A stretch of DNA of 54,773 nucleotides, taken from NCBI GenBank assembly GCA_024281055.1, contig JAMXLF010000001.1, positions 1 through 54,773 on the forward strand, given 5' to 3'. Below are positions 1 to 54,773 of this stretch, piece after piece. The DNA comes from Geobacteraceae bacterium (GTDB lineage: Bacteria > Desulfobacterota > Desulfuromonadia > Geobacterales > Geobacteraceae). The notes below the pieces were generated by a model that was not told the origin of the DNA, did not search any database, and saw nothing but the letters and a program-made list of their open reading frames with translations. Every line of letters begins with the position of its first letter. The stretch's first letter is position 1. The position numbers and the translations under genes are program-made.

Positions 1-1
1 C

Positions 2-127
2 ATGGGATATTTTCCCGAAAGGGACCTTGATAGTGTGCTCAACAAAAAGATCGAACAATTCCCGGAATTCAGGAAGGAGTTCTTCTATTCGACGTTCTTT
101 CGCCCGCCTGTTCTGCGGGGAAATTAA
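2..127 (+). CDS. possible 3' end of a gene entering from the left edge
   Basis: The frame is open from the first bases of the window to a TAA at 125-127 and reads about 41 residues rich in Phe, Glu and Arg, with several charged helical-looking stretches. An ATG lies at 2-4, but with no upstream sequence I cannot tell whether it is the start or an internal Met. The frame converges with the BrnA-type antitoxin gene and overlaps its stop by four bases. I recognise no family. It could also be a chance open frame. Confidence 0.3.
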   Translation: MGYFPERDLDSVLNKKIEQFPEFRKEFFYSTFFRPPVLRGN

Positions 128-405
128 CCGGCCGCCTGCTTTTTGGCGCGTCCGGTTGAGCGCCTTGTTCGCTGGTCTGACTGCGCATCTGCGTACATAT
201 CCAGCAATTGCCGAATCATGCGTTGATACTGTGTATGATGCTTTGATGCCTCTGCCTTGAAAAACTCAATACTCTTCTTGCTAAGAGAGATTGTTACCTT
301 GACCGATTCCTCGCGAAACGCCAGTTCTGCGGGGGAAGGGAGGAAATCTGAAACTATTTTGATTTCGCCCAATGGTTCATCGGTGTATTTTATTTTCGTG
401 CGCAT
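124..405 (-). CDS. brnA: BrnA-like CopG/ribbon-helix-helix antitoxin
   Basis: A 93-residue protein starting at the ATG at 405. It has a polar N-terminus and then a stretch (about residues 35-75) beginning VKVTISLSKKSIEFFKAEA, followed by a helical section ending RQLLDMYADAQ. This is the layout of CopG/RHH antitoxins of the BrnTA type: a DNA-binding strand, then two helices. The tail is basic and ends in a KKQAAG-type segment. In the family, BrnA binds and neutralises the BrnT ribonuclease toxin and represses the operon. Its start overlaps the end of the brnT-like frame by 29 bases, as expected for a brnT-brnA operon. The start at 405 is preferred to a longer frame because the upstream extension simply reads through brnT in another frame. 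Confidence 0.75.
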   Translation of the reverse strand: MRTKIKYTDEPLGEIKIVSDFLPSPAELAFREESVKVTISLSKKSIEFFKAEASKHHTQYQRMIRQLLDMYADAQSDQRTRRSTGRAKKQAAG

Positions 406-646
406 AAATCGCCTTGCCTTTCCGCCAGTAACCGGCTCCAAAAATGCGAATGATGTTGTTGCGATACGTAAAACGTACCGTGATAATGTCATCTCCGACC
501 TTGCCAAAACAGTAGTAGCGCATTTCTTTGTCACTGTGGTTCACGTCTTCAGCGATGATACGATGAGGATCTGCAAAGGCGTATTGGGCTACAGCAAATG
601 GGATTCCATGCTTTTGCTGGCGTAAGCCTGGTTGAATTGTCGCATT
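377..646 (-). pseudogene. brnT: BrnT-like ribonuclease toxin, no usable start codon (decayed 5' end)
   Basis: The frame upstream of brnA reads KHGIPFAVAQYAFADPHR, then HSDKEMRYYCFGKVGDD, ITVRFTYRNN, IRIFGAGYWRKGKAIY and stops at TGA 377-379. This is the BrnT core: the KHGI.F and FADPHR segments and the final YWRKGK strand. Upstream the frame reaches a TAG at 647-649 without any ATG, GTG or TTG, and the usual N-terminal WDP.K segment is missing. An ATG in the next frame (about 645) gives an unrelated short peptide. The likeliest reading is that an indel has broken the first about 12 codons, leaving an antitoxin next to a dead toxin. A sequencing error or a non-canonical start cannot be excluded. 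Confidence 0.6.
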
Positions 647-707
647 CTAATCAAAAAAAGTGGGAAATGGAAAGTTGACTCTAGAATCCTTTCGCTAATC
701 CTGAGTG

Positions 708-2615
708 TTAGGTGCCAGAACTTTCTAAGGCTCTTTTAGCTATCGTCCTTACATACACATCCTTATCGTTAATAAACTCCTTGAGGACAGTTTTGCCCTC
801 GTCACTTCCAATTCTCGCAATAGCCCAGATAGCCCCGCGACGCTCGAAGATTGATTCTTTCTTAGCTACCACAACCAAAGGTTTGAGTGCCGATTTTGCT
901 TTTAGTTCTCCAAGCGCACAGGCCGCATACGCCACCACTAAAGGATTTCGGTCCTGAAGTGCATTCACAAGTACGTTTTCTACATTGGGTTCCCATTTCA
1001 TCTTGCCCAATTGTTCGGCTGATGCTTTACGGAGTTGCACATCATCGCTGGTATTGAGAGCCTTCATCAGTGCAGGAACAATTAATTTTCCAATTTTTGC
1101 GATTGCGATTTCTGCTAGAAATCTCTCACTCGTTTTTTCTGAAACAAGCAACTGGACGACATGATCAGCAAATATTGCTTCTTGTTCATCAAGTTCGATA
1201 TTGTCAGGAACTTTAGCAGCGATTTCATACAGTTTAGGCATGGATGGCATCCCTATTTCAGATAATGCCTCTTCAATTAAGATATTACGTTGTTTTTTTA
1301 ATTCAGTAAGTAACGGAATATTATAGCGAAGATCATTTTTCTCTTTCATTGTCAAATTGCTTGGGACATTTCCATCCAGTAGGTATTCTACGTTTGATTC
1401 CTTTATAGTTTTGTGTATTTCACGCATTAATGGAACAGCCGCGCGTTGATCTTTAATTTCTCCAAGAGCGATAATTGAGTAATGAAGCGGTAACGTTTTG
1501 ACTAATGGCCCAACAGCACGATGATCCTTGATTTTGCCCAATGCTTTTGCCGCATACATACTCGGTAGATCGGTGATCAGCCCTGATACGGCATCTGGAT
1601 TTCCTATTCTAACCAAAGCGTCAGAAACTAAGGACTGAATCGTACTATTTTTGTTTGCGAGTGAGCGAATTAAAGCTTTCTCCCCTCTTAAACCTAGATG
1701 CTCCAAGGATTCAATTGCCAACCTTACACCAAGATCATAATTATTATCATCACACTTCAATATCAAGTCGGATAATGCCTCTATTGCTCGAGGTGTTCCA
1801 ATGAGGGATAACGCCTGTACAATATAATATTTAGACGCTGCAGATGAGGATATAGCTTCAACAAGTACGGGAGTAGCATCATCTCCGTAACAAGCAACTT
1901 TTATAATTGCAGCATCATGCTCTAGCGTATTGAATCTTTGAATTAAACTACTAATTTCAGAACTGTTGGCTGCTGATTGCCGGCAATCACTCGGAAGCTT
2001 CACAATATCTTTATCATTGGCCCGATTGAAATTCACTTGACGATCTATGCCCTCCTTCAGAGCTGGCGTTGTAGAAGGTACACCTTGAGCAGGCTCAGAA
2101 AGTTCTTTAAGGAATTGTTCCTCTTGTTGAACTGCTTCTTTGAGCAACTCGGTTTTGTAATAGTCAGTACTGTATGATGATTGCGCTTTATCGGCTTGAA
2201 CTTTCCGTGTATTTCGGTTGAGCGGGATTTTGGGGAGTTCGATAACCTTTTTCAACTCTTTAATTTCCTCGAAGCCGTAGCCTGGGCGATATACCAGATA
2301 TGAATTCTCTTCAGTCCCCATTATCAAGGGAATTCCGGAAAAAAAGATTCGTGGCCAAAATGTGAATTTCCCATTTTTATCTGTTACGGTTTCAGCCGTG
2401 CCTAACCATGAATGAGAACCACCTTCAAAAGATACGGTGACTCGATCCCATGAACGTACCAAAATTGCATTTTCTATTGGAAGTCCGCTCTCTTTTTCAA
2501 CAACAATACCTGAATGTGGGGAATAAATAGAAATGCATCCGGACAGAAGTAGAGCAAAAACGCTAACTGACCAGCAAACGTACTTAGTATTCCTCAAAAA
2601 TGGGATTCTCATCAT
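708..2615 (-). CDS. lipoprotein with an N-terminal regulatory-like domain and HEAT repeats
   Basis: 635 residues. The N-terminus has a hydrophobic segment ending in the lipobox LLSGC (Cys about 27), so export and lipid anchoring are expected. Residues about 35-135 resemble a carboxypeptidase-regulatory/Ig-like fold (SGIVVEKESGLPIENA and a GKFTFWP strand). A linker follows, and from about 215 to the end there are HEAT/PBS-lyase-type helical repeats (AIEALSDLI, KALGKIKDHRAVGPLVK, AACALGELKAKSALKPL, AIWAIARIGSDEGKTVL). HEAT arrays are protein-binding scaffolds; the partner is unknown. A GAGGGAG ribosome site lies directly before two consecutive ATGs (2615, 2612); the second has the better spacing. 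The gene is much richer in A/T than the core genes, which suggests transfer. Confidence 0.7.
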   Translation of the reverse strand: MMRIPFLRNTKYVCWSVSVFALLLSGCISIYSPHSGIVVEKESGLPIENAILVRSWDRVTVSFEGGSHSWLGTAETVTDKNGKFTFWPRIFFSGIPLIMGTEENSYLVYRPGYGFEEIKELKKVIELPKIPLNRNTRKVQADKAQSSYSTDYYKTELLKEAVQQEEQFLKELSEPAQGVPSTTPALKEGIDRQVNFNRANDKDIVKLPSDCRQSAANSSEISSLIQRFNTLEHDAAIIKVACYGDDATPVLVEAISSSAASKYYIVQALSLIGTPRAIEALSDLILKCDDNNYDLGVRLAIESLEHLGLRGEKALIRSLANKNSTIQSLVSDALVRIGNPDAVSGLITDLPSMYAAKALGKIKDHRAVGPLVKTLPLHYSIIALGEIKDQRAAVPLMREIHKTIKESNVEYLLDGNVPSNLTMKEKNDLRYNIPLLTELKKQRNILIEEALSEIGMPSMPKLYEIAAKVPDNIELDEQEAIFADHVVQLLVSEKTSERFLAEIAIAKIGKLIVPALMKALNTSDDVQLRKASAEQLGKMKWEPNVENVLVNALQDRNPLVVAYAACALGELKAKSALKPLVVVAKKESIFERRGAIWAIARIGSDEGKTVLKEFINDKDVYVRTIAKRALESSGT

Positions 2616-2650
2616 TCTCCCTCGATGTAACGCATCGAAATCCGTCGAAA

Positions 2651-2676
2651 TCCGGGGACACCATACTTAATTATCC
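2651..2676. repeat. left copy of a 26-bp perfect inverted repeat around the RAYT gene
   Basis: These 26 bases are the exact reverse complement of 3363-3388. The repeat begins TCCGGGGACACC on this side. The stop codon of the RAYT gene lies inside it (2667-2669). The flanking bases on both sides do not match, so the repeat is sharply bounded. Confidence 0.9.
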
Positions 2677-3326
2677 TTCCCCTTTGGGCCGGGCTTGCTG
2701 CGCTTCAACAGGCGGTTCAGGGCCGATTCCAGCCGTTCTACAAAAGTTTCTGACCCTAACGGTCTGCCGGTTCGTTCGTGGCGCCTTATTTTTTCAATCT
2801 CTTCATCAGTTGTTTCGCTAAGAAAAAGTTTCCAATCTCCCGCCATCTCCAGAAGCGGCGCCACCTTGACCAGTTGATCGTCTGTGCCGGCTAAATGTGC
2901 TCGTGCGCTGCTCCATGGCCATGAGGCGGCATCCTGGGCAAGGTGTGCGCGAACCGGATTCATTTCCACATAACGGGCAGCGGCAAGAAGATATGACTCA
3001 TCCATCGGGAAAGAAGCAAATCGTCCCTGCCAAAGGTGCCCCCGCCAATTCTGCCGAAAATTGATCATGCGACTGTACCGGCGATGCGCCTCACCAATCC
3101 CTCGACGCAAGCCGTCTTCACTCTCCGGCACGGCAACGAGATGCACATGATTGGGCATCAGGCAGTACGCCCAGATTTCCACGCCGCACTTCCGACACCA
3201 TTCTGTCATGAGGTCGATATAGGCTTGGTAATCCTCGTCTCCGAAGAAGGTGGTCAGTCTGCGGTTTCCACGCTGAGTCACGTGATGGGGAATGCCAGCG
3301 GCTATAACACGAGCGATACGAGCCAT
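2667..3326 (-). CDS. REP-associated tyrosine transposase (RAYT, Y1/HUH family)
   Basis: 219 residues. The N-terminus (MARIARVIAAGIPHHVTQRG) and the HUH motif in CLMPNHVHLV (about residue 60) mark the Y1-transposase fold. GRFASFPMDESYLLAAARYVEMNPVRA is the usual RAYT region with the catalytic Tyr, and a basic tail (KRSKPGPKGKD) follows. RAYTs are single-strand-specific HUH nucleases thought to mobilise REP palindromes. The gene sits between two exact 26-bp inverted copies and its stop codon lies within one of them. Its length is normal for the family and nothing looks broken. Confidence 0.9.
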   Translation of the reverse strand: MARIARVIAAGIPHHVTQRGNRRLTTFFGDEDYQAYIDLMTEWCRKCGVEIWAYCLMPNHVHLVAVPESEDGLRRGIGEAHRRYSRMINFRQNWRGHLWQGRFASFPMDESYLLAAARYVEMNPVRAHLAQDAASWPWSSARAHLAGTDDQLVKVAPLLEMAGDWKLFLSETTDEEIEKIRRHERTGRPLGSETFVERLESALNRLLKRSKPGPKGKDN

Positions 3327-3362
3327 GTGCAGAAACTAATTGAATGCAGTTAACAAGTCAAG

Positions 3363-3388
3363 GGATAATTAAGTATGGTGTCCCCGGA
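3363..3388. repeat. right copy of the 26-bp inverted repeat around the RAYT gene
   Basis: Exact reverse complement of 2651-2676. It lies 37 bases upstream of the RAYT start codon and abuts the truncated intron-like sequence at 3389. Confidence 0.9.
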
Positions 3389-3897
3389 ATTCTCGTCCCA
3401 TTACAGGACGGCCTTCGCTTCTTCCAGCCTCTCAATCCCGCACCGCCAACAGCGTGCCTTACGGTTTCGCCTGCCCCACAATTCCGGGGCGGTTGTACGG
3501 GGTTTCCACGTTCCACGTCTTCATCTTAACGGACAACTTAGGTGCAGCCTGAACGCCGGTGGCTCTACGATCCCGTGCAGTGACGTTAATACACTGCATC
3601 CTGGCCACGCATGTAAACACTGGGAAACATGCCTTCACCCAATAACTCCGGTAGGGTGGAGCGCCCCTCTGACGGCGCGTCAACGACTGTTCATCTAATT
3701 TCACCATATTGTCCTGCCCTAGCCCTTAACCGGACGGAGTTTCCGGAGGGGTTCTCCTGTCGCCATTCAAACCCATTTCGGTACGTTGTCGGCGAGGCTT
3801 CACACCAGTTACACAGCGCGTAACCAGCATGCTCGCCTAGGGCGCTGTAGGGGATACTACAGGTGCCTGAATTAGAATAGTCTGCAATATCAAGCAC
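3389..3897 (-). mobile_element. probable 5' fragment of a group II intron, truncated by the RAYT unit
   Basis: No long gene fits here. Read on the minus strand, the segment could begin GTGCTTGAT at 3897 and then contains blocks that I recall from domain I of RmInt1-like bacterial group II introns: GGTGTGAAGCCTCGCC, GGCGACAGGAGAACC with CTCCGGAA, GTCCGGTTAAGGGC, and TTATTGGGTGAAGGCATGT followed by TTCCCAGTG. The sequence then runs into the RAYT inverted repeat at 3388, with no reverse transcriptase and no domain V. It lies just downstream of a hairpin plus T-run. I infer a dead intron 5' end; the identification is from memory of these blocks and should be checked with an Rfam group II intron model. 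Confidence 0.5.
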
Positions 3898-3900
3898 ATA

Positions 3901-3923
3901 TGAAAACGCGACATCGTGTCGCG
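3901..3923 (-). terminator. hairpin with T-run after the HEPN-like gene
   Basis: A 7-bp perfect stem (CGCGACA/TGTCGCG, loop of three) at 3907-3923 is followed on the minus strand by TTTTCA. It lies 57 bases after the stop of the gene at 3980-4963, so it is probably its intrinsic terminator. Confidence 0.6.
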
Positions 3924-3979
3924 ATCAACGGCATGAGGGTGACCAGCGGCGAACTTATCACCGACCGTCCCCACGATTG

Positions 3980-4963
3980 TTATGACTTATCGATGCCGAA
4001 AGCCTTATAGGTAAGCGCTCGTAATTCTTCGTCACAAGCACCATAGTCATCAATGAGATTTATGATTCTGTCAACTTGCTCTTTCGTTCCATGCGGAAGT
4101 CGTTGAACTTCAGCAAGTTCAGCAACTGAGAGATACCTGTCAATATACTGGTATGGATCACGTCCCTGTTGGATTACAACTTGTGATAATAGTAGTCGCC
4201 ACCAGCAGCGAGCGCCAACGGCCAACAAGAAATTATTGCACCGAAGATAATCGCCAATCGCTGCGTCTGCAACTTCACGTAATGTCGCTTGCAACCAAGT
4301 CTGCATTTCAATGATTTCAGCTCTGTATTCTCGGATTAGTGCTCCGAGGTCAACTCCTTCGGGATGTTGTTGCAGATATTCCTTTGCTAAACGGTGCCAT
4401 TCGTCTGACCTTTGCAGCTCGTTCGGAAATAACATAAAGCGTGTAGTGCGAGTGCGGTCCCGATTGGTTGTAAGGCTCCAACTTGGTTCATGTAATTTTA
4501 CGTGAATAAGATCATTTCTTAATTCTTGTATGAATCTGTGGCGAAGATTATCGGTAAACGTTACTGCAACTCGTTCCGTGTATCCAGGCAATTCAACTTT
4601 CTTACTTAATGCTCTCGATTGATCAACTAAAGTCATTGCTGACGAGGCGAATAGATACAAAATCTCCTGGAACCTCTCTTCCAGGTTCTTGAGGTCTTTA
4701 CGTCGTACGCGGTCGAACAGCCTCCGTTCGTGTACCTCAACGTGGAATATGTCGAGTGTTTCGAAAAAGGCAGAGGCGGCATTATCGAACATCCTTAGAA
4801 CAGCCTTCAGAGAGCGTGACCGTTCATGGAGGTCATATCCAGGATGTTGTTTAATGCTTTGTTGAGCTTGTTTGAAATCCCTGAAATAAGCTTTTGTCAG
4901 GACATCCTCGCTCCAAGGGAGCGGTCCAAGTGCGTAGTCTGTCATCTTTTTTTTATTTGTCAT
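3980..4963 (-). CDS. uncharacterised, mostly helical protein with a HEPN-like RX4H motif
   Basis: 327 residues, strongly predicted to be alpha-helical, with no signal peptide and no clear membrane segment. ELRNDLIHVKLHEP contains R149 and H154 in the RX4H spacing typical of HEPN ribonuclease folds; the preceding helices (residues 45-120, rich in Leu, Phe and Glu) could form the HEPN bundle. It stands alone in an accessory zone between an intron fragment and a long gap, and its base composition is A/T-rich relative to the core. I do not recognise a named family. A role in defence or as a toxin is only a guess from the motif and the setting. Confidence 0.55.
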   Translation of the reverse strand: MTNKKKMTDYALGPLPWSEDVLTKAYFRDFKQAQQSIKQHPGYDLHERSRSLKAVLRMFDNAASAFFETLDIFHVEVHERRLFDRVRRKDLKNLEERFQEILYLFASSAMTLVDQSRALSKKVELPGYTERVAVTFTDNLRHRFIQELRNDLIHVKLHEPSWSLTTNRDRTRTTRFMLFPNELQRSDEWHRLAKEYLQQHPEGVDLGALIREYRAEIIEMQTWLQATLREVADAAIGDYLRCNNFLLAVGARCWWRLLLSQVVIQQGRDPYQYIDRYLSVAELAEVQRLPHGTKEQVDRIINLIDDYGACDEELRALTYKAFGIDKS

Positions 4964-5111
4964 AACTCCTTATTGAGCGGTTCACGCGCGCGTTTGAACC
5001 GCTGATCTTCCCAAATCAGATATTCTACGGGTTCCTCTCAAGTTAGATAAGATTCCGTTCTACAAATATGACCAGAAGGCTTCATTTGGATAGATCGCCG
5101 TATGGAAAGGC

Positions 5112-5279
5112 TTATTTCTCGGGATAAATGTTCGATTTGGCTTGATGAGCCGGTTTCAGCTCAACAACCTGCGCCAACTTCAGCACTCCGAAGGTATAAC
5201 GCTTTTTGGCTTTGGTCAATGAAAAATGGCTTAAAATCGATATAATAAAGCTGTCAACCTGCTGAATGGTGAAGTTCAT
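5112..5279 (-). CDS. small open frame of 55 codons in a long gap
   Basis: In the 373-base gap between the HEPN-like gene and the propeller lipoprotein, an ATG at 5279 opens a frame to TAA at 5112-5114. It reads MNFTIQQVDSF, a hydrophobic run, then SLTKAKKRYTFGVLKLAQVV and a polar tail ending IYPEK. It looks more protein-like than random, possibly the surviving N-terminus of a larger gene, but I recognise no family and see no strong ribosome site. Apart from it the gap shows only A/T-rich sequence and a small hairpin near 5288-5304. Confidence 0.25.
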   Translation of the reverse strand: MNFTIQQVDSFIISILSHFSLTKAKKRYTFGVLKLAQVVELKPAHQAKSNIYPEK

Positions 5280-5336
5280 GGAAGCGTTCCAATTGCTTGG
5301 TTAAGAACCAATTGCAATTCGGGGAGATCAAGCAGC

Positions 5337-6875
5337 ATGTCGATCCGTGCCGTATTCTTCGTTCTTACCGCAATTCTTGCCGCCGGCATTTTGGGCTGCC
5401 ACTCCGATGCCTCCGATGCCGGAACTACGAACAGACGTGACGGGAGGCGTGCCTCTTCCGTGTTGGAGCACCACAACGGCCCGAGGCGCGACGGTGTCTA
5501 CGTCGACCCAACCTTGACCAGGAAAGCGGCCGCCACCTTCCATATCGACCCGACGTTCAGGGCCCGAGTCCCGGGCGCAATTTATGCCCAGTTACTCTAT
5601 GTTGCCGGGGGTTCCAGGGGAAGAGACATCCTTATTGCCGCTACCGAGGCGAACAACGTGGCCGCCTTCGATGCCGTAACGGGCCAAACGGTCTGGGTCC
5701 GCAGCCTCGGGACCCCTGTGCCGCTCTCGGAGTTGCCGTGCGGAAACATCGATCCCCTTGGCATTACCGGCACGCCTGTCATCGATCCGGTGTCGAACGC
5801 GATCTTCCTCGACGCCATGACGATGTCCGATACCACCGGCAGGAAAAGGCATCTCATCTTCGCCCTGTCGCTCAAGGACGGCTCGACGCTTCCCGGTTGG
5901 CCGGTCGATGTCTCAGCCACGGTGAGCTTCGGTCATCATGCCTTTGACTCCTCCGTTCAGAACCAACGTGGTGCTCTCGCCTTCGTAAACGGCACGGTCT
6001 ACGTGCCGTACGGCGGTCACTACGGCGACTGCGGCAACTACCACGGCTGGCTCGTGGGCGTCCCGATTGCGAACCCCCGCGCACCCAAGGCATGGGCTAC
6101 GGGCGCTACAGGCGGCGGGAGCTGGGCGCCGAGCGGCGTTGCCTCGGAGAACGACTCACTGTTCATAGCGACCGGCAACACCTTTGGGGCGACTAGATGG
6201 GCGGGCGGAGAAGCGCTGGTGCGTTTTAGTGCCGGCCCCGTTTTCAGCGGCACGTCCACCGATTTCTTTGCTCCGCGCAACTGGCGTGAGCTCGATATTT
6301 TGGATCGCGACCTGGGGGGCACGGGTCCGGTGATTCTGGACGTTCCGGGCGCCACACCTGCGAAGCTTCTTGTCGGCCTGGGCAAGGACGGCAAGATCTA
6401 TCTCGTCGACCGGAACAACCTTGGCGGCGTAGGAAGGCCGGTCGCCGTCGCGAAGGTGGCCACGAACCCGATCATCAACGCTGCAGCGGCTTACACCACG
6501 TCGCGAGGCACTTACGTGGTCTTCAAGGGGAAGGGGAGCGACTGCCCTGCCGGTCAGTCGGGTGACTTGATCGCCGTGCGCATAACGCCCGGCAACCCGC
6601 CGACGGTGAAAACGGCTTGGTGCGCACAGCAGAACGGTGCCGGGTCGCCGATGGTTACCACAACCGATGGGCACAATGAGGCCATCGTCTGGAGTGTGGG
6701 TGCAGAAGGCGACAGCCGCCTCCATGGGTTCGATGGTGACACGGGGCAGAGGATATTCGCAGGCGGTGGACCAGGGGATGTCATAGGTCTGGTCCGTCGC
6801 TTTCACACACCCATCCTCGCCGGCGGACGTATCTACGTGGCGGCCGACGGCGTCGTGAAGGCCTTCGTCAGGTAA
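5337..6875 (+). CDS. exported PQQ-like beta-propeller lipoprotein
   Basis: 512 residues with an N-terminal hydrophobic stretch ending LAAGILGC (lipobox Cys21). The body has repeated propeller-blade motifs such as VAAFDAVTGQTVWVRSLG, FALSLKDGSTLPGWPV, IYLVDRNNLGG, LHGFDGDTGQRIF and IYVAADGVVKAFV, the pattern of PQQ-like quinoprotein folds. Such proteins may bind a quinone cofactor or act only as a binding scaffold; I see no dehydrogenase-specific motifs, so enzyme activity is not claimed. A GGGGAGA site lies 10 bases before the ATG. It is a single gene, with repeats following it. Confidence 0.7.
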   Translation: MSIRAVFFVLTAILAAGILGCHSDASDAGTTNRRDGRRASSVLEHHNGPRRDGVYVDPTLTRKAAATFHIDPTFRARVPGAIYAQLLYVAGGSRGRDILIAATEANNVAAFDAVTGQTVWVRSLGTPVPLSELPCGNIDPLGITGTPVIDPVSNAIFLDAMTMSDTTGRKRHLIFALSLKDGSTLPGWPVDVSATVSFGHHAFDSSVQNQRGALAFVNGTVYVPYGGHYGDCGNYHGWLVGVPIANPRAPKAWATGATGGGSWAPSGVASENDSLFIATGNTFGATRWAGGEALVRFSAGPVFSGTSTDFFAPRNWRELDILDRDLGGTGPVILDVPGATPAKLLVGLGKDGKIYLVDRNNLGGVGRPVAVAKVATNPIINAAAAYTTSRGTYVVFKGKGSDCPAGQSGDLIAVRITPGNPPTVKTAWCAQQNGAGSPMVTTTDGHNEAIVWSVGAEGDSRLHGFDGDTGQRIFAGGGPGDVIGLVRRFHTPILAGGRIYVAADGVVKAFVR

Positions 6876-6929
6876 TTGCGCAATAGTTGCGTCGCTGAGC
6901 CGGAACGCCGATCTGCGGTAAATGCTTTT

Positions 6930-7101
6930 CTGGTTGTCCACTTTACTCAGGTACTTTCCCCCTCCCTTGATGGGAGGGGGCGAGGGGGAGGGTGAAGCTG
7001 CAAATGATACAAAATGGGCCACTTTCACCCCCACCCTGACCCTCCCCCATCAAGGGGGAGGGGATTGAGAGTGCATTAACTAGAGGGAAGTGGATAGCCA
7101 G
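6930..7101. repeat. about 172-bp palindromic element, copy 1
   Basis: The ends are imperfect inverted repeats (CTGGTTGTCCACTT at the left, AAGTGGATAGCCAG at the right). Inside are two G/C-rich hairpins of the CCCTCCC...GGGAGGG type separated by a short spacer. Copy 2 is at 14398-14591 with the same ends and internal plan. The element contains no gene. Confidence 0.75.
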
Positions 7102-7166
7102 GAATGCTTTTTCAGGACAATCGTTTAGACTTGTCGGTGTTTTTCGTGTGGTTCGTGGACAACTGA

Positions 7167-7343
7167 TTAATAAATCTGATTAGCGTCAATCTTCCGCTGC
7201 ACCCTTCTCCCTTGAGGGAGAAGGTGGCCGAAGGCCGGATGAGGGGGCAGCACCACGTTATCCACCATTTCCCCCTCACCCTGGCCCTCTCCCTCAGGGA
7301 GAGGGAACGCAGCGGAAGATCAGCGCTAATCAGGTTAATAAAC
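7167..7343. repeat. palindromic element with GATTAGCG/CTTCCGCTGC ends
   Basis: Left arm 7169-7200 and right arm about 7311-7342 are imperfect inverted repeats sharing CTGATTAGCG and ATCTTCCGCTGC. Inside lie a CTCCCTTGAGGGAG palindrome and a CTCCCTCAGGGAG palindrome. It resembles a bacterial BIME. A TTCGTGTGGTTCGTGGAC half-repeat, related to the pair at 35623-35737, lies immediately to its left. Confidence 0.7.
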
Positions 7344-7353
7344 GAGGTGGTCA

Positions 7354-8067
7354 ATGGGGGCGAACTTTTCCAAGCTGGACGTAGTGGAGCGCTTTTTCTC
7401 CGGCACCGGATGCTCCTACGACCGGGTGGCCGTCGTCTGTACGTGCGGATTCGACCGGGCCTGGAAAAAGAGGATCATCGCCGCTATCCCTGCCCAGTCC
7501 CTCCGTATCCTGGACCAGGCCTGCGGCACCGGGATCCTTACCCTGGCCATCGCCCGGGCCTTTCCCGGCTGCCGGGTCACCGGCGTGGAATTGCGGGACG
7601 AGTATCTCGACATCGCCAGGGGAAAAGCCCGGTCGGCGGGGATAGCGAACGTCGATTTCCTGCTCGGCCGCGCGGAGGATGTGACGGTGGATGAGTGCGA
7701 CTGCATTACCTCCTCGTACCTGGCGAAATACGCCGAGCTCGGCCCCCTCATCGCCAATGCCGCCCGGATGCTCCGCCCGGGCGGCGTTATCATAATGCAC
7801 GACTTCACCTGTCCGGAACGTCCTCTTTTTCGGACGGTATGGCACCTCTATTTCCGGCTCCTGCAAACGGTGGGAGGAAGGATCTGGCCCGAGTGGCGGA
7901 CCGTGTTCCACGAGTTGCCGCAGTTCATCCGGGAGAGCACGTGGCTTTCCGACACGCTCGCCGCCCTGCGCGACAACGGCTTCCGTGACATAACGAGCGA
8001 ATCGCTCACCTTCGGCGCGGCGACCATCGTTACGGCACGGAAGCCCCTTCATCCAGCATCCGGATGA
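7354..8067 (+). CDS. class I SAM-dependent methyltransferase (UbiE/MenG-like)
   Basis: 237 residues. Motif I is ILDQACGTGILTLAIA (about residues 52-67), followed by VTGVELRDEYLDIARGKA (motif II) and a late LRPGGVIIMHDF strand, the normal Rossmann methyltransferase order. The N-terminal FFSGTGCSYDRVA resembles UbiE/MenG and related lipid methyltransferases. It converges with and overlaps a polyprenyl diphosphate synthase by 38 bases, and a UbiA-like membrane protein follows, which favours a quinone or other prenyl-lipid substrate. GAGGTGG precedes the ATG. The exact substrate is unknown. Confidence 0.75.
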   Translation: MGANFSKLDVVERFFSGTGCSYDRVAVVCTCGFDRAWKKRIIAAIPAQSLRILDQACGTGILTLAIARAFPGCRVTGVELRDEYLDIARGKARSAGIANVDFLLGRAEDVTVDECDCITSSYLAKYAELGPLIANAARMLRPGGVIIMHDFTCPERPLFRTVWHLYFRLLQTVGGRIWPEWRTVFHELPQFIRESTWLSDTLAALRDNGFRDITSESLTFGAATIVTARKPLHPASG

Positions 8068-9016
8068 GATCCCCGGGGGCGCGCTGCGCCAGAAAACTGA
8101 GTCCGTCGTCGGGGAAATCTCCCGCTATCCCGGCGACCGCCGCCTGCACCCGTTTCTCTTTTTCTCCTGCCATCAGGACCGCTGCCGCCCGGAGCTGCTC
8201 CATGAATTCCCCTTCCAGCACGACCGATTCCTGCCGGAGCGCTTCGGACAGGTTTGGCCTGATCTCGCACGCGAAACAGAGCAGGGCGGGGGCAAGGGGG
8301 GCCAGCACGCCAGCCGTAACAGAGCGGGTGCGGAGAGCGTGCTCGATGTCGTGGAGGTCGTCCGCAATCTGGTAGGCCTCGCCGATGTCGGTGCCATAGC
8401 GGCGCCACATCTGCTGGAGCCGGTCGTCGGCCCCGGCCGCCAACGCCCCCAGTTGACAGGCCGCGCCGAAGAGGACCCCCGTCTTGAGGCGGATGATTTT
8501 CTCGTAGAGCGTGGCATCCATCCCGCCCGCCACGAGCCTTTCCCGTAGCGCTGCTGGATCCAGCGGCTCCTGGCAGGCTCCCCTGGACACCTCGGCGATT
8601 GCCCGGGAGACGATCATGCCATCCTCCCGTCCCGTTTCGCTCATCATCCGGATCGCCTCGGAGAAGATGACGTCGCCGAGGAGGACAGCCCGCCGTGCCC
8701 CGTCCAGGGTCCAGATGGCGGGCTCGTCTCTCCGTACCCGGTGCTGGTCGACGAAGTCGTCATGGATCAGGGTGGCCGTATGGATGAGCTCCACGGCGAC
8801 CGCCCGGGGGATTGCCCTTTCCAGGGAGCCGCCGAGGGTCGTGGCGACGAGGCAGAGGAGCGTCCCCCTGATTTTCTTGCCGCCGGTGAGGAGTCTTTCC
8901 CCGCTCCAGCAATGGAGAGGTTGCGTATCCCCCAGCAGGCGGGCCAACTGCTCGGTGAAGGCTGCATCCAGTGCCGGTTTCAGGTCTGTTGCGAAATCGT
9001 GAAAACTGACGGACAT
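8030..9016 (-). CDS. polyprenyl diphosphate synthase
   Basis: 328 residues from the ATG at 9016, which has a GGAGGATC ribosome site; a longer frame exists but lacks one. First aspartate-rich motif LIHDDFVDQ (about residue 88), second QIADDLHDIE (about residue 225), GGKKIRG near residue 46 and the LLGD segment after the first motif. These define the trans-prenyltransferase family, which extends allylic diphosphates with isopentenyl diphosphate. DDFVD and DDLHD keep the Mg-binding aspartates. Spacing to the next upstream gene (UbiA-like, ends 9049) is 32 bases, so they are probably co-transcribed. Chain length cannot be read from the sequence with confidence. Confidence 0.85.
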   Translation of the reverse strand: MSVSFHDFATDLKPALDAAFTEQLARLLGDTQPLHCWSGERLLTGGKKIRGTLLCLVATTLGGSLERAIPRAVAVELIHTATLIHDDFVDQHRVRRDEPAIWTLDGARRAVLLGDVIFSEAIRMMSETGREDGMIVSRAIAEVSRGACQEPLDPAALRERLVAGGMDATLYEKIIRLKTGVLFGAACQLGALAAGADDRLQQMWRRYGTDIGEAYQIADDLHDIEHALRTRSVTAGVLAPLAPALLCFACEIRPNLSEALRQESVVLEGEFMEQLRAAAVLMAGEKEKRVQAAVAGIAGDFPDDGLSFLAQRAPGDLIRMLDEGASVP

Positions 9017-9048
9017 GGGCGATCCTCCGGATATCGTTCCTTGCGCCG

Positions 9049-9783
9049 CTACTCGATGGCTCTCCAGAGCAGGAGTCCCCCGCCAAGCAGGATTACTCCC
9101 ATGCTGATGCATTTGAGCAGGGCCTCGTACCGTTGCAGGAGGGCCTGTTCGTCGCCGCTGAGGCCAGCTTCCCGCCGTTTCAGCTCCTTGTAAGGACGGG
9201 AGGACTTAATCTCCACCAGGCTGAAAAGACCCATGGCGCCTGCTACGACAAGTGCGGGGAGCGAGATGCCGTTCGTCTGCATGACATAGCCCGCCACGAC
9301 CGGCAGTCCACCCCAGGAAACGGCAAACCACCCGTCGTTGTGGAACCGGCCGGCGAACCACTCAAGGTTGTAGGCAAAGACGAAGAACCCTTCCAGGATG
9401 GCGAGGATTCCGAGAAGCGGCACATCCCGGATCATGTAGTAGCCGGCGATGCCGTAGGCGATGAGGAGTGAGCCGATGGCCAGGATCCAGAGGGTGGATT
9501 TCGAGAAGACGGCCCCCCACGGCTTCACCCGCGTGCTTCCCAAGGCATCGAGGGCGTGGGCCGCGATCCCCAGGCCGAAAAAATAGATGACCACGATGGC
9601 GGCAATCCGCTCGTAGGAGGGGCGCTCGGCCAGGAGCGAGCCGATCACCGAAAACGAGAGGACCATGCCGGTGTAGGGGAGAAAGAGGAGTCCGATGAAC
9701 GTCCTGAATCCGAGCGGGCCCCATTTCGGAACAAACCATTCCGAGACCCTGGCGGGCACACTGCTTTCTGTGGGGTTGATCAT
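9049..9783 (-). CDS. UbiA-like membrane protein
   Basis: 244 residues with about seven hydrophobic segments, for example TFIGLLFLPYTGMVLSFSV, IAAIVVIYFFGLGIAAHAL, LWILAIGSLLIAYGIAGYY, LPALVVAGAMGLFSL and MGVILLGGGLLLW. AAHALDALGST after the second helix and AYNLEWFAGRFHNDGWFAVSWG resemble UbiA prenyltransferase segments, but the classic NDXXDXXXD motif is not intact (only D in HALDALG). It may therefore be a divergent or non-catalytic member. Its neighbours, a polyprenyl synthase and a LolA-like protein three bases away, support a membrane lipid role. Confidence in the family is moderate. Confidence 0.6.
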   Translation of the reverse strand: MINPTESSVPARVSEWFVPKWGPLGFRTFIGLLFLPYTGMVLSFSVIGSLLAERPSYERIAAIVVIYFFGLGIAAHALDALGSTRVKPWGAVFSKSTLWILAIGSLLIAYGIAGYYMIRDVPLLGILAILEGFFVFAYNLEWFAGRFHNDGWFAVSWGGLPVVAGYVMQTNGISLPALVVAGAMGLFSLVEIKSSRPYKELKRREAGLSGDEQALLQRYEALLKCISMGVILLGGGLLLWRAIE

Positions 9784-9786
9784 CGA

Positions 9787-10500
9787 TTATCCTCCGTCAG
9801 CCTGGAAAAAGTCCTCCGGAACGGCTACCGAGGTGCGGAGGTCCCGGAAGAGCACCTTTCGCTTGGGAATGCCGTTCGGGGTGAACTCCTCCACTGCCGC
9901 GGGAAGCCAGCTGGTCGTGTCGATGGCAAACCGGTAGAGCGTCAGCACGTCGCCATGGAAATGGTCTCGGGCCAATACCTCGATCTGCAGTCGGTCGTCT
10001 TCCCGGGACACTTTTATCTCTCCGCGACGCCAGTCGGTGAGGCTGCGGGCGATGTTTGCGATGAGCAGTCCCAGGTCGGTCTGATCGAGCCGTTGCCCCG
10101 TGCGGCTCTTGAGGAGCGCGCTGTCAGGGGCGAGGTGGAGCTTCATGAACTTCATCCATCCCGCGGGCTTTACAAAAACCTTGCCGTCCCTGTCGGGATA
10201 GATGAGGACCATGCCGTGATAGGGGGATTCCATGTCCACGCGTATCCTGTCGGGTTTCCTGAACGTGTAGAGGAAGCGTCTCTTCTCGGTAACCTTTCCG
10301 TCACGGTACTCGGTGACCTCCATCTCCGTCTGGTACTGTGCCACCCGGGCGTAATCGGCTTTCATCCTGTCGACCGCGGCCATGGCCTGTTCTGAGGGGA
10401 TAGTGGAATCGGCCGGTACGTCGGAGCCGAAGGCCATGACGAGAAAGACCAGCAAGAGGGGGAGAAAGCTCCACGGAGATGTGCGAGTCACTGGGGTCAT
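9787..10500 (-). CDS. exported LolA-like / DUF1571-type outer-membrane lipid carrier
   Basis: 237 residues. A hydrophobic N-terminal segment (SFLPLLLVFLVMAFGSDVPA) is a probable signal peptide. The rest reads like a LolA/LolB half-barrel: residues 40-80 YQTEMEVTEYRDGKVTEKRRFLYTF, then KPDRIRVDME, later GDVLTLYRFAIDTTSWLPAAVEEF and GIPKRKVLFRDL. Such proteins shield a lipid or lipoprotein chain during transport across the periplasm. It starts the set 10500-8030 and lies only three bases from the UbiA-like gene, so it may handle a prenylated product. The molecule carried is unknown. Confidence 0.6.
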   Translation of the reverse strand: MTPVTRTSPWSFLPLLLVFLVMAFGSDVPADSTIPSEQAMAAVDRMKADYARVAQYQTEMEVTEYRDGKVTEKRRFLYTFRKPDRIRVDMESPYHGMVLIYPDRDGKVFVKPAGWMKFMKLHLAPDSALLKSRTGQRLDQTDLGLLIANIARSLTDWRRGEIKVSREDDRLQIEVLARDHFHGDVLTLYRFAIDTTSWLPAAVEEFTPNGIPKRKVLFRDLRTSVAVPEDFFQADGG

Positions 10501-10614
10501 TAGAAAACTTTATCACCCGGAGATTGATCCGCAATCTTCTTCAGGGACTCGACTGTTTGGCACGTAATTTGATAGCTGAAAAGGAGAATAGTTCGTACTG
10601 AAAAGGAGCGTGGA

Positions 10615-11007
10615 ATGAACCAGCCTGTTCACAATAAAGGTCTTTCCGTCATGATCGTCGACGATTCGGAAGTGGCGAGAATGCTGCTGCGGGATATTCT
10701 TGAAGCCGGAGGGTACGATGTGGTCGCGGAAGCGGCCGACGGCGTGGAGGCGGTCGATAGATACGCCGAACTGCGGCCGCAGGTGACGATCATGGATATC
10801 CAGATGCCCAACAAAGACGGTGTCCAGGCAACCAGGGAGATTCTGGCGATCGACAGGAATGCCAGGGTTCTCATGTGCAGCTCGATCGATGCGGAAGGTC
10901 TGCTGATGGCAGCAGCGGATGCGGGGGCCAGCGGTGTCGTCTTCAAACCGTTTATCGCCGACATGGTGTTTGCGGCGATTGTATCTGCCTGCAAGAGTGA
11001 ACCCTGA
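10615..11007 (+). CDS. single-domain CheY-like response regulator
   Basis: 130 residues with only a receiver domain: acidic pair in VMIVDDSEV, phosphorylation Asp in TIMDIQMPNKDG (about residue 61), and the conserved Lys in VVFKPF (about residue 113). The switch Thr/Ser is in LMCSSIDAEG. No output domain is present, so it acts by protein contact, as CheY or Spo0F do. No kinase lies next to it. GGAGCG lies upstream of the ATG. Confidence 0.9.
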   Translation: MNQPVHNKGLSVMIVDDSEVARMLLRDILEAGGYDVVAEAADGVEAVDRYAELRPQVTIMDIQMPNKDGVQATREILAIDRNARVLMCSSIDAEGLLMAAADAGASGVVFKPFIADMVFAAIVSACKSEP

Positions 11008-11027
11008 ACGCGGCGGAGGTTCCCGCC

Positions 11028-12383
11028 TCAAGTCCCGTCAGCGCTGCTGTATCTTTCGCGCACGAACATGATGTGATCGCGGAGCACGTAGAACTGTTCG
11101 GCGAACGACAACGGCATCTTCATCCTGTTGACCTCAGCCTCGATGTCGTCGAGTCGCCTGAGCAGTTCCTGCCGTTCTTCGGGCGACGGCTGCGCCAGCA
11201 TGCTCCGTTCCAGCGCGATCAGGATGCCGTACTGGCGGTAGATGCGGGACCTGATGCGCCAGTTGTAGATGGAGGGGACGAGTTTCAACCCCGGGATCAG
11301 CAGGACGATAACGGGCACGACGACCACGAGGAGACGATCCACCAGGCTTGCCAGCCAGAAGGGGAGACTGCGGTAGAGAAAGCTTTTCCCCGACGTGTAG
11401 TAGCGGCGCGCATCGTCGCTGATGCGGAACTCGTGCTCCAGCGGCGCGGGGAACTCGTTGGCGTGCTGGAGCAGTGTGGCTTTGCCGTGCACTTCGCGCG
11501 CCGCCTCGATCAGCAGGTCGGATAGTGCCGGATGAAGCGTGTCGCGCGCCACGAGCTCCACGGTCGGGCCGATCAGGTGGATATCCTGCGCCGGGACGTT
11601 CTTGCCGAAATCAAAGGCACCCATGGGGAGATCGAGCCTGTTCAGATAGGGGTAGCGGCGGGCATAGGCGTCGGCCTGGGGGAAGCTGAGCATGCGAATC
11701 CCGGGTGTCCAGAGGAGCTTGCGCATCACGGGAGGCGTGGCGGAATCTCCCATCAGGAACGCGGCGTCGATTTTCCCCTCGATCAGGGCCTGCGATGCCT
11801 CTTCCCCACCCAGGTCGAGGAGGGGCGTCGTGCCGCCCGGTTCGATGCCGTTGGCCTTGAGCAGGGTCAGGGCCAGTGCCCGGGTTCCGCTTCCTTCCGG
11901 TCCGATGGCGAGCCGCTTTCCACCCAGCGCGGAAATGTAATCGACGGGTGCGGCCGTGCGGTAAAAGACCATGAGCGGCACATGGAACACGCTGCCGAGG
12001 GAAACCAGCTTCTCCACGTTCGTGCCTTCGGTTACGCCTCCCTGCACGAATCCCACGTCCACATGGGTCGCCGGGTTGTTCAGCATCCTGAGGTTGTCCA
12101 GGGACCCTTCCGATGGAATGATCTGCAGCTTGATGCCGTTGCGGGCGAGGATCTTGCGGTATTTCTCGGCCGTGAGCCGGAAGTTGCTCCCCTCGGGACC
12201 GCTGGCGATGGTGATGGTTTTGGGGGGGGCAGGCTGCACGAAGAAATAGGCCGCAACAATGGCAAGGGCAGTTACAAGCAGCACGGGAACGACGGTTACC
12301 ACGAGGTCGCGTACGGAAATTCTGCTGAACCTGGCCAGGGGACGCATGGCGGCTAATTTCTGGATGTTGTTCATTTTTGTCAT
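11028..12383 (-). CDS. membrane-anchored TAXI-family solute-binding protein
   Basis: 451 residues. One N-terminal membrane helix (LVVTVVPVLLVTALAIVAAYFF) is followed by a TAXI-type periplasmic binding fold (TITIASGPEGSNFRLTAEKY, NPATHVDVGFVQGGVTEG, GGKRLAIGPEGSGTRALA). A second membrane helix (VVVPVIVLLIPGLKLVPS) and a cytoplasmic-looking helical tail close it. In TRAP transporters of the TAXI class the binding protein captures a dicarboxylate or related acid. No TRAP membrane subunit is adjacent, so this could be a sensor or an orphan receptor. AGAGG precedes the ATG at 12383. Confidence 0.75.
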   Translation of the reverse strand: MTKMNNIQKLAAMRPLARFSRISVRDLVVTVVPVLLVTALAIVAAYFFVQPAPPKTITIASGPEGSNFRLTAEKYRKILARNGIKLQIIPSEGSLDNLRMLNNPATHVDVGFVQGGVTEGTNVEKLVSLGSVFHVPLMVFYRTAAPVDYISALGGKRLAIGPEGSGTRALALTLLKANGIEPGGTTPLLDLGGEEASQALIEGKIDAAFLMGDSATPPVMRKLLWTPGIRMLSFPQADAYARRYPYLNRLDLPMGAFDFGKNVPAQDIHLIGPTVELVARDTLHPALSDLLIEAAREVHGKATLLQHANEFPAPLEHEFRISDDARRYYTSGKSFLYRSLPFWLASLVDRLLVVVVPVIVLLIPGLKLVPSIYNWRIRSRIYRQYGILIALERSMLAQPSPEERQELLRRLDDIEAEVNRMKMPLSFAEQFYVLRDHIMFVRERYSSADGT

Positions 12384-12415
12384 CGTTGGCCTCTGGTTTG
12401 GGACTGTTAGGGACG

Positions 12416-12450
12416 AAAAAGGGGGCGGATCATGATAAATCCGCCCCCTT
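12416..12450 (-). terminator. intrinsic terminator after the 12482-12826 gene
   Basis: A 12-bp perfect stem (12419-12430 with 12439-12450) made of AAGGGGGCGGAT and its complement, with an eight-base loop. On the minus strand the stem ends in a run of T. Confidence 0.85.
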
Positions 12451-12481
12451 ATCGTTTGGTGCCGGGCCGTTCAGCGGCCGG

Positions 12482-12826
12482 TCAGAAAAACAGTTTAAAC
12501 GCCACGGTTCCTCCGACCTGGGAAGGGCGCAAAAGCAAGCCGGGGTCGGCTTGCCCGCTCAGGGCGGACGGTTCGGGCGACAGGAGCGAGACGCTGCCGC
12601 TCACGGCCATATTCTTGTTCATAAAGACGTTCACCCCAACGCCGTGGGACTTTTCCTTGGCCGGATCGTGCGGGCCGACGTTGGTGGGCTTGTTATCGTT
12701 GTTGGCTGAAGGAGTGGCGGAATTGACGATGGGGGCGGTCTGGATATCCGCCGCCATGGCGACGTCGGCGTTCCAGACGAGGAAGCAAAATAGCAGCAGC
12801 AACGCAAGTAATATTGTACTGTTCAT
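12482..12826 (-). CDS. small exported protein with a barrel-like C-terminus
   Basis: 114 residues from the ATG at 12826 (GGAGGAAA site). A signal peptide (TILLALLLLFCFLVWN, cleavage near AMA-AD) is followed by a low-complexity Asn/Pro/Thr stretch and then alternating residues ending GGTVAFKLFF. A final aromatic residue after alternating hydrophobics is typical of outer-membrane strands, but the protein is too short to form a barrel by itself. It has its own terminator. I do not recognise the family. Confidence 0.6.
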   Translation of the reverse strand: MNSTILLALLLLFCFLVWNADVAMAADIQTAPIVNSATPSANNDNKPTNVGPHDPAKEKSHGVGVNVFMNKNMAVSGSVSLLSPEPSALSGQADPGLLLRPSQVGGTVAFKLFF

Positions 12827-12981
12827 TCGTTTTTCCTCCATCATTGCTTTAAAAAATCCTACCATTTTTTGTTCTTCCACGGCAACCATTTTTTCGGCAT
12901 CGGGAGTGGAGGTCCCGCGTTGACATTTCGCCCTGTGAGCATATCCTTTCCATGAAAGCGAAATCTTTCGGGAGGTGACCC

Positions 12982-13476
12982 ATGGGAAGGGCGCTCATCC
13001 TGGCCCTGTTTCCGCTTGTATTCTTCACCGGATGTGCCCACTGGATCAGCGACCAGTCGAGGGCGCTGGCGGACCGGACCATAACCTTCAGCAAGCTGCG
13101 GGAGAATCCGGACGCGTTTCGCGGGAAATTCGTGCTGCTCGGCGGGACTGTGGCCGCGGTCGCGCGCAACGCCGAGGGAACTTCGCTCGAAGTCATCGAG
13201 TACCGACTCGACAGCCGCGAGTTGCCCGACGTAGTGGTCCCCTCCCGCGGCCGCTTCCTGGCGACAACGCCGGAGTCTCTCGATCCGGCCCATTTCAAGC
13301 CCGGCGCACTGGTGAGTCTGATGGGGGAGGTGGTGGGGGCAAAGGTTCAACCGCTGGAAGGGGTGGCGTATACCTATCCGGTCATAGCCATCAGGGAGAT
13401 CCGCGCCATCGAACTGCCGGAGATCCATCCCGAGTACGACTATGGCGACAGGCACCACTTGTTCCACGTATGGTGA
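12982..13476 (+). CDS. slp: Slp-family outer-membrane lipoprotein
   Basis: 164 residues. Signal peptide with lipobox LVFFTGC (Cys18), then the Slp pattern: ITFSKLRENPDAFRGKFVLLGGTVAAV, SLEVIEYRLDSRELP, GRFLATTPESLDPAHFKPGALVSLMGEVVG and YPVIAIREIRAIELP. Slp lipoproteins in enterobacteria are induced by starvation and acid stress; the function here is not established. A GGAGGT site precedes the ATG. It is monocistronic, convergent with the transglycosylase gene. Confidence 0.85.
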   Translation: MGRALILALFPLVFFTGCAHWISDQSRALADRTITFSKLRENPDAFRGKFVLLGGTVAAVARNAEGTSLEVIEYRLDSRELPDVVVPSRGRFLATTPESLDPAHFKPGALVSLMGEVVGAKVQPLEGVAYTYPVIAIREIRAIELPEIHPEYDYGDRHHLFHVW

Positions 13477-13495
13477 CTGCCGGAAACGGATTGAA

Positions 13496-14377
13496 TCACC
13501 GGAACAAGCTCCGGAAAAACTTCACCACCTTGTCCGAGAAACTCTCGTCCACCTTCTTCTGCATTCCCCTGATATCGGGGACCTCGGCCAGGGCCACGCG
13601 GTACTCCTCCGCGCTCAACACTCCCCTGTCCCGCAACTGCCGCAGGATCAAGTCGGAACGCTTCAGCACCCGGGAGAGGTGCCGGTACGGGTTGTACGTC
13701 ACCTGGGGGCCGGGGAGCATGGCGGCGAGAAAGGCGCATTCCCGGGGGGACAGGTCGCTGGCCGGCTTGCCGAAATAGAACTGCGCACCGTGGCCGATGC
13801 CGTAGACCATCGGCCCCAGTTCGACGACGTTCAGGTAGAGCTCGATGATCCTCCCCTTGGTGAGCTTGTGCTCCATCCAGAGCGCTATGCCGATTTCCTC
13901 GACCTTGCGGGAGATGCTCTTTTCCCGGGAGAGGAAGAGGTTCTTCGCCACCTGCTGGGTGATGGTGGAGGCGCCGCGGGCAAAGCGCTTCTTTTCCAGG
14001 TCGTACCTGACGGCGTTCTTGATGGCCTTGACGTCGATCCCGTCGTGTTTGTAAAAGCGGGCGTCCTCGGCCACGATGACCGCCCACTTCATCTCCGGAG
14101 GGATGTCGTCCGACGGGGTCCAGTAACGGTTCCGGGGGCCCACCACGAAGGGATGGTCCTTTCCCTTCCAGTCCTTCACCTGGATGGTCAGGTTCGTCCT
14201 ACGGTCCGACAGCTCTGACACGGAGGGGAGGTGGCGGAGGAGGGTGAAGACGATGGTGGCGGCGTAGAGGAGCATGATGCCGGCAACGATCAACGCTATC
14301 CATTTTACTGCTTTCAAACGATATGACTCCAGTGACGGGAACGGTACTTCGGCAATTTTAATGCACCTCGGGTACAA
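13496..14377 (-). CDS. mtgA: monofunctional peptidoglycan glycosyltransferase
   Basis: About 293 residues. One N-terminal membrane helix (WIALIVAGIMLLYAATIVFTLL) and a GT51 domain: catalytic Glu in VAEDARFYKHDGID (about residue 104), then RGASTITQQVAKNLFLS (about 135-151), KGRIIELYLNVVELG and the FYFGKPASDLSPRECAFLAAMLPGP segment. It lacks a transpeptidase domain, so it polymerises glycan strands from lipid II on the outer face of the inner membrane. The ATG at 14377 gives a slightly long N-terminus; a TTG near 14312 is an alternative start. Nothing appears broken. Confidence 0.9.
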   Translation of the reverse strand: MYPRCIKIAEVPFPSLESYRLKAVKWIALIVAGIMLLYAATIVFTLLRHLPSVSELSDRRTNLTIQVKDWKGKDHPFVVGPRNRYWTPSDDIPPEMKWAVIVAEDARFYKHDGIDVKAIKNAVRYDLEKKRFARGASTITQQVAKNLFLSREKSISRKVEEIGIALWMEHKLTKGRIIELYLNVVELGPMVYGIGHGAQFYFGKPASDLSPRECAFLAAMLPGPQVTYNPYRHLSRVLKRSDLILRQLRDRGVLSAEEYRVALAEVPDIRGMQKKVDESFSDKVVKFFRSLFR

Positions 14378-14397
14378 AAACCAAACAAAAAGTAAAT

Positions 14398-14591
14398 CTG
14401 GATATCCACTTTGCTCAAGTAGAACAACTTACACATATAATTCCCCCTCCCCTGGTGGGAGGGGGCGAGGGGGAGGGGGATGCCTGAAGCAGAAATGGCG
14501 GCGTTTTCACCCCCACCCTGGCCCTCCCCCATCGAGGGGGAGGGGATATCTTATGAATGAAGCGCGTTACTGGAGTGAAGTAGATAACCAG
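14398..14591. repeat. about 194-bp palindromic element, copy 2
   Basis: Same plan as 6930-7101: ends CTGGATATCCACTT and AAGTAGATAACCAG, inner CCCTCCCC/GGGGAGGG hairpins and the TTTTCACCCCCACCCTG core block shared with copy 1. It fills the gap upstream of the transglycosylase gene. Confidence 0.75.
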
Positions 14592-14671
14592 AAAAGGAAA
14601 AAGTGGCAGGGTCGGGAAAAAGGGGGCGTGGAGAGCTTGCGCAGCGCCGAGAGGGAGAGCGCGGATGGACT

Positions 14672-14705
14672 TCCGGGGACAGCAGGTGCGTCTGCTGTCC
14701 CCGGA
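14672..14705. repeat. 14-bp perfect hairpin sharing its foot with the RAYT inverted repeat
   Basis: TCCGGGGACAGCAG (14672-14685) pairs exactly with 14692-14705 across a six-base loop. The first ten bases equal the outer ten bases of the 26-bp repeats at 2651 and 3363. It lies seven bases after the hcp stop and could also act as its terminator, although no T-run follows. Confidence 0.75.
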
Positions 14706-14712
14706 TTCCCGA

Positions 14713-16347
14713 TTAGCCGAGGATCTGCTTGAGGTCCCCCTCCGCCGTGCCTATCGGCGCGATGTTGAAGTTCTCCACCAGGAAGTTGAGGACGTTGGGG
14801 GTGATGAACGCCGGGAGGCTCGGTCCGAGCTTGATGTTCTTGATACCCAGGTGGAGGAGGGTGAGGAGGATCGCCACCGCCTTCTGCTCGTACCAGGAGA
14901 GGATCATGGAGAGCGGCAGGTCGTTCACCCCGCAGTTGAAGGCGCCCGCCAGGGCCACGGCGATCTGGATCGCCGAGTAGGCGTCGTTGCATTGCCCCAC
15001 GTCGAGCAGCCGCGGAATGCCGCCGATGTCGCCGAAGTCGAGCTTGTTGAAGCGGTACTTGCCGCAGGCCAGCGTGAGGATGACGCAGTCCTCGGGTACC
15101 TTCTCGGCGAACTCGGTGTAGTAGTTCCGCCCGGACTTGGCGCCGTCACACCCGCCGATGAGGAAGAAGTGACGGATCTGGCCGGCCTTCACCGCATCGA
15201 TTACCTTGTCGGCCACGCCGAGCACCGCGTTGTGGCCGAAGCCGGTGAGGATCTCCTGGCCCGGGTTTTCCTCGAAGCCGGGGAGCGCCAGGGCCTTGTC
15301 GATCACTGCCGAGAAGTCCCAGCCGTCGATGTGCTTCACGTCGGGCCACTGCACGAGCCCCCAGGTGAAGAGGCGGTCCTTATAGCTTTCGGCCGGACGC
15401 TGGATGCAGTTGGTGTTGAAGATGATGGCGCCGGGGAAGCTGACGAACTCCTTCGCCTGGTCTTGCCAGGCGCCGCCGAAGTTGCCGGCCAGGTGCGCAT
15501 ACTTCTTGAGTCCCGGGTAGCCGTGGGCCGGGAGCATCTCGCCGTGGGTGTAGATGTTGATGCCTTTCCCCTCGGTCTGCTTCAGGAGCTCCTCCAGCAT
15601 GCGGAGATCGTGGCCCGAGACGAGGATCGCCTTGCCGGCTTTGGTGCCGAGCTGGACCGGGGTCGGTACCGGGTGGCCGTAGCTGTCGGTGTTGGCCTTG
15701 TTGAGGAGCTCCATCGTTACCAGGTTGATCCGACCGCACTCCATGGCTAGTTCGACGAAGTCCATGAGGCCGAGGCTCTTGTCGAGGGTGGCGGCGAGGG
15801 CCTTGTGGGTAAAGGCGTAGATCTCGTCGTTTTCCAGGCCGATCACCAGGGCGTGGTGGGCGTAGGCCGCATATCCCTTCATCCCGTAGATGACGATGTC
15901 CTGGACCGATTTCACGTCCGGGTCGATGCTGTCGTCCTTCACGCCGTGCCGGATTCCCAGTTCCACCAGTTCGGCGGTGCTGCCGGGGGTGAAGGGGCGG
16001 GCCGCCTCGGGGACGTCACCCTGGCACGCTCCGCCGCTGGCCTTCTCGAAGAGGGCCTGGGCCTTGTCGCGGAGCCCGGCCGCCTGGCGGACGAGCCTGG
16101 CGACCTCTTCGGCGCTGAAATCGACGTTGGTGACCGTGGTAAAGAGTCCGTCGAGCATGAAGCGGTCGATCTCCTGGTCCTTTGCCCCCTTGGCGCGGGC
16201 CTTGTCGGCCCAGAAGGCGATACCCTTCATGGCATAGACGAGTTGGTCCTGCAGGGCGGCCACGTCCGGCTGCTTGCCGCACACCCCGATTTTGCTGCAA
16301 CCTCCGTTGGCTGCCTGCTCACACTGGTAACAGAACATGTTCGACAT
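14713..16347 (-). CDS. hcp: hybrid cluster protein (hydroxylamine/NO reductase), class I
   Basis: 544 residues from the ATG at 16347 with an AAGGAGG site; an upstream in-frame ATG pair at about 16419 would add about 24 residues. The N-terminal motif C6-X2-C9-X7-C17-X5-C23 is the class I [4Fe-4S] pattern of anaerobes. Later segments with the hybrid-cluster ligands include GHDLRMLEELLKQ, FNTNCIQRP, LIGGCDGAKSGRNYYTEFAEKVP and ACGKYRF. Hcp reduces NO or hydroxylamine and protects against nitrosative stress in the cytoplasm. An HcpR/FNR-like palindrome lies upstream at 16535-16548. Length and motifs are normal. Confidence 0.95.
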   Translation of the reverse strand: MSNMFCYQCEQAANGGCSKIGVCGKQPDVAALQDQLVYAMKGIAFWADKARAKGAKDQEIDRFMLDGLFTTVTNVDFSAEEVARLVRQAAGLRDKAQALFEKASGGACQGDVPEAARPFTPGSTAELVELGIRHGVKDDSIDPDVKSVQDIVIYGMKGYAAYAHHALVIGLENDEIYAFTHKALAATLDKSLGLMDFVELAMECGRINLVTMELLNKANTDSYGHPVPTPVQLGTKAGKAILVSGHDLRMLEELLKQTEGKGINIYTHGEMLPAHGYPGLKKYAHLAGNFGGAWQDQAKEFVSFPGAIIFNTNCIQRPAESYKDRLFTWGLVQWPDVKHIDGWDFSAVIDKALALPGFEENPGQEILTGFGHNAVLGVADKVIDAVKAGQIRHFFLIGGCDGAKSGRNYYTEFAEKVPEDCVILTLACGKYRFNKLDFGDIGGIPRLLDVGQCNDAYSAIQIAVALAGAFNCGVNDLPLSMILSWYEQKAVAILLTLLHLGIKNIKLGPSLPAFITPNVLNFLVENFNIAPIGTAEGDLKQILG

Positions 16348-16534
16348 CGTTTCCTCCTTGGTTGAATTGGTGGTGGCCGGTGCGGAAAGACCGAGCCACT
16401 GCAGTATTCTGTTCATCATCTTCTCCTTGCCCCCGGCATGGCGGGAGTGGGTCTTGCCTGGTTTGTCGGGGGGCGGCGCGTGCTCCGCGCCCCCTGTCAT
16501 GGTGTCACCTTACCGTCATCGGCACGACGGCGCC

Positions 16535-16548
16535 TTGACTCAAGTCAA
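16535..16548. promoter_or_regulatory. candidate HcpR/FNR-type operator upstream of hcp
   Basis: TTGACTCAAGTCAA: inverted half-sites TTGAC and GTCAA with four bases between. HcpR regulators of the CRP/FNR family are known to recognise TTGA-N6-TCAA-like palindromes upstream of hcp in delta-proteobacteria. It is 187 bases before the hcp ATG and 128 before the small gene on the other strand, so it may serve both. Confidence 0.55.
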
Positions 16549-16644
16549 TAAACTGCATTCAGCCTGACTTCGTGGGTTGCGCGTTTCGGGGAGGCGAACG
16601 TGATCAACGGAATTTGCCAATAACTGTCGCAGTGCCTTCTGTGG

Positions 16645-16650
16645 TATAAT
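16645..16650 (+). promoter_or_regulatory. extended -10 element before the small Cys-containing gene
   Basis: TATAAT preceded by TG one base upstream (TGGTATAAT), 27 bases before the ATG at 16677. The -35 region is poor, which fits an extended -10 promoter. Confidence 0.45.
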
Positions 16651-16676
16651 TTCAGTCAGGAAGGGAGGTTGTGATC

Positions 16677-16871
16677 ATGAGAGCCACAGAGGAAAAAGGG
16701 ATGGAATCGCCGCAGGAACGGTGCGACATCAAGGTCTGGAGCGGACAGTGTGGCGACTCCGGGGAGAATAAATACCTCTGCAACGTATGCGGGTCGATAC
16801 ACGATCTGAACCACGAGATGCACCACGAGGGTTTCCCCCATGTGAGCGGCGATAGCGACAATCTTTACTGA
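16677..16871 (+). CDS. small zinc-ribbon-like protein
   Basis: 64 residues from the ATG at 16677, chosen because an AGGGAGG site lies eight bases before it; a GTG six bases upstream is possible. Features are SGQCGDSG, YLCNVCGSIHDLNHEMHHEGFPH: a CXXC knuckle followed by a His-rich segment, suggesting metal binding. It is divergent from hcp and shares the interval with the FNR-like palindrome, so co-regulation is possible. I do not know its function. Confidence 0.65.
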   Translation: MRATEEKGMESPQERCDIKVWSGQCGDSGENKYLCNVCGSIHDLNHEMHHEGFPHVSGDSDNLY

Positions 16872-16903
16872 GGCTGGGTTTAAAAATCACATGAGAAACA
16901 AGA

Positions 16904-16931
16904 AAAGGGGGTCGACAATTCGGCCCCCTTT
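16904..16931. terminator. intrinsic terminator between convergent genes
   Basis: AAAGGGGG (16904-16911) pairs with CCCCCTTT (16924-16931), with A-rich sequence on the left and T-rich on the right. It can serve the small gene on the plus strand and the regulator gene on the minus strand. Confidence 0.75.
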
Positions 16932-16954
16932 CCGTTTGCTGATCAGTACCAGGG

Positions 16955-18478
16955 TCAGCGATGGAGCAGGTTGAAGCGCTTGATCTTGCGATAGAGGGTG
17001 TTCCGGGCTATGCCGAGGACGTGCGACGCCTCGGTAATGTTCCACCGGCACTCCTCCAGCGTCCTTCTGATGGTTTCCGCCTCGGTATCCTTCAGACCGC
17101 GCTGGGCGGACGGTCCGATTCCTTTCTTGCGCATTGCCGAAAGGACGCTGGCTTCGAGCCCTTGCAGGGAGCTGAGCAAGCGGTTCAGCTCATCGGAGCT
17201 CATATCCTCCAGCACGTCGGGTCTGTCGAACTGCTCCCGCAGGGTTTCCGGGGAAGATGGAAGCTGGCTGGTCTGCTGCGGTGCATCAAGGGGCGTTGCG
17301 GGGGCGGGAGTGGCGGCCAGAAGCGTGCTCCCCATGTGTTCGGGCAGGATCGTACCGCCGGTGCAGATGACTGCCGCCCGGCGCATGACATTGGCCAGTT
17401 CCCGTATGTTGCCCGGCCAGCTGTGATCGCGCAGAAGGCGCTGGGCAGCCGGAGAGAGCCGCAGGTCGGGGTTGAGCTGCCGGACGAAGTGCTCCGCCAG
17501 GAGGGGGATGTCCTCGGCGCGGTCGCGCAGCGGGGGAATCTCCAGGCGGACAACGTTGAGGCGGTAGAACAGGTCTTCCCGGAAGGTCTTTTCCCGGATT
17601 GCCTGCTCCAGGTCGACATTGGTCGCGGCGATCACCCGCACATCAGTCTTGATTGGTTTTTCCCCGCCAACCCGCATGAATTCGCCGGTTTCGAGCACCC
17701 GCAGCAGTTTCACCTGGATCAGCGGGCTGGCGTCGCCGATTTCGTCGAGGAGCAGGGTGCCATGGTTGGCCAGCTCGAAAATGCCGCGGCGGGTCTGGTT
17801 GGCGCCGGTGAACGAGCCCTTTTCATGGCCGAAGAGCTCGCTCTCCAGGAGATTTTCGGGCAGGGCCCCGCAGTTCACCGGGATGAATGCCTGGTCGGCC
17901 CGGCTTGAGGCGGCGTGGATGAAGCGGGCCAGGACTTCCTTGCCGGTCCCGGTCTTTCCCTGGATCAGGACGTTGATGTTCTTGGTGGCGATCTTGTAGG
18001 CCAGCGAGACGAGGCGGTTCATGGGCGGGGACGTGCCGACCAGGAACCCGACGGCTTGGGCCACATCTGACCATTCCTCCCGGCCGCGGTTTCCCTGCAG
18101 CTGGTTCAATCCGTAGGTTGCGGCCTTTTCGATGAGGGTTTCGATCTCGCCGATGTCGTCGAAGGGTTTTTCCAGGTACTCGTACGCGCCCAGCTGCATG
18201 GCCGTGACCGCCGTCTTGATGGTGCTGTAGCCGGTCATGATGATGACCTCGCAGGCGGGCTGGCGGGTCTTGATCGTCTTCAGCAGGGTCAGGCCGTCGG
18301 TGTCGGGAAGTTTCAGATCGACCAGGGCCACGTTGAAGCTCGCGCCGTCGAGGGCGCGCAGCGCCTTCCGCTCGTTGACGGCGGTAACGACCCCGTATTT
18401 TTTTCTCGTCAGCAGACGCTGGAAAAAGGTGCAGACATCCGCTTCGTCGTCGATGACCAAAACCTGGATATGTGACAT
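16955..18478 (-). CDS. sigma-54-dependent NtrC-family response regulator
   Basis: 507 residues from the ATG at 18478. A receiver domain occupies 1-120 (acidic pair VIDDEAD, phospho-Asp54 in VALVDLKLP, Lys104 in YLEKPF). An AAA+ domain follows: Walker A GKTGTGKE at 174-181, and the sigma-54 contact loop GSFTGA at 221-226, a tolerated variant of GAFTGA. A Fis-type helix-turn-helix ends the protein (LEECRWNITEASHVLGIARNTLYRKIKRF). Phosphorylation should license it to remodel sigma-54 RNA polymerase. The histidine kinase gene lies 88 bases upstream on the same strand. The sigma-54 promoters before mftA (35365) and the alcohol dehydrogenase (21666) are plausible targets. Confidence 0.93.
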   Translation of the reverse strand: MSHIQVLVIDDEADVCTFFQRLLTRKKYGVVTAVNERKALRALDGASFNVALVDLKLPDTDGLTLLKTIKTRQPACEVIIMTGYSTIKTAVTAMQLGAYEYLEKPFDDIGEIETLIEKAATYGLNQLQGNRGREEWSDVAQAVGFLVGTSPPMNRLVSLAYKIATKNINVLIQGKTGTGKEVLARFIHAASSRADQAFIPVNCGALPENLLESELFGHEKGSFTGANQTRRGIFELANHGTLLLDEIGDASPLIQVKLLRVLETGEFMRVGGEKPIKTDVRVIAATNVDLEQAIREKTFREDLFYRLNVVRLEIPPLRDRAEDIPLLAEHFVRQLNPDLRLSPAAQRLLRDHSWPGNIRELANVMRRAAVICTGGTILPEHMGSTLLAATPAPATPLDAPQQTSQLPSSPETLREQFDRPDVLEDMSSDELNRLLSSLQGLEASVLSAMRKKGIGPSAQRGLKDTEAETIRRTLEECRWNITEASHVLGIARNTLYRKIKRFNLLHR

Positions 18479-18566
18479 CTCTTTGCTACCTCTTATAAAA
18501 CCTGAGTGGTAGTCAGAGTTCAGAATCCGGAAGGTTATATTCCGGCTTCTGATTCCTGAATTCCGA

Positions 18567-20225
18567 CTACTGGTGTTCCACCGGCAGGACCAGGGAAAAG
18601 GTGCTCCCCATGCCCGGCCGGCTCTCGACTTCAATGGTACCGTTATGGGACTCGGCGATCCCCAGGCTGACCGACAGTCCCAGGCCGGTCCCCTTGGTTG
18701 CTTCCTTGCTGGTGTAGAAGGGGGTGAATATCTTGGAAAGGTTTTCCGGCTCGATCCCGATACCGTTATCGGTCACACTGAGCACAGCCCACATCTTTTC
18801 TCCCTCCTTTCGGAGCGAAGTGGCCACCCGGATGACTTTTTCCCGCCGCTCCACGTCGGCCATGGCATCCCGGGCGTTGATCAGGAAATTCGTCAGCACC
18901 TGCTGGATCTGGGGGCCGTTGGCGGTCAGCTTCGGCAGGTCGGGGGCGAACTGTTCGACGATCCTGATCTGGCTGCGGTTGATCTGGTACCTGATCAGGC
19001 TCAGCACCCGCTGCGCCTCGGCATTGAGGTCCATATCCGTCACCGGGGGCTGGTCCTGCCGGGAAAAGGTCAGCAGGTTCTGGATGATCCGCTTGCAGCG
19101 CAGCCCCGAGTTGATGATGTCGTCGAGCGCCTCGGCCTTGTCCGGTTGTCCGTCGATCTGGAGGTCCCTGGCCAGCATCTGCGCCGTGCCGATGATAACG
19201 GTCATCGGGCTGTTCAGCTCGTGGGCCACCCCCGCCGCCATCTCGCCGAGGGCCGCCAGTTTTGCCGCCTGGACCAGCTGTGCCTCCATCTTGGTCTTTT
19301 GGGTGACGTCCTTGAGGATGATGGTCACCGCGGCCAGCTGCTTCTTCTCGTTCAGCACCGGATAGTAGGAGAGGTCGAGGACCAGTCCTCCCTCGGTCTG
19401 CCAGCGCTGGAAAACCGGACGGAGGGTCCGCTTGACTTCCCTGATGGGACAGTTCGGGCAGGGTTCCTTACGCCCATGGAGCTTGGCAAAGCACTTGCTG
19501 CTGAGCCGCTGGTCCCAGAACCCGCTCATCTCCGGCGGCAGGTGGTTGTTATGGAGGAGGACGTTGTAATCGGTGTCCACGAGGAAGATCGGGTCGGTCA
19601 CCGCCATGAAGGTTTCTTCCCACTCCTTTTTGGCACGCGACACCTGTTTGTAGAGGCGGGCATTCTGGATGCTGATCGCCAGCTGGTCGGCCAGGTGCTG
19701 GACGAAGCTGAGATCGGCCTCGCTGTATGACGTGTCGTGGATGCTCGCGACGATGAGTGCGCCGATCACCTCGTCCCGTTTGAACATCGGGGCCACTGCC
19801 AGGGCTTTGAGAGGACCGGGGTAGGCCGGATTGATCCGGACATGGCAGATTTCCTCCGGTGTCACGTTGCAAACGGCAGCTTTTTTTTGCCGAATGACGT
19901 TGAGGGTGGGGGAGTGCACGGGGAAGTCGTCGATCCTGCAATAGTCCCGTGGCATCATCGCCTTGAGCTTCAAATCGCCGTTGCGGACCGTCACCAGACC
20001 GAGAAAATCGCAGGGGAGAGTCTGGGGCAGCTTGGTGAAGGTGCGCTCGATGATGTCGGAGATCGACATGTCGATGTTGATGTCCCGGGCAAGCTGATGC
20101 AGGATCTCCAGGCGGCTGTTCTGCTTGAGCACGTCCTGGTTGCGTTTCTTCAGCTCGACGTAGTAATTGAGCTTCGACGAGTCGACCCCGGTCAATTGTT
20201 CGAGCAGCTTTTCCCTGTTGTCCAC
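18567..20225 (-). CDS. GAF-PAS histidine kinase
   Basis: 552 residues, no membrane helices, so cytoplasmic. Coiled N-terminus (residues 1-45), GAF domain (about 45-200; LARDINIDMSISDIIERTF to QHLADQLAISIQNARLY), PAS domain (about 205-320) containing CPNCPI and SSKCFAKLHGRKEPC cysteines, then the H-box AAGVAHELNSPMTVIIG and an ATPase domain with NFLINARDAM, DNGIGIEPENL and KGTGLGLSVS. The four clustered cysteines in the PAS domain could bind a metal or sense redox state. It is the likely partner of the regulator just downstream. The signal is unknown; an alcohol or aldehyde signal is suggested only by the neighbouring genes. Confidence 0.9.
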   Translation of the reverse strand: MDNREKLLEQLTGVDSSKLNYYVELKKRNQDVLKQNSRLEILHQLARDINIDMSISDIIERTFTKLPQTLPCDFLGLVTVRNGDLKLKAMMPRDYCRIDDFPVHSPTLNVIRQKKAAVCNVTPEEICHVRINPAYPGPLKALAVAPMFKRDEVIGALIVASIHDTSYSEADLSFVQHLADQLAISIQNARLYKQVSRAKKEWEETFMAVTDPIFLVDTDYNVLLHNNHLPPEMSGFWDQRLSSKCFAKLHGRKEPCPNCPIREVKRTLRPVFQRWQTEGGLVLDLSYYPVLNEKKQLAAVTIILKDVTQKTKMEAQLVQAAKLAALGEMAAGVAHELNSPMTVIIGTAQMLARDLQIDGQPDKAEALDDIINSGLRCKRIIQNLLTFSRQDQPPVTDMDLNAEAQRVLSLIRYQINRSQIRIVEQFAPDLPKLTANGPQIQQVLTNFLINARDAMADVERREKVIRVATSLRKEGEKMWAVLSVTDNGIGIEPENLSKIFTPFYTSKEATKGTGLGLSVSLGIAESHNGTIEVESRPGMGSTFSLVLPVEHQ

Positions 20226-20321
20226 TGTTCGTTTCCCCTGTTTTACAACACTGCTTGCGGCGCCGCGTCCGTATTTGGGTCAGATTTGGTCTGGCCGAAT
20301 GAGCAGAACCGCAGGCAGTCC

Positions 20322-20410
20322 CTCTCTCTTTCTCTCCCCCAAAGGGGGAGAGCATGCCTTGCCCTCTCCCCTTGGGAGAGGGATTGGGTGAGGGTTCGCT
20401 GCGCTACGTC
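20322..20410. repeat. CTCTCCC-type palindromic repeat
   Basis: CTCTCCCCCAAAGGGGGAGAG at its left, then CCCTCTCCCCTTGGGAGAGGG, followed by TGGGTGAGGGTTCG. Same class as the repeats at 36271, 37969 and 51505. It occupies most of the 237-base gap between the kinase and alcohol dehydrogenase genes; nothing else is evident there. Confidence 0.7.
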
Positions 20411-20462
20411 GAGGATTATGCGATCGAGGCCGGGCCAAAGATGACCCGAAGACGGACGCGGC

Positions 20463-21611
20463 TCACATGGCTTTGTGGAAGATGGTCTCGATGTCGTTTA
20501 TCCCCGCATTCCGCGGATTGGTCACCAGACAGGCGTCCTTGAGCGCGTTCCGGCTCAGGAGCGGAATGAACTCCGCCTTGAGGCCGATGTCCGCCAGCCC
20601 CTTGGCCAGGCCGACGTCAGCGATCAGCCGCTTCACCGCCTCGATGGAACGGGCCGCAGCGGCGCCGGGCTCCAGACCGGCGACCTCCTCTCCCATGGCA
20701 ATGGCGATGTCCCTGAAACGCTCGGGACAGGCGGGGAGGTTGAACTCCATGACGTGCGGGAGGATCGAGGCGTTGGTCTCCCCGTGGTGCTGGTCGATCA
20801 AGCCGTCCACCTGGTGGGTCATGGCGTGGGTAGCGCCGAGGATGGCGTTGGAAAATGCCAGCCCCGCGGTGAGGGCGGCCATGGCCATGTTCGTGTTCGC
20901 CTCCATGTCCCCGCGGTCGGCAACCGCTTTCCTCATATTCCGGGAAATGAGCTCGATCGCCTTGAGTGCGTGGATGTCGGTGAGCGGAGTTGCGGCCAGG
21001 GAGACGTACGATTCGATGCCGTGTGTCAGGGCGTCGAGGCCGGTGGCGGCGGCCAGCTTGGCGTCCTTGGTCTTCAGGAGCTCCGGGTCGACGATGGCGA
21101 TGTCCGGAACGAGCGATTTGGAGATGATGGACATCTTCAGCTTCCGCACCGTATCGACGATGATGGCGAACTGGCTCACCTCGGAACCGGCTCCGGCGGT
21201 GCTAGGGGCGATCACCATCGGCGGCAGGGGGTGGGTAATCTTGTTGATCCCCTCGTAATCCTGCAGCACCCCGCCGTTGGTAGCCAGGGTGGCAATCGCC
21301 TTGGCGACGTCGGTGGGGCTGCCGCCGCCGACGGCGACAATTCCGTCGCAGCCCGACTGCTGGTAGCGGACAACCCCCTCGATCACCTCGAAATCCTTGG
21401 GATTGGTGGAAAGGGCGGAGAATATCTCGGCCTCCAGACCTGCGGCGTGCAGGTAGTGCACGGCCTGGTCGACCCAGCCGGCATTGATGACGCCGTCGTC
21501 GCTGACGAGGAACACCTTGGAGACGCCGATGCGCACCAGGCTCTCACCGAGTTGGCTCAGGGAACCCCTGCCGAAGATGATTTCCGGGGCGACAAATTTG
21601 CTGATATTCAC
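20463..21611 (-). CDS. iron-containing (group III) alcohol dehydrogenase
   Basis: 382 residues from a GTG at 21611 with an AGGGAGGA site, giving the family length; a longer frame adds residues not found in homologues. NAD-binding GGGSPTDVAKAIA (about 97-109) and TAGAGSEVSQFAI. Metal ligands are in DALTHGIESY (Asp and His) and in HAMTHQVDGLIDQHHGETNASILP (two His). It oxidises an alcohol to an aldehyde with NAD or, in some members, a tightly bound nicotinamide reoxidised by mycofactocin. Its place at the end of a mycofactocin-AOR gene set favours the second role, which is inference. A sigma-54-like promoter precedes it. Confidence 0.88.
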   Translation of the reverse strand: MNISKFVAPEIIFGRGSLSQLGESLVRIGVSKVFLVSDDGVINAGWVDQAVHYLHAAGLEAEIFSALSTNPKDFEVIEGVVRYQQSGCDGIVAVGGGSPTDVAKAIATLATNGGVLQDYEGINKITHPLPPMVIAPSTAGAGSEVSQFAIIVDTVRKLKMSIISKSLVPDIAIVDPELLKTKDAKLAAATGLDALTHGIESYVSLAATPLTDIHALKAIELISRNMRKAVADRGDMEANTNMAMAALTAGLAFSNAILGATHAMTHQVDGLIDQHHGETNASILPHVMEFNLPACPERFRDIAIAMGEEVAGLEPGAAAARSIEAVKRLIADVGLAKGLADIGLKAEFIPLLSRNALKDACLVTNPRNAGINDIETIFHKAM

Positions 21612-21665
21612 ACATCCTCCCTGACACATTTGCCCATTTGGATAATGAGCTTGATCATTGTATAC

Positions 21666-21682
21666 ATGCAAATCCCATGCAC
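21666..21682 (-). promoter_or_regulatory. candidate sigma-54 promoter for the alcohol dehydrogenase
   Basis: The minus strand reads GTGCATGGGATTTGCAT. Against TGGCACG-N4-TTGCWT it keeps the G and C of the -24 block and the complete TTGCAT of -12, with the right spacing; the first G of the GG pair is T. It ends about 54 bases before the GTG start. It is weaker than the site before mftA. Confidence 0.5.
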
Positions 21683-21735
21683 ATTTCCGTCTGAGGGCTT
21701 CATCCGCGGACCCGGGCGAAGGAGCCTGGTCCGAC

Positions 21736-21764
21736 TGTAACAGTGCGATACACTATATGTTACA
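21736..21764. promoter_or_regulatory. inverted repeat upstream of the sigma-54 site (possible activator site)
   Basis: TGTAACA (21736-21742) and TGTTACA (21758-21764) are exact inverted half-sites with 15 bases between, centred about 68 bases upstream of the candidate -24 box. That position suits an enhancer-binding protein. The rest of the 401-base gap (21612-22012) holds no gene that I can support. Confidence 0.4.
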
Positions 21765-22012
21765 TTATAGAGCAAAATGGTCAAAAATGGTACTGTCCTG
21801 CACTTGTCCGCCTGGCCTAACTTACTGAAATCCAATGTGTTGTATTGATTGTGCGCGGGATTGCCGAGGGGGGAGGTCAATAGAAATTTCGGGCCTTCAG
21901 CAGCAGGAGCTGCTGCGGTGGGATGGTCTGGTAAACAGAGGCTGCAACAAAAGAGGAGCGCAAGGCTCCTCCTTGTGCGGCCAAATCCGAGGAAGGGAAG
22001 GGGAAGCCCCTG

Positions 22013-22306
22013 CTAGCGGGTGGCGTTGCGAATGCCGAGGAGAAAGCGGCCGGGGCCCGGGATACCTGTCGGGACGAAGGCGACCCGGTCGCCGGGCTGG
22101 ATGTGGTGATCGAGGCTGTAGGCTAGGTGATTGACGAAGACCGCCTCGATTTTTTCCAGGGGGAGGTCGAGCTCCCGGGCGAGATCCCGGGCCTCACATC
22201 CTTCCGGGGGCAGGTTCACCTCGGTCGTCGATTCCTGACCGCGTTCCTTCCGGAGCACGTGCAGTGCCCCGAACATCCGTACCGTTGTGGCAGTTTGCGT
22301 GGACAT
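22013..22306 (-). CDS. MoaD/ThiS-like ubiquitin-fold protein without a C-terminal Gly-Gly
   Basis: 97 residues from the ATG at 22306 (GAAAGGAG site). TTVRMFGALHVLRKERGQ and EVNLPPEGCEARDLARELDLPLEKIEAVFVNHLAYSLDHHIQPGDRVAFVP follow the beta-grasp MoaD pattern, including the late GDRVAFVP strand. The chain does not end in Gly-Gly but runs on to IPGPGRFLLGIRNATR. MoaD-type sulfur carriers need the terminal Gly-Gly for thiocarboxylation, so this one is either a structural paralogue or is processed. It belongs to the AOR set, next to a ThiF-like activating enzyme. Confidence 0.75.
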   Translation of the reverse strand: MSTQTATTVRMFGALHVLRKERGQESTTEVNLPPEGCEARDLARELDLPLEKIEAVFVNHLAYSLDHHIQPGDRVAFVPTGIPGPGRFLLGIRNATR

Positions 22307-22460
22307 GGCTGACTCCTTTCTTTCCGGTGGTTGGTGCGATGAGGGCTGTAGCAAGAGAAATTGGTTTTCTTTATAGGTCAAACGTTTGTTTGAATTAAGT
22401 CAATAATACCACCCTCCACTGAGAATGTAAACTGTTGTGTATACGAATTGTAAGAAAATT

Positions 22461-23318
22461 TTATGGTGATACTGCAGGCGTGGGCCGGAACCTGATTTCC
22501 TCGACCTTCATGTCCAGCAGGTTGATGAAGAGCAGCCGGTGGCGCAGGGTGTGTCCCTGTCCGAGGATGATCTTGCACGCCTCGGCCACCTGCAGGCTGG
22601 CCACCACGGCCGGGGTGAAGGAGGGGTTGCCGAACGTCGCCTCGACCCCCTTTGCGGTTCCCTGCAGTCCGGCAACGAGGTGAGAGATGTCGTCGCCGGG
22701 CAACTGGCTGGCTACCCGGCCGTACCAGCCGCCGATGGCCCCGTGGACAAGGGGGATGGCCATGTCCCGGCAGGTCTCGATCAACTCTATCCTGGCGGGA
22801 AAATTGTCCAGGCCGTCCATCACAACCGTCGCTCCGCACAGCAGTTCGGGACCCGTGTCCCGGGTAAACGCAGCCTTCCGGGGGGATACGGTGACGGCCG
22901 GGTTGACGGCCCGCACCCGCGCCGCAGCCACTTCGACCTTGGCGAGGCCGAGCGCGGCGGGAGCGGAGAGGAGCTGCCGGTTCAGGTTGTGCTCTTCGAA
23001 CACGTCCGGGTCGATACAGACGAGTTCCCCGACCCCCAGCCTCGCCAGTTCCTCGATGAGATACCCGCCCAGGCCGCCACAACCGATGACCACAACCCTG
23101 CTGCGAAAGAGCTGCAGCTGCTGTCCGGTGGAAATGGTCTCCCGGTTGCGCTGGTAACGGGCCGGCAGGAGCCCCATTTCCAGAGCGGTTTCTTCCACTT
23201 CGGCCAGGCTCAGGGAGAATCGTTCGGCGGCGGCCGCCTGCGCTGCCCAGGGCAACAGGTCGCCCCGGGCCTCTTCGAGAAGAAAAACGCGCAGATTGAC
23301 CGTGTCGTTAGTGTTCAT
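22461..23318 (-). CDS. ThiF/MoeB/HesA-family adenylyltransferase
   Basis: 285 residues. N-terminal helical region, then the nucleotide-binding VVIGCGGLGGYLIEEL (about 92-107), RLGVGELVCIDPDVFEEHNLNRQLL, GLAKVEVAAARVRAVNP, and DGLDNFPARIELIETC. This is the E1-like fold that adenylates the C-terminus of MoaD or ThiS proteins. I see no CXXC zinc pairs of the MoeB type. It lies among two MoaD-like genes and upstream of the alcohol dehydrogenase, in a set headed by AOR, so it probably activates the Gly-Gly MoaD for pterin cofactor assembly. Confidence 0.85.
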   Translation of the reverse strand: MNTNDTVNLRVFLLEEARGDLLPWAAQAAAAERFSLSLAEVEETALEMGLLPARYQRNRETISTGQQLQLFRSRVVVIGCGGLGGYLIEELARLGVGELVCIDPDVFEEHNLNRQLLSAPAALGLAKVEVAAARVRAVNPAVTVSPRKAAFTRDTGPELLCGATVVMDGLDNFPARIELIETCRDMAIPLVHGAIGGWYGRVASQLPGDDISHLVAGLQGTAKGVEATFGNPSFTPAVVASLQVAEACKIILGQGHTLRHRLLFINLLDMKVEEIRFRPTPAVSP

Positions 23319-23321
23319 ACT

Positions 23322-23549
23322 TTACTCTGCTCCCATGTCGCAGGGGAGGTGGATCAGGTCGCAACAGCGGCACTTTCCATAGCGCGCAGGGAGGTAGGTG
23401 ACGTTGACCGTGAGGCAGCTCTTGCATTGCCAGAAGCTGACGTCGGTGACTTCCCTGCCGGCGAGCTGGCTGTACAGCCAGCGATAGTAACCGTCCCAGT
23501 CAAACTCCGGGCATTGCCCGGCTTTTTCGGCCAGCTCTTCAAGTAGCAT
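23322..23549 (-). CDS. small Cys-rich protein of the AOR set
   Basis: 75 residues. An acidic helical N-terminus (LLEELAEKAGQCPEFDWDGYYRWLYSQLAG) precedes WQCKSCLTVNVTYLPARYGKCRCCDLIHLPC, i.e. CXXC, CXCC and a further Cys, the look of a treble-clef or zinc ribbon. It ends three bases before the ThiF-like gene and follows the 205-residue unknown gene, so it is operon-bound. The function is unknown; help in cofactor insertion or metal delivery is a guess. Confidence 0.65.
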   Translation of the reverse strand: MLLEELAEKAGQCPEFDWDGYYRWLYSQLAGREVTDVSFWQCKSCLTVNVTYLPARYGKCRCCDLIHLPCDMGAE

Positions 23550-23659
23550 CTCTCCCCCCTTGGCGAAAATGCATTCCGACGCTATGTCATCTCGGTCCCG
23601 CTCATCACCTTAAAGTCCTTTGTCCACGAAAGACACGAAACTCACGAAAAGAATCTCTC

Positions 23660-24277
23660 TCACCCTTTTTTCCTGAATAGTACGGTGAGCCCGACAGCCG
23701 CCGTGCCGGCAAATGTCTCTCCATTCTTGAGCGCCTTCGGTGCTACCAGCGTGTCGTCGAGAGTAGCCCTTGCGCATCCGCTCCAAAAATCCTGCTCCTG
23801 GTCCCGGAAGAACTCAATCGCCTCCGCACTTGTCAGCAGAATGCCGCGCCCGAGGAATTCGGGACCCAGCTCGGGGAGAAGGAGGTTGAAAAGCTTTACG
23901 CGGACCGTGCCGTCGCTGCTGCTGCCTGTCGTATCCTGCTCACCGAGGGTGATGGCACTGCGCATGGCAGCGTAGTAGCCGCCCCGCCGCATGGTTGCTC
24001 CGACCAGCCCCGGCATGGCGGCGGAGAGGGCAAGAAGCGCCCCGTTGCCGGCTACCGCCTTGTCGATGTTGTCGGTTGCTTTCCCGTTGAGGAAAATGGT
24101 CGTGATCCTCTCGGCGACGTAGCCGGCATCCATGCCGAACTGGTCGCAGAGAAGTTCCTTGACGGTACAGGGGACCCGGGCCGGTACGCCGAAGCCCTGC
24201 TGCAGGATCGGATAGAAACAGCCGAGCCGGTCCGCACCCATCGTCATCACAAGGCTTGCCTGCGGCACTCCGTTCAC
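23660..24277 (-). CDS. uncharacterised protein of the AOR set
   Basis: 205 residues from a GTG at 24277 with an AGGAGG site; 15 bases separate it from the MoaD stop. Notable segments are MGADRLGCFYPILQQGFGVPARVPCTVKELL, YVAERITTIFLNGKATDNIDKAVAGNGALLALSAAMPGLVGATMRRG and GTVRVKLFNLLLPELG. It has no signal peptide and no membrane helix. I recognise no fold. Its conserved setting between MoaD and a small Cys-rich protein suggests a part in maturing or regulating the AOR. It is not the creatininase-like MftE peptidase. Confidence 0.6.
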   Translation of the reverse strand: MNGVPQASLVMTMGADRLGCFYPILQQGFGVPARVPCTVKELLCDQFGMDAGYVAERITTIFLNGKATDNIDKAVAGNGALLALSAAMPGLVGATMRRGGYYAAMRSAITLGEQDTTGSSSDGTVRVKLFNLLLPELGPEFLGRGILLTSAEAIEFFRDQEQDFWSGCARATLDDTLVAPKALKNGETFAGTAAVGLTVLFRKKG

Positions 24278-24292
24278 CCCACCCTCCTGTTC

Positions 24293-24538
24293 CTACCCCC
24301 CGCCGATGGGAGGAAACATCCCGACCCGGTCGTTATCCTTCAGCACCCATTCCTCGTGTTCATGGTGGTTGTTGACCATCGAGAGGAGGGAAATGGCCGG
24401 GTCGATGGCGAGAATGGTGCGCAGCTCCCTGATGGTCGTTCCCTCGGGAACCTCCAGGTCGCATTCGCTCTGTCCGTAACAGGGAAGCTCGGGGTTGCCG
24501 CACCTCAGCCCGGCAAACAGTCGTATTTCCAGTTTCAT
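24293..24538 (-). CDS. MoaD-family sulfur carrier with a C-terminal Gly-Gly
   Basis: 81 residues: MKLEIRLFAGLR start, DLEVPEGTTIRELRTILAI, VLKDNDRVGMFPPIGGG end. The beta-grasp pattern and the terminal GG are intact, so it can be adenylated and thiocarboxylated. In molybdo/tungstopterin synthesis it would supply the dithiolene sulfurs together with MoaE. It follows the AOR gene after a terminator-like hairpin and a structured repeat, and it has its own AGGAGG-type site. Confidence 0.85.
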   Translation of the reverse strand: MKLEIRLFAGLRCGNPELPCYGQSECDLEVPEGTTIRELRTILAIDPAISLLSMVNNHHEHEEWVLKDNDRVGMFPPIGGG

Positions 24539-24580
24539 GGCATTCCTCCTGCCGCTATGCCATTTAGATTTGGGTTGATG

Positions 24581-24604
24581 AAAAGGCGGGGCGAATGCCC
24601 CGCC
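24581..24604 (-). terminator. intrinsic terminator downstream of AOR
   Basis: GGCGGGGC (24585-24592) and GCCCCGCC (24597-24604) form a perfect 8-bp stem with a four-base loop; the minus strand continues with TTTT. It lies between AOR and the downstream moaD, so moaD may depend on read-through or on another promoter. Confidence 0.8.
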
Positions 24605-24617
24605 ATTTTCGTTTTGC

Positions 24618-24752
24618 GGCGTTCAGATTTGCGTCAGGTCGGCGGCACCCGGAGGGGCTCCGCGGAGGCCTAGTACCCACAGGGCATAAACAGCGCTAGG
24701 CCGCACAAGGAAGTCCCGAGGATGACGTCGAGATGGCGCAAATATGGACGCC
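24618..24752. repeat. about 135-bp imperfect inverted-repeat element in the AOR-moaD gap
   Basis: The outer arms GGCGTTCAGATTTGCGTC (24618-24635) and GGCGCAAATATGGACGCC (24735-24752) are near-complementary. An inner perfect pair GGCCTAG/CTAGGCC frames TACCCACAGGGCATAAACAGCG, and CTCCGCGGAG lies beside it. No gene fits. It may be a dispersed repeat or a structured leader RNA. Confidence 0.6.
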
Positions 24753-24761
24753 GAGCTACGA

Positions 24762-26498
24762 CTACCAGTTGAATACTTCGTCCAACTCTTCATCCTTCAT
24801 CATAAAGGTCTGATTATGCGGCGCGATCGGCTCGGTGTAGAAGAAGCGCGGCAGCCGGTCGTGCTGCTTGGTGAAGCCTGCCCGGGCGTTGAAGTCCCGC
24901 TCGGCGGACAGCACTTTCTTGCCGAGGGCCACCACGTCGTCACCGGTCATGGTGATGCCGTAGAAGGCACCCAGCATGTCGAGGAGCGCCTGGAAGGTTT
25001 CCGGCTGGTCCATGATGGCGAAGGCGATGAAGAGGCACATGCCGGTGGAGTCGATGGCCGCGGTGGCGATCTGGAGGTTGCGGGAGAGCTCCACCTGCCC
25101 TTCGGTCTTCAGCGGGTCAACGTCGCCGCCGACCTTCAGGATGTTGGTGGCGATGGCATAGCCGGCGGTGTGGTCGGCTCCCATGGTGGTGGTGGCGTAG
25201 GTGACGCCGATCCCCTGGATGGCTCGCGGGTCGTAGGCGGGGAGGGCCTGGTCCTTCACCACCGGCACCCTTTCCACGCCGTAGACCTTGCCGGTCACCG
25301 CGGCACCGCAGCCGAGGACGCGGCCGAGGGGTGTCCCCTTGCCCACTTCCTCCATCAGACGAATCGCCCCTTCCTTGTCGCCGAACTCGATGATTCCCGC
25401 ATCCATGGCGACGCCGATGGTGACCCCCATCTCGATGGTGTCCACGCCGATGTTGTCGTCCATGAAGTCGAGCCGGGCCACGGTGTCCAGGTCATCGATG
25501 CCGCAGTGGCCGCCGTGGGACCAGACCGTCTCGTATTCCGGCTGCTTGGTGAGGTAGTGGCCGTCCTTGTCGTTGTAGATACCCGAGCACTGGATGACGC
25601 AACCGCGGTGACAGCCGTGGGTGGCAGTGCCGCCCCGCTTTATTTCCAGCTCGGCCTGGGCCTCGCCGGAGAGCTTGGCGGAGGTGGCAAACTGGCCGGT
25701 CTTGAAGTTGTACGTCGGATACCCCCCCGCCTCATTGAGGACGTTGGTGAGGACGTTGGTGCCGTAGGCGGGAAGACCCTCGCCGGTGACCGGGTGCTTG
25801 CGCAGACCTTCGACGAATTTCCGGTTGGCGTCCCGGTATTTTTCCGGCTCCTTCGGCGGGCGCATCTTCATGCCGGCGTCGTCGAGGATGATCGCCTTGA
25901 CGCCTTTCGCACCCATCACGGCGCCAACGCCGCCGCGGCCGCAGTGGCGGGTCGGGCGCAGTTCCGGGTCGGTGCAGGCGATGGAGGCCGCCAGGAGCTT
26001 CCGCTCGCCGGCGGTGCCGATGGTGATGTAGGCGACCTTGTCGCCATACTCCTTGCGGAGCTTGTCGACCAGCGGATAATTGTCGAGGAGCTTAAGGCTG
26101 TTGTCGACGCTGATCTGGATGCCGTCCTTGTTGACGTGGATCTTGTAGAGATCGTCGCTGGCCGGTTTCCCTTCGAGGATGATGGCGGCGTAGCCGAGCC
26201 GCGCCAGCACCTGGGCCGCCTGGCCGCCGGCGTTGGATTCCTTGATGGTGCCGGTAAGCGGGCTCTTGCATCCCACGGAAAGACGGCCGGTCATGGCGCC
26301 GGCGGTGCCGGAGAGCATCCCCGGGGCGAACACCAGCTTGTTCTCCGCTCCCAGGGCATGGCAGAGAGGATGCACTTCCTTGGCGATGAGGAGTGATGTC
26401 AACGCCCGGCCGCCGAGACCGACATACTCGCCGACCTCTTCCATCGTTACCTTCGGTCCGCCTGCCGCTCCCATGTCGATTCTTGCAATCTTGTCCAT
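24762..26498 (-). CDS. aor: tungsten/molybdenum aldehyde:ferredoxin oxidoreductase
   Basis: 578 residues from the ATG at 26498 (GGGGAGGAG site); a longer in-frame extension lies over repeats and is rejected. [4Fe-4S] ligands are C296, C300 and C304 (HGCHRGCVIQC) with C488 (DSTGMC). GRGGVGAVMG (188-197) and FNARAGFTKQHDRLP near 537-550 are AOR hallmarks that bind the bis-pterin. It oxidises aldehydes to acids and passes electrons to ferredoxin in the cytoplasm. The CX3CX3C form resembles the YdhV-type subfamily more than archaeal AOR. It forms a unit with two MoaD-like proteins and a ThiF-like enzyme and follows the mycofactocin genes. Confidence 0.93.
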   Translation of the reverse strand: MDKIARIDMGAAGGPKVTMEEVGEYVGLGGRALTSLLIAKEVHPLCHALGAENKLVFAPGMLSGTAGAMTGRLSVGCKSPLTGTIKESNAGGQAAQVLARLGYAAIILEGKPASDDLYKIHVNKDGIQISVDNSLKLLDNYPLVDKLRKEYGDKVAYITIGTAGERKLLAASIACTDPELRPTRHCGRGGVGAVMGAKGVKAIILDDAGMKMRPPKEPEKYRDANRKFVEGLRKHPVTGEGLPAYGTNVLTNVLNEAGGYPTYNFKTGQFATSAKLSGEAQAELEIKRGGTATHGCHRGCVIQCSGIYNDKDGHYLTKQPEYETVWSHGGHCGIDDLDTVARLDFMDDNIGVDTIEMGVTIGVAMDAGIIEFGDKEGAIRLMEEVGKGTPLGRVLGCGAAVTGKVYGVERVPVVKDQALPAYDPRAIQGIGVTYATTTMGADHTAGYAIATNILKVGGDVDPLKTEGQVELSRNLQIATAAIDSTGMCLFIAFAIMDQPETFQALLDMLGAFYGITMTGDDVVALGKKVLSAERDFNARAGFTKQHDRLPRFFYTEPIAPHNQTFMMKDEELDEVFNW

Positions 26499-26660
26499 AC
26501 TTGGTTCTCCTCCCCTTTCGTGTGAATGGTGTGGCAGCGTTGCCACGTGTATTCTCCTTTCCAGAGGGAGGCTCTGCCGTTTCCAGCAAAACCCATTGGC
26601 CTGGCACCGTGGGAGCGACCCGGTAGGCGTACAGGCTCGGAGAGAAATGATTGTTAAATT

Positions 26661-26734
26661 GTAGGGGCAACCCCGTGTGGTTGCCCATGCTGTTGATGGT
26701 CGAAGTTCGGGCGGCCACACGGGGCCGCCCCTAC
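26661..26734. repeat. GGGGCAACCCC/GGGGCCGCCCC repeat, copy 1
   Basis: Starts GTAGGGGCAACCCCGTGTGG and ends GGGGCCGCCCCTAC; the two halves are related palindromes. Other copies are at 29174-29231 and, shortened, at 54216-54245. The stop codon of mftF (26731-26733) lies within its last bases. Confidence 0.8.
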
Positions 26735-28164
26735 GTCGTCGCCTCCATTTGTCGGCGGACCTCCACCCGGTAGCTGGCGAAGGTCTTTCCCCGCACGCAT
26801 CCCCAGAAGACACCCGCTCCGTAGGCAATATGTTCCAGGAGGTAGATGCCGGCGAAGAGGACCAGAGAGAGCCTCGGCTTCTTGATCGCATGGTCTACCC
26901 CGGCGGCGCAAGCGAATACGGCGATGACGAACAGCCAGAACCAGGGGACGAAAAGCGCGATCAGGATCAGCGGGGCGGCGTAATAGCGAACAAGATGATA
27001 GCTAAGGTAGTAGGCCAGGCTCCCCAGCGCCCGGAGTCGTCCGGCGATGAGGGTGGAGAGGCCGATGGGAAGTCCGCGCCGCTTCATGCGCACCCGGACA
27101 GCGGCCGCATCGATCCCGAGCAGCACTCCTGCCGCGGCCAGGGTCCACCAGCCGGTAAATGGTGCGGCCACGCAGAGGGCGAGGATCAGGGCCAGCAAGG
27201 GAGGGATGACCATCCGCTTGTGCCGTCGGGGATGGAGAAGCTGGAGCATTCCCTCGGAGGTACCGTAGTCGAACCGCCGTGACATGAAGGAGCGTATGGT
27301 GCTGCGGTGCTCGTGGTTGACCCGTCCGGCCGGGAGATAGGCGATGGTCCACCCCCCATCCCGCAGCCGCCAGGTCAGGTCTACGTCCTCCCCCACGTGC
27401 ATGTCGTCGTTGAAGCCGCGGGCGGTGAGAAAGGCAATCCGCCGCACCAGGAGGTTGCAGCTGGGGAGATAAAAGGTGTCGTCGCCGCTGTTGCCGGTAC
27501 GTTCCCGTCCACCCAGGGAAAGGCTGGACATGACCGCCTCGTAGCGGTCGATGGCGCTGGTGGTGCACATGCCGTCCACCCGTCCGCCTACTGCGGCAAC
27601 GCTAGGGTCGGCGAAGGTCGGGATCAGCTCTGCAAGCCAACCGGTGGAGGCGGTGCAGTCGGAGTCGATGAAGGCGAGGATCTCCCCCTTGGCCGCCCTG
27701 GCCCCGCGGTTCCTGGCTGCTGCAGGCCCCCGGCCGGTCCCCCCCGAGAAGACCAGCTGGGCGCCGAACTCCCGCGCCACGTCCGGCGAGCGGTCACAGC
27801 TGCCGTCGTCCACCACGATTACTTCGATCTTCTCTGCGGGATAATCGATGGCCGCTATGGAGGAGAGACAGCGCCCGAGCTCTTCGGCGCGGTCCTTCAC
27901 CGGGATGACCACACTGACGGAGGGGAGGGCAGCCGGTTGGTCGGCGGCTTCCCGTGAACGCACCACGAAACCCTTGACCGCCAGCTGCTCCAGCACCTGG
28001 CCTTCGACGGCGGTGACAGGGGTCAGTGGCCCGCCCATTCCGCGCTGGACGAGTTCAGCGAGGGTGCGGTTGAGGCGCAGCACGCAGAGGGGCGTTTTTG
28101 CAACGAGGAAAGTACCCCCGTCCCGTTCCACCAGTTCCACGTTTTTTGCCAGGCGATAGATCAT
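26731..28164 (-). CDS. mftF: mycofactocin glycosyltransferase (GT2 family)
   Basis: About 477 residues from the ATG at 28164 (MIYRLAKNVEL). The N-terminal 80 residues form a small PqqD-like domain; the GT2 domain follows (SVSVVIPVKDRAEELGRCLSSI, VIVVDDGSCDRS, ARNRGARAAKGEILAFIDSDC, HVGEDVDLTWRL). C-terminal hydrophobic helices (VIPPLLALILALCVAAPF, YYAAPLILIALFVPWFW) suggest membrane association. MftF adds glucose units to premycofactocin in mycobacteria. It sits between etfB and aor, in the same orientation as mftABC, which supports the assignment. Confidence 0.88.
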   Translation of the reverse strand: MIYRLAKNVELVERDGGTFLVAKTPLCVLRLNRTLAELVQRGMGGPLTPVTAVEGQVLEQLAVKGFVVRSREAADQPAALPSVSVVIPVKDRAEELGRCLSSIAAIDYPAEKIEVIVVDDGSCDRSPDVAREFGAQLVFSGGTGRGPAAARNRGARAAKGEILAFIDSDCTASTGWLAELIPTFADPSVAAVGGRVDGMCTTSAIDRYEAVMSSLSLGGRERTGNSGDDTFYLPSCNLLVRRIAFLTARGFNDDMHVGEDVDLTWRLRDGGWTIAYLPAGRVNHEHRSTIRSFMSRRFDYGTSEGMLQLLHPRRHKRMVIPPLLALILALCVAAPFTGWWTLAAAGVLLGIDAAAVRVRMKRRGLPIGLSTLIAGRLRALGSLAYYLSYHLVRYYAAPLILIALFVPWFWLFVIAVFACAAGVDHAIKKPRLSLVLFAGIYLLEHIAYGAGVFWGCVRGKTFASYRVEVRRQMEATT

Positions 28165-28180
28165 AATGAAAACCTTATTT

Positions 28181-28270
28181 TTTGCCACAGATAACTACCG
28201 ATAACTGCGGATTGAAAAACCACTATGTTTTCGACGTTATCCGTTGTTATCCGCCTTTATCTGTGGCCAA
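28181..28270. repeat. inverted repeat with GCCACAGATAA/TTATCTGTGGC ends
   Basis: About 90 bases with arms TTTGCCACAGATAA and TTATCTGTGGCCAAA and an A/T-richer middle containing two more TAAC/GTTATC motifs. It separates etfB from mftF and contains no gene. Confidence 0.75.
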
Positions 28271-28278
28271 ATATGCCG

Positions 28279-29160
28279 TTAGGTTACCAACCCCTCTTCG
28301 CTAAGTATCCGCCAGAGCCCCTCGACGGTGTCTTCGGCCGAAACTGAAAGGGTCCGCCCCTCGCGGGCCTTGATCCCGCCGGAGAGGAGGGAGATGATCC
28401 GTTCGAAGGCCGGGAGCTGCGGGTCGGGGGTCACGACCCGGACCGGGTCGGGTCGCGGTGCGCCGTATTCCGCCGTCGCAAGGTATGCTCCGGTGGCGCC
28501 GGCTTCCCAGAAAGGGAGTCCCAGGTCGGCCAGTTCCCACTCCTCGATGGAAGCGATCAGAGACGCGGTGACCGCCTCGACGGACGGATATCGGGGTGTG
28601 GCGCCCTCGTCGAAGAGAACCGCGCAGGGAAAGGGTGCGGCAACCACCTGCCGTGAGCCCCGGTCCCCTTTGCGCAGCCCCTCGACGCCGTTCTTGTTCA
28701 GGGTGAGGGAGATGGCGGCACCGATGCACGGCATGTCGACGGCTGCAGCGGCCAGCGCCGGCACCGGGTCATCCCCCCGGTCCGCCAGTCGGTTGCCGGT
28801 GAAGACGAGGGTGGGGGAGAGGATGGTCAGAATCCGGGCAAGGCTCCGGGTGTCGGCCACGGCATCCCCACCTTCGAGACCGTGGTCCCAGAAGCGGATC
28901 CCCCGGTCGGCCCCCATGGAGAAGGCGAGGCGGAGCGTATCGTCGAGGCGCGCTGGGCCGACGGCGAGGACGGTCACCCGGGCGCCGAGCCGGTCCTTGA
29001 GGACAAGGGCTTCTTCCAGGGCAACGAGGTCGGCCGGGTTCGGCACGCGCCGCAGGCCGCGGTCGCTGATGCCCGCTCCCCGCGTGATGACGCGGGCAGG
29101 AGGGCGGGGGTCGCTCACTTCGCGGAGGAGGACGAGAATATGCAGGTCTTTGTAGGACAT
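28279..29160 (-). CDS. etfB: electron transfer flavoprotein beta subunit, mycofactocin-associated
   Basis: 293 residues from the ATG at 29160. LHILVLLREVSDPRPPARVITRG, NPADLVALEEALVLKDRLGARVTVLAVGP, ALRLAFSMGADRGIRFWD and RILTILSPTLVFTGNRLADRGDDPVPALAAAAVDMPCIGAA follow the ETF beta fold with its AMP/FAD-binding region. With EtfA it should accept electrons from a dehydrogenase and pass them to the FixC-like protein. Unusually, etfA and etfB are split by fixC and the ferredoxin gene. I recall that such ETFs are a recognised mycofactocin-linked clade. Confidence 0.85.
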   Translation of the reverse strand: MSYKDLHILVLLREVSDPRPPARVITRGAGISDRGLRRVPNPADLVALEEALVLKDRLGARVTVLAVGPARLDDTLRLAFSMGADRGIRFWDHGLEGGDAVADTRSLARILTILSPTLVFTGNRLADRGDDPVPALAAAAVDMPCIGAAISLTLNKNGVEGLRKGDRGSRQVVAAPFPCAVLFDEGATPRYPSVEAVTASLIASIEEWELADLGLPFWEAGATGAYLATAEYGAPRPDPVRVVTPDPQLPAFERIISLLSGGIKAREGRTLSVSAEDTVEGLWRILSEEGLVT

Positions 29161-29173
29161 GATTTGTTCCTTG

Positions 29174-29231
29174 GTAGGGGCAACCCCCTGTGGTTGCCCT
29201 GAATCGGGCGGCCACAAGGGGCCGCCCCTAC
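29174..29231. repeat. GGGGCAACCCC/GGGGCCGCCCC repeat, copy 2
   Basis: Same start and end motifs as 26661-26734 with a shorter centre. It fills the gap between the ferredoxin and etfB genes. Confidence 0.8.
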
Positions 29232-29243
29232 ATTGATTTGCCT

Positions 29244-29522
29244 TTACGTCATTCTATACGCCACCCCGAACCCCCCGCGCGGGTAGCGCCAGCGGGTGAA
29301 GGCGTTGCGGTGGCAGACGATGTAGCAGGTGCCGCATTCGAGGCAGCCGTCGTGGACGAAGGTCATCTTCTGCTCTTCCTCGGACCAGGTGTAGCAGCGG
29401 GCCGGGCAGGAGTTGGTGCAGCCGCGGTTGTCACAGCCGACGCAGACCTGGGGGTCGAGGACGATGTGGGGTTCCCGGTCGATGGTGAAACTGGTGAAGT
29501 CGAATATCTCATCTATGTTCAT
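29244..29522 (-). CDS. FixX-like 2[4Fe-4S] ferredoxin
   Basis: 92 residues from the ATG at 29522, which overlaps the fixC-like stop by four bases (ATGA). Cysteine groups are CVGCDNRGCTNSCPARC and CLECGTCYIVC, giving enough ligands for a FixX/ETF-QO-type cluster arrangement. FixX partners FixC in passing electrons from ETF to quinone or to low-potential acceptors. The translational coupling with fixC supports a complex. Confidence 0.88.
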   Translation of the reverse strand: MNIDEIFDFTSFTIDREPHIVLDPQVCVGCDNRGCTNSCPARCYTWSEEEQKMTFVHDGCLECGTCYIVCHRNAFTRWRYPRGGFGVAYRMT

Positions 29523-30817
29523 AATGCCCTCCATGCGGTGAGGGCGTCGGAGATGGCGTTTTTCAGGCCGACCTTCTCCTTCACTTCCCGCAGGATGAGT
29601 TTGGGGATGCTCGTCTTGGGTGTGCCGTCGATGCGGTAGATGTGTTCCATCATGCTGCAGACCAGTTCCGGGTACTCATTGTAGATCCGGTCGATGTGGA
29701 GCATGCCGGGAGCGTTGCGGAAGCCCTTCAGGTCCTGCATCACCCAGCTCAGGTCGAGCCGTTCCTTGTACCGCCTGAGCGTCTTTGCGGAGAAATCGTT
29801 GCGCTCGTGTGCCTCGATTACGGTCCTCCCCGCCAGGATGCCGGAGTGGGAGGCGAGGTTGATCCCTTCCAGGTTGACGCCGGTGGCGTTGCAGAGTGCC
29901 GCGGCGTCGCCGGCGACGAGGATGCCGTTGCCGACCAGTTCCGGGATCATCTTGTAGCCCCCTTCGGGGATGACGTGGGCCGAATATTCCTGCAGCCGTC
30001 CCCCCCGCACCAGCTTTGCCACCTGCGGCTGCTCCATGAACGCATTGAGGAGGTCGTAGGGGGTCTTGCCGCTGGTGCGCAGGCTTCCGAGGTGGAAGAC
30101 CAGGCCGATGGAGAGGGAGTCGTAGTTGGTGTAGAGGAAACCGCCGCCGCGAACGCCACCGGTGCAGCCGACGAACTCGTTGGCGAAACCCTGGTCCCGC
30201 ACCAGCCCGAAGCGGTCGTCGATCATCTCCCGCGGCATGTCGATCAGTGCCTTGACTCCCACGGCCATCTGTCCGGCGTCGAATTTCGGCTGCCTGAGCC
30301 CCGCCTTCTTGGCCGTGAACGACAGGACACCGTCGGCGGCGATTACTACCGGGGCTTCGATCTGACCCGTGCGTCCCAGGATGGAGACCCCGGCGATCCG
30401 GCCATTCTTGTGGACCAGGTCGTCCACCGTGGCGCGGGTGATCAGGGTGGCGCCGGCCTTGATGGCCTCATCGGCCAGCCAGCTGTCGAAACGGGGACGG
30501 AAGACGGTGTAGCCGTTATAGGGGGCGCGGTCGAAATTGACGGTTTCGTGCTGGACGTGGAAGCTGGCCTCCCCCGTCATGAAGGTGGTCCCCTTCTTGG
30601 CGATGTGCCGCTCCAGCGGCGCGTTGTGCCAGAACTCGGGGAGGACCTCTTCGATGGAGGTCATGCGGTGCAGGATGCCGCCGAACATGTTCTTCTCGCC
30701 GGGGAAGGTGCCGCGCTCCACGAGGGCCACGTCCAGCCCGGCCCGGGCCATGGTGAGCGCCGCCGAAGAGCCGGCAGGCCCTGCACCGACGACGATTGCC
30801 TGATACTGTTTGCTCAT
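29519..30817 (-). CDS. FixC / ETF:quinone-oxidoreductase-like flavoprotein
   Basis: 432 residues. FAD-binding AIVVGAGPAGSSAALTMARAGLDVALVERG (about 7-36), KNMFGGILHRM after it, GRIAGVSILGRTGQIEAPVVIAADGVLS in the middle, and NGILVAGDAAALCNATGVNLEGINLASHSGILAG (about 290-323). These are FixC/ETF-QO features; it should accept electrons from the ETF and reduce menaquinone, with the next gene as its ferredoxin. ATGA overlaps link etfA-fixC-ferredoxin, so the three are translated together. Confidence 0.9.
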   Translation of the reverse strand: MSKQYQAIVVGAGPAGSSAALTMARAGLDVALVERGTFPGEKNMFGGILHRMTSIEEVLPEFWHNAPLERHIAKKGTTFMTGEASFHVQHETVNFDRAPYNGYTVFRPRFDSWLADEAIKAGATLITRATVDDLVHKNGRIAGVSILGRTGQIEAPVVIAADGVLSFTAKKAGLRQPKFDAGQMAVGVKALIDMPREMIDDRFGLVRDQGFANEFVGCTGGVRGGGFLYTNYDSLSIGLVFHLGSLRTSGKTPYDLLNAFMEQPQVAKLVRGGRLQEYSAHVIPEGGYKMIPELVGNGILVAGDAAALCNATGVNLEGINLASHSGILAGRTVIEAHERNDFSAKTLRRYKERLDLSWVMQDLKGFRNAPGMLHIDRIYNEYPELVCSMMEHIYRIDGTPKTSIPKLILREVKEKVGLKNAISDALTAWRAL

Positions 30818-31818
30818 GCTGCACCTCCAGCGGTCGCTTTTGCCCGTTCCAGGAGGCGCGGCAGCACTTCCTTCAGGTCGGCAACGAATCCCTCGTCACA
30901 GTTGGGAAAGATGGGGGCCTTCGGGTCGATGTTCACCGCCACGATCCGGCGGGAGTCCTTGATTCCACCCACGTGGTGCATGGAGCCGGAGATGCCGAGG
31001 GCCACGTAGAGCCGGGGGGTGACGGTGCGGCCGGTCTGGCCGACCATCCGCTCGAAGCCGGTCCACCCCAGGTCGAAGACCGGCCGGGTGACGCCGAAGG
31101 AGACGTTGAGGAGCCGGCAGAGCTCCTTCAACTGCTCGAAGGTCGCTGGGTCGCACCCCTTGCCGGCGCTGAAGATCACTTCCGCCTCGGTGAGGTCGAC
31201 GGTCTGCGGGTCGGGGGGGATGCGGCCGGTGACGCGCGCCACTTCATTGTCCGCCGGTACAGCGGGTTGCCAGATAGCCACTGTCGGAGAACTGGGGCGG
31301 ACGGTCGGCATGAGCACCTGGCTCAGGTTGCGTGTCGGGACGGTAATGACCAGGGGACGGCTGCCGTCCCAGGTTTTTGTCTCCGCCACCCGGGCACCGA
31401 GGGCCTGCCGGGAGAGGCGAATGCCTTCCTGGCCACGCCGGACGGTCGTCACCTCGGTGAGGATGGCGGCGTCGAGGGCCGCGGCGATGACCGGCGCCAG
31501 GGTCGTGCCCAGGTCGTTGTGGGGAAGGACGACAACCGCCGCCTCCCTCTCCCGGGCCAATTGTGCCAGGGCCTTGCCGAGGAGAGCGGGTGTGTCCAGG
31601 AGGAGATCGCCGCCGGCAATGGCGGTAACCGTCGGCGCACCGTAGCTGGCGAACCCGGCCAGCTGTTCCCCCTCGGGAGCGATCGGGGTGACCGCTTCCC
31701 ACGGGGCGTCCACGATGCCGGTCAGGCGTCCGCCGTAGGAAAGGAGCCCCCGGCCGGTCTCGTCCAGCTCACCGCCGGGGAAATCGACGAACACGAGGAT
31801 TTTTCCGGTTGCTGCCAT
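30814..31818 (-). CDS. etfA: electron transfer flavoprotein alpha subunit, mycofactocin-associated
   Basis: 334 residues. ILVFVDFPGGELDETGRGLLSYG begins it; residues 205-334 hold the FAD domain (VTGRIPPDPQTVDLTEAEVIFSAGKGCD, FGVTRPVFDLGWTGFERMVGQTGRTVTPRLYVALGISGSMHH, SRRIVAVNIDPKAPIF). The motif VGQTGRTV-P-LYVALGISG is diagnostic for EtfA. Its start overlaps the stop of the FadH-like gene by one base (TGATG) and its stop overlaps fixC, so translation is coupled. Confidence 0.93.
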   Translation of the reverse strand: MAATGKILVFVDFPGGELDETGRGLLSYGGRLTGIVDAPWEAVTPIAPEGEQLAGFASYGAPTVTAIAGGDLLLDTPALLGKALAQLAREREAAVVVLPHNDLGTTLAPVIAAALDAAILTEVTTVRRGQEGIRLSRQALGARVAETKTWDGSRPLVITVPTRNLSQVLMPTVRPSSPTVAIWQPAVPADNEVARVTGRIPPDPQTVDLTEAEVIFSAGKGCDPATFEQLKELCRLLNVSFGVTRPVFDLGWTGFERMVGQTGRTVTPRLYVALGISGSMHHVGGIKDSRRIVAVNIDPKAPIFPNCDEGFVADLKEVLPRLLERAKATAGGAA

Positions 31819-33779
31819 CAGATCTCCCTCCCGACACGGTGCCCTTCCCAGATGGCCATGTCGACCTTGCGGGGGGCGACGGAATCGCCGATCCGGTAGA
31901 GCTCAGGCACCTTCCCCTTGAGGCTCATGTAGAGGTCGTCGTTCACCTTCTGCCCCATGGCCAGGACGACGGTGTCGTACGGTCCCCACTCAGCCCACTG
32001 GTTGGAGTAGACGTTGAACCCCTTGATGGTCTTCGCTCCCGCTTCGCCGGCGATTTCCATCACGGCGATGTCGGGGGTGAAGGTGACCCCCTTCTGGAGG
32101 AGCCGCTGCCGGGAAAGGTAGAGGTCCTGGGTGGGTCCGAGCTCCGCGCCGATGAAGAGGCTGGAGGTGATCATGTGGACCGTTTTCCCCTGGTTGGCGA
32201 GGAATTCGGCCGTGGCGGTGGCGCGCTGGTGGCCGTCGTAATCGATGAGGCAGACATTCGCCCCGAGCTCGACCTCGCCGTTCAGCACCTGCCAGACGTT
32301 ACAGACAGCCGGGCCGTCGGCCCCGCCCACCGGATGCTCCTTGGGACGGCTCCCGGTGGCGACGATGACCACGTCAGGCTTCTCGGTCTGGACCAGTTCC
32401 GGCGTCACTTCGACCCCGAGTTTCACCTGGGCGCCGGCCTTGCTCACCTGCTCCTTTTCGTTCCGGGCGATGACGCCGAACTCGTCGCGCCCCGCCCCCT
32501 TCATGGCAGTGAGGACCTGGCCGCCGAGGGTTTCGTTGCGGTCGTAGAGGGTGACTTTATGCCCGCGCCGGCCGGCCATCTTGGCCGCCCACATGCCACC
32601 CGGGCCGCCGCCGACGATCATCACCTTTTTCTTCACGGCCGCCTTCTCCAGGGTCCCTTCGCCCCATTCCTTTTCCCGGCCGACCGCCGGGTTCTGGATG
32701 CAGCCGATGGACTTGTTGAGGCCGATCCGGCCGATGCACCCCTGGTTGTCGGCGACGCAGTAGCGGATGTCGTCCAGCCGTCCTTCCAGCGCCTTTTTCG
32801 GCATGAACGGGTCGCAGATGAGGGCGCGACACATGCCGATCATGTCGGCCTGGCCGGCGGCCAGCACCTTCTCGGCCATGACCGGGTCGTTGATCCGGCC
32901 GGTGCAGAAGACCGGGAGCTTGATCTTTTCCCGCACGCCTGCTGCCAGCGGAATGGTGTAGCCGAGCGGCGTGTGCATGGAGCCTTCCACCAGGTAGAGG
33001 TTGTAGAAGGTGGCGATGGAGAGGTCCATGAAGTCGATGAGACCGCTTGCTTCGAAGCGGGCGCAGATCTCCTGGACCTGGCCGAGGTCGAGTCCGCCGG
33101 GGATCATCTCGTCGGCGCACATCCGGATACCGAGGGTAAAGTCGTTCCCCACGGCCTTGCGCACTGCGGCGATGAACTTGAGGGGGGCGCGCATCCGGTT
33201 TTCCAGACTCCCGCCGAACTCGTCGCTGCGGAAGTTGGTGAGCGGCGAGAGGAACTGGCGGGCGAGGCTCGAATGGCCGAACTGGATCTCGACCCCGTCG
33301 AAGCCCCCCTCGCGGACGTGGATGGCGCTCTTGGCGAAGTAGCGGGCCACTTCCTCGATGTCCTCCGGCTCCATCTCCTTCGGGGTCTCCCGGAAGAGGA
33401 CGTCGGGGATGGGGGAGGGTGCCCAGACCGGAAGGCGGGAGTTGGAGCCGTCCCCCTGCTGGCCGTTATGGTTCAGCTGGGCGAAGATATGGGCGTCGAA
33501 CTGATGGACGTAGTCGGTGATCTTCTTGAAGCCGGGGATCACCTCCTTATGGTAGACGTCGATCAGCTTCTCGTAGGCCATGTCCGTCGGGTGGACCGTC
33601 AGCTCCTCGGTGATGATGAGGCCGGCACCCCCCTTGGCCCGCTCGCCCCAGTAGTACATCTGCCGCTCGCTGGGGAGGTTGTCCACGGCCAGGTTGGTCA
33701 GGTGCGGCTGGAAGGAGATCCGGTTCTTCACCTCGACCGTGCCCAGCTTGACGGGGGAAAATAGATAGGGGAACATCAT
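31818..33779 (-). CDS. mycofactocin-system FadH/OYE-family flavin oxidoreductase
   Basis: 653 residues from the ATG at 33779 (AGGAG site). An N-terminal old-yellow-enzyme barrel (FSPVKLGTVEVKNRI, AQLNHNGQQG, FGHSSLARQFLSPLTNFRSDEFGGSLENRMR) is followed by an Fe-S region, then two Rossmann domains (KVMIVGGGPGGMWAAKMAGRRGHKVTLYD and VELGANVCLIDYDGHQRATATAEFLA). It resembles 2,4-dienoyl-CoA reductase and trimethylamine dehydrogenase. The iron-sulfur motif is C341-X2-D344-X3-C348-X11-C360: the second ligand is Asp instead of Cys. Coupled to etfA, it is the probable hub moving electrons between mycofactocin (or NADH) and ETF; this role is inferred. Confidence 0.88.
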   Translation of the reverse strand: MMFPYLFSPVKLGTVEVKNRISFQPHLTNLAVDNLPSERQMYYWGERAKGGAGLIITEELTVHPTDMAYEKLIDVYHKEVIPGFKKITDYVHQFDAHIFAQLNHNGQQGDGSNSRLPVWAPSPIPDVLFRETPKEMEPEDIEEVARYFAKSAIHVREGGFDGVEIQFGHSSLARQFLSPLTNFRSDEFGGSLENRMRAPLKFIAAVRKAVGNDFTLGIRMCADEMIPGGLDLGQVQEICARFEASGLIDFMDLSIATFYNLYLVEGSMHTPLGYTIPLAAGVREKIKLPVFCTGRINDPVMAEKVLAAGQADMIGMCRALICDPFMPKKALEGRLDDIRYCVADNQGCIGRIGLNKSIGCIQNPAVGREKEWGEGTLEKAAVKKKVMIVGGGPGGMWAAKMAGRRGHKVTLYDRNETLGGQVLTAMKGAGRDEFGVIARNEKEQVSKAGAQVKLGVEVTPELVQTEKPDVVIVATGSRPKEHPVGGADGPAVCNVWQVLNGEVELGANVCLIDYDGHQRATATAEFLANQGKTVHMITSSLFIGAELGPTQDLYLSRQRLLQKGVTFTPDIAVMEIAGEAGAKTIKGFNVYSNQWAEWGPYDTVVLAMGQKVNDDLYMSLKGKVPELYRIGDSVAPRKVDMAIWEGHRVGREI

Positions 33780-33818
33780 GGTTGTGGCTCCTGTAAATGG
33801 AAATTGGCTATGCTTTTC

Positions 33819-33900
33819 CACCCTCCCCCTCGCCCCCTCCCATAAAGGGCGGGGGAATTACCCCCTCTCCCCTTGTGGGAGAGGGTCGGGGAGAGGGGGA
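33819..33900. repeat. CCCTCCCC-type palindromic repeat
   Basis: CACCCTCCCCCTCGCCCCCT, then CCCCCTCTCCCCTTGTGGGAGAGGG and GGGGAGAGGGGG. It lies between mftC and the FadH-like gene, inside the presumed operon. Confidence 0.7.
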
Positions 33901-33905
33901 TTTGT

Positions 33906-34949
33906 TTACGCGGCCTTCGCCGTCTTATTCGCGTCGGCGATGGAGGTCACGCAGCGCTCCAGGCACTCGGGATCACCGCCGTTGATGTCGTTTTTCAGGT
34001 GCCAGGCAACGGCCGGACAGCCGCCGTGGCACTGGTCGAAGCGGTTGCACTCCTCGCAGGAGTGGATTCGCAGGTTGCGGAACGATTCGTAGATCTCCGA
34101 GCTGTCCCAGATCTCCTGGAAGGTGTTTTCTCTGAGCGAGCCCGCCTTGAAACGGTCGGTCTGGAGAAAGGCGCAGGGGTACATGTTGCCGGTCGGCCCC
34201 ACGCAGCAGGTGAGCTTGGCCGCACCGCAGAGGTTCAGGCCCAGTCCCTGGCGTTCCTGTGAGGTTAGGGAGAAGAAACTGTCGCCGGTCCGCACGTCGC
34301 CGCTGTTAGCCAGCCAGTCTGAGAAGGCGAGGAGCTGGGCGGGGGAGGGGCGGAGCGCTTCCCAGTTGTCCGCTCCCCGTCCCGACGGACGGAAGCGGCT
34401 TACCCGTAGCGATACGCCGAGGGTGCGGGCCATCTCGTGCATGGCCGGAATCTCGTCGGCGTTCTGGGCGGTAAGTACCGTGTTGATGCTCGTGGGGATT
34501 GAACTGGCGGCCAGGATCCGGAGGGCCGTGATGGCCTTGTCGAAGACCCCCTTGCCGCGAATGGCGTCGCAGGTCTCCCTGGTGGCGCCGTCCATGCTTA
34601 CCTGGATGGCGACCAGGCGGGTTGCGGCGAGCCGCTCCACCAGGCGGCGGTCGATGAGCGTGCCGTTGGTGGAGATACAGGTCATGATCCCCCTGGTGTG
34701 GCAGGCCTCCAGAATATCCTCGAAGTCTTTGCGGAGGAACGGTTCGCCGCCGCCGAAATTGATCTGAAAGACCCCCGCCTGGTGCACCTGCTCCACCAGG
34801 TCGAGAGCCTCGGCCGTGGAGAGCTCGCCGGCGGCGGGCTCTCCGGAGGCCGAAAGGCAAGTGGTGCAGCGGAGGTTGCAGGCCAGGGATACTTCCCAAG
34901 TCAGGTTTACCGGGGCGCGCAGCCCCATCTCAACATAACGATTGCTCAC
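33906..34949 (-). CDS. mftC: mycofactocin radical SAM maturase
   Basis: 347 residues. The radical SAM cluster motif is C24-X3-C28-X2-C31 in LACNLRCTTCLS. INFGGGEPFLRKDFEDIL is the SAM-binding GGEP motif, and the C-terminal SPASM domain carries LCGAAKLTCCVGPTGNMYPC and CEECNRFDQCHGGCPAVAWH for auxiliary clusters. MftC decarboxylates the MftA C-terminal Tyr and joins it to the penultimate Val, starting the cofactor. Its start lies 20 bases inside mftB, so the two are coupled. All expected cysteines are present. Confidence 0.95.
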   Translation of the reverse strand: MSNRYVEMGLRAPVNLTWEVSLACNLRCTTCLSASGEPAAGELSTAEALDLVEQVHQAGVFQINFGGGEPFLRKDFEDILEACHTRGIMTCISTNGTLIDRRLVERLAATRLVAIQVSMDGATRETCDAIRGKGVFDKAITALRILAASSIPTSINTVLTAQNADEIPAMHEMARTLGVSLRVSRFRPSGRGADNWEALRPSPAQLLAFSDWLANSGDVRTGDSFFSLTSQERQGLGLNLCGAAKLTCCVGPTGNMYPCAFLQTDRFKAGSLRENTFQEIWDSSEIYESFRNLRIHSCEECNRFDQCHGGCPAVAWHLKNDINGGDPECLERCVTSIADANKTAKAA

Positions 34950-35193
34950 GGAGAAACCCCTTTTCTAGAAGTTGCGCGACGAACTTCTGTAGTGCCTTCT
35001 TCTGATTCTCGGTCAGCCCCTCGGGGAATTCGTCCTTGCCCCGGACGCTCCCGTAGAAGTCGACGGGAAGAAGGCTGCCGGTTTCGGCGAAGAGAAGGCG
35101 CGGCCCCCTGGCATCATAAAACAGGAGGCCGAACCCTTCCTGCCGAACGCGGCAGGCGGGGTGCAGCCGTATGCCTGCACCTGCCGCCGCCAT
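34930..35193 (-). CDS. mftB: mycofactocin precursor-binding chaperone
   Basis: 87 residues from the ATG at 35193, one base after the mftA stop; a longer frame overlapping mftA is rejected. IRLHPACRVRQEGFGLLFYDARGPRLLFAET is the usual MftB start, followed by a helical region (LTENQKKALQKFVAQLLEKGFL). MftB is a PqqD-like RRE domain that binds MftA and presents it to MftC. The gene lies between mftA and mftC. Confidence 0.93.
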   Translation of the reverse strand: MAAAGAGIRLHPACRVRQEGFGLLFYDARGPRLLFAETGSLLPVDFYGSVRGKDEFPEGLTENQKKALQKFVAQLLEKGFLREQSLC

Positions 35194-35194
35194 C

Positions 35195-35302
35195 TCAGTA
35201 CACCCCGCAGATGCCGTCGATGGCAAGTTCTTCCACCTGGATTTCCTCCAGGATGCGGGGCTCTTCGGTGCACGTTTCGGTTACGATTTTTTCAGCTTCC
35301 AT
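35195..35302 (-). CDS. mftA: mycofactocin precursor peptide
   Basis: A 35-residue frame from the ATG at 35302 (AGGAG seven bases before it) to TGA at 35195-35197. It is acidic (MEAEKIVTET start, ILEEIQVEEL middle) and ends AIDGICGVY. The C-terminal IDGxCGVY is the defining mark of MftA: the final Val-Tyr pair is cross-linked by MftC and becomes the redox cofactor. Ile replaces the usual Met before Cys. It is immediately followed by mftB, and a sigma-54 promoter lies 63 bases upstream. This tiny gene is easily missed by gene finders. Confidence 0.95.
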   Translation of the reverse strand: MEAEKIVTETCTEEPRILEEIQVEELAIDGICGVY

Positions 35303-35364
35303 TGTTTTTCTCCTTTGCTGTTCTTTTTGCATCGCTTCCACGATGCGTGGTTTGATAACCCATA

Positions 35365-35381
35365 TTGCAACCGGGATGCCA
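35365..35381 (-). promoter_or_regulatory. sigma-54 (-24/-12) promoter of the mycofactocin operon
   Basis: The minus strand reads TGGCATCCCGGTTGCAA, which matches TGGCAC-N5-TTGCWW at all but one conserved position, with GG and GC ten bases apart. It lies 63 bases before the mftA ATG. The sigma-54 activator encoded at 16955-18478 is a candidate regulator. The A/T-rich sequence from 35382 to 35620 could hold activator sites, but I can define none. Confidence 0.85.
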
Positions 35382-35622
35382 AATAATAAAACATCGATTT
35401 ATTGGGCTGTTGGGGAGGGTTTGGGGTGAAAGACGTCACAATCGGGTTTTTGAAGTGGGGAAAAATTGGACATTTGACAAGAAGGTTGTGTATACGCTTC
35501 CCGGGGGGATTGATGCATTTCTCCTCAATGGGTAATTTATCCACAAGATGAATAAACCCGCGTTTGTAAGGAGTCGGCTTTCAAAGGAAACGGAAAGGAA
35601 ACTGCAGGTGAAACCAACGGCG

Positions 35623-35737
35623 GTCCACGAAAAACACGAAAGACACGAACAAACCTGAACCCATTAAGAAACGTATTGTAGGAGCTCAATTGTCTGGTAT
35701 TCTGGTTCTGTTCGTGAATTTCGTGTATTTCGTGGAC
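35623..35737. repeat. inverted pair of CACGAAA-rich repeats
   Basis: Left arm 35623-35650 (GTCCACGAAAAACACGAA...) and right arm 35710-35737 are near-exact complements over 28 bases, about 59 bases apart. Single arms occur near 23618-23648 and 7134-7160. Confidence 0.75.
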
Positions 35738-35762
35738 AAACGCTTTTGGGTTGGAGGTTTTA

Positions 35763-36254
35763 ATGCTGGAGAGGAATTCTCATTGCTCGTACTGCGGGGC
35801 CGGGTTCTCTGTGGACCAGTCGTGGCCCCGACGCTGCCGGGTCTGCGGCAACACGACCTATCTGAACCCCATTCCGGTGGCGGTGGTGCTGGTGCCGGTG
35901 GGAGATGGGCTCGTCGTCATCCGGAGAAACATCGAGCCGCGCAAGGGGACACTTACCCTTCCGGGAGGGTACATCGACCTGGGGGAGACGTGGCAGGAGG
36001 CGGGGATTCGGGAAGTGCGGGAGGAGACCGGCATCGACATCGCCGGCGGCGAGCTTGCGCTCTACGAGGTGATGAACGGCTTCGACGGGACCCTGGTGGT
36101 GTTCGGCCTGGCGGCGAAACAGCCCCGCGACGTCCTGCAGCCGTTTTCTTCCGAGGAAACCCAGGAGGTGGTCCTCATCGACCGGCCGATCGAACTCGGT
36201 TTTCCCATGCACACCCAGGTGGTGACGCGGTACTTCGCCGAGCAGGGGCGTTGA
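35763..36254 (+). CDS. Nudix hydrolase with an N-terminal zinc ribbon
   Basis: 163 residues from the ATG at 35763 (TTGGAGG site). An N-terminal zinc ribbon (HCSYCGAGF ... RRCRVCGNTTYLNP) is followed by the Nudix box GYIDLGETWQEAGIREVREETGI (G-X5-E-X7-REVxEExGI, about residues 73-95). Enzymes of this type hydrolyse nucleoside diphosphate derivatives such as NADH or ADP-ribose; the zinc ribbon recalls the NudC layout but the protein is shorter. It is divergent from the mycofactocin operon. Confidence 0.88.
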   Translation: MLERNSHCSYCGAGFSVDQSWPRRCRVCGNTTYLNPIPVAVVLVPVGDGLVVIRRNIEPRKGTLTLPGGYIDLGETWQEAGIREVREETGIDIAGGELALYEVMNGFDGTLVVFGLAAKQPRDVLQPFSSEETQEVVLIDRPIELGFPMHTQVVTRYFAEQGR

Positions 36255-36270
36255 CACTTGTTTGCGATCA

Positions 36271-36384
36271 CGTCCCCTCTCCCTGAGGGAGAGGGTCAGG
36301 GTGAGGGGGGATGGCGATTCTTGCATTCAATGGCATCCCTCACCCGCCCTTTGGGCACCCTTTCCCAAAGGGAGAGGGAAACGA
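36271..36384. repeat. CTCTCCCTGAGGGAGAG / CCTCACCCGCCC palindromic repeat
   Basis: CCCTCTCCCTGAGGGAGAGGG, then CATCCCTCACCCGCCCTTTGG and CCTTTCCCAAAGGGAGAGGG. The block CATCCCTCACCCGCCCTTTG recurs at 37976-37995. No gene is present. Confidence 0.75.
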
Positions 36385-36534
36385 ACCAGAGAAATTTTTA
36401 CTCTATTAGAAATTACAGGTTTTGCGCTGTTGGCGCATTTGCGCGATTAATGCCGCAATTGAGGTTTAGGGTTTTACAGGGCAGGGGGGATGGGGTAAGA
36501 TGGCGGGCGAGGCTCCGGTACGCTGCTTCCGGGT

Positions 36535-36648
36535 CTAGCGGACGTAGTAATTGCGCCAGAACTCCACGTAATCGTGGTACCCCTGTCTGGATCTCTGCCG
36601 GCGCTCTCTCCAGCGGTTTATCATTCGTTCGGTCAGCTGTGTCAACAT
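36535..36648 (-). CDS. possible 37-residue basic peptide
   Basis: From the ATG at 36648: MLTQLTERMINRWRERRQRS then a Tyr/Phe-rich tail. An AAGGA lies about ten bases upstream. The composition (Arg and aromatic residues) resembles short conserved peptides, but with no family known to me and such a short length it may not be translated. It opposes the MFS gene. Confidence 0.3.
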   Translation of the reverse strand: MLTQLTERMINRWRERRQRSRQGYHDYVEFWRNYYVR

Positions 36649-36754
36649 GGTCTCGCATCCTTCCCGGCGGTGCGGCATTATGGGAGCCGCGTGGCCTTGT
36701 TGTTCTCTCGATTTAGTATTTGCAATTCGAATGCCATATTTTTGCCGGGAATTA

Positions 36755-37945
36755 ATGGCCTCCATGCCCAAAACGCACGCCAACATACGCAAGCTCTACG
36801 CCTTTTCCTTCCTGCAGATGACCCTCTTCCCGATGGCGATCATCACCCTGTTCTGGAAGGACCATATCGGCCTCTCCCTTGCGCAGATTCTCCTTCTGCA
36901 GAGCATCCTCTCCATCGTGATGGTGGTGATGGAGTACCCCACAGGATACATCAGTGACCGGATCGGCTACCGGGTTTCCCTCACCATCGCTTCGGTGCTG
37001 GGGTTGGCCGGGTGGGGAATCTACACCGTTGCCGGCACCTTCGGGCAGGTGCTGGCGGCCGAGATTCTCTTGGGGATCTCCCTCGCGTTCATCAGCGGCT
37101 CGGACAGCGCCTTCCTCTACGAGACCCTCAAGGAGGAGGGAGAGGAGCACCTCTATGTTCGCCATGAGGGGCGCATGAGCGGGTTCGGCCAGGTCGGCGA
37201 GGCGCTCGGGGCGGTCTTTGCCGGGGTGTTGTATGCGGCGGCGCCAATTCTCCCCTTTGTCCTCCAGGTTGGGGTCTGGCTCTGCGCCCTGCTCGTTACC
37301 CGCTCCATGGTCGAACCGGCCCGGAAGGCGACCGCTCCCGCCAGCCACCTGGCAGAGGCGTTCCGCACGGCGCGCTACGCCTTCGTGGAAAATCGGCGGC
37401 TGCGAGCCACCATCCTGTTGAACACCGTCCTGGGGATCGCCTCTTTCTACCCGGTCTGGCTGATCCAGCCGTACATGCAGCATGCGGGGGTGCCGGTGAC
37501 GTGGTTCGGGCCCATCTGGACCGGGGCGAACCTGACCGTTGCCCTGTGCGCACTGGCCAGCCATCGTGCGAGCCTCTATCTGGGCGACCGGAGCATGGTC
37601 CTTCTGTTCCTGGTGCTGGTCGTGGCGGGGTATCTCGGGTTGGGGTCCATCGGTGGTGTGTGGGGATTTCTCTGCTACTACCTGCTCACGAGCATGCGCG
37701 GGCTGCGCGGGCCGATGATGCTCAGTCATGCCCAGACGGAAAGCCCGTCCGCGAACCGGGCCGGGATACTCTCGCTTCAGTCCCTCTGTTTCCGGCTCCT
37801 CTTCGCCTGCACCGGGCCGTTTGTCGGCAAGCTGGCTGATGCGGTCGGAGTCCGGCAGGCGTTTCAGCTCCTCTTCTACGCGTTTCTCATTGTTCTGCCG
37901 CCCCTCTCGCTCCTGTTTTTGAGGAATCTTCCTGAGGAAGAGTAA
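36755..37945 (+). CDS. MFS transporter
   Basis: About 396 residues from the ATG at 36755; another ATG at 36764 is possible and the ribosome site is weak for both. About twelve membrane segments, with the MFS loop signature GYISDRIGYRVSLTIA between helices 2 and 3 (about residues 56-71), and later LLLFLVLVVAGYLGLG and AFQLLFYAFLIVLPPLSLLFL. The LYETLKEEGEE segment resembles drug/sugar exporters of the YjiJ/MdtG kind, but the substrate is unknown. It stands alone between repeats. Confidence 0.85.
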   Translation: MASMPKTHANIRKLYAFSFLQMTLFPMAIITLFWKDHIGLSLAQILLLQSILSIVMVVMEYPTGYISDRIGYRVSLTIASVLGLAGWGIYTVAGTFGQVLAAEILLGISLAFISGSDSAFLYETLKEEGEEHLYVRHEGRMSGFGQVGEALGAVFAGVLYAAAPILPFVLQVGVWLCALLVTRSMVEPARKATAPASHLAEAFRTARYAFVENRRLRATILLNTVLGIASFYPVWLIQPYMQHAGVPVTWFGPIWTGANLTVALCALASHRASLYLGDRSMVLLFLVLVVAGYLGLGSIGGVWGFLCYYLLTSMRGLRGPMMLSHAQTESPSANRAGILSLQSLCFRLLFACTGPFVGKLADAVGVRQAFQLLFYAFLIVLPPLSLLFLRNLPEEE

Positions 37946-37968
37946 GTTTGGGAAAAGCTTCCTTCTCC

Positions 37969-38031
37969 CTAAAGCATCCCTCACCCGCCCTTTGGGCACC
38001 CTCTCCCCAAAGGGAGAGGGAAGGACAATTC
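37969..38031. repeat. CCCTCACCCGCCC palindromic repeat that cuts into higB
   Basis: CATCCCTCACCCGCCCTTTG, then CCCTCTCCCCAAAGGGAGAGGG. The higB reading frame begins abruptly at its right edge (38032), so the repeat seems to have replaced the first part of the toxin gene. Confidence 0.7.
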
Positions 38032-38118
38032 AGCGTCCGGATAAACGACCAGTGGAGAATTTGTTTCAAATGGAACGATGGTGAAGTGATTGATGTGGAG
38101 ATAGTGGATTATCATTAG
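38032..38118 (+). pseudogene. higB: 3' remnant of a HigB-family toxin gene
   Basis: The frame reads SVRINDQWRICFKWNDGEV then IDVEIVDYH and stops. This is the C-terminal third of the HigB/RelE-type toxin (RINDQWR, FKW, VEIVDYH). The N-terminal two thirds are absent; the frame enters the repeat to the left. The antitoxin start follows 13 bases later, the normal higB-higA order. Confidence 0.8.
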
Positions 38119-38130
38119 GAGGGAGCACAA

Positions 38131-38322
38131 ATGGCCAAGAGAGCAGATACAGGAGCGGATGTTGAAATACTCGATCCGATCAAGCCGGGTGAGATCTTGC
38201 TGGAAGAATTTATGAAGCCGTTCAATCTCAGTATTAACGAGTTGGCAAGGAAGATTGACGTTCCGGCGGGTCGTATCAGTGAAATAATCAACGGGAAAAG
38301 AGCAATCTCCGCCGATACCGCC
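38131..38322 (+). pseudogene. higA: higA antitoxin, 5' part, interrupted by an IS256-family element
   Basis: Reads MAKRADTGADVEILDPIKPG, then EILLEEFMKPFNLSINELAR, IDVPAGRISEIINGKRAIS and ADTA, the XRE helix-turn-helix of HigA, and is cut at 38322 by the IS. With the IS and one target copy removed, the frame continues LRLGRFFGVSPEIWTGLQ at 39648. A GGAGGGAG site precedes the ATG. Without the insertion the protein would be about 107 residues. Confidence 0.9.
38315..38322. repeat. target-site duplication of the IS, left copy
   Basis: ATACCGCC, identical to 39640-39647. An 8-bp duplication fits IS256-family insertion. Confidence 0.85.
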
Positions 38323-39639
38323 GGTCCTGTAAAGAATTTTGTGTAAATGGTTTTTCGGTTAAAGAGCGGGCATCCTATTTTCAAAGATTATGGTGAACTG
38401 GTTTAAAGCCGATTTCCAGTCTCGGATCGGCATGGTCCATTTCTTGGCTATGTTCTTCAAGGCCAGGTAGAGCAGCTTCAACATGGCCTCGTCACTGGGG
38501 AAAGAACCTCGGTTTTTGGTGACCTTGCGCAGCGACATATTCAGCGATTCGATAGCGTTGGTTGTGTAGATCGCCTTGCGAATCTCCGGTGGATAGGAAA
38601 AGAGGGGGATGATCCGTTCCCAGTTCCGACGCCACGATTTGCCAATAGTCGGATGGGTAGCGTTCCATTTCGCCTCGAATTGCTCCAGATTCGCTGCGGC
38701 CTGCTGAACCGTCGGCGCTTGGTAAATCTGCTTCAGATCATCGGCCACTTCCTTACGCTGCTTCCAGGAAACGAAGTTGAGACTGTGGCGCACCATGTGG
38801 ACGATGCACAACTGAACCTGAGTGTCGGGAAACACGGCCTCGATGGCTTCCGGAAAGCCCTTCAGGCCATCAACGCAGGCGATGAAGATGTCTCGTACGC
38901 CCCGGTTCTTCAGTTCGGTGACTACCTGAAGCCAGAACTTCGCCCCTTCGGTTTCTGCGGTCCACATGCCGAGGACCTCTTTAACCCCGGCAAAGGTAAC
39001 GGCGATGGCCAGGTAGACGGCCTTGTTGATAACGCGGCCATCATGCCGGACCTTGACCCGCACGGCATCGAGGTAGACGATCGGATAAACCTCATCTAGT
39101 GGTCGGTTCTGCCAGAGGGTTATTTCTTCTGTTACCGCTTGGGTCACCTGGGAGACCAAGGTGGGGGAAACTTCGACCCCATAGATCTCTTCCAGATGGG
39201 CCTGGATATCACGGGTGGTCATCCCTCTGGCATACATGGAGATGATCTTGTCGTCAAAGCCGGTAAACCGGCTCTCTCCTTTGGGGAGGATGATCGGCTC
39301 GAATGATGAGTTCCGATCCCGTGGAACGGTGATATCGAGGGTACCAAACTCACCCTTGACGTTTTTCTGGTAGCTGCCGTTGCGGGAATTGCCGCTTTTT
39401 CTGCCGGTGGGCGCGTGCTTCTCGTAGCCCAGATGTTCGGTCATCTCGGCCTGCATTGCCCGCTCCATAAGCTTCTTCGTGAGCTGTTTCAGAAGCCCGT
39501 TCTCGCCAATCAGATCTTCGGGCTTCTTGTAGTCCTTCATCAGTGCATCAAGCAGTTCGTCGGTAGTGGCCATCGGTTTCTCCTATAGTTGAGATTGGTA
39601 ACCGATTTTAGCCATTTACACAAACGATTTTACAGGCTC
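38323..39639 (-). mobile_element. IS256-family insertion sequence (1317 bp)
   Basis: The ends are imperfect inverted repeats of about 28 bases (left GGTCCTGTAAAG..., right complement GAGCCTGTAAAA..., both reaching TTTGTGTAAATGG). It carries one transposase gene and is flanked by the 8-bp direct repeat ATACCGCC. It sits inside higA. Confidence 0.92.
38359..39573 (-). CDS. IS256-family DDE transposase
   Basis: 404 residues, full length for the family. MTEHLGYEKHAPTGRKSGNSRNG, then the catalytic core: YLDAVRVKVRHDGRV (first Asp), IFIACVDGLKGFPEAI (second Asp), and TNAIESLNMSLRKVTKNRGSFP (Glu). The mutator-type signature around HMVRHSL is present. The gene is intact, so the element may still be active. 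Confidence 0.95.
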   Translation of the reverse strand: MATTDELLDALMKDYKKPEDLIGENGLLKQLTKKLMERAMQAEMTEHLGYEKHAPTGRKSGNSRNGSYQKNVKGEFGTLDITVPRDRNSSFEPIILPKGESRFTGFDDKIISMYARGMTTRDIQAHLEEIYGVEVSPTLVSQVTQAVTEEITLWQNRPLDEVYPIVYLDAVRVKVRHDGRVINKAVYLAIAVTFAGVKEVLGMWTAETEGAKFWLQVVTELKNRGVRDIFIACVDGLKGFPEAIEAVFPDTQVQLCIVHMVRHSLNFVSWKQRKEVADDLKQIYQAPTVQQAAANLEQFEAKWNATHPTIGKSWRRNWERIIPLFSYPPEIRKAIYTTNAIESLNMSLRKVTKNRGSFPSDEAMLKLLYLALKNIAKKWTMPIRDWKSALNQFTIIFENRMPAL

Positions 39640-39647
39640 ATACCGCC
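39640..39647. repeat. target-site duplication of the IS, right copy
   Basis: ATACCGCC directly after the IS right end, identical to 38315-38322. Confidence 0.85.
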
Positions 39648-39782
39648 TTACGGCTCGGCCGGTTCTTCGGTGTTTCGCCCGAAATCTGGACCGGATTACA
39701 GGCCGATTATGAACTGCGCATGGCCAGACGGCGCGTCGGCCAAGAGATCGAGACGAAAATCAAGCCTCTTGAAGCGGCTTAG
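39648..39782 (+). pseudogene. higA: higA antitoxin, 3' part
   Basis: The frame reads LRLGRFFGVSPEIWTGLQAD, then YELRMARRRVGQEIETKIK and PLEAA before TAG at 39780-39782. This is the HigA C-terminal half, in frame with 38131-38322 once the IS and one 8-bp copy are removed. Confidence 0.9.
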
Positions 39783-39800
39783 CCATTTATGGGTTGTGCA

Positions 39801-40037
39801 TTACGCCGCCAGCTTGAGTGCCTGTCTGACAGCCTGGGAAAGACTGATGACGACGAAGCATTCCGCCGGATAGAGATAGTCCTCGCCGGATTCGTCGATA
39901 ATACGCAACTGCTCATGACGTTCGGCGACCGGATCCGGGAGCGCCTCGTAAATCTTTCTTAATTCGAGCGATACAGTGTAACCTTCATTATTGATGCAAA
40001 CGTAGTATCGATGCCTCGTCGTTCTTGTCGCCGCCAT
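39801..40037 (-). CDS. uncharacterised small protein, partner of the next gene
   Basis: 78 residues: basic start (MAATRTTRHRYYVCINNEGYTVSLELRKIYEALPD), then RIIDESGEDYLYPAECFVVISLSQAVRQAL. No motif known to me. Its start is one base after the stop of the gene at 40039-40278, so the two form an operon. I recall similar pairs in other Geobacter genomes. The setting among toxin-antitoxin genes hints at a stress module, but nothing in the protein proves it. Confidence 0.6.
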   Translation of the reverse strand: MAATRTTRHRYYVCINNEGYTVSLELRKIYEALPDPVAERHEQLRIIDESGEDYLYPAECFVVISLSQAVRQALKLAA

Positions 40038-40038
40038 T

Positions 40039-40278
40039 CTAGTACTCCTTCAGAATTCGTTTGATCTTGAATTCCTTTCTTCCAAGACCAGTTGCCTCAT
40101 ACCAGTGGATTTCCGCTTCTACCAAAGTCCCATTTGACAATCTAAGCTTGGCAACTCCCTTACGCTTTCGCCATCGTCCCTTACCGTAAACTTTTCTCAG
40201 CCTTTCCAGTTCGCGGATTGCAGAGCCGACTGCGAAGGTTTCAATCTGTTCAATTTCACCAATAATGTCTAAATACAC
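40039..40278 (-). CDS. uncharacterised small protein, first gene of a pair
   Basis: 79 residues. MYLDIIGEIEQIETFAVGSAIRELERLRKVYG, then a very basic GRWRKRKGVAKLRLSNGTLVEAEIHWYEATGLGRKEFKIKRILKEY. The strand-rich basic second half resembles small toxins, yet I recognise no family. It is one base from its partner at 39801-40037. Function unknown. Confidence 0.6.
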   Translation of the reverse strand: MYLDIIGEIEQIETFAVGSAIRELERLRKVYGKGRWRKRKGVAKLRLSNGTLVEAEIHWYEATGLGRKEFKIKRILKEY

Positions 40279-40354
40279 GCAAGCCCTCTACAACATGTTA
40301 TGATTGGTAGGCTCTTCTGTCAAGCCAAGAGAATGTGTTCTCAGGTTTGCCGAA

Positions 40355-40687
40355 TCAACACACATGCTCCACGCTATGCGCGAGCTGTTCCTTGATCCAG
40401 GCGTTGAGGCTTTCCCCGGACTGTTTGGCGGCGACGTAGATCTTGCGGTGCAGTTCGGGGGGGATTCTCAGCATGAATTTGCCGGTGAAGGGTTTCTCTG
40501 GCGGCTGGCCAAGCTTGGCGCAGTATTCGAGGTAGTCTTCTACGGAGTCCCGGAAGGCCTGTTTGATTTCGTCGACGGTTTTACCCTGGAAGGTGATGAC
40601 GTCGCGGGTGTTGATGACTTCGCCATGGAAGATTTCCGCCTCGTCGTCGAATTCCACGTGTCCTATGTATCCTTTGTATTCCATCAT
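40355..40687 (-). CDS. hicB: HicB-family antitoxin
   Basis: 110 residues. An N-terminal partial RNase H-like fold (YKGYIGHVEFDDEAEIFHGEVINTRDVITFQGKTVDEIKQAF) and a C-terminal ribbon-helix-helix (GKFMLRIPPELHRKIYVAAKQSGESLNAWIKEQL). HicB neutralises the HicA RNase and represses the operon. GAGG lies seven bases before the first of two ATGs. Its partner hicA is not adjacent but 931 bases upstream at 41618-41872, on the same strand. Confidence 0.92.
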   Translation of the reverse strand: MMEYKGYIGHVEFDDEAEIFHGEVINTRDVITFQGKTVDEIKQAFRDSVEDYLEYCAKLGQPPEKPFTGKFMLRIPPELHRKIYVAAKQSGESLNAWIKEQLAHSVEHVC

Positions 40688-40767
40688 GGTTTAGTCCTCT
40701 TTTGTGTTAACGGTGCTGAGGGTGTGCGGTGAATAACCGCACCACCCGATGGTTGGCTCCTCCAGAG

Positions 40768-41415
40768 TTATTTGTTGTTCTGCGTTGGTGGCAATTTCAG
40801 CGATCTTGCCTCTTGTAATGTCTTTACTTGATCGGGAAATTCATGGTGCGAGCCGGCAACACTAAAATCGTTGGGGAGCGGGTTCAGTAAACGATCCCCC
40901 CAAACACCGCTCAATGTTGCTTCTTCAGGGTCGTTAGGCACTATTACAAAGCTAATGTCATGCTCGCTAATTCTTGTTGTAGTAATGTTAATTTTTGTAT
41001 TCTTTGCGTCGATTACAACTGTAGTTACTTTTGCAGTAGGTGGTACGGTTTCTGGGCCTTCAGGATATGCACGCCTAAGGCATATGATTACAAAATCGAT
41101 AAGCAGTCTTGAGCCAAGAGATATCTCTTTTTCTTCCTTTATCTCTTTGAACTCGCTGGTGTATAAATCCACACGTGAAGGCTGTACGTAAATGTGCTGT
41201 ATTTTTTTGCCGTCAATTTCACTTTCATCTATGCGTTCACCGTTTGCATAATGAGCTGCCTTAATCACATTAGAATTACTAGCCTTTGTAATTTCCATTT
41301 TGATGACGCCGAATCTCTTCCAGAGCAGTTCTTTCTGTTCCAGCTCTTTAGCACCTGCGGTCAGGGCTGCAAGTGATACGATGGCAAGGACGGCCAAAAC
41401 AATTTTCAATTGCAT
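40768..41415 (-). CDS. exported protein of unknown function lying between hicA and hicB
   Basis: 215 residues. Signal peptide KIVLAVLAIVSLAALTAGA (about 4-22), then a soluble domain with RFGVIKMEITKAS, EIDGKKIQHIYVQPSRVDLYTS, TVVIDAKNTKINITTTRISEHDISFVIVPNDPEEATLSG. A/T-rich compared with hicA and hicB, so it was probably inserted between them. I recognise no family; a periplasmic location is likely. Confidence 0.6.
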   Translation of the reverse strand: MQLKIVLAVLAIVSLAALTAGAKELEQKELLWKRFGVIKMEITKASNSNVIKAAHYANGERIDESEIDGKKIQHIYVQPSRVDLYTSEFKEIKEEKEISLGSRLLIDFVIICLRRAYPEGPETVPPTAKVTTVVIDAKNTKINITTTRISEHDISFVIVPNDPEEATLSGVWGDRLLNPLPNDFSVAGSHHEFPDQVKTLQEARSLKLPPTQNNK

Positions 41416-41458
41416 ATATCACTCATCGTCCAACGATGTTATTGTGCAGACGAACATT

Positions 41459-41518
41459 GGTATATAGATGTATATGCTTGCATCTACATTTATTTGCCGG
41501 CATCTACATCTATATACC
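41459..41518. repeat. 14-bp inverted repeat with three GCATCTACA direct repeats
   Basis: GGTATATAGATGTA (41459-41472) is exactly complementary to 41505-41518. GCATCTACA also occurs at 41480, 41500 and 41524. It lies between the exported protein and hicA, in A/T-rich DNA, and may mark an insertion edge or a binding site. Confidence 0.6.
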
Positions 41519-41617
41519 TAACAGGCATCTACAAATATATGCTTTCCGCGAATCACCCGACAAAATTTCAGACCTCGCAATAAGCCGCCACCGCACTTTC
41601 CCGCCCTATCAATTCCC

Positions 41618-41872
41618 TTACGGCCTTACCCCCGCTTCCGTCAAAAACTTGCGTACCGACTTCACCGCGCCCCTGTCGGTCTCCTTCTGAGGATGGGGAC
41701 GATGAAACGTCGCCCGAATTCCGTTCAATAGAAAACGGGTGCGGGAGTCGCGCCCTTCGTCTCGTTCCGCCCCGAGCGAAAGGAAAAGGGCTTCGATGTC
41801 CGCCCAGGGAATGTTAGCTCTTATCGGGTCTTCAAAGATAGCCTGCAAGGTTTTGCGGTACTTTGCGGCCAT
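41618..41872 (-). CDS. hicA: HicA-family mRNA interferase toxin
   Basis: 84 residues. MAAKYRKTLQAIFEDPIRANIPWADIEALFLSLGAE, then GIRATFHRPHPQKETDRGAVKSVRKFLTEAGV. This is the double-stranded-RNA-binding-like HicA fold with the catalytic His in TFHRPHP. HicA cleaves mRNA when free of HicB. The gene appears intact, but its antitoxin gene is about 0.93 kb away, separated by an exported protein gene. Confidence 0.88.
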   Translation of the reverse strand: MAAKYRKTLQAIFEDPIRANIPWADIEALFLSLGAERDEGRDSRTRFLLNGIRATFHRPHPQKETDRGAVKSVRKFLTEAGVRP

Positions 41873-41925
41873 GGGGGTATAGTATCAACTTGCGATACCA
41901 TGTCAAGTAATTATTGAGGGGAAGC

Positions 41926-41950
41926 AGGGGAGGGCGGAGAGCCCTCCCCT
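41926..41950 (-). terminator. G/C-rich hairpin after the Cys-rich small gene
   Basis: AGGGGAGGGC (41926-41935) pairs perfectly with GCCCTCCCCT (41941-41950). It lies 23 bases after the stop of the gene at 41974-42216. No clear T-run, so termination is probable rather than certain. Confidence 0.6.
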
Positions 41951-41973
41951 GGCGTGGTGTGGGGAAGGGAGCC

Positions 41974-42216
41974 CTATCGTTTTCCGGCGTGCGGCTTGCC
42001 GATGTCTTCGAGGTTGACGCTGCCGTGCCCCCCTTCGACATTGGGGGCTTCGTCGCACAAGTGAGCGGCGCACAGGTTACGGACGTTGTCCGCCTTGGCG
42101 CCGCATTGCCTGCATTCGACCGTGGGGTTCGCGGAGAGGCTCCTGATGAGATCCTCGTTTCCTTGTGCCTTGAGAAAGCACATGTGCATGTTGTGGGATT
42201 CGCAGGTGCAGCTCAT
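41974..42216 (-). CDS. small Cys-rich protein
   Basis: 80 residues from the ATG at 42216 with a GAGGAG site. MSCTCESHNMHMCFLKAQG, then VECRQCGAKADNVRNLCAAHLCDEA. CXC, CXXC and two further Cys with nearby His suggest metal binding. I recall similar short proteins in Geobacter genomes but no function. It is divergent from the riboswitch-cytochrome unit. Confidence 0.65.
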   Translation of the reverse strand: MSCTCESHNMHMCFLKAQGNEDLIRSLSANPTVECRQCGAKADNVRNLCAAHLCDEAPNVEGGHGSVNLEDIGKPHAGKR

Positions 42217-42422
42217 GGTTACTCCTCTAATTTTCAATAGTATTCGCCCCGGAACGATGCCGGAGTCGTACTCGTTTCCAAGCAATGTCCGGGCCGATAC
42301 CCAGGCCTGAATGTGGAGGCGAATCATGTTGAATTAGCAGATATTATTAAAAAATAAATAATACAGATATATGCATTATTAATTGACAGCTCTGTTTCTT
42401 TCCTGTAATTTCAGAACGCAGT

Positions 42423-42428
42423 TATAAT
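42423..42428 (+). promoter_or_regulatory. -10 element before the riboswitch
   Basis: TATAAT 13 bases before the aptamer. The -35 at the usual distance is poor. A TTGACA at 42383-42388 with TAATTT at 42406 (17-base spacer) is an alternative promoter. Both would place the start just upstream of the aptamer. Confidence 0.5.
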
Positions 42429-42440
42429 AGTTGCTGCTTG

Positions 42441-42524
42441 ATAGACGACAATACTAAACCATCTGCGAGGATGGGACGGAAAGCCCACAGGGTCTCCAGG
42501 AGACAGCCGGGTCGCCGAAATATC
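42441..42524 (+). ncRNA. GEMM-I cyclic dinucleotide riboswitch aptamer, Geobacter-like (probably cGAMP-type)
   Basis: Conserved GEMM-I blocks are all present: ACTAAACCATCTGCGAGGAT with a GCGA loop closing the CCATC/GGATGG stem, GGGACGGAAAGCC, then a GTCTCC/GGAGAC stem, and AGCCGGGTCGCCG as the receptor block. The order and wording closely resemble the Geobacter 3',3'-cGAMP riboswitches that control extracellular electron transfer genes. The 3' block also forms the first arm of the terminator below, so ligand binding should allow read-through (an ON switch). Confidence 0.9.
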
Positions 42525-42553
42525 ACCTGATATTTGGCGACCCGGCTTTTTTT
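42505..42553 (+). terminator. riboswitch expression-platform terminator
   Basis: AGCCGGGTCGCC (42505-42516) plus AAATATCA pair with TGATATTT plus GGCGACCCGGCT (to 42547), with a two-base loop and one bulged G; TTTTTTT follows. It competes with the aptamer for 42505-42517. Confidence 0.92.
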
Positions 42554-42717
42554 GTCGCCAATTCCGACCGATGCTATTCGGAAAGGAGGTGAGCCCGCAG
42601 GTGCAGCATCGATTGCAATGTTTGCGTGCAAGGAGGAGACGCACGGTGCCGTGCGGGAGCTGACGGCTCCGAACCTTGAGATGATCACATACATTCAAAC
42701 AGAGAATTGGAGGAATT

Positions 42718-44613
42718 ATGCAAAAGAAAACCGCATGTGCGTTGGTTGTGCTGCTGGCGGCGATCTGCTCGTTGTCGTTCACAGTCTACGGCAGTGACTA
42801 CTCTACCAGCAAGGAGTCGGGTTCAACCTCGACCTCGACTTCCTCGACGTCGACCGGGGCCACGCTCTACGCCACCTACTGCTCAGGCTGTCACGGTTCC
42901 CTTGCCACCTCGTCCGTCAAAGGGGCAACCGTCACCCAGATTCAGTCCGCCATCGCCAACGTCAGCGCCATGCATACGCTGTCGAAACTGACCTCGACCC
43001 AGATCCAGGCCATTGCCGCGGCACTGGGCTCCACGACAACCTCGACCTCGGGGTCAGGCTCGACTTCGGGGTCAGGCTCGACATCAACGTCGACCGGGGC
43101 CACCCTGTACAACACCTACTGCTCCAGCTGCCACGGTCCCCTGGCCACTTCCAGCAAGCTCGGTGCCCCGGCCACCCAGATCCAGACCGGGATCTCCACT
43201 GTCAGTGCCATGAGCTCCCTCAAGACCCTGACCACCACCCAGATCCAGGCCATCGCCGCGGCATTGAGCACCTCGACAACTTCAGGCGGCACAACGTCCT
43301 CGGGCGGCACGACAAGCACCTGGACCCCGCCGCCGGCACAGATGCCGCCTTCGAACCCGGGCGTCATCACGCCGGCCCAGAACAATTCGAAATACGTCGT
43401 CTTCGCATGGAACGATCTCGGGATGCACTGCGCCAATCCGAGCTATGACACGGCCGTGATCCTGCCGCCGTACAATACCGTCTGGGCGCAGGTGGTGCAG
43501 CGCGGCAATCCGCCCAAGGTGGTGACATCGGGCGTGACCGTCTCGTACCGCGTCGTCAACAACACCAAGTCTTCCAACAAGGGGATGTTCTACCAGTTCT
43601 GGCAGTATTGCCAGAAGCTTTTCGGCGTGACCCTGCCCACTGATACCGGCCTCAACCTGGTGGACCCCACGATTCACAACGGGCTTGCCGGAACGATGGT
43701 GCTGAAGGGCGACCACTACCAGGTCAACGGCGTTCCCCTGACACCCATCGACGACTCCGGTGTCTGGAACCCGTTCCAGGTGATCGAGGTGACGGTGAAG
43801 GATGCCAGCAACAACATCCTGGCTCAGACCAGGACGACGATTCCGGTGTCCGACGAGATCAACTGTGCCAAGTGTCACAACGGCAACGCCAACCCCATGC
43901 TGGATGTGCTGCAGAAACATGATCAGCTCTCCGGGACCAACCTGGTGGGCCAGATGCCGGTCCTTTGCGCATCCTGCCATGGAAGCCCCATTCTCGGTCA
44001 GACCGGCCGGGGATCGTCCGGGATGTACCTCTCCGAGGCTATTCACACCTTCCACGCCACAGTCGGGGCTGCCTGCTACGACTGCCACCCCGGCGCCAAG
44101 ACCCAGTGCAGCCGAAGCCTGGCCCATACGGCCACCGATGGCAACTGCACCAATGCGAGCTGCCACGGCAGCATGGGGACCATGGCGGCATCCATCACCA
44201 ACAACACCAAGACCCCCTGGGTGACCGAGCCCAAGTGCGTCAACTGCCACTCGGGGGTTGCCCAGGTTGATACCGGCACCACCCTCTACCGGAACGCCAC
44301 CGGCCATGGCGGCATCTACTGCGCCGGCTGCCACAGCAGCCCCCATGCCATGGTTCCTTCGCGGGTGGACATCGACAACTACCAGTCGCTGCAGTACCAG
44401 AACTACGCGAAATCGATCGGCAGCTGCGGGGCCTGCCATTCAAGCTCGAAGGGAGAGGGCCTGAGCGACTTTATCGAGGCCCACGGCAGCGGCGGACGCC
44501 CGAATGCATGCTATGTCTGCCACACCGCCATCACCACCACCGACACCACCAACTGGCCGCACCAGTTCCAGTGGAAGGCCACCCAAGGAAGTGGGATCGT
44601 GTCCGGGCATTAA
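42718..44613 (+). CDS. exported multiheme c-type cytochrome (ten haem motifs, one CX4CH)
   Basis: 631 residues with a signal peptide (ALVVLLAAICSLSFTVYGS). Two tandem single-haem cytochrome c domains (CSGCH and CSSCH, about residues 45-105 and 125-180) are joined by Ser/Thr/Gly-rich linkers. A middle domain follows (KYVVFAWNDLGMHCANPSYDT to TVKDASNN), then a multihaem C-terminal part with CAKCH, CASCH, CYDCH, CTNASCH, CVNCH, CAGCH, CGACH and CYVCH. That is nine CXXCH plus one CX4CH. It is periplasmic or outer-surface and probably serves extracellular electron transfer. Expression is set by the upstream cyclic dinucleotide riboswitch. GGAGGAATT precedes the ATG. Confidence 0.95.
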   Translation: MQKKTACALVVLLAAICSLSFTVYGSDYSTSKESGSTSTSTSSTSTGATLYATYCSGCHGSLATSSVKGATVTQIQSAIANVSAMHTLSKLTSTQIQAIAAALGSTTTSTSGSGSTSGSGSTSTSTGATLYNTYCSSCHGPLATSSKLGAPATQIQTGISTVSAMSSLKTLTTTQIQAIAAALSTSTTSGGTTSSGGTTSTWTPPPAQMPPSNPGVITPAQNNSKYVVFAWNDLGMHCANPSYDTAVILPPYNTVWAQVVQRGNPPKVVTSGVTVSYRVVNNTKSSNKGMFYQFWQYCQKLFGVTLPTDTGLNLVDPTIHNGLAGTMVLKGDHYQVNGVPLTPIDDSGVWNPFQVIEVTVKDASNNILAQTRTTIPVSDEINCAKCHNGNANPMLDVLQKHDQLSGTNLVGQMPVLCASCHGSPILGQTGRGSSGMYLSEAIHTFHATVGAACYDCHPGAKTQCSRSLAHTATDGNCTNASCHGSMGTMAASITNNTKTPWVTEPKCVNCHSGVAQVDTGTTLYRNATGHGGIYCAGCHSSPHAMVPSRVDIDNYQSLQYQNYAKSIGSCGACHSSSKGEGLSDFIEAHGSGGRPNACYVCHTAITTTDTTNWPHQFQWKATQGSGIVSGH

Positions 44614-44650
44614 TGTCGGGACAGGCAGACTTTCCCGAAAACGAGCAACA

Positions 44651-44687
44651 CGAAAGCGGCCTCCGGAATATCCGGAGGCCGCTTTCG
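44651..44687. terminator. strong terminator hairpin after the cytochrome gene
   Basis: A 17-bp perfect stem (44651-44667 with 44671-44687) with loop ATA, 37 bases after the stop codon. Its foot is AAAG/CTTT rather than a long T-run. Confidence 0.8.
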
Positions 44688-44744
44688 TGCGGTACGCATA
44701 AAAATTTTATCTCCACAGTCAGGGTTGTGCTCCGCAGGATCGAT

Positions 44745-44966
44745 TCACTCCGAAGCCGGGTTCTCGTTTTCAGCCCGGGATTTCCTCCTGTCCGGCCCTT
44801 CGTAATCAGCCTTGAATCCCACTATCTGATCCCGTCTGATCTCCAGCCATCCCTCGGAGCACTGGATGGCTGCGATCTTTTTTTCGTGCAGTAATTCTAC
44901 GATCTTGGCTGCGTTGACGGTATCAGTGGTGCCATCGGTATAAATCACCTTTACCTTGATGAACAT
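44745..44966 (-). CDS. small conserved-looking protein coupled to a histidine kinase
   Basis: 73 residues: MFIKVKVIYTDGTTDTVNAAKIVELLHEKKIAAIQCSEGWLEIRRDQ, then a charged tail (YEGPDRRKSRAENE). Its start overlaps the kinase stop by 16 bases, so translation is coupled. The GPDRRK segment recurs in small Geobacter proteins, as I recall. No function is known to me. Confidence 0.6.
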   Translation of the reverse strand: MFIKVKVIYTDGTTDTVNAAKIVELLHEKKIAAIQCSEGWLEIRRDQIVGFKADYEGPDRRKSRAENENPASE

Positions 44967-46711
44967 GGCAATTCCTCCATACCATTCCGGCCTTTGACGG
45001 TAGTCGATTGCCGCTCCTGTGTCGCCATGGTAAAATAAAACGTCGAACCTTTCCCCGCTTCTCCCTCGGCCCAGACCCTGCCCCCATGGCGCTGAACGAT
45101 CCGCAGCACCGTGGCCAGTCCTATGCCGTGGCCATCGTATTCCTTCGTGCCCGGTAGCCGCTGGAAGGCCTCGAATAATTTGTCGGCATGGTTCATGTCA
45201 AACCCTATGCCGTTGTCGCGGATGAAATAGGACCGTTCTCCCGCGGATGCCGTCATGCCGAACTCGATGACTGCTGTCTCCCTGTTTCCGGTATACTTCC
45301 AGGCGTTCCCGATGAGATTTTCCAGCACCGCCCGGAGCAGGTTGGCATCGCCCTGCGCGGTTACCCCGTCCGCTATGACGAATGATACCCGCCGCTCCGG
45401 CTGGTTGAGGCGGAGTTCCGCAGCGATCGTTTGGGCCAGGGCACTGATGTCGACCGTTGCCACGTGCAGTTCGCTGCTCGATATGCGCGAAAAATTCAAC
45501 AGGCTGGTTATGAGCTGATCCATCTTCTCGGTCGTGCCGCATATGTCCAGCATGACGCGCTTGCAGTCATCCCTGATATGGCCGCCGCAGAGCTCCATGA
45601 TTACCTGGCAACCAAGGCTTATGCTGGTCAAGGGTTTCCGCAGGTCGTGAGCGACGGTGTAGCCAAAAGCCTCCAGTTCCCTGTTGGCTGCTTCCAGGGC
45701 GGCGGCTTGCCTTGAGAGTTCAGTGTTCAGGGCCAGGATCTTTTCTTCCGCCTCCTTGCGGGCGCTGATGTCGCGGTCGATGCCCCGGAAGCCCGCGAAT
45801 CGCCCCGCTGGGTCATAAACGGGAACGCCGCTCGTCTCCAGAACGACGAGAGAGCCGTCCCGGTGCACATTCACGTTTTCCAGGGCCTTGAACGGTTGCG
45901 GGTTCCTCAGGAGGTTGTCGACGGCCGGTTGCAGGCGTACCGCTTCTTCGGAGGGCATGAAGTCGAAAGGCGTCTTTCCGTGTACTTCGTCCGGCGCATA
46001 CCCGAGTAATTCGGCAACCTTCGGACTGGCATAGACATACCGCAGGTTGCCGTCTACTTCCCAGACCCAATCACTCGTGTTCTCGGTGAGTTCACGGAAA
46101 CGCTGTTCACTGCGCAACAGGGCGTCCTCAGCCTGCTTGCGTTCGGTAACGTCGTAGCATGAACCGATATAGCCGATGAATCTGCCGGTACGGTCGTAAT
46201 TGGGTTTTCCGCAGTCGACAATCCAGCGAAATTCCCCGTCGTGGCGGCGCAGACGGTATTCAAGGACAAAGGGGCGTCGGGAGTCGAATGCTTCCCGAAA
46301 CCCTTTCAGGCACCGGTCGAGGTCTTCCGGGTGAACACCCTCCGCCCACCCGTCACCCAGTTCCTGCTCGAGGGAGCGGCCGGTAAAGGCGAGCCAGGTC
46401 TTGTTGAAATAGTCGCACCTTGCATCGGAGTCGGCGCGCCAGATGAGGGCCGGAAAGTCTTCGAAGATTCTCAGGTAGTAATCCCGCGACTGGAGGATTT
46501 CTTTTGCCGCTCGACGTATGAGCAGGAAGAGCATTGCTGCGTTGATGAGGGTAAACAGCCATCCCTTTGCGATGGACAGGCGGGCGAAGGTTTCCTTGTC
46601 GGGCGCCAGGAGCGCGAGGATCTCATCGGAAAAGAATATCCATGCAGCCCCGACCACCAGGTATATCGCGGTTACCTTGAACGCTATGCGGGTCACGTCT
46701 TTTCGAAACAT
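44951..46711 (-). CDS. membrane PAS-PAS histidine kinase
   Basis: 586 residues. Two N-terminal membrane helices (AFKVTAIYLVVGAAWIFFSD and LFTLINAAMLFLLI) flank a short loop. PAS domains lie at about 80-195 and 205-320, each ending in DVTERKQAE or DISARKEAE. A coiled linker, the H-box GYTVAHDLRKPLTSIS (His about 356) and an ATPase domain (ENLIGNAWKYT, DNGIGFDMN, GHGIGLATV) follow. It resembles phytochrome-type HKs without the photosensory part. No response regulator is adjacent. The signal is unknown. Confidence 0.9.
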   Translation of the reverse strand: MFRKDVTRIAFKVTAIYLVVGAAWIFFSDEILALLAPDKETFARLSIAKGWLFTLINAAMLFLLIRRAAKEILQSRDYYLRIFEDFPALIWRADSDARCDYFNKTWLAFTGRSLEQELGDGWAEGVHPEDLDRCLKGFREAFDSRRPFVLEYRLRRHDGEFRWIVDCGKPNYDRTGRFIGYIGSCYDVTERKQAEDALLRSEQRFRELTENTSDWVWEVDGNLRYVYASPKVAELLGYAPDEVHGKTPFDFMPSEEAVRLQPAVDNLLRNPQPFKALENVNVHRDGSLVVLETSGVPVYDPAGRFAGFRGIDRDISARKEAEEKILALNTELSRQAAALEAANRELEAFGYTVAHDLRKPLTSISLGCQVIMELCGGHIRDDCKRVMLDICGTTEKMDQLITSLLNFSRISSSELHVATVDISALAQTIAAELRLNQPERRVSFVIADGVTAQGDANLLRAVLENLIGNAWKYTGNRETAVIEFGMTASAGERSYFIRDNGIGFDMNHADKLFEAFQRLPGTKEYDGHGIGLATVLRIVQRHGGRVWAEGEAGKGSTFYFTMATQERQSTTVKGRNGMEELPCSSR

Positions 46712-46907
46712 GGGCAGATCCCTGTGTCGACAGTCGTATATTCACGGCACTTTCGCCAGGTTCCGAGTTTGGCACTAGTAATGTTAGCATCTCATAACCG
46801 TTTTGTCTCTCTTTAAACGGCATATTTCGCTCGCTTAAAAGGCATCAGGAGTATTTGTTCACCCTCGGGGAGCGGTGAGCGGCAGGGACGGTGCAGCGGA
46901 AAAAAGA

Positions 46908-46932
46908 AATGGCCTGCTCGAGGCAGGCCATT
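46908..46932 (-). terminator. intrinsic terminator after the 46950-47138 gene
   Basis: AATGGCCTGC (46908-46917) pairs with GCAGGCCATT (46923-46932); on the minus strand TTTCTTTTTT follows. Confidence 0.85.
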
Positions 46933-46949
46933 CTCTTCACCAATAGATT

Positions 46950-47138
46950 CTATCCTCTGATGATATAAGGATCGGGATCGGCAGGAGGCTTTACTCTCTC
47001 GCGCAATCTCTTCAGCTCGTCCAGAAATTCATTCTTGCTTATCAGGCCCTTGTGTTCGAGGATGTTGAACATGGCCGCAAGCTCATAGGAACTGCCGGCT
47101 AGCAACTCTTCAACAGGTTCATCATCTTTGTTCACCAT
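46950..47138 (-). CDS. small SHOCT-like protein
   Basis: 62 residues: VEELLAGSSYELAAMFNILEHKGLISKNEFLDELKRLRERVKPP. GLISKNEFLDELKRLRE resembles the SHOCT helical motif (short C-terminal oligomerisation domain). It has its own terminator and stands alone. Function unknown. Confidence 0.6.
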   Translation of the reverse strand: MVNKDDEPVEELLAGSSYELAAMFNILEHKGLISKNEFLDELKRLRERVKPPADPDPYIIRG

Positions 47139-47234
47139 CCGATGCTCCCGGTGTTTACCTGCAAGGCATTTCTATAACTTCGACCGCACAATGAGGCTCC
47201 ATAAGCGGATCAAGGTTCAGACCGCTTCGGCAAA

Positions 47235-48173
47235 CTACTTCCCTATGACGGAAGTCGGGAGCACACCTGGGACAGTAGCAACAGTGATTGTAGTGCTACC
47301 CGGGAGACAATATCCGATTACTCCGATTCCCGCGACCATGCAACCCGCTGCATTGCACTGCAGGGTTGAAGACGGTAGCACACCAAAGACAGTTGCCAAA
47401 TTAACAGTAGAAACGCCAGCGGCCAGGCATACTGCAATACCGTTACCCGCAATCATGCAGTTGGTTCCCGAGCACTGCGTTGACGAAGATGTAGTCACTC
47501 CAGGGGTCGTAGCAACAAAAAGAGCATTGTTACTGGTCAAAAATCCGGTTTGATCGGTGCCTGGTATTATGCAACCGGCACCTCCGCACGTGATTTGCGA
47601 TGAGGGGGCCACTTGTCCGAGCCAGGAAAAACTGTTGACAGTACTTCCACGCACATATTCCACGGCATTCAATCCCGCAATCATGCAACCGACAGGTCCG
47701 CACCTGACCGTCGAAGAGGGAATCACTCCGGGTGCAGTGAAATTGCCGAAAGTCGACGAGTGGAGGACCCCTATCTGACCGTTTCCTGGGATGATCATAG
47801 CGGTGCCGGGGTTATCGCTAAAGCCGACGTTGGCTACCGGACCTTGCGGGCCTGTTGGACCAGTCGGACCTGCCGACCCTTGTGGGATGGTCAGGTTAAG
47901 AACCTGCGACGGGGGGGTGCCGGTAATGGTTGCTGCGGCAGCGCTCCCGGGGGCACCTGTGGTAACAGTTCCCACCGATAAGCTATTTGCCGGTCCGGCT
48001 GGCCCCTGAAGCGTTGCGGTGGACTGAAGAGTGCCGTCGGGGAATACCAGGCTCCCGTTGGTTATATGCACATCCCCGTCAAGCACAACGGAATCCGGCG
48101 TTTGCGCAAAGGCAATGCCGGCAAACGAGAACAGAACCGAGAGACATACAATAGATAACCCCTGCTTCACCAT
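47235..48173 (-). CDS. exported collagen-like protein with tandem CX4C repeats
   Basis: 312 residues. Signal peptide (SIVCLSVLFSFAGIAFAQ). The N-terminal part has short Gly-X-Y runs (GPAGPANS, GSAGPTGPTGPQGP). From about residue 110 to the end, units of about 39 residues repeat: four contain CX4C (CGPVGC, CGGAGC, CSGTNC, CNAAGC), each followed by MIAG, IIPG or MVAG and later by PGV.PSS. A first unit lacks the cysteines. The look is of a trimeric fibre, as in phage tail fibres or surface filaments, stabilised by disulfides. The family is unknown to me. Confidence 0.65.
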   Translation of the reverse strand: MVKQGLSIVCLSVLFSFAGIAFAQTPDSVVLDGDVHITNGSLVFPDGTLQSTATLQGPAGPANSLSVGTVTTGAPGSAAAATITGTPPSQVLNLTIPQGSAGPTGPTGPQGPVANVGFSDNPGTAMIIPGNGQIGVLHSSTFGNFTAPGVIPSSTVRCGPVGCMIAGLNAVEYVRGSTVNSFSWLGQVAPSSQITCGGAGCIIPGTDQTGFLTSNNALFVATTPGVTTSSSTQCSGTNCMIAGNGIAVCLAAGVSTVNLATVFGVLPSSTLQCNAAGCMVAGIGVIGYCLPGSTTITVATVPGVLPTSVIGK

Positions 48174-48325
48174 GACAGTTCCTCCAAGAAAATCAGATGA
48201 ATGATCTTGCGCATTAATTTGGTAACGGGAAGCCTGACGGACGCAAGCTCATGTTAGCATACATCAACATACGCCCGAAGATATGGCAAGTCAAGGGGGG
48301 AGGGAACGGAAGGATGAAGGAAAAA

Positions 48326-49153
48326 TTATGGACAACGCCCTTCCAGATGAAGACCGGCGGCACACCACGCTTCCCATTCCGAATCATAGCAGTCTTCGCT
48401 CGGAATTCCTTTCTGGTTGGTGAACTTGTAGCAGCCGGGAGAACCGGCGTCCTCGATGACCGGATAGTTGGCGTTTTTCGCCTTTTCCTTGTACGTCACG
48501 ATCTTGCCGGCAACCCAGTCCCAATACTCCAGCTCGGTCCGATTGCTGTACACATCCTGGCGCCAATCATCCCGGGGCAACAGGTAAAATTCATTTCTGC
48601 TGCCGCAGCACAATCTCTTTATGGTTCCTGCGAACGCCTTCCATTCCGGGGTCGTATATGCTTCCGGAGCTGGTTCTGACGGTTCCGTCGCGACTGCAGA
48701 AGTGGAAAGTGCCGGTTTCTCCGGTTCGTCGACAGGCTGAGCCCCGCCTGGCGAAACATCAATCCCGGCAAGACGGTCGGTGAGAGTCGTTACGTCATCC
48801 AGCAACCGCGTCAATCCTTCCTTTACGGCCCCAATATCTTTGGTGACCTGACAGAATTCTTCCCGCATCGGCCCGAACAGCGTGTTTTTCGAATCGCTGA
48901 GGCCTGCCTCTTCAGGACTGATCGTCCAGTAGTTGATTTTGCTCTTTTCGGAGATGTCTATTGTGTTCACAAAGGCTTGCGCCGACGCAAAGCAGTCACC
49001 GCTTACGCCATGGTGCTCGCAATAAGCCGAATAGCGTTGCTCCCAGTACCTTTTGGCACATTCAACATAGACGGATTGGGCCCTTGCTTCATCGAAAAAA
49101 AGGTGCGGCGCATCAGCCACGCCCCACATGACCACTTGAACAATGTGCAGCAT
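48326..49153 (-). CDS. uncharacterised Cys-containing protein upstream of a collagen-like gene
   Basis: About 275 residues from the ATG at 49153 (a longer start at 49174 is possible). Residues 1-15 are mildly hydrophobic but not a clear signal. Features are AKRYWEQRYSAYCEHHGVSGDC, a coiled region (GAVKEGLTRLLDDVTTLTDRLAGI), a Pro/Ser-rich linker, and a C-terminal domain with LCCGSRNEFYLLPRDDW and DAGSPGCYKFTNQKG to WEAWCAAGLHLEGRC. Many Cys suggest disulfides or metal. I recognise no family. It is 37 bases downstream of the 49191-49544 gene and may be in its operon. Confidence 0.55.
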   Translation of the reverse strand: MLHIVQVVMWGVADAPHLFFDEARAQSVYVECAKRYWEQRYSAYCEHHGVSGDCFASAQAFVNTIDISEKSKINYWTISPEEAGLSDSKNTLFGPMREEFCQVTKDIGAVKEGLTRLLDDVTTLTDRLAGIDVSPGGAQPVDEPEKPALSTSAVATEPSEPAPEAYTTPEWKAFAGTIKRLCCGSRNEFYLLPRDDWRQDVYSNRTELEYWDWVAGKIVTYKEKAKNANYPVIEDAGSPGCYKFTNQKGIPSEDCYDSEWEAWCAAGLHLEGRCP

Positions 49154-49190
49154 CTTTAGCTCCTTTGATGGCATCTACCTTCGATTCTTT

Positions 49191-49544
49191 CTAATCGACG
49201 ATGATGCGGTACTCCGCCTTCAACCCGCAGCGGTCTCCCACGGCGCCGAGGGTACCCTCGCACGCAAGCTTCCCGTGTACCCTTGATTCTCCGTTCTTCA
49301 CCATTTCATCGACAATCGGGGTAAAGTCGAAGCCGCCGCCCGCACAATCGTCCCGTGAACAATCGAGCCGGAAAATCGCCTCGGTGCCAGCGGTGAAGAT
49401 GATCTGCTGGTAGTTGGGTTCCGATTCCGCGTCTGCCTCTTCGATGGCCACGAACAGGGTGATCCTTCCCACATCGGGATACAGCTCGGAAATCGTTGCG
49501 TGCGCCCGGTTTGTGTCGTTATCAAGGCCGGTATGTTCACTCAT
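49191..49544 (-). CDS. uncharacterised protein downstream of a histidine kinase
   Basis: 117 residues from the ATG at 49544 (GGAGAA site). TISELYPDVGRITLFVAIEEAD, IIFTAGTEAIFRLDCSRDDCAGGGFDFTPIVDEMV and HGKLACEGTLGAVGDRCGLKAEYRIIVD. Four Cys and a strand-rich pattern. No signal peptide. It begins 23 bases after the kinase stop, so it is probably co-transcribed with it. Not recognised. Confidence 0.6.
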   Translation of the reverse strand: MSEHTGLDNDTNRAHATISELYPDVGRITLFVAIEEADAESEPNYQQIIFTAGTEAIFRLDCSRDDCAGGGFDFTPIVDEMVKNGESRVHGKLACEGTLGAVGDRCGLKAEYRIIVD

Positions 49545-49567
49545 CACGTTTGTTCTCCTGCTCATGT

Positions 49568-51484
49568 CTAACCTTCTGCCTGTTTCTGCCAGACCGGCAA
49601 CAGCACCGTAAACTGTGAACCTTCACCGACCCGGCTTTCCACCCTGATATCGCCGCCGTGGCGCTTGACGATGTTGTAGGTGAGGGCCAGGCCGAGGCCG
49701 ACCCCCTTGCCGGTTTCCTTGGTGGTGAAGAACGGGTCCCAGATCCGGTCGATAGCGTGCGGCTCTATGCCGCAGCCGGTGTCCCGGATATTTATGCTGA
49801 CCATGGCGTCATCGGTGCAATCCGTCGTCACTTCCACCAGGCCGCTCCCCGTGATTGCCTGGTGGGCGTTGACCAGCAGGTTCATAAACACCTGGCGCAG
49901 GCCGGACGGGTCGCCGAGGACATGGGGGAGGTCCTGTTTCAGGGTAGTTGTGACCCTGATCTGCCGGTAACCCTGCTGGTGGCGTAAAAGTTCGAGAATT
50001 TCCAGAAGGATGTCATTGATATCCACCTCCGTGGCAGAGCCGTCCGATCTCCTGCTGAAGCTGAGCAGGTGGTCGATGGTGCCCTTGCAACGGTACGATT
50101 CACGGATGATCACCTCAAGATAACGGGGAAAAACATCGAGCCGTTGGTCCCGAACCAGCTCCGGTTCGTCGCGGAAACGCCGCAGCAGTGCCTCTGCGTA
50201 ACCTGCCACCGAGGTGAGCGGGTTGTTGATTTCGTGCGCGATTCCGGTGGCCAGGACGCCGATGCTCGACATCTTTTCGGTCTGTATCAGGTGCATCTCC
50301 TGGAGCCGTTTTTCGGAGATGTCCCGGAGGAACACGAGCACCCGGTTTTTCTCTCCCAATGCGTCCTTGATGGTGGTGGCGGTGATGTCGACATACAGGG
50401 GAGCGACCCCTTCCCGCACGGAAACCAGCGAGGTTTCCACTCTCCCCCCCTGCAGAGTTCTTTCAACGGGGCAGTCCTGCGGCAGGGTGGGAGCTTCAGG
50501 GTGGAACAGCTCACGGCAGGAGCAGCCCGGCCTGATCTCTCCGGGAAAGAGTTTCGGGGCGATGAGATTGTAGTGCTGGACCAGGCCATCGTGGTCGTAC
50601 ACCACGATACCGTCGCCGATGGAATCGAAGATCGTCTGCAGTTCATTGGTCTTGTTGCGCAGGTCGACCTCGGCCTGCTTGCGCTCGGTGATGTCCTGGG
50701 TCGTGCCGTAGAGCCGCACCACCTTGCCGGCACTGTCCACCGACGGCTCGACGATTGAGTAGACCCACCGGGAGGTGCCGTCGCTGAACTGCAGGCGGTG
50801 CTCGATCTCGTAGGACTTGCTGTGCTCGATGCCAAGGCGCAGGTGCGCCATGACCGTTTCGCGGTCTTCGGGATGGACCACGCCGGCGAAGGCTTCCTGG
50901 GTCGTTTCCTCGCGGCTGAGGTGCATGATGCGCAGCAGTTCGTCCGAGGCACGCACCTCGCCGCTGGCCGGATCGAAGCTCCAGGATCCCACGTGGGTCA
51001 TGGACTGGGCCTTGGCCAGGTTGTACTCGCTCTCCGAAAGCGCCAGTTCCGCCCGCCTGCGTTCGGTGATGTCCATGACCACAGCCAGGCATTCGTCGCC
51101 GGATTCGGTGACCATGGCCTCGATCCGGACATACAACGGTTGCTGTCCGCCGGTGGAGAGCCGCAGCCGTGAGGTTTCTTTTCCCTTGCCGGCAAAGACC
51201 GTCCGCAGGAACTTGTCGAAGACAAACCGCTCGTCGTCGGCAACGAACTCCTCAAAACGGCGGTTGAGGAGACAGTCCCGTTCCAGCCCCAGCAGACGGA
51301 CCCCGAACAGGTTCACCGACTGGATCACCCCGTCCCGGTCGAAGGTGAAATACCCCACGGGGGCAAAGTCGTAGAGCAGGGCATACTTGTTGCGCGACGC
51401 CTCCAGCTCTTCCCGGGATCGGCGGAGCTCTTCGATCTTCGTCTCCAGCTCGGCCTGGTGTGTCTCTGTTTCACGAAGCTTCAA
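49568..51484 (-). CDS. cytoplasmic PAS-PAS-PAS histidine kinase
   Basis: 638 residues, no membrane helices. N-terminal coiled coil (ETHQAELETKIEELRRSREEL), then three PAS domains (about 30-150, 155-275, 285-400), each ending in a DITERRRAE-like motif. The third contains PGCSCRELFHPEAPTLPQDCPV, Cys residues that could bind a metal. H-box ATGIAHEINNPLTSVAGYAE and an ATPase domain (NLLVNAHQAI, DTGCGIEPHAI, GVGLGLALTY) close it. NtrB-like. No regulator follows; two unknown small proteins do. Confidence 0.9.
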   Translation of the reverse strand: MKLRETETHQAELETKIEELRRSREELEASRNKYALLYDFAPVGYFTFDRDGVIQSVNLFGVRLLGLERDCLLNRRFEEFVADDERFVFDKFLRTVFAGKGKETSRLRLSTGGQQPLYVRIEAMVTESGDECLAVVMDITERRRAELALSESEYNLAKAQSMTHVGSWSFDPASGEVRASDELLRIMHLSREETTQEAFAGVVHPEDRETVMAHLRLGIEHSKSYEIEHRLQFSDGTSRWVYSIVEPSVDSAGKVVRLYGTTQDITERKQAEVDLRNKTNELQTIFDSIGDGIVVYDHDGLVQHYNLIAPKLFPGEIRPGCSCRELFHPEAPTLPQDCPVERTLQGGRVETSLVSVREGVAPLYVDITATTIKDALGEKNRVLVFLRDISEKRLQEMHLIQTEKMSSIGVLATGIAHEINNPLTSVAGYAEALLRRFRDEPELVRDQRLDVFPRYLEVIIRESYRCKGTIDHLLSFSRRSDGSATEVDINDILLEILELLRHQQGYRQIRVTTTLKQDLPHVLGDPSGLRQVFMNLLVNAHQAITGSGLVEVTTDCTDDAMVSINIRDTGCGIEPHAIDRIWDPFFTTKETGKGVGLGLALTYNIVKRHGGDIRVESRVGEGSQFTVLLPVWQKQAEG

Positions 51485-51504
51485 ATTCAGTTCTCTCCGA
51501 AAAA

Positions 51505-51592
51505 CCTCCCCGGCCCCCTCTCTAACTCTCCCCCGCTGGGGGAGAGCATTCGATTCTCCCCCCGGAGGGGGGAGGAAGGAGGGGGGAAAGAA
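51505..51592. repeat. CTCTCCC/CCCCGG palindromic repeat
   Basis: CCCCTCTCTAACTCTCCCCC ... GGGGGAGAG and TCTCCCCCCGGAGGGGGGAG. Same class as 20322 and 36271. It separates the kinase gene from the VWA gene. Confidence 0.65.
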
Positions 51593-51611
51593 GCCGGATG
51601 CAGGTCAGTCA

Positions 51612-53027
51612 CTACCACTGTCTGCGGACATTGGGGTCGAAGGCCGGCGTCGCGCCGCTCCCCTTCGTGTAGTAGGTCCGGTAATCGTAGGGCTCCTCGC
51701 CCTCGGGCTTCCGGGGACGTCTTTTCCATACCCGGGTGTCGTGCAGATCGAGGATGGTAAGGAAGAGGTCCTCCACCACCCGGCTCAGTTCGTCCACGTT
51801 CCGCACGACCTCCACGCGGTCGCAGTAGGTGCCGTACAGCTCCATCAGGCAGTCACCCCGCTGCCAGGTGTCGCGCTCCTCGGGGGTGAGCCAGAGCATG
51901 TAGCCCGCTTTCTCCCTGATCTCCTCCAGCGCCCACTCGTTCGCCTCGTTGTAATTGTTGCGGGCGTCTCCCATGATGATGATCGCCGGCTTGCCGCGCA
52001 TGCTCTCCAGGTGCTTCTCCTTGAAGGTGCGGAAGACGTTGCCGAAGTCGCTGTTGTCGTCCAGGTTGACGATCTCCCCCTTGTCGATGGTCTCGATCAG
52101 GCAGTTCACGGGCATGTTACGGAGCATGTCGGTGATCTCCGCCAGTTCCCGGTTGAAAACGAAGCTGCGCACGTCCATCACCCGGCTCTGCAGGGTGTGG
52201 AGCAGGAGGAGCATGAAGCGCGTGGCGTGACTCACGGAGTAGCTCACATCGCAGAAAACGACGAGCCGGGGCTTCTCCTTCCTCTTGCGGCGCAGCGACA
52301 GCAGGAAAGGGACCATGCCGTGCCGGTAGTTCTTCTGGATCGTCCTGATGACGTGAAGGCGGCCTCTGCTCTCCTCTTCCTTCATCCGCTGCACGTCTTT
52401 CCGTATCCGGACAAGCATCCGGCCGACGACCTCCTGCATGTCAGCCAGCTCTTCCGGGGTGAACGGCTCCACCTTGCTCTTGTTCATGCCCTGGTGGAAG
52501 GCGACCGTGGGGGGGCTCTTCATGTAGTAGTCGGACGGCGCGGGTGCTTCCATCTTCCCCCGGTGTCCGTCCAGCTGCACCATGATGTCCGCACCTTCGG
52601 ACTCCTCGTCGCTCTCCTCCATGCCCAGCAGGTTCTCCAGGTCCTCTGCAGTGACTTCCTCATCCACCAGGAGCGTCGGCCCCTCTTCCTTGTGGTGTTT
52701 GTGAAGATCGGACTTCAGCTGCTCCCCCTCCACGATGTGGATCAGCGCGCCCAGGAAATCGGCCTGGTCGAGGCCGGGCGGAAAGTGTTCTCTGCCGCTG
52801 AAGAAGCTGTCGAAGACCTCTTCGAACGCGGGGATGTCGTTGACGTTTTTCACCAGGGTGAGGCGCAGAAGCGCCCGGACCGATGCGCGGCCTTCCACCC
52901 CGCCCAGGGCCAGGGCGTGCACCGCGTCGATGCTCTCCCCGGGGGAGACCCGAATGCCGCGTTCGCGCAAGGCCTTTACAAATCTGGTGATGATACGTTC
53001 CATACGATGCTCCAGCTGCTTTTTCAT
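51612..53027 (-). CDS. CoxE-like von Willebrand factor A domain protein
   Basis: 471 residues. The N-terminus matches VWA-CoxE proteins (FVKALRERGIRVSPGESIDAVHAL), followed by an acidic insert, then the VWA domain from about 250: metal site VVFCDVSYSVSHATRF (DXSXS form), FVFNRELAEIT, DNSDFGNVF (Thr position replaced by Asp/Ser-type residues) and IIMGDARNNY. Such proteins work with MoxR ATPases to insert metals or mature cofactor enzymes. The MoxR gene lies 86 bases upstream with a repeat between. Confidence 0.85.
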   Translation of the reverse strand: MKKQLEHRMERIITRFVKALRERGIRVSPGESIDAVHALALGGVEGRASVRALLRLTLVKNVNDIPAFEEVFDSFFSGREHFPPGLDQADFLGALIHIVEGEQLKSDLHKHHKEEGPTLLVDEEVTAEDLENLLGMEESDEESEGADIMVQLDGHRGKMEAPAPSDYYMKSPPTVAFHQGMNKSKVEPFTPEELADMQEVVGRMLVRIRKDVQRMKEEESRGRLHVIRTIQKNYRHGMVPFLLSLRRKRKEKPRLVVFCDVSYSVSHATRFMLLLLHTLQSRVMDVRSFVFNRELAEITDMLRNMPVNCLIETIDKGEIVNLDDNSDFGNVFRTFKEKHLESMRGKPAIIIMGDARNNYNEANEWALEEIREKAGYMLWLTPEERDTWQRGDCLMELYGTYCDRVEVVRNVDELSRVVEDLFLTILDLHDTRVWKRRPRKPEGEEPYDYRTYYTKGSGATPAFDPNVRRQW

Positions 53028-53032
53028 AACTC

Positions 53033-53107
53033 CCCCCGTCCCCCTCTTATCTTAAGAGGGGGAGCCTGGCTCCTCCCCTTAATTATAAGGGGAGGCCGGG
53101 AGGGGTT
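53033..53107. repeat. two adjacent purine-rich hairpins
   Basis: CCCCCTCTTATCTTAAGAGGGGG, then CTCCCCTTAATTATAAGGGGAG, both near-perfect palindromes, and a GGCCGGGAGGGG tail. It separates the MoxR and VWA genes. Confidence 0.75.
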
Positions 53108-53112
53108 ACAGC

Positions 53113-54021
53113 CTACGCGACCCGCAGCTCCCTGGTCGCCAGCTCGCTCACCTGCTTCATGTCAGCCTGATGCTTGGCAATGGTGCCGACCGTATTGGCC
53201 ACCACCTCAGGCGTGAGTCGGGTGGCGTGCAGGATGGTGAGTACCTGGGCCCAGTCGAGGGTTTCGGAGATGCTGGGGGACTTGCGGAGATTCAGTTCCC
53301 GGACCTTGCGCAGGAAATCGACCATCTGGTGGGCGAGGGTATCGCACAGTTCCGGGTAGCGCGCACAGACGATGGCCACCTCCCGTTCGAATTCGGGGTA
53401 GCCGATATAGAGAAAGAGGCAGCGCCGGCGCAGGGCGTCGGAGATCATGCGCGTGCCGTTGCTCGTCAGGATCACCAGCGGCCTGGTTCGCGCTTCGATT
53501 ACTCCCAGTTCGGGTATCGAGACCTGGAAATCGCTCAGGCATTCCAGCAGCAGTGCTTCGAACTCATCGCCGGAGCGGTCGATCTCGTCGATCAGGAGCA
53601 GCGACCGCTTTTCAGACAGGAAGCTGCGCAGGATCGGCCTCTGCACGAGGAAGTTCTGCGAGAAGAAGAGGCTTTCCTCGGCGGATAACCGCTCGACGGC
53701 CGCGCGCAGGTCGGCGGATTCGGAGAGGTAGCTGTCGAGCTGGGTGCGCAGCAGCTGGGTGTAGAGGAGCTGCTTGCCGTATTCCCAGTCATAGAGGGCC
53801 TTTCCTTCGTCGATTCCCTCGTAGCATTGGAGCCGTACCAGTGGGAAGTCCATGACCTCCGACAGGGTCTTGGCGAGCCCTGTCTTGCCGACTCCCGGAG
53901 GTCCTTCGATGAGGATCGGCTTCTCCATGCGGAGGGCCAGGAAAACGGCGGTGGCGATGGATTCGTCGGCGATATAGCCGCCCGTGCGGAGAAGATTTCT
54001 AACCTCGTGTTCGGCAATCAT
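53113..54021 (-). CDS. MoxR-family AAA+ ATPase
   Basis: 302 residues from the ATG at 54021. Walker A ILIEGPPGVGKTGLAKTL (about 36-53), Walker B SLLLIDEIDRSGDEFEALLLECL, sensor 1 PLVILTSNGTRMISDALRRRCLFLYIGYP, and a C-terminal lid region (SISETLDWAQVLTIL). MoxR/CoxD-type ATPases act as chaperones for cofactor-bearing dehydrogenases together with VWA partners. It is next to the VWA gene and downstream of an iron alcohol dehydrogenase. Confidence 0.92.
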   Translation of the reverse strand: MIAEHEVRNLLRTGGYIADESIATAVFLALRMEKPILIEGPPGVGKTGLAKTLSEVMDFPLVRLQCYEGIDEGKALYDWEYGKQLLYTQLLRTQLDSYLSESADLRAAVERLSAEESLFFSQNFLVQRPILRSFLSEKRSLLLIDEIDRSGDEFEALLLECLSDFQVSIPELGVIEARTRPLVILTSNGTRMISDALRRRCLFLYIGYPEFEREVAIVCARYPELCDTLAHQMVDFLRKVRELNLRKSPSISETLDWAQVLTILHATRLTPEVVANTVGTIAKHQADMKQVSELATRELRVA

Positions 54022-54146
54022 GATTGACCTCGTCGCGGAAGCGCCACATCCCAAGCGTTGAATACATTTATTATACGCCGGGTTTTGGGTTTTGTTTGAG
54101 ATTCGGAATTTGTTGATGTGGAATCTTGTCAGCCTGATGCGGCAGC

Positions 54147-54188
54147 GCCGCTGGCACCCGGAGAGAAAGTCTCTCCGGGCCCAGCGGC
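54147..54188 (-). terminator. large hairpin downstream of the second alcohol dehydrogenase
   Basis: GCCGCTGG ... CCAGCGGC outside and CCCGGAGAGA / TCTCTCCGGG inside (perfect 10-bp stem, three-base loop). No T-run, so it could instead be a processing or repeat structure. Confidence 0.55.
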
Positions 54189-54215
54189 ATATGTGTTGCC
54201 ATGCTGCTCGTTCAG

Positions 54216-54245
54216 GTGCAGGGGCGACCGGCCGGTCGCCCCTAC
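54216..54245. repeat. short copy of the GGGGC(A/G)ACC repeat
   Basis: GTGCAGGGGCGACCGGCCGG then TCGCCCCTAC, a near-palindrome related to the copies at 26661 and 29174. It abuts the stop of the alcohol dehydrogenase gene. Confidence 0.7.
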
Positions 54246-54248
54246 GTT

Positions 54249-54773
54249 TTACATACAGGCCTTGAAGACGGCGCGCATGTTTTCGAAGCCGATATCCACG
54301 GGGTTGCCTTCGGAGCAGATGTCGGCGGCGGCGAACTTGGAGAGGCCGTCGAGATCCTTCTCCTGCAGACCGAGGTCGGCGAACTTGGTGGTGATCCCCA
54401 GGTCGTCCTTCAGCTCCTGGATCATGTTGATGAAGAGCTCGCCGGCTTTCATGTCGGATATCCCATTGGTGTCGATGCCGGCGGCGCGGGCCATCATGGC
54501 GAAGCGCTCGGGGCAGGCCGGGAGGTTGAGACGGCAGACGTCGACCAGGGCGATGGCGTTGCAGAGGCCGTGCGGAGAGTCATAGAGACCGCCCATGGCG
54601 TGGGCCATGGAGTGAACGATGCCGAGGCCGGCGCTGTTGAAGCTGTAGGCGGCGGCGAGTTCGGCCCAGACCATCTGCTCGACGGCCTTGTCGTTGTTAC
54701 GGTTGTTGGCCGACTGACGGAGGTTCCCGAAGATCTCGGTGATCGCCCAGAGGCCGGGGCCGTAGGCGGACTG
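54249..54773 (-). CDS. second iron-containing alcohol dehydrogenase (C-terminal part; runs off the window)
   Basis: 175 residues visible; the frame is open to the right edge and starts outside. It carries the metal-site segment SAGLGIVHSMAHAMGGLYDSPHGLCNAIALVDVCRLNLPACPERF (two His), followed by the helical C-terminal domain ending ICSEGNPVDIGFENMRAVFKACM. It is clearly a group III dehydrogenase and resembles the one at 20463-21611 but is not identical to it. It may be another mycofactocin-dependent enzyme; this cannot be read from the visible part. Confidence 0.9.
   Translation of the reverse strand, partial: QSAYGPGLWAITEIFGNLRQSANNRNNDKAVEQMVWAELAAAYSFNSAGLGIVHSMAHAMGGLYDSPHGLCNAIALVDVCRLNLPACPERFAMMARAAGIDTNGISDMKAGELFINMIQELKDDLGITTKFADLGLQEKDLDGLSKFAAADICSEGNPVDIGFENMRAVFKACM

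Follow-up and report, generated by a model that had tools for sequence, protein, structure and literature searches.

The window analysed here, a stretch of 54,773 nucleotides from a Geobacteraceae bacterium (GCA_024281055.1, contig JAMXLF010000001.1, positions 1 to 54,773), carries on its minus strand, in this order, mftA-mftB-mftC, an OYE_2 gene, etfA-fixC-fixX-etfB, mftF and a tungsten aldehyde:ferredoxin oxidoreductase (AOR) cassette. Genes were called with curated NCBIfam models judged against their cut-offs and with Pfam domains, and the riboswitch was judged against its gathering score; all features described below lie on the minus strand. The genes named in the initial annotation are present there at the positions it gave, and MftA, MftB, MftC, OYE_2 and MftF exceed their curated cut-offs. 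The coupled starts that it described hold for mftA-B-C, for OYE-etfA-fixC-fixX and for a few later pairs, but not for the rest, where gaps of 80-398 nt occur. It had overlooked the riboswitch, the lack of MftD, MftE and MftG over cut-off, the copies of the cassette behind Fe-alcohol dehydrogenase (Fe-ADH) genes and the ADH trio.

Examination of the mycofactocin core shows all four markers which, according to the available text of PMC3023750, occur in every mycofactocin cluster. These are the 35-aa precursor MftA (35195..35302; TIGR03969, 42.6 bits, cut-off 25), which ends in IDGICGVY, the chaperone MftB (34930..35193; TIGR03967, 68.6 bits, cut-off 33), the radical SAM maturase MftC (33906..34949; TIGR03962, 344 bits, cut-off 265) and the glycosyltransferase MftF (26731..28161; TIGR03965, 383 bits, cut-off 280). 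None of 58 genomes, among which 17 have mftC, holds an MftD, MftE or MftG over cut-off, the best scores below it being 116 bits for MftD (cut-off 471), 131 for MftE (172) and 30 for MftG (387). As far as the accessible text of PMC3023750 and PMC11778925 goes, these three belong to the mycobacterial type and are not universal, and they are therefore not defining for a mycofactocin system. MftG is absent from about a quarter of MftC-bearing genomes, and its replacement is stated as open in the part of PMC11778925 available.

Upstream of mftA lies a sigma-54 (-24/-12) promoter sequence, TGGCATCCCGGTTGC (35367..35381). In the window alone the site is not significant, the strict pattern occurring three times where about 2.1 are expected. 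In 52 of 53 clusters a counterpart precedes mftA by 73-105 nt, against an expectation of 1.2 from shuffled sequences (57 stretches, four of them not countable; the pattern was picked after the window had been seen).

Between MftC and MftF are placed a FadH/OYE-family Fe-S flavoenzyme, OYE_2 (31818..33779, listed ORF start 33821; TIGR03997, 980 bits, cut-off 793), EtfA (30814..31818; Pfam ETF_alpha/ETF), a FixC-like ETF:quinone oxidoreductase (29519..30817; PRK10015 and FixC models at 367 and 359 bits, below their cut-offs), a FixX-like ferredoxin with Fer4 domains (29244..29534; FixX model at 57.5 bits, below cut-off) and EtfB (28279..29163, listed ORF start 29217). EtfA, EtfB, FixC and FixX are encoded together, a feature of FixABCX systems. 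The best NCBIfam match of both EtfA (149 bits, cut-off 240) and EtfB (TIGR04503, 75 bits, cut-off 200) is a mycofactocin-associated ETF model, in each case below cut-off. The nearest solved structure of EtfA is 7koe, and that of EtfB is the ETF of entry 1o94 (chain C), an entry that also contains trimethylamine dehydrogenase (TMADH), which is itself among the solved-structure relatives of OYE_2. The EtfB stretch DGDTAQVGP of 5ol2, which we take to be diagnostic of the bifurcating type with a second FAD in EtfB, aligns to DRGDDPVPA in the window EtfB. Across genomes, OYE_2 over cut-off and mftC occur together in 52, mftC alone in 5, OYE_2 alone in 6 and neither in 214. Since no MftG over cut-off was found in the 58 genomes, OYE_2-ETF-FixCX is likely to be the outlet in its place, and the anaerobic ETF/FixC electron path suggested at the outset would fit this lack. 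OYE_2-ETF cannot be the sole outlet, because mftABC-F is retained in two genomes (G141 and G145) where no OYE_2 passes its cut-off. OYE/ETF is missing from two clusters (L171 and L148).

Between mftF and the AOR gene lies a Moco/Tuco riboswitch aptamer without a P3 stem (26538..26654; RF01055, 61 bits against a gathering score of 36), and a riboswitch occupies this position in 34 of 39 clusters. The P3 columns are deleted in the alignment of the window riboswitch, as in the Tuco-type subclass, and P2 and P4 are just about 3 nt apart in each of the 25 riboswitches aligned; we propose, from these sequence features, that it is of the tungsten-cofactor type. The AOR of 578 aa (24762..26498; AFOR_N and AFOR_C) has a listed reading frame from 26891 which overlaps mftF, and its likely start is 26498. 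It is followed by a MoaD/ThiS-like protein with a C-terminal GGG (24293..24538; ThiS Pfam 31.6 bits, moaD model 27.5 bits, below cut-off), a 205-aa AOR-associated protein (23660..24277) with no family match, which occurs with AOR outside mft clusters as well, a 75-aa protein bearing four Cys close to the C-terminus (23322..23549), a ThiF/MoeB-like adenylyltransferase (22461..23318; Pfam ThiF 160 bits) and a second MoaD/ThiS-like protein (22013..22309; ThiS 21.4 bits, just under cut-off). The predicted structure of the 205-aa protein (pLDDT 91) has ThiS/MoaD as its best, weak, structural matches (Z 2.1-4.1), and it possibly carries a ThiS/MoaD-like beta-grasp domain. The 75-aa protein, with homologues in 6 of 39 clusters, is a possible zinc ribbon. 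A terminator-like hairpin lies between AOR and the first MoaD (24604-24585); such hairpins are not enriched in the window (14, versus 15.8 in shuffles).

The active-site and Fe-S residues of the AOR are kept. Thr243, Glu313, Tyr427 and His448 of PfAOR, listed for aldehyde oxidisers (PMC13328260), correspond by alignment to T247, E323, Y422 and H443, and all four Fe-S Cys are retained; the first Cys spacing is C-x3-C, not C-x2-C, and of the 52 mft-linked AORs, 49 align at that first Cys. Domain and model scans of the minus-strand neighbours found no genes for small Fe-S, NAD or bifurcating subunits beside AOR. The enzyme thus resembles the Class I WOR in its sequence features, and tungsten content and aldehyde oxidation are predicted for it.

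A gap of 398 nt separates the second MoaD-like gene from an iron-containing, ErcA-like alcohol dehydrogenase (20463..21614), which is followed by a GAF/PAS histidine kinase (18567..20225; Pfam domains, with an NCBIfam AtoS-like match of 228 bits, below cut-off) and a sigma-54 response regulator (16955..18634; Pfam Sigma54_activat and Response_reg). The ADH, which we regard as associated and not core, probably starts a separate unit with these two genes. The initial annotation had counted it as part of the island, a view not upheld by its distribution: at 70% identity or more it is present in merely 3 of the 57 stretches read (the window, L033 and L125), and mftC is missing from 8 of the 17 genomes that carry one at 80% identity or more, so that the trio occurs without mftC too. 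In all 17, a kinase 67-100% identical adjoins the ADH copy read. The available text of PMC3023750 describes mft-dependent Fe-ADHs with an NAD-site motif like TSNPKDYEVH, confined to mft genomes; the window ADH contains STNPKDFEV and was rejected as such an enzyme, given that the 8 genomes lacking mftC keep NPKD. As in the ErcA/ErcS ethanol-regulation pair of Pseudomonas (PMC12997753, in the portion available), the Fe-ADH gene adjoins a histidine kinase; in contrast, the window ADH does not reach the equivalog cut-off of the ErcA model NF041833 (474 versus 550 bits), no receiver domain was found in the kinase, and the kinase pairs with a sigma-54 regulator. That the ADH travels with these two genes suggests that it may act as a sensor.

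The link between mycofactocin and a tungsten AOR, proposed from the window alone, proved to be conserved far beyond chance in the Desulfuromonadia. A same-strand AOR lies downstream of mftF in 38 of the 40 clusters that have at least 2.5 kb beyond mftF, the exceptions having 3.1 kb (L124) and 5.7 kb (L160) of room; in one further cluster (L037), counted beside these, the contig ends inside AOR. Relatives thus keep AOR beside mftABC-F, and the refuting condition set initially, homologous clusters with mftABC but without the AOR and dehydrogenase genes, does not apply to AOR. It does apply to the iron ADH, which at 70% identity or more is missing from all but 3 of the 57 stretches. Even L148, without OYE/ETF/FixCX, has AOR downstream of mftF. 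Outside the class the link is looser: of 15 mft clusters whose stretch was read, 5 have a clear same-strand AOR, one has an AOR fragment at the contig end, two have only an AOR of 28-29% identity (in one case on the opposite strand) and in 7 there is none, and in L163, L164 and L168, from other classes, AORs from another clade lie upstream of mftA. AORs are widespread in the Desulfuromonadia (239 of 277 genomes), and the clade of the window AOR is not mycofactocin-specific, since 42 of its 50 genomes lack MftC over cut-off. The riboswitch-AOR-MoaD-ThiF cassette is also found behind Fe-ADH genes, the order Fe-ADH-riboswitch-AOR occurring both in the genome of the window (L208) and among other relatives. 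In the f11 family (L123, L125, L127), mftC is 78% identical to that of the window and AOR just 56-57%; the f11 AOR shares 79-80% identity with the one located behind an Fe-ADH gene in Geobacterales, so the mycofactocin slot there holds an alcohol-dehydrogenase-linked AOR. Fe-ADH-AOR operons exist without mycofactocin too, and AOR use therefore does not need it. In Nitrospirota, Spirochaetota and Syntrophobacteraceae, the cassette has no mft genes nearby.

We consider it probable that the cluster encodes a mycofactocin (MFT) system for alcohol oxidation in an anaerobic variant. In this reading MFT would be reduced by nicotinoprotein alcohol dehydrogenases, with several Fe-ADHs encoded nearby or elsewhere among them; OYE_2 would re-oxidise MFTH2 and pass electrons through EtfAB and FixCX to the quinone pool, replacing MftG; and AOR would turn the aldehyde into acid with ferredoxin. 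The riboswitch would tune AOR expression to tungsten-cofactor status, and the alcohol- or aldehyde-sensing ADH-kinase-sigma-54 regulator unit may turn the operon on. Instead of re-oxidising mature MFTH2, one or more of OYE_2, ETF/FixCX and AOR might perform an oxygen-independent maturation of the peptide, MftE (a peptidase) and MftD (a deaminating flavoenzyme) being missing; the presence of mftC in 52 of the 58 OYE_2 genomes and the location of the OYE_2-ETF-FixCX genes between mftC and mftF would agree with such a role. We regard it as unlikely, as the genomes that hold mftABC-F without OYE_2 over cut-off, the clusters without OYE/ETF and the AORs that stand by themselves where no MftC passes its cut-off speak against it, and a TMADH-like dehydrogenase that passes electrons to ETF is more in keeping with re-oxidation.

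AOR chemistry is reversible, and the same gene set would suit acid reduction to aldehydes with low-potential ferredoxin, mft-dependent dehydrogenases then making alcohols as a way of dumping electrons. Such a direction is highly improbable: ETF-FixCX delivers electrons to quinone, a sink suited to oxidation, and metal reducers respire organic donors. Methanol oxidation is moreover the mycofactocin-linked phenotype in G. pickeringii (PMC4358379, available text). The cassette may also be a mobile tungsten module that landed ancestrally behind mftF and has no mycofactocin function; it is modular, with copies behind Fe-ADH genes and others that have no mft genes nearby, and AOR-MoaD-MoeB clusters were earlier proposed as mobile in the accessible text of PMC1779556. 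Its retention in nearly all Desulfuromonadia clusters with room, with the riboswitch mostly kept, the occupation of the f11 slot by a different AOR and the other-clade AORs upstream of mftA in other classes make a chance landing a poor, though somewhat less remote, explanation than acid reduction.

Compared with the mycobacterial system (mftABCDEF with the MftG outlet), the anaerobic variant shares an MftA with the IDGxCGVY end and MftB, MftC and MftF over cut-off; it has no MftD, MftE or MftG over cut-off and adds OYE_2-ETF-FixCX, a tungsten AOR with riboswitch and a sigma-54 promoter. That mycofactocin goes with Fe-dependent dehydrogenases in Geobacter was already described in 2011 (PMC3023750), and a link of the cofactor to methanol use in G. 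pickeringii is likewise reported (PMC4358379), as far as the available texts show. The Geobacter uraniireducens and Pelotomaculum clusters of the former are likewise deltaproteobacterial with Fe-dependent dehydrogenases; its available text does not mention tungsten, electron transfer flavoprotein, OYE or FadH, "aldehyde oxidoreductase" appears only in a reference title, and the Figure 2 drawing may show some of these. The mobile AOR-MoaD-MoeB cluster (PMC1779556) and the Class I WOR with WorX/ThiF (PMC13328260) have the same grouping of a single large AOR subunit with ThiS/MoaD-like and ThiF proteins; the window cassette differs in adjoining a mycofactocin cluster and in its extra 205-aa partner, and mycofactocin is not mentioned in the accessible parts of either paper. 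The Tuco-type Moco RNA (RF01055; PMC2408646) is similarly an aptamer without P3 that precedes the gene of a tungsten enzyme; here it is part of a gene cluster for a cofactor and comes after mftF, and that paper makes no mention of mycofactocin. The linkage of the cofactor to AOR, riboswitch and ETF looks to be the new part.

A physiological role is given for only five of 92 clades of tungsten oxidoreductases in the abstract of PMC13328260, and the cluster suggests one for a further clade. It offers a concrete candidate for the replacement of MftG in a culturable anaerobe, and the absence of MftD and MftE raises the question of how mycofactocin is finished. Somewhat more tentatively than the alcohol-oxidation reading itself, we envisage an oxygen-free mycofactocin lifestyle without MftD, MftE and MftG and with a biosynthesis and an outlet of its own, in which OYE_2 would complete the cofactor or re-oxidise it into ETF-FixCX-quinone and an RNA switch would couple alcohol oxidation by way of this RiPP cofactor to tungsten supply. 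The cluster would thus tie a peptide-derived cofactor to tungsten via a riboswitch, and it suggests how mycofactocin may work without oxygen.

The mycofactocin (MFT) genes of the window open a long minus-strand run that starts at 35302 and reads mftA, mftB, mftC, OYE_2 (a FadH/OYE-family Fe-S flavoenzyme), etfA, fixC, fixX, etfB, mftF and the gene for a tungsten aldehyde:ferredoxin oxidoreductase (AOR), followed, down to 22013, by a MoaD-like gene, genes for a 205-aa protein and a 75-aa four-cysteine protein, ThiF and a second MoaD-like gene. In profile searches, MftA, MftB, MftC, MftF and OYE_2 exceed their curated cut-offs; the other genes of the cluster owe their identity to Pfam or weaker matches. 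The AOR retains its catalytic residues. The 205-aa protein gave zero Foldseek matches at E <= 0.001, and a second structural comparison returned ThiS/MoaD chains at weak scores (Z 2.1-4.1). Coupled starts, ascribed to the whole island in the initial annotation, are found within mftA-B-C, OYE_2-etfA-fixC-fixX and a few later pairs (coupled or nearly so); elsewhere the genes are separated by gaps of 80-398 nt. The 36-nt repeat GTAGGGGCAACCCC occurs twice in intergenic gaps of the cluster (26651-26686 and 29164-29199). The island is flanked upstream by an IS256-family transposase (38359-39573) and downstream by a prismane/hydroxylamine-reductase-like gene (14713-16500).

MftC exceeds its cut-off in 57 of 277 Desulfuromonadia genomes, and one stretch around each of these mftC genes, the window included, was examined by tblastn. 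Thirteen of the 57 stretches stop short of mftF. Where at least 2.5 kb lies beyond mftF, 38 of 40 stretches carry a same-strand AOR downstream, at a distance of 1.7 kb or less in 34; the proposed linkage between mycofactocin and AOR is thus borne out by gene order in relatives. The AOR is absent within 3.1 and 5.7 kb after mftF in stretches L124 and L160, respectively, and the four stretches with less than 2.5 kb beyond mftF comprise L037, which reaches into an AOR, and L036, L129 and L141, which end before any. This gives 39 clusters with AOR, of which 38 contain OYE_2, etfA, fixC, fixX and etfB; L148 lacks these five genes and reads mftABC-mftF-AOR-205aa-ThiF. Geobacter argillaceus ATCC BAA-1139 is among the carriers of the cluster (L030), by way of locus L071 of genome G660, which has its mftC place in common with G045. 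The later genes vary across the 39 clusters (205-aa protein in 34, ThiF in 28, first MoaD in 25 and 75-aa protein in 6). A sigma-54 site, by a pattern selected after the window had been seen, lies 73-105 nt before mftA in 52 of 53 clusters. Additional genes occur after mftF in some relatives. In the mftF/AOR gap of L027 (8040-9152) there is a gene matching NosP (nitric-oxide-sensing, FIST-like; 261 bits, below cut-off), with look-alikes judged by eye in L035 and L039; the Pseudomonas ped alcohol cluster also lists a NosP homologue (PMC12997753). L131 has a gene for another radical SAM protein (7707-8840), for which none of the 25 matches listed is to a family above cut-off; L129, L155 and L160 have similar genes, the proteins being about 380-400 aa long.

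The gap between mftF and AOR in the window contains a Moco/Tuco riboswitch (RF01055; 26654-26538, minus strand; aptamer of 117 nt), which scored 61 bits (gathering score 36) in a search of 14000-42000, and which is immediately preceded by one copy of the 36-nt repeat. Its P3 stem is deleted in the alignment, and P3 is replaced by about 3 nt in all 25 aligned aptamers; members lacking P3 associate with tungsten-cofactor metabolism (PMC2408646). The order mftF-riboswitch-AOR recurs in at least 34 of the 39 clusters having both genes, a lower bound, as the RF01055 search of 43 mft genomes used strict filters. In genome G018 the riboswitch follows mftF, where the contig ends. No RF01055 match is among those listed for L130, L135, L148, L149 and L155, and three of these (L130, L135 and L155) show weak matches to our own aptamer model directly upstream of AOR. 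Since only 4 of 52 AOR loci without nearby mft genes match that model (L066, L068, L069 and L074), the aptamer is a feature of these lineages and not of the cassette wherever it occurs.

Possession of an AOR is not in itself telling: the enzyme occurs in 239 of 277 genomes (57 of 57 mft-positive, as read off the genome list, and 182 of 220 mft-negative), and for this reason adjacency, not presence, counts as evidence. Nor is the AOR clade specific to mycofactocin. The best 80 relatives of the AOR include many without mft genes nearby, and 42 of 50 genomes represented by such loci have no MftC over cut-off. AOR, the 205-aa protein, MoaD and ThiF occur together in Spirochaetota (L098, L099, L100 and L111) and in one Nitrospirota genome (L106), with partial sets elsewhere. 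In family f11 (L123, L125 and L127), the AOR following mftF is 55-57% identical to that of the window, mftC being 78% identical, and is 79-80% identical to Geobacterales AORs located directly behind an Fe-ADH gene. The AOR in the mycofactocin slot of f11 is of a type placed elsewhere behind an alcohol dehydrogenase. The AOR tree needs 11-12 label changes, the least forced number being 7, with long branches joining and sampling that began from the AOR of the window; independent recruitment therefore rests mainly on the f11 case.

The genome of the window itself contains such an arrangement on contig C65 (L208:2705-7348), where Fe-ADH, riboswitch, AOR, MoaD, ThiF and a second riboswitch, with no mft genes beside them, form a predicted alcohol-to-acid operon. 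ADH-riboswitch-AOR was found in 7 of 10 stretches of mft-positive genomes (L208, L210, L212-L216), selected for an ADH or riboswitch match, and in 11 of 12 of mft-negative genomes (L218-L228; not L229), selected for an ADH match, sets that give no rate. A second locus of genome G020 (L230) has ADH-AOR and no riboswitch match.

The Fe-ADH gene of the window (20463-21614), which the initial annotation counted as part of the island, was rejected as a core mycofactocin enzyme. Together with a histidine kinase and a sigma-54 response regulator it forms a trio (16955-21614) beyond the second MoaD-like gene. Of 58 genomes, 17 have a homologue at 80% identity or more; the genome of the window and G055, whose copy is partial at a contig end, are among them, and 8 of the 17 are without mftC; only 3 of 57 cluster stretches have an Fe-ADH of at least 70% identity. 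In each of the 17 genomes a kinase of 67-100% identity adjoins the Fe-ADH copy examined, and in the mft-less genome G054 the trio adjoins an ADH-AOR operon (L218). The NPKD motif, formerly tied to mycofactocin, is also found in mft-less genomes. We read the trio as a putative ErcA/ErcS-like alcohol-sensing regulator, with the ErcA model scoring below cut-off; ercA is known to stand beside ercS (PMC12997753).

In the phylum, MftC exceeds its cut-off in 18 of 395 genomes, 13 of them outside Desulfuromonadia and bearing 15 clusters. Five of the 15 have a same-strand AOR of at least 45% identity, upstream of mftA in L163, L164 and L168 and downstream in L171 and L174. L177 ends in an AOR fragment, L172 has only a 29% AOR and L176 only a 28% AOR on the opposite strand; for the other seven, AOR was not found in the stretch examined, some stretches being short. 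Mycofactocin and AOR are strongly linked within Desulfuromonadia and more loosely outside the class. In L171, the gap between mftF and AOR contains a gene for LarB (7047-7928; 299 bits, above cut-off), a protein of the nickel pincer cofactor, adjoining a LarC-looking gene.

In 58 genomes, of which 17 have mftC, no match to MftD, MftE or MftG rose above cut-off. Creatininase-family matches were rejected as MftE, being present in 47 of 58 genomes regardless of mftC with none reaching cut-off. Matches to the MftD model were likewise discounted as MftD: they occur in 47 of 58 genomes, always well below cut-off, and also appear in 13 of 14 control genomes. In mycobacteria MftG links MFT to respiration, and for the roughly 25% of MftC genomes without MftG the replacement is stated as unknown (PMC11778925).

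Geobacter mycofactocin clusters with Fe-dependent dehydrogenases (PMC3023750), a mycofactocin-methanol link in G. pickeringii (PMC4358379) and AOR-MoaD-MoeB clustering (PMC1779556) have been published. Our literature search, with most subscription papers outside it, found no paper joining mycofactocin with AOR, ETF or a riboswitch; 'aldehyde oxidoreductase' appeared alongside mycofactocin only in a reference title, and in the portions available, texts naming both mycofactocin and tungsten concern formate dehydrogenase, medium or molybdopterin, not AOR. The mycofactocin system is known; its joining with AOR, ETF and riboswitch looks new.

OYE_2 occurs almost exclusively in mft genomes (with mftC in 52, mftC only in 5, OYE_2 only in 6, neither in 214; Fisher p 2e-43, uncorrected for kinship). 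In the window (31818-33779) its Fe-S motif reads CVADNQGC, with Asp for the second cysteine, as in several relatives, compared with CIACNQGC in most, a natural exchange between Cys and Asp as ligand. Among OYE_2 relatives with a solved structure is trimethylamine dehydrogenase, which passes electrons to ETF, and the nearest solved relative of EtfB comes from entry 1o94, containing trimethylamine dehydrogenase and its ETF. A likely chain, proposed from gene content and homology, is that an alcohol dehydrogenase would reduce MFT, from which electrons would pass through OYE_2, EtfAB and FixCX to quinone, while AOR would clear the aldehyde via ferredoxin.
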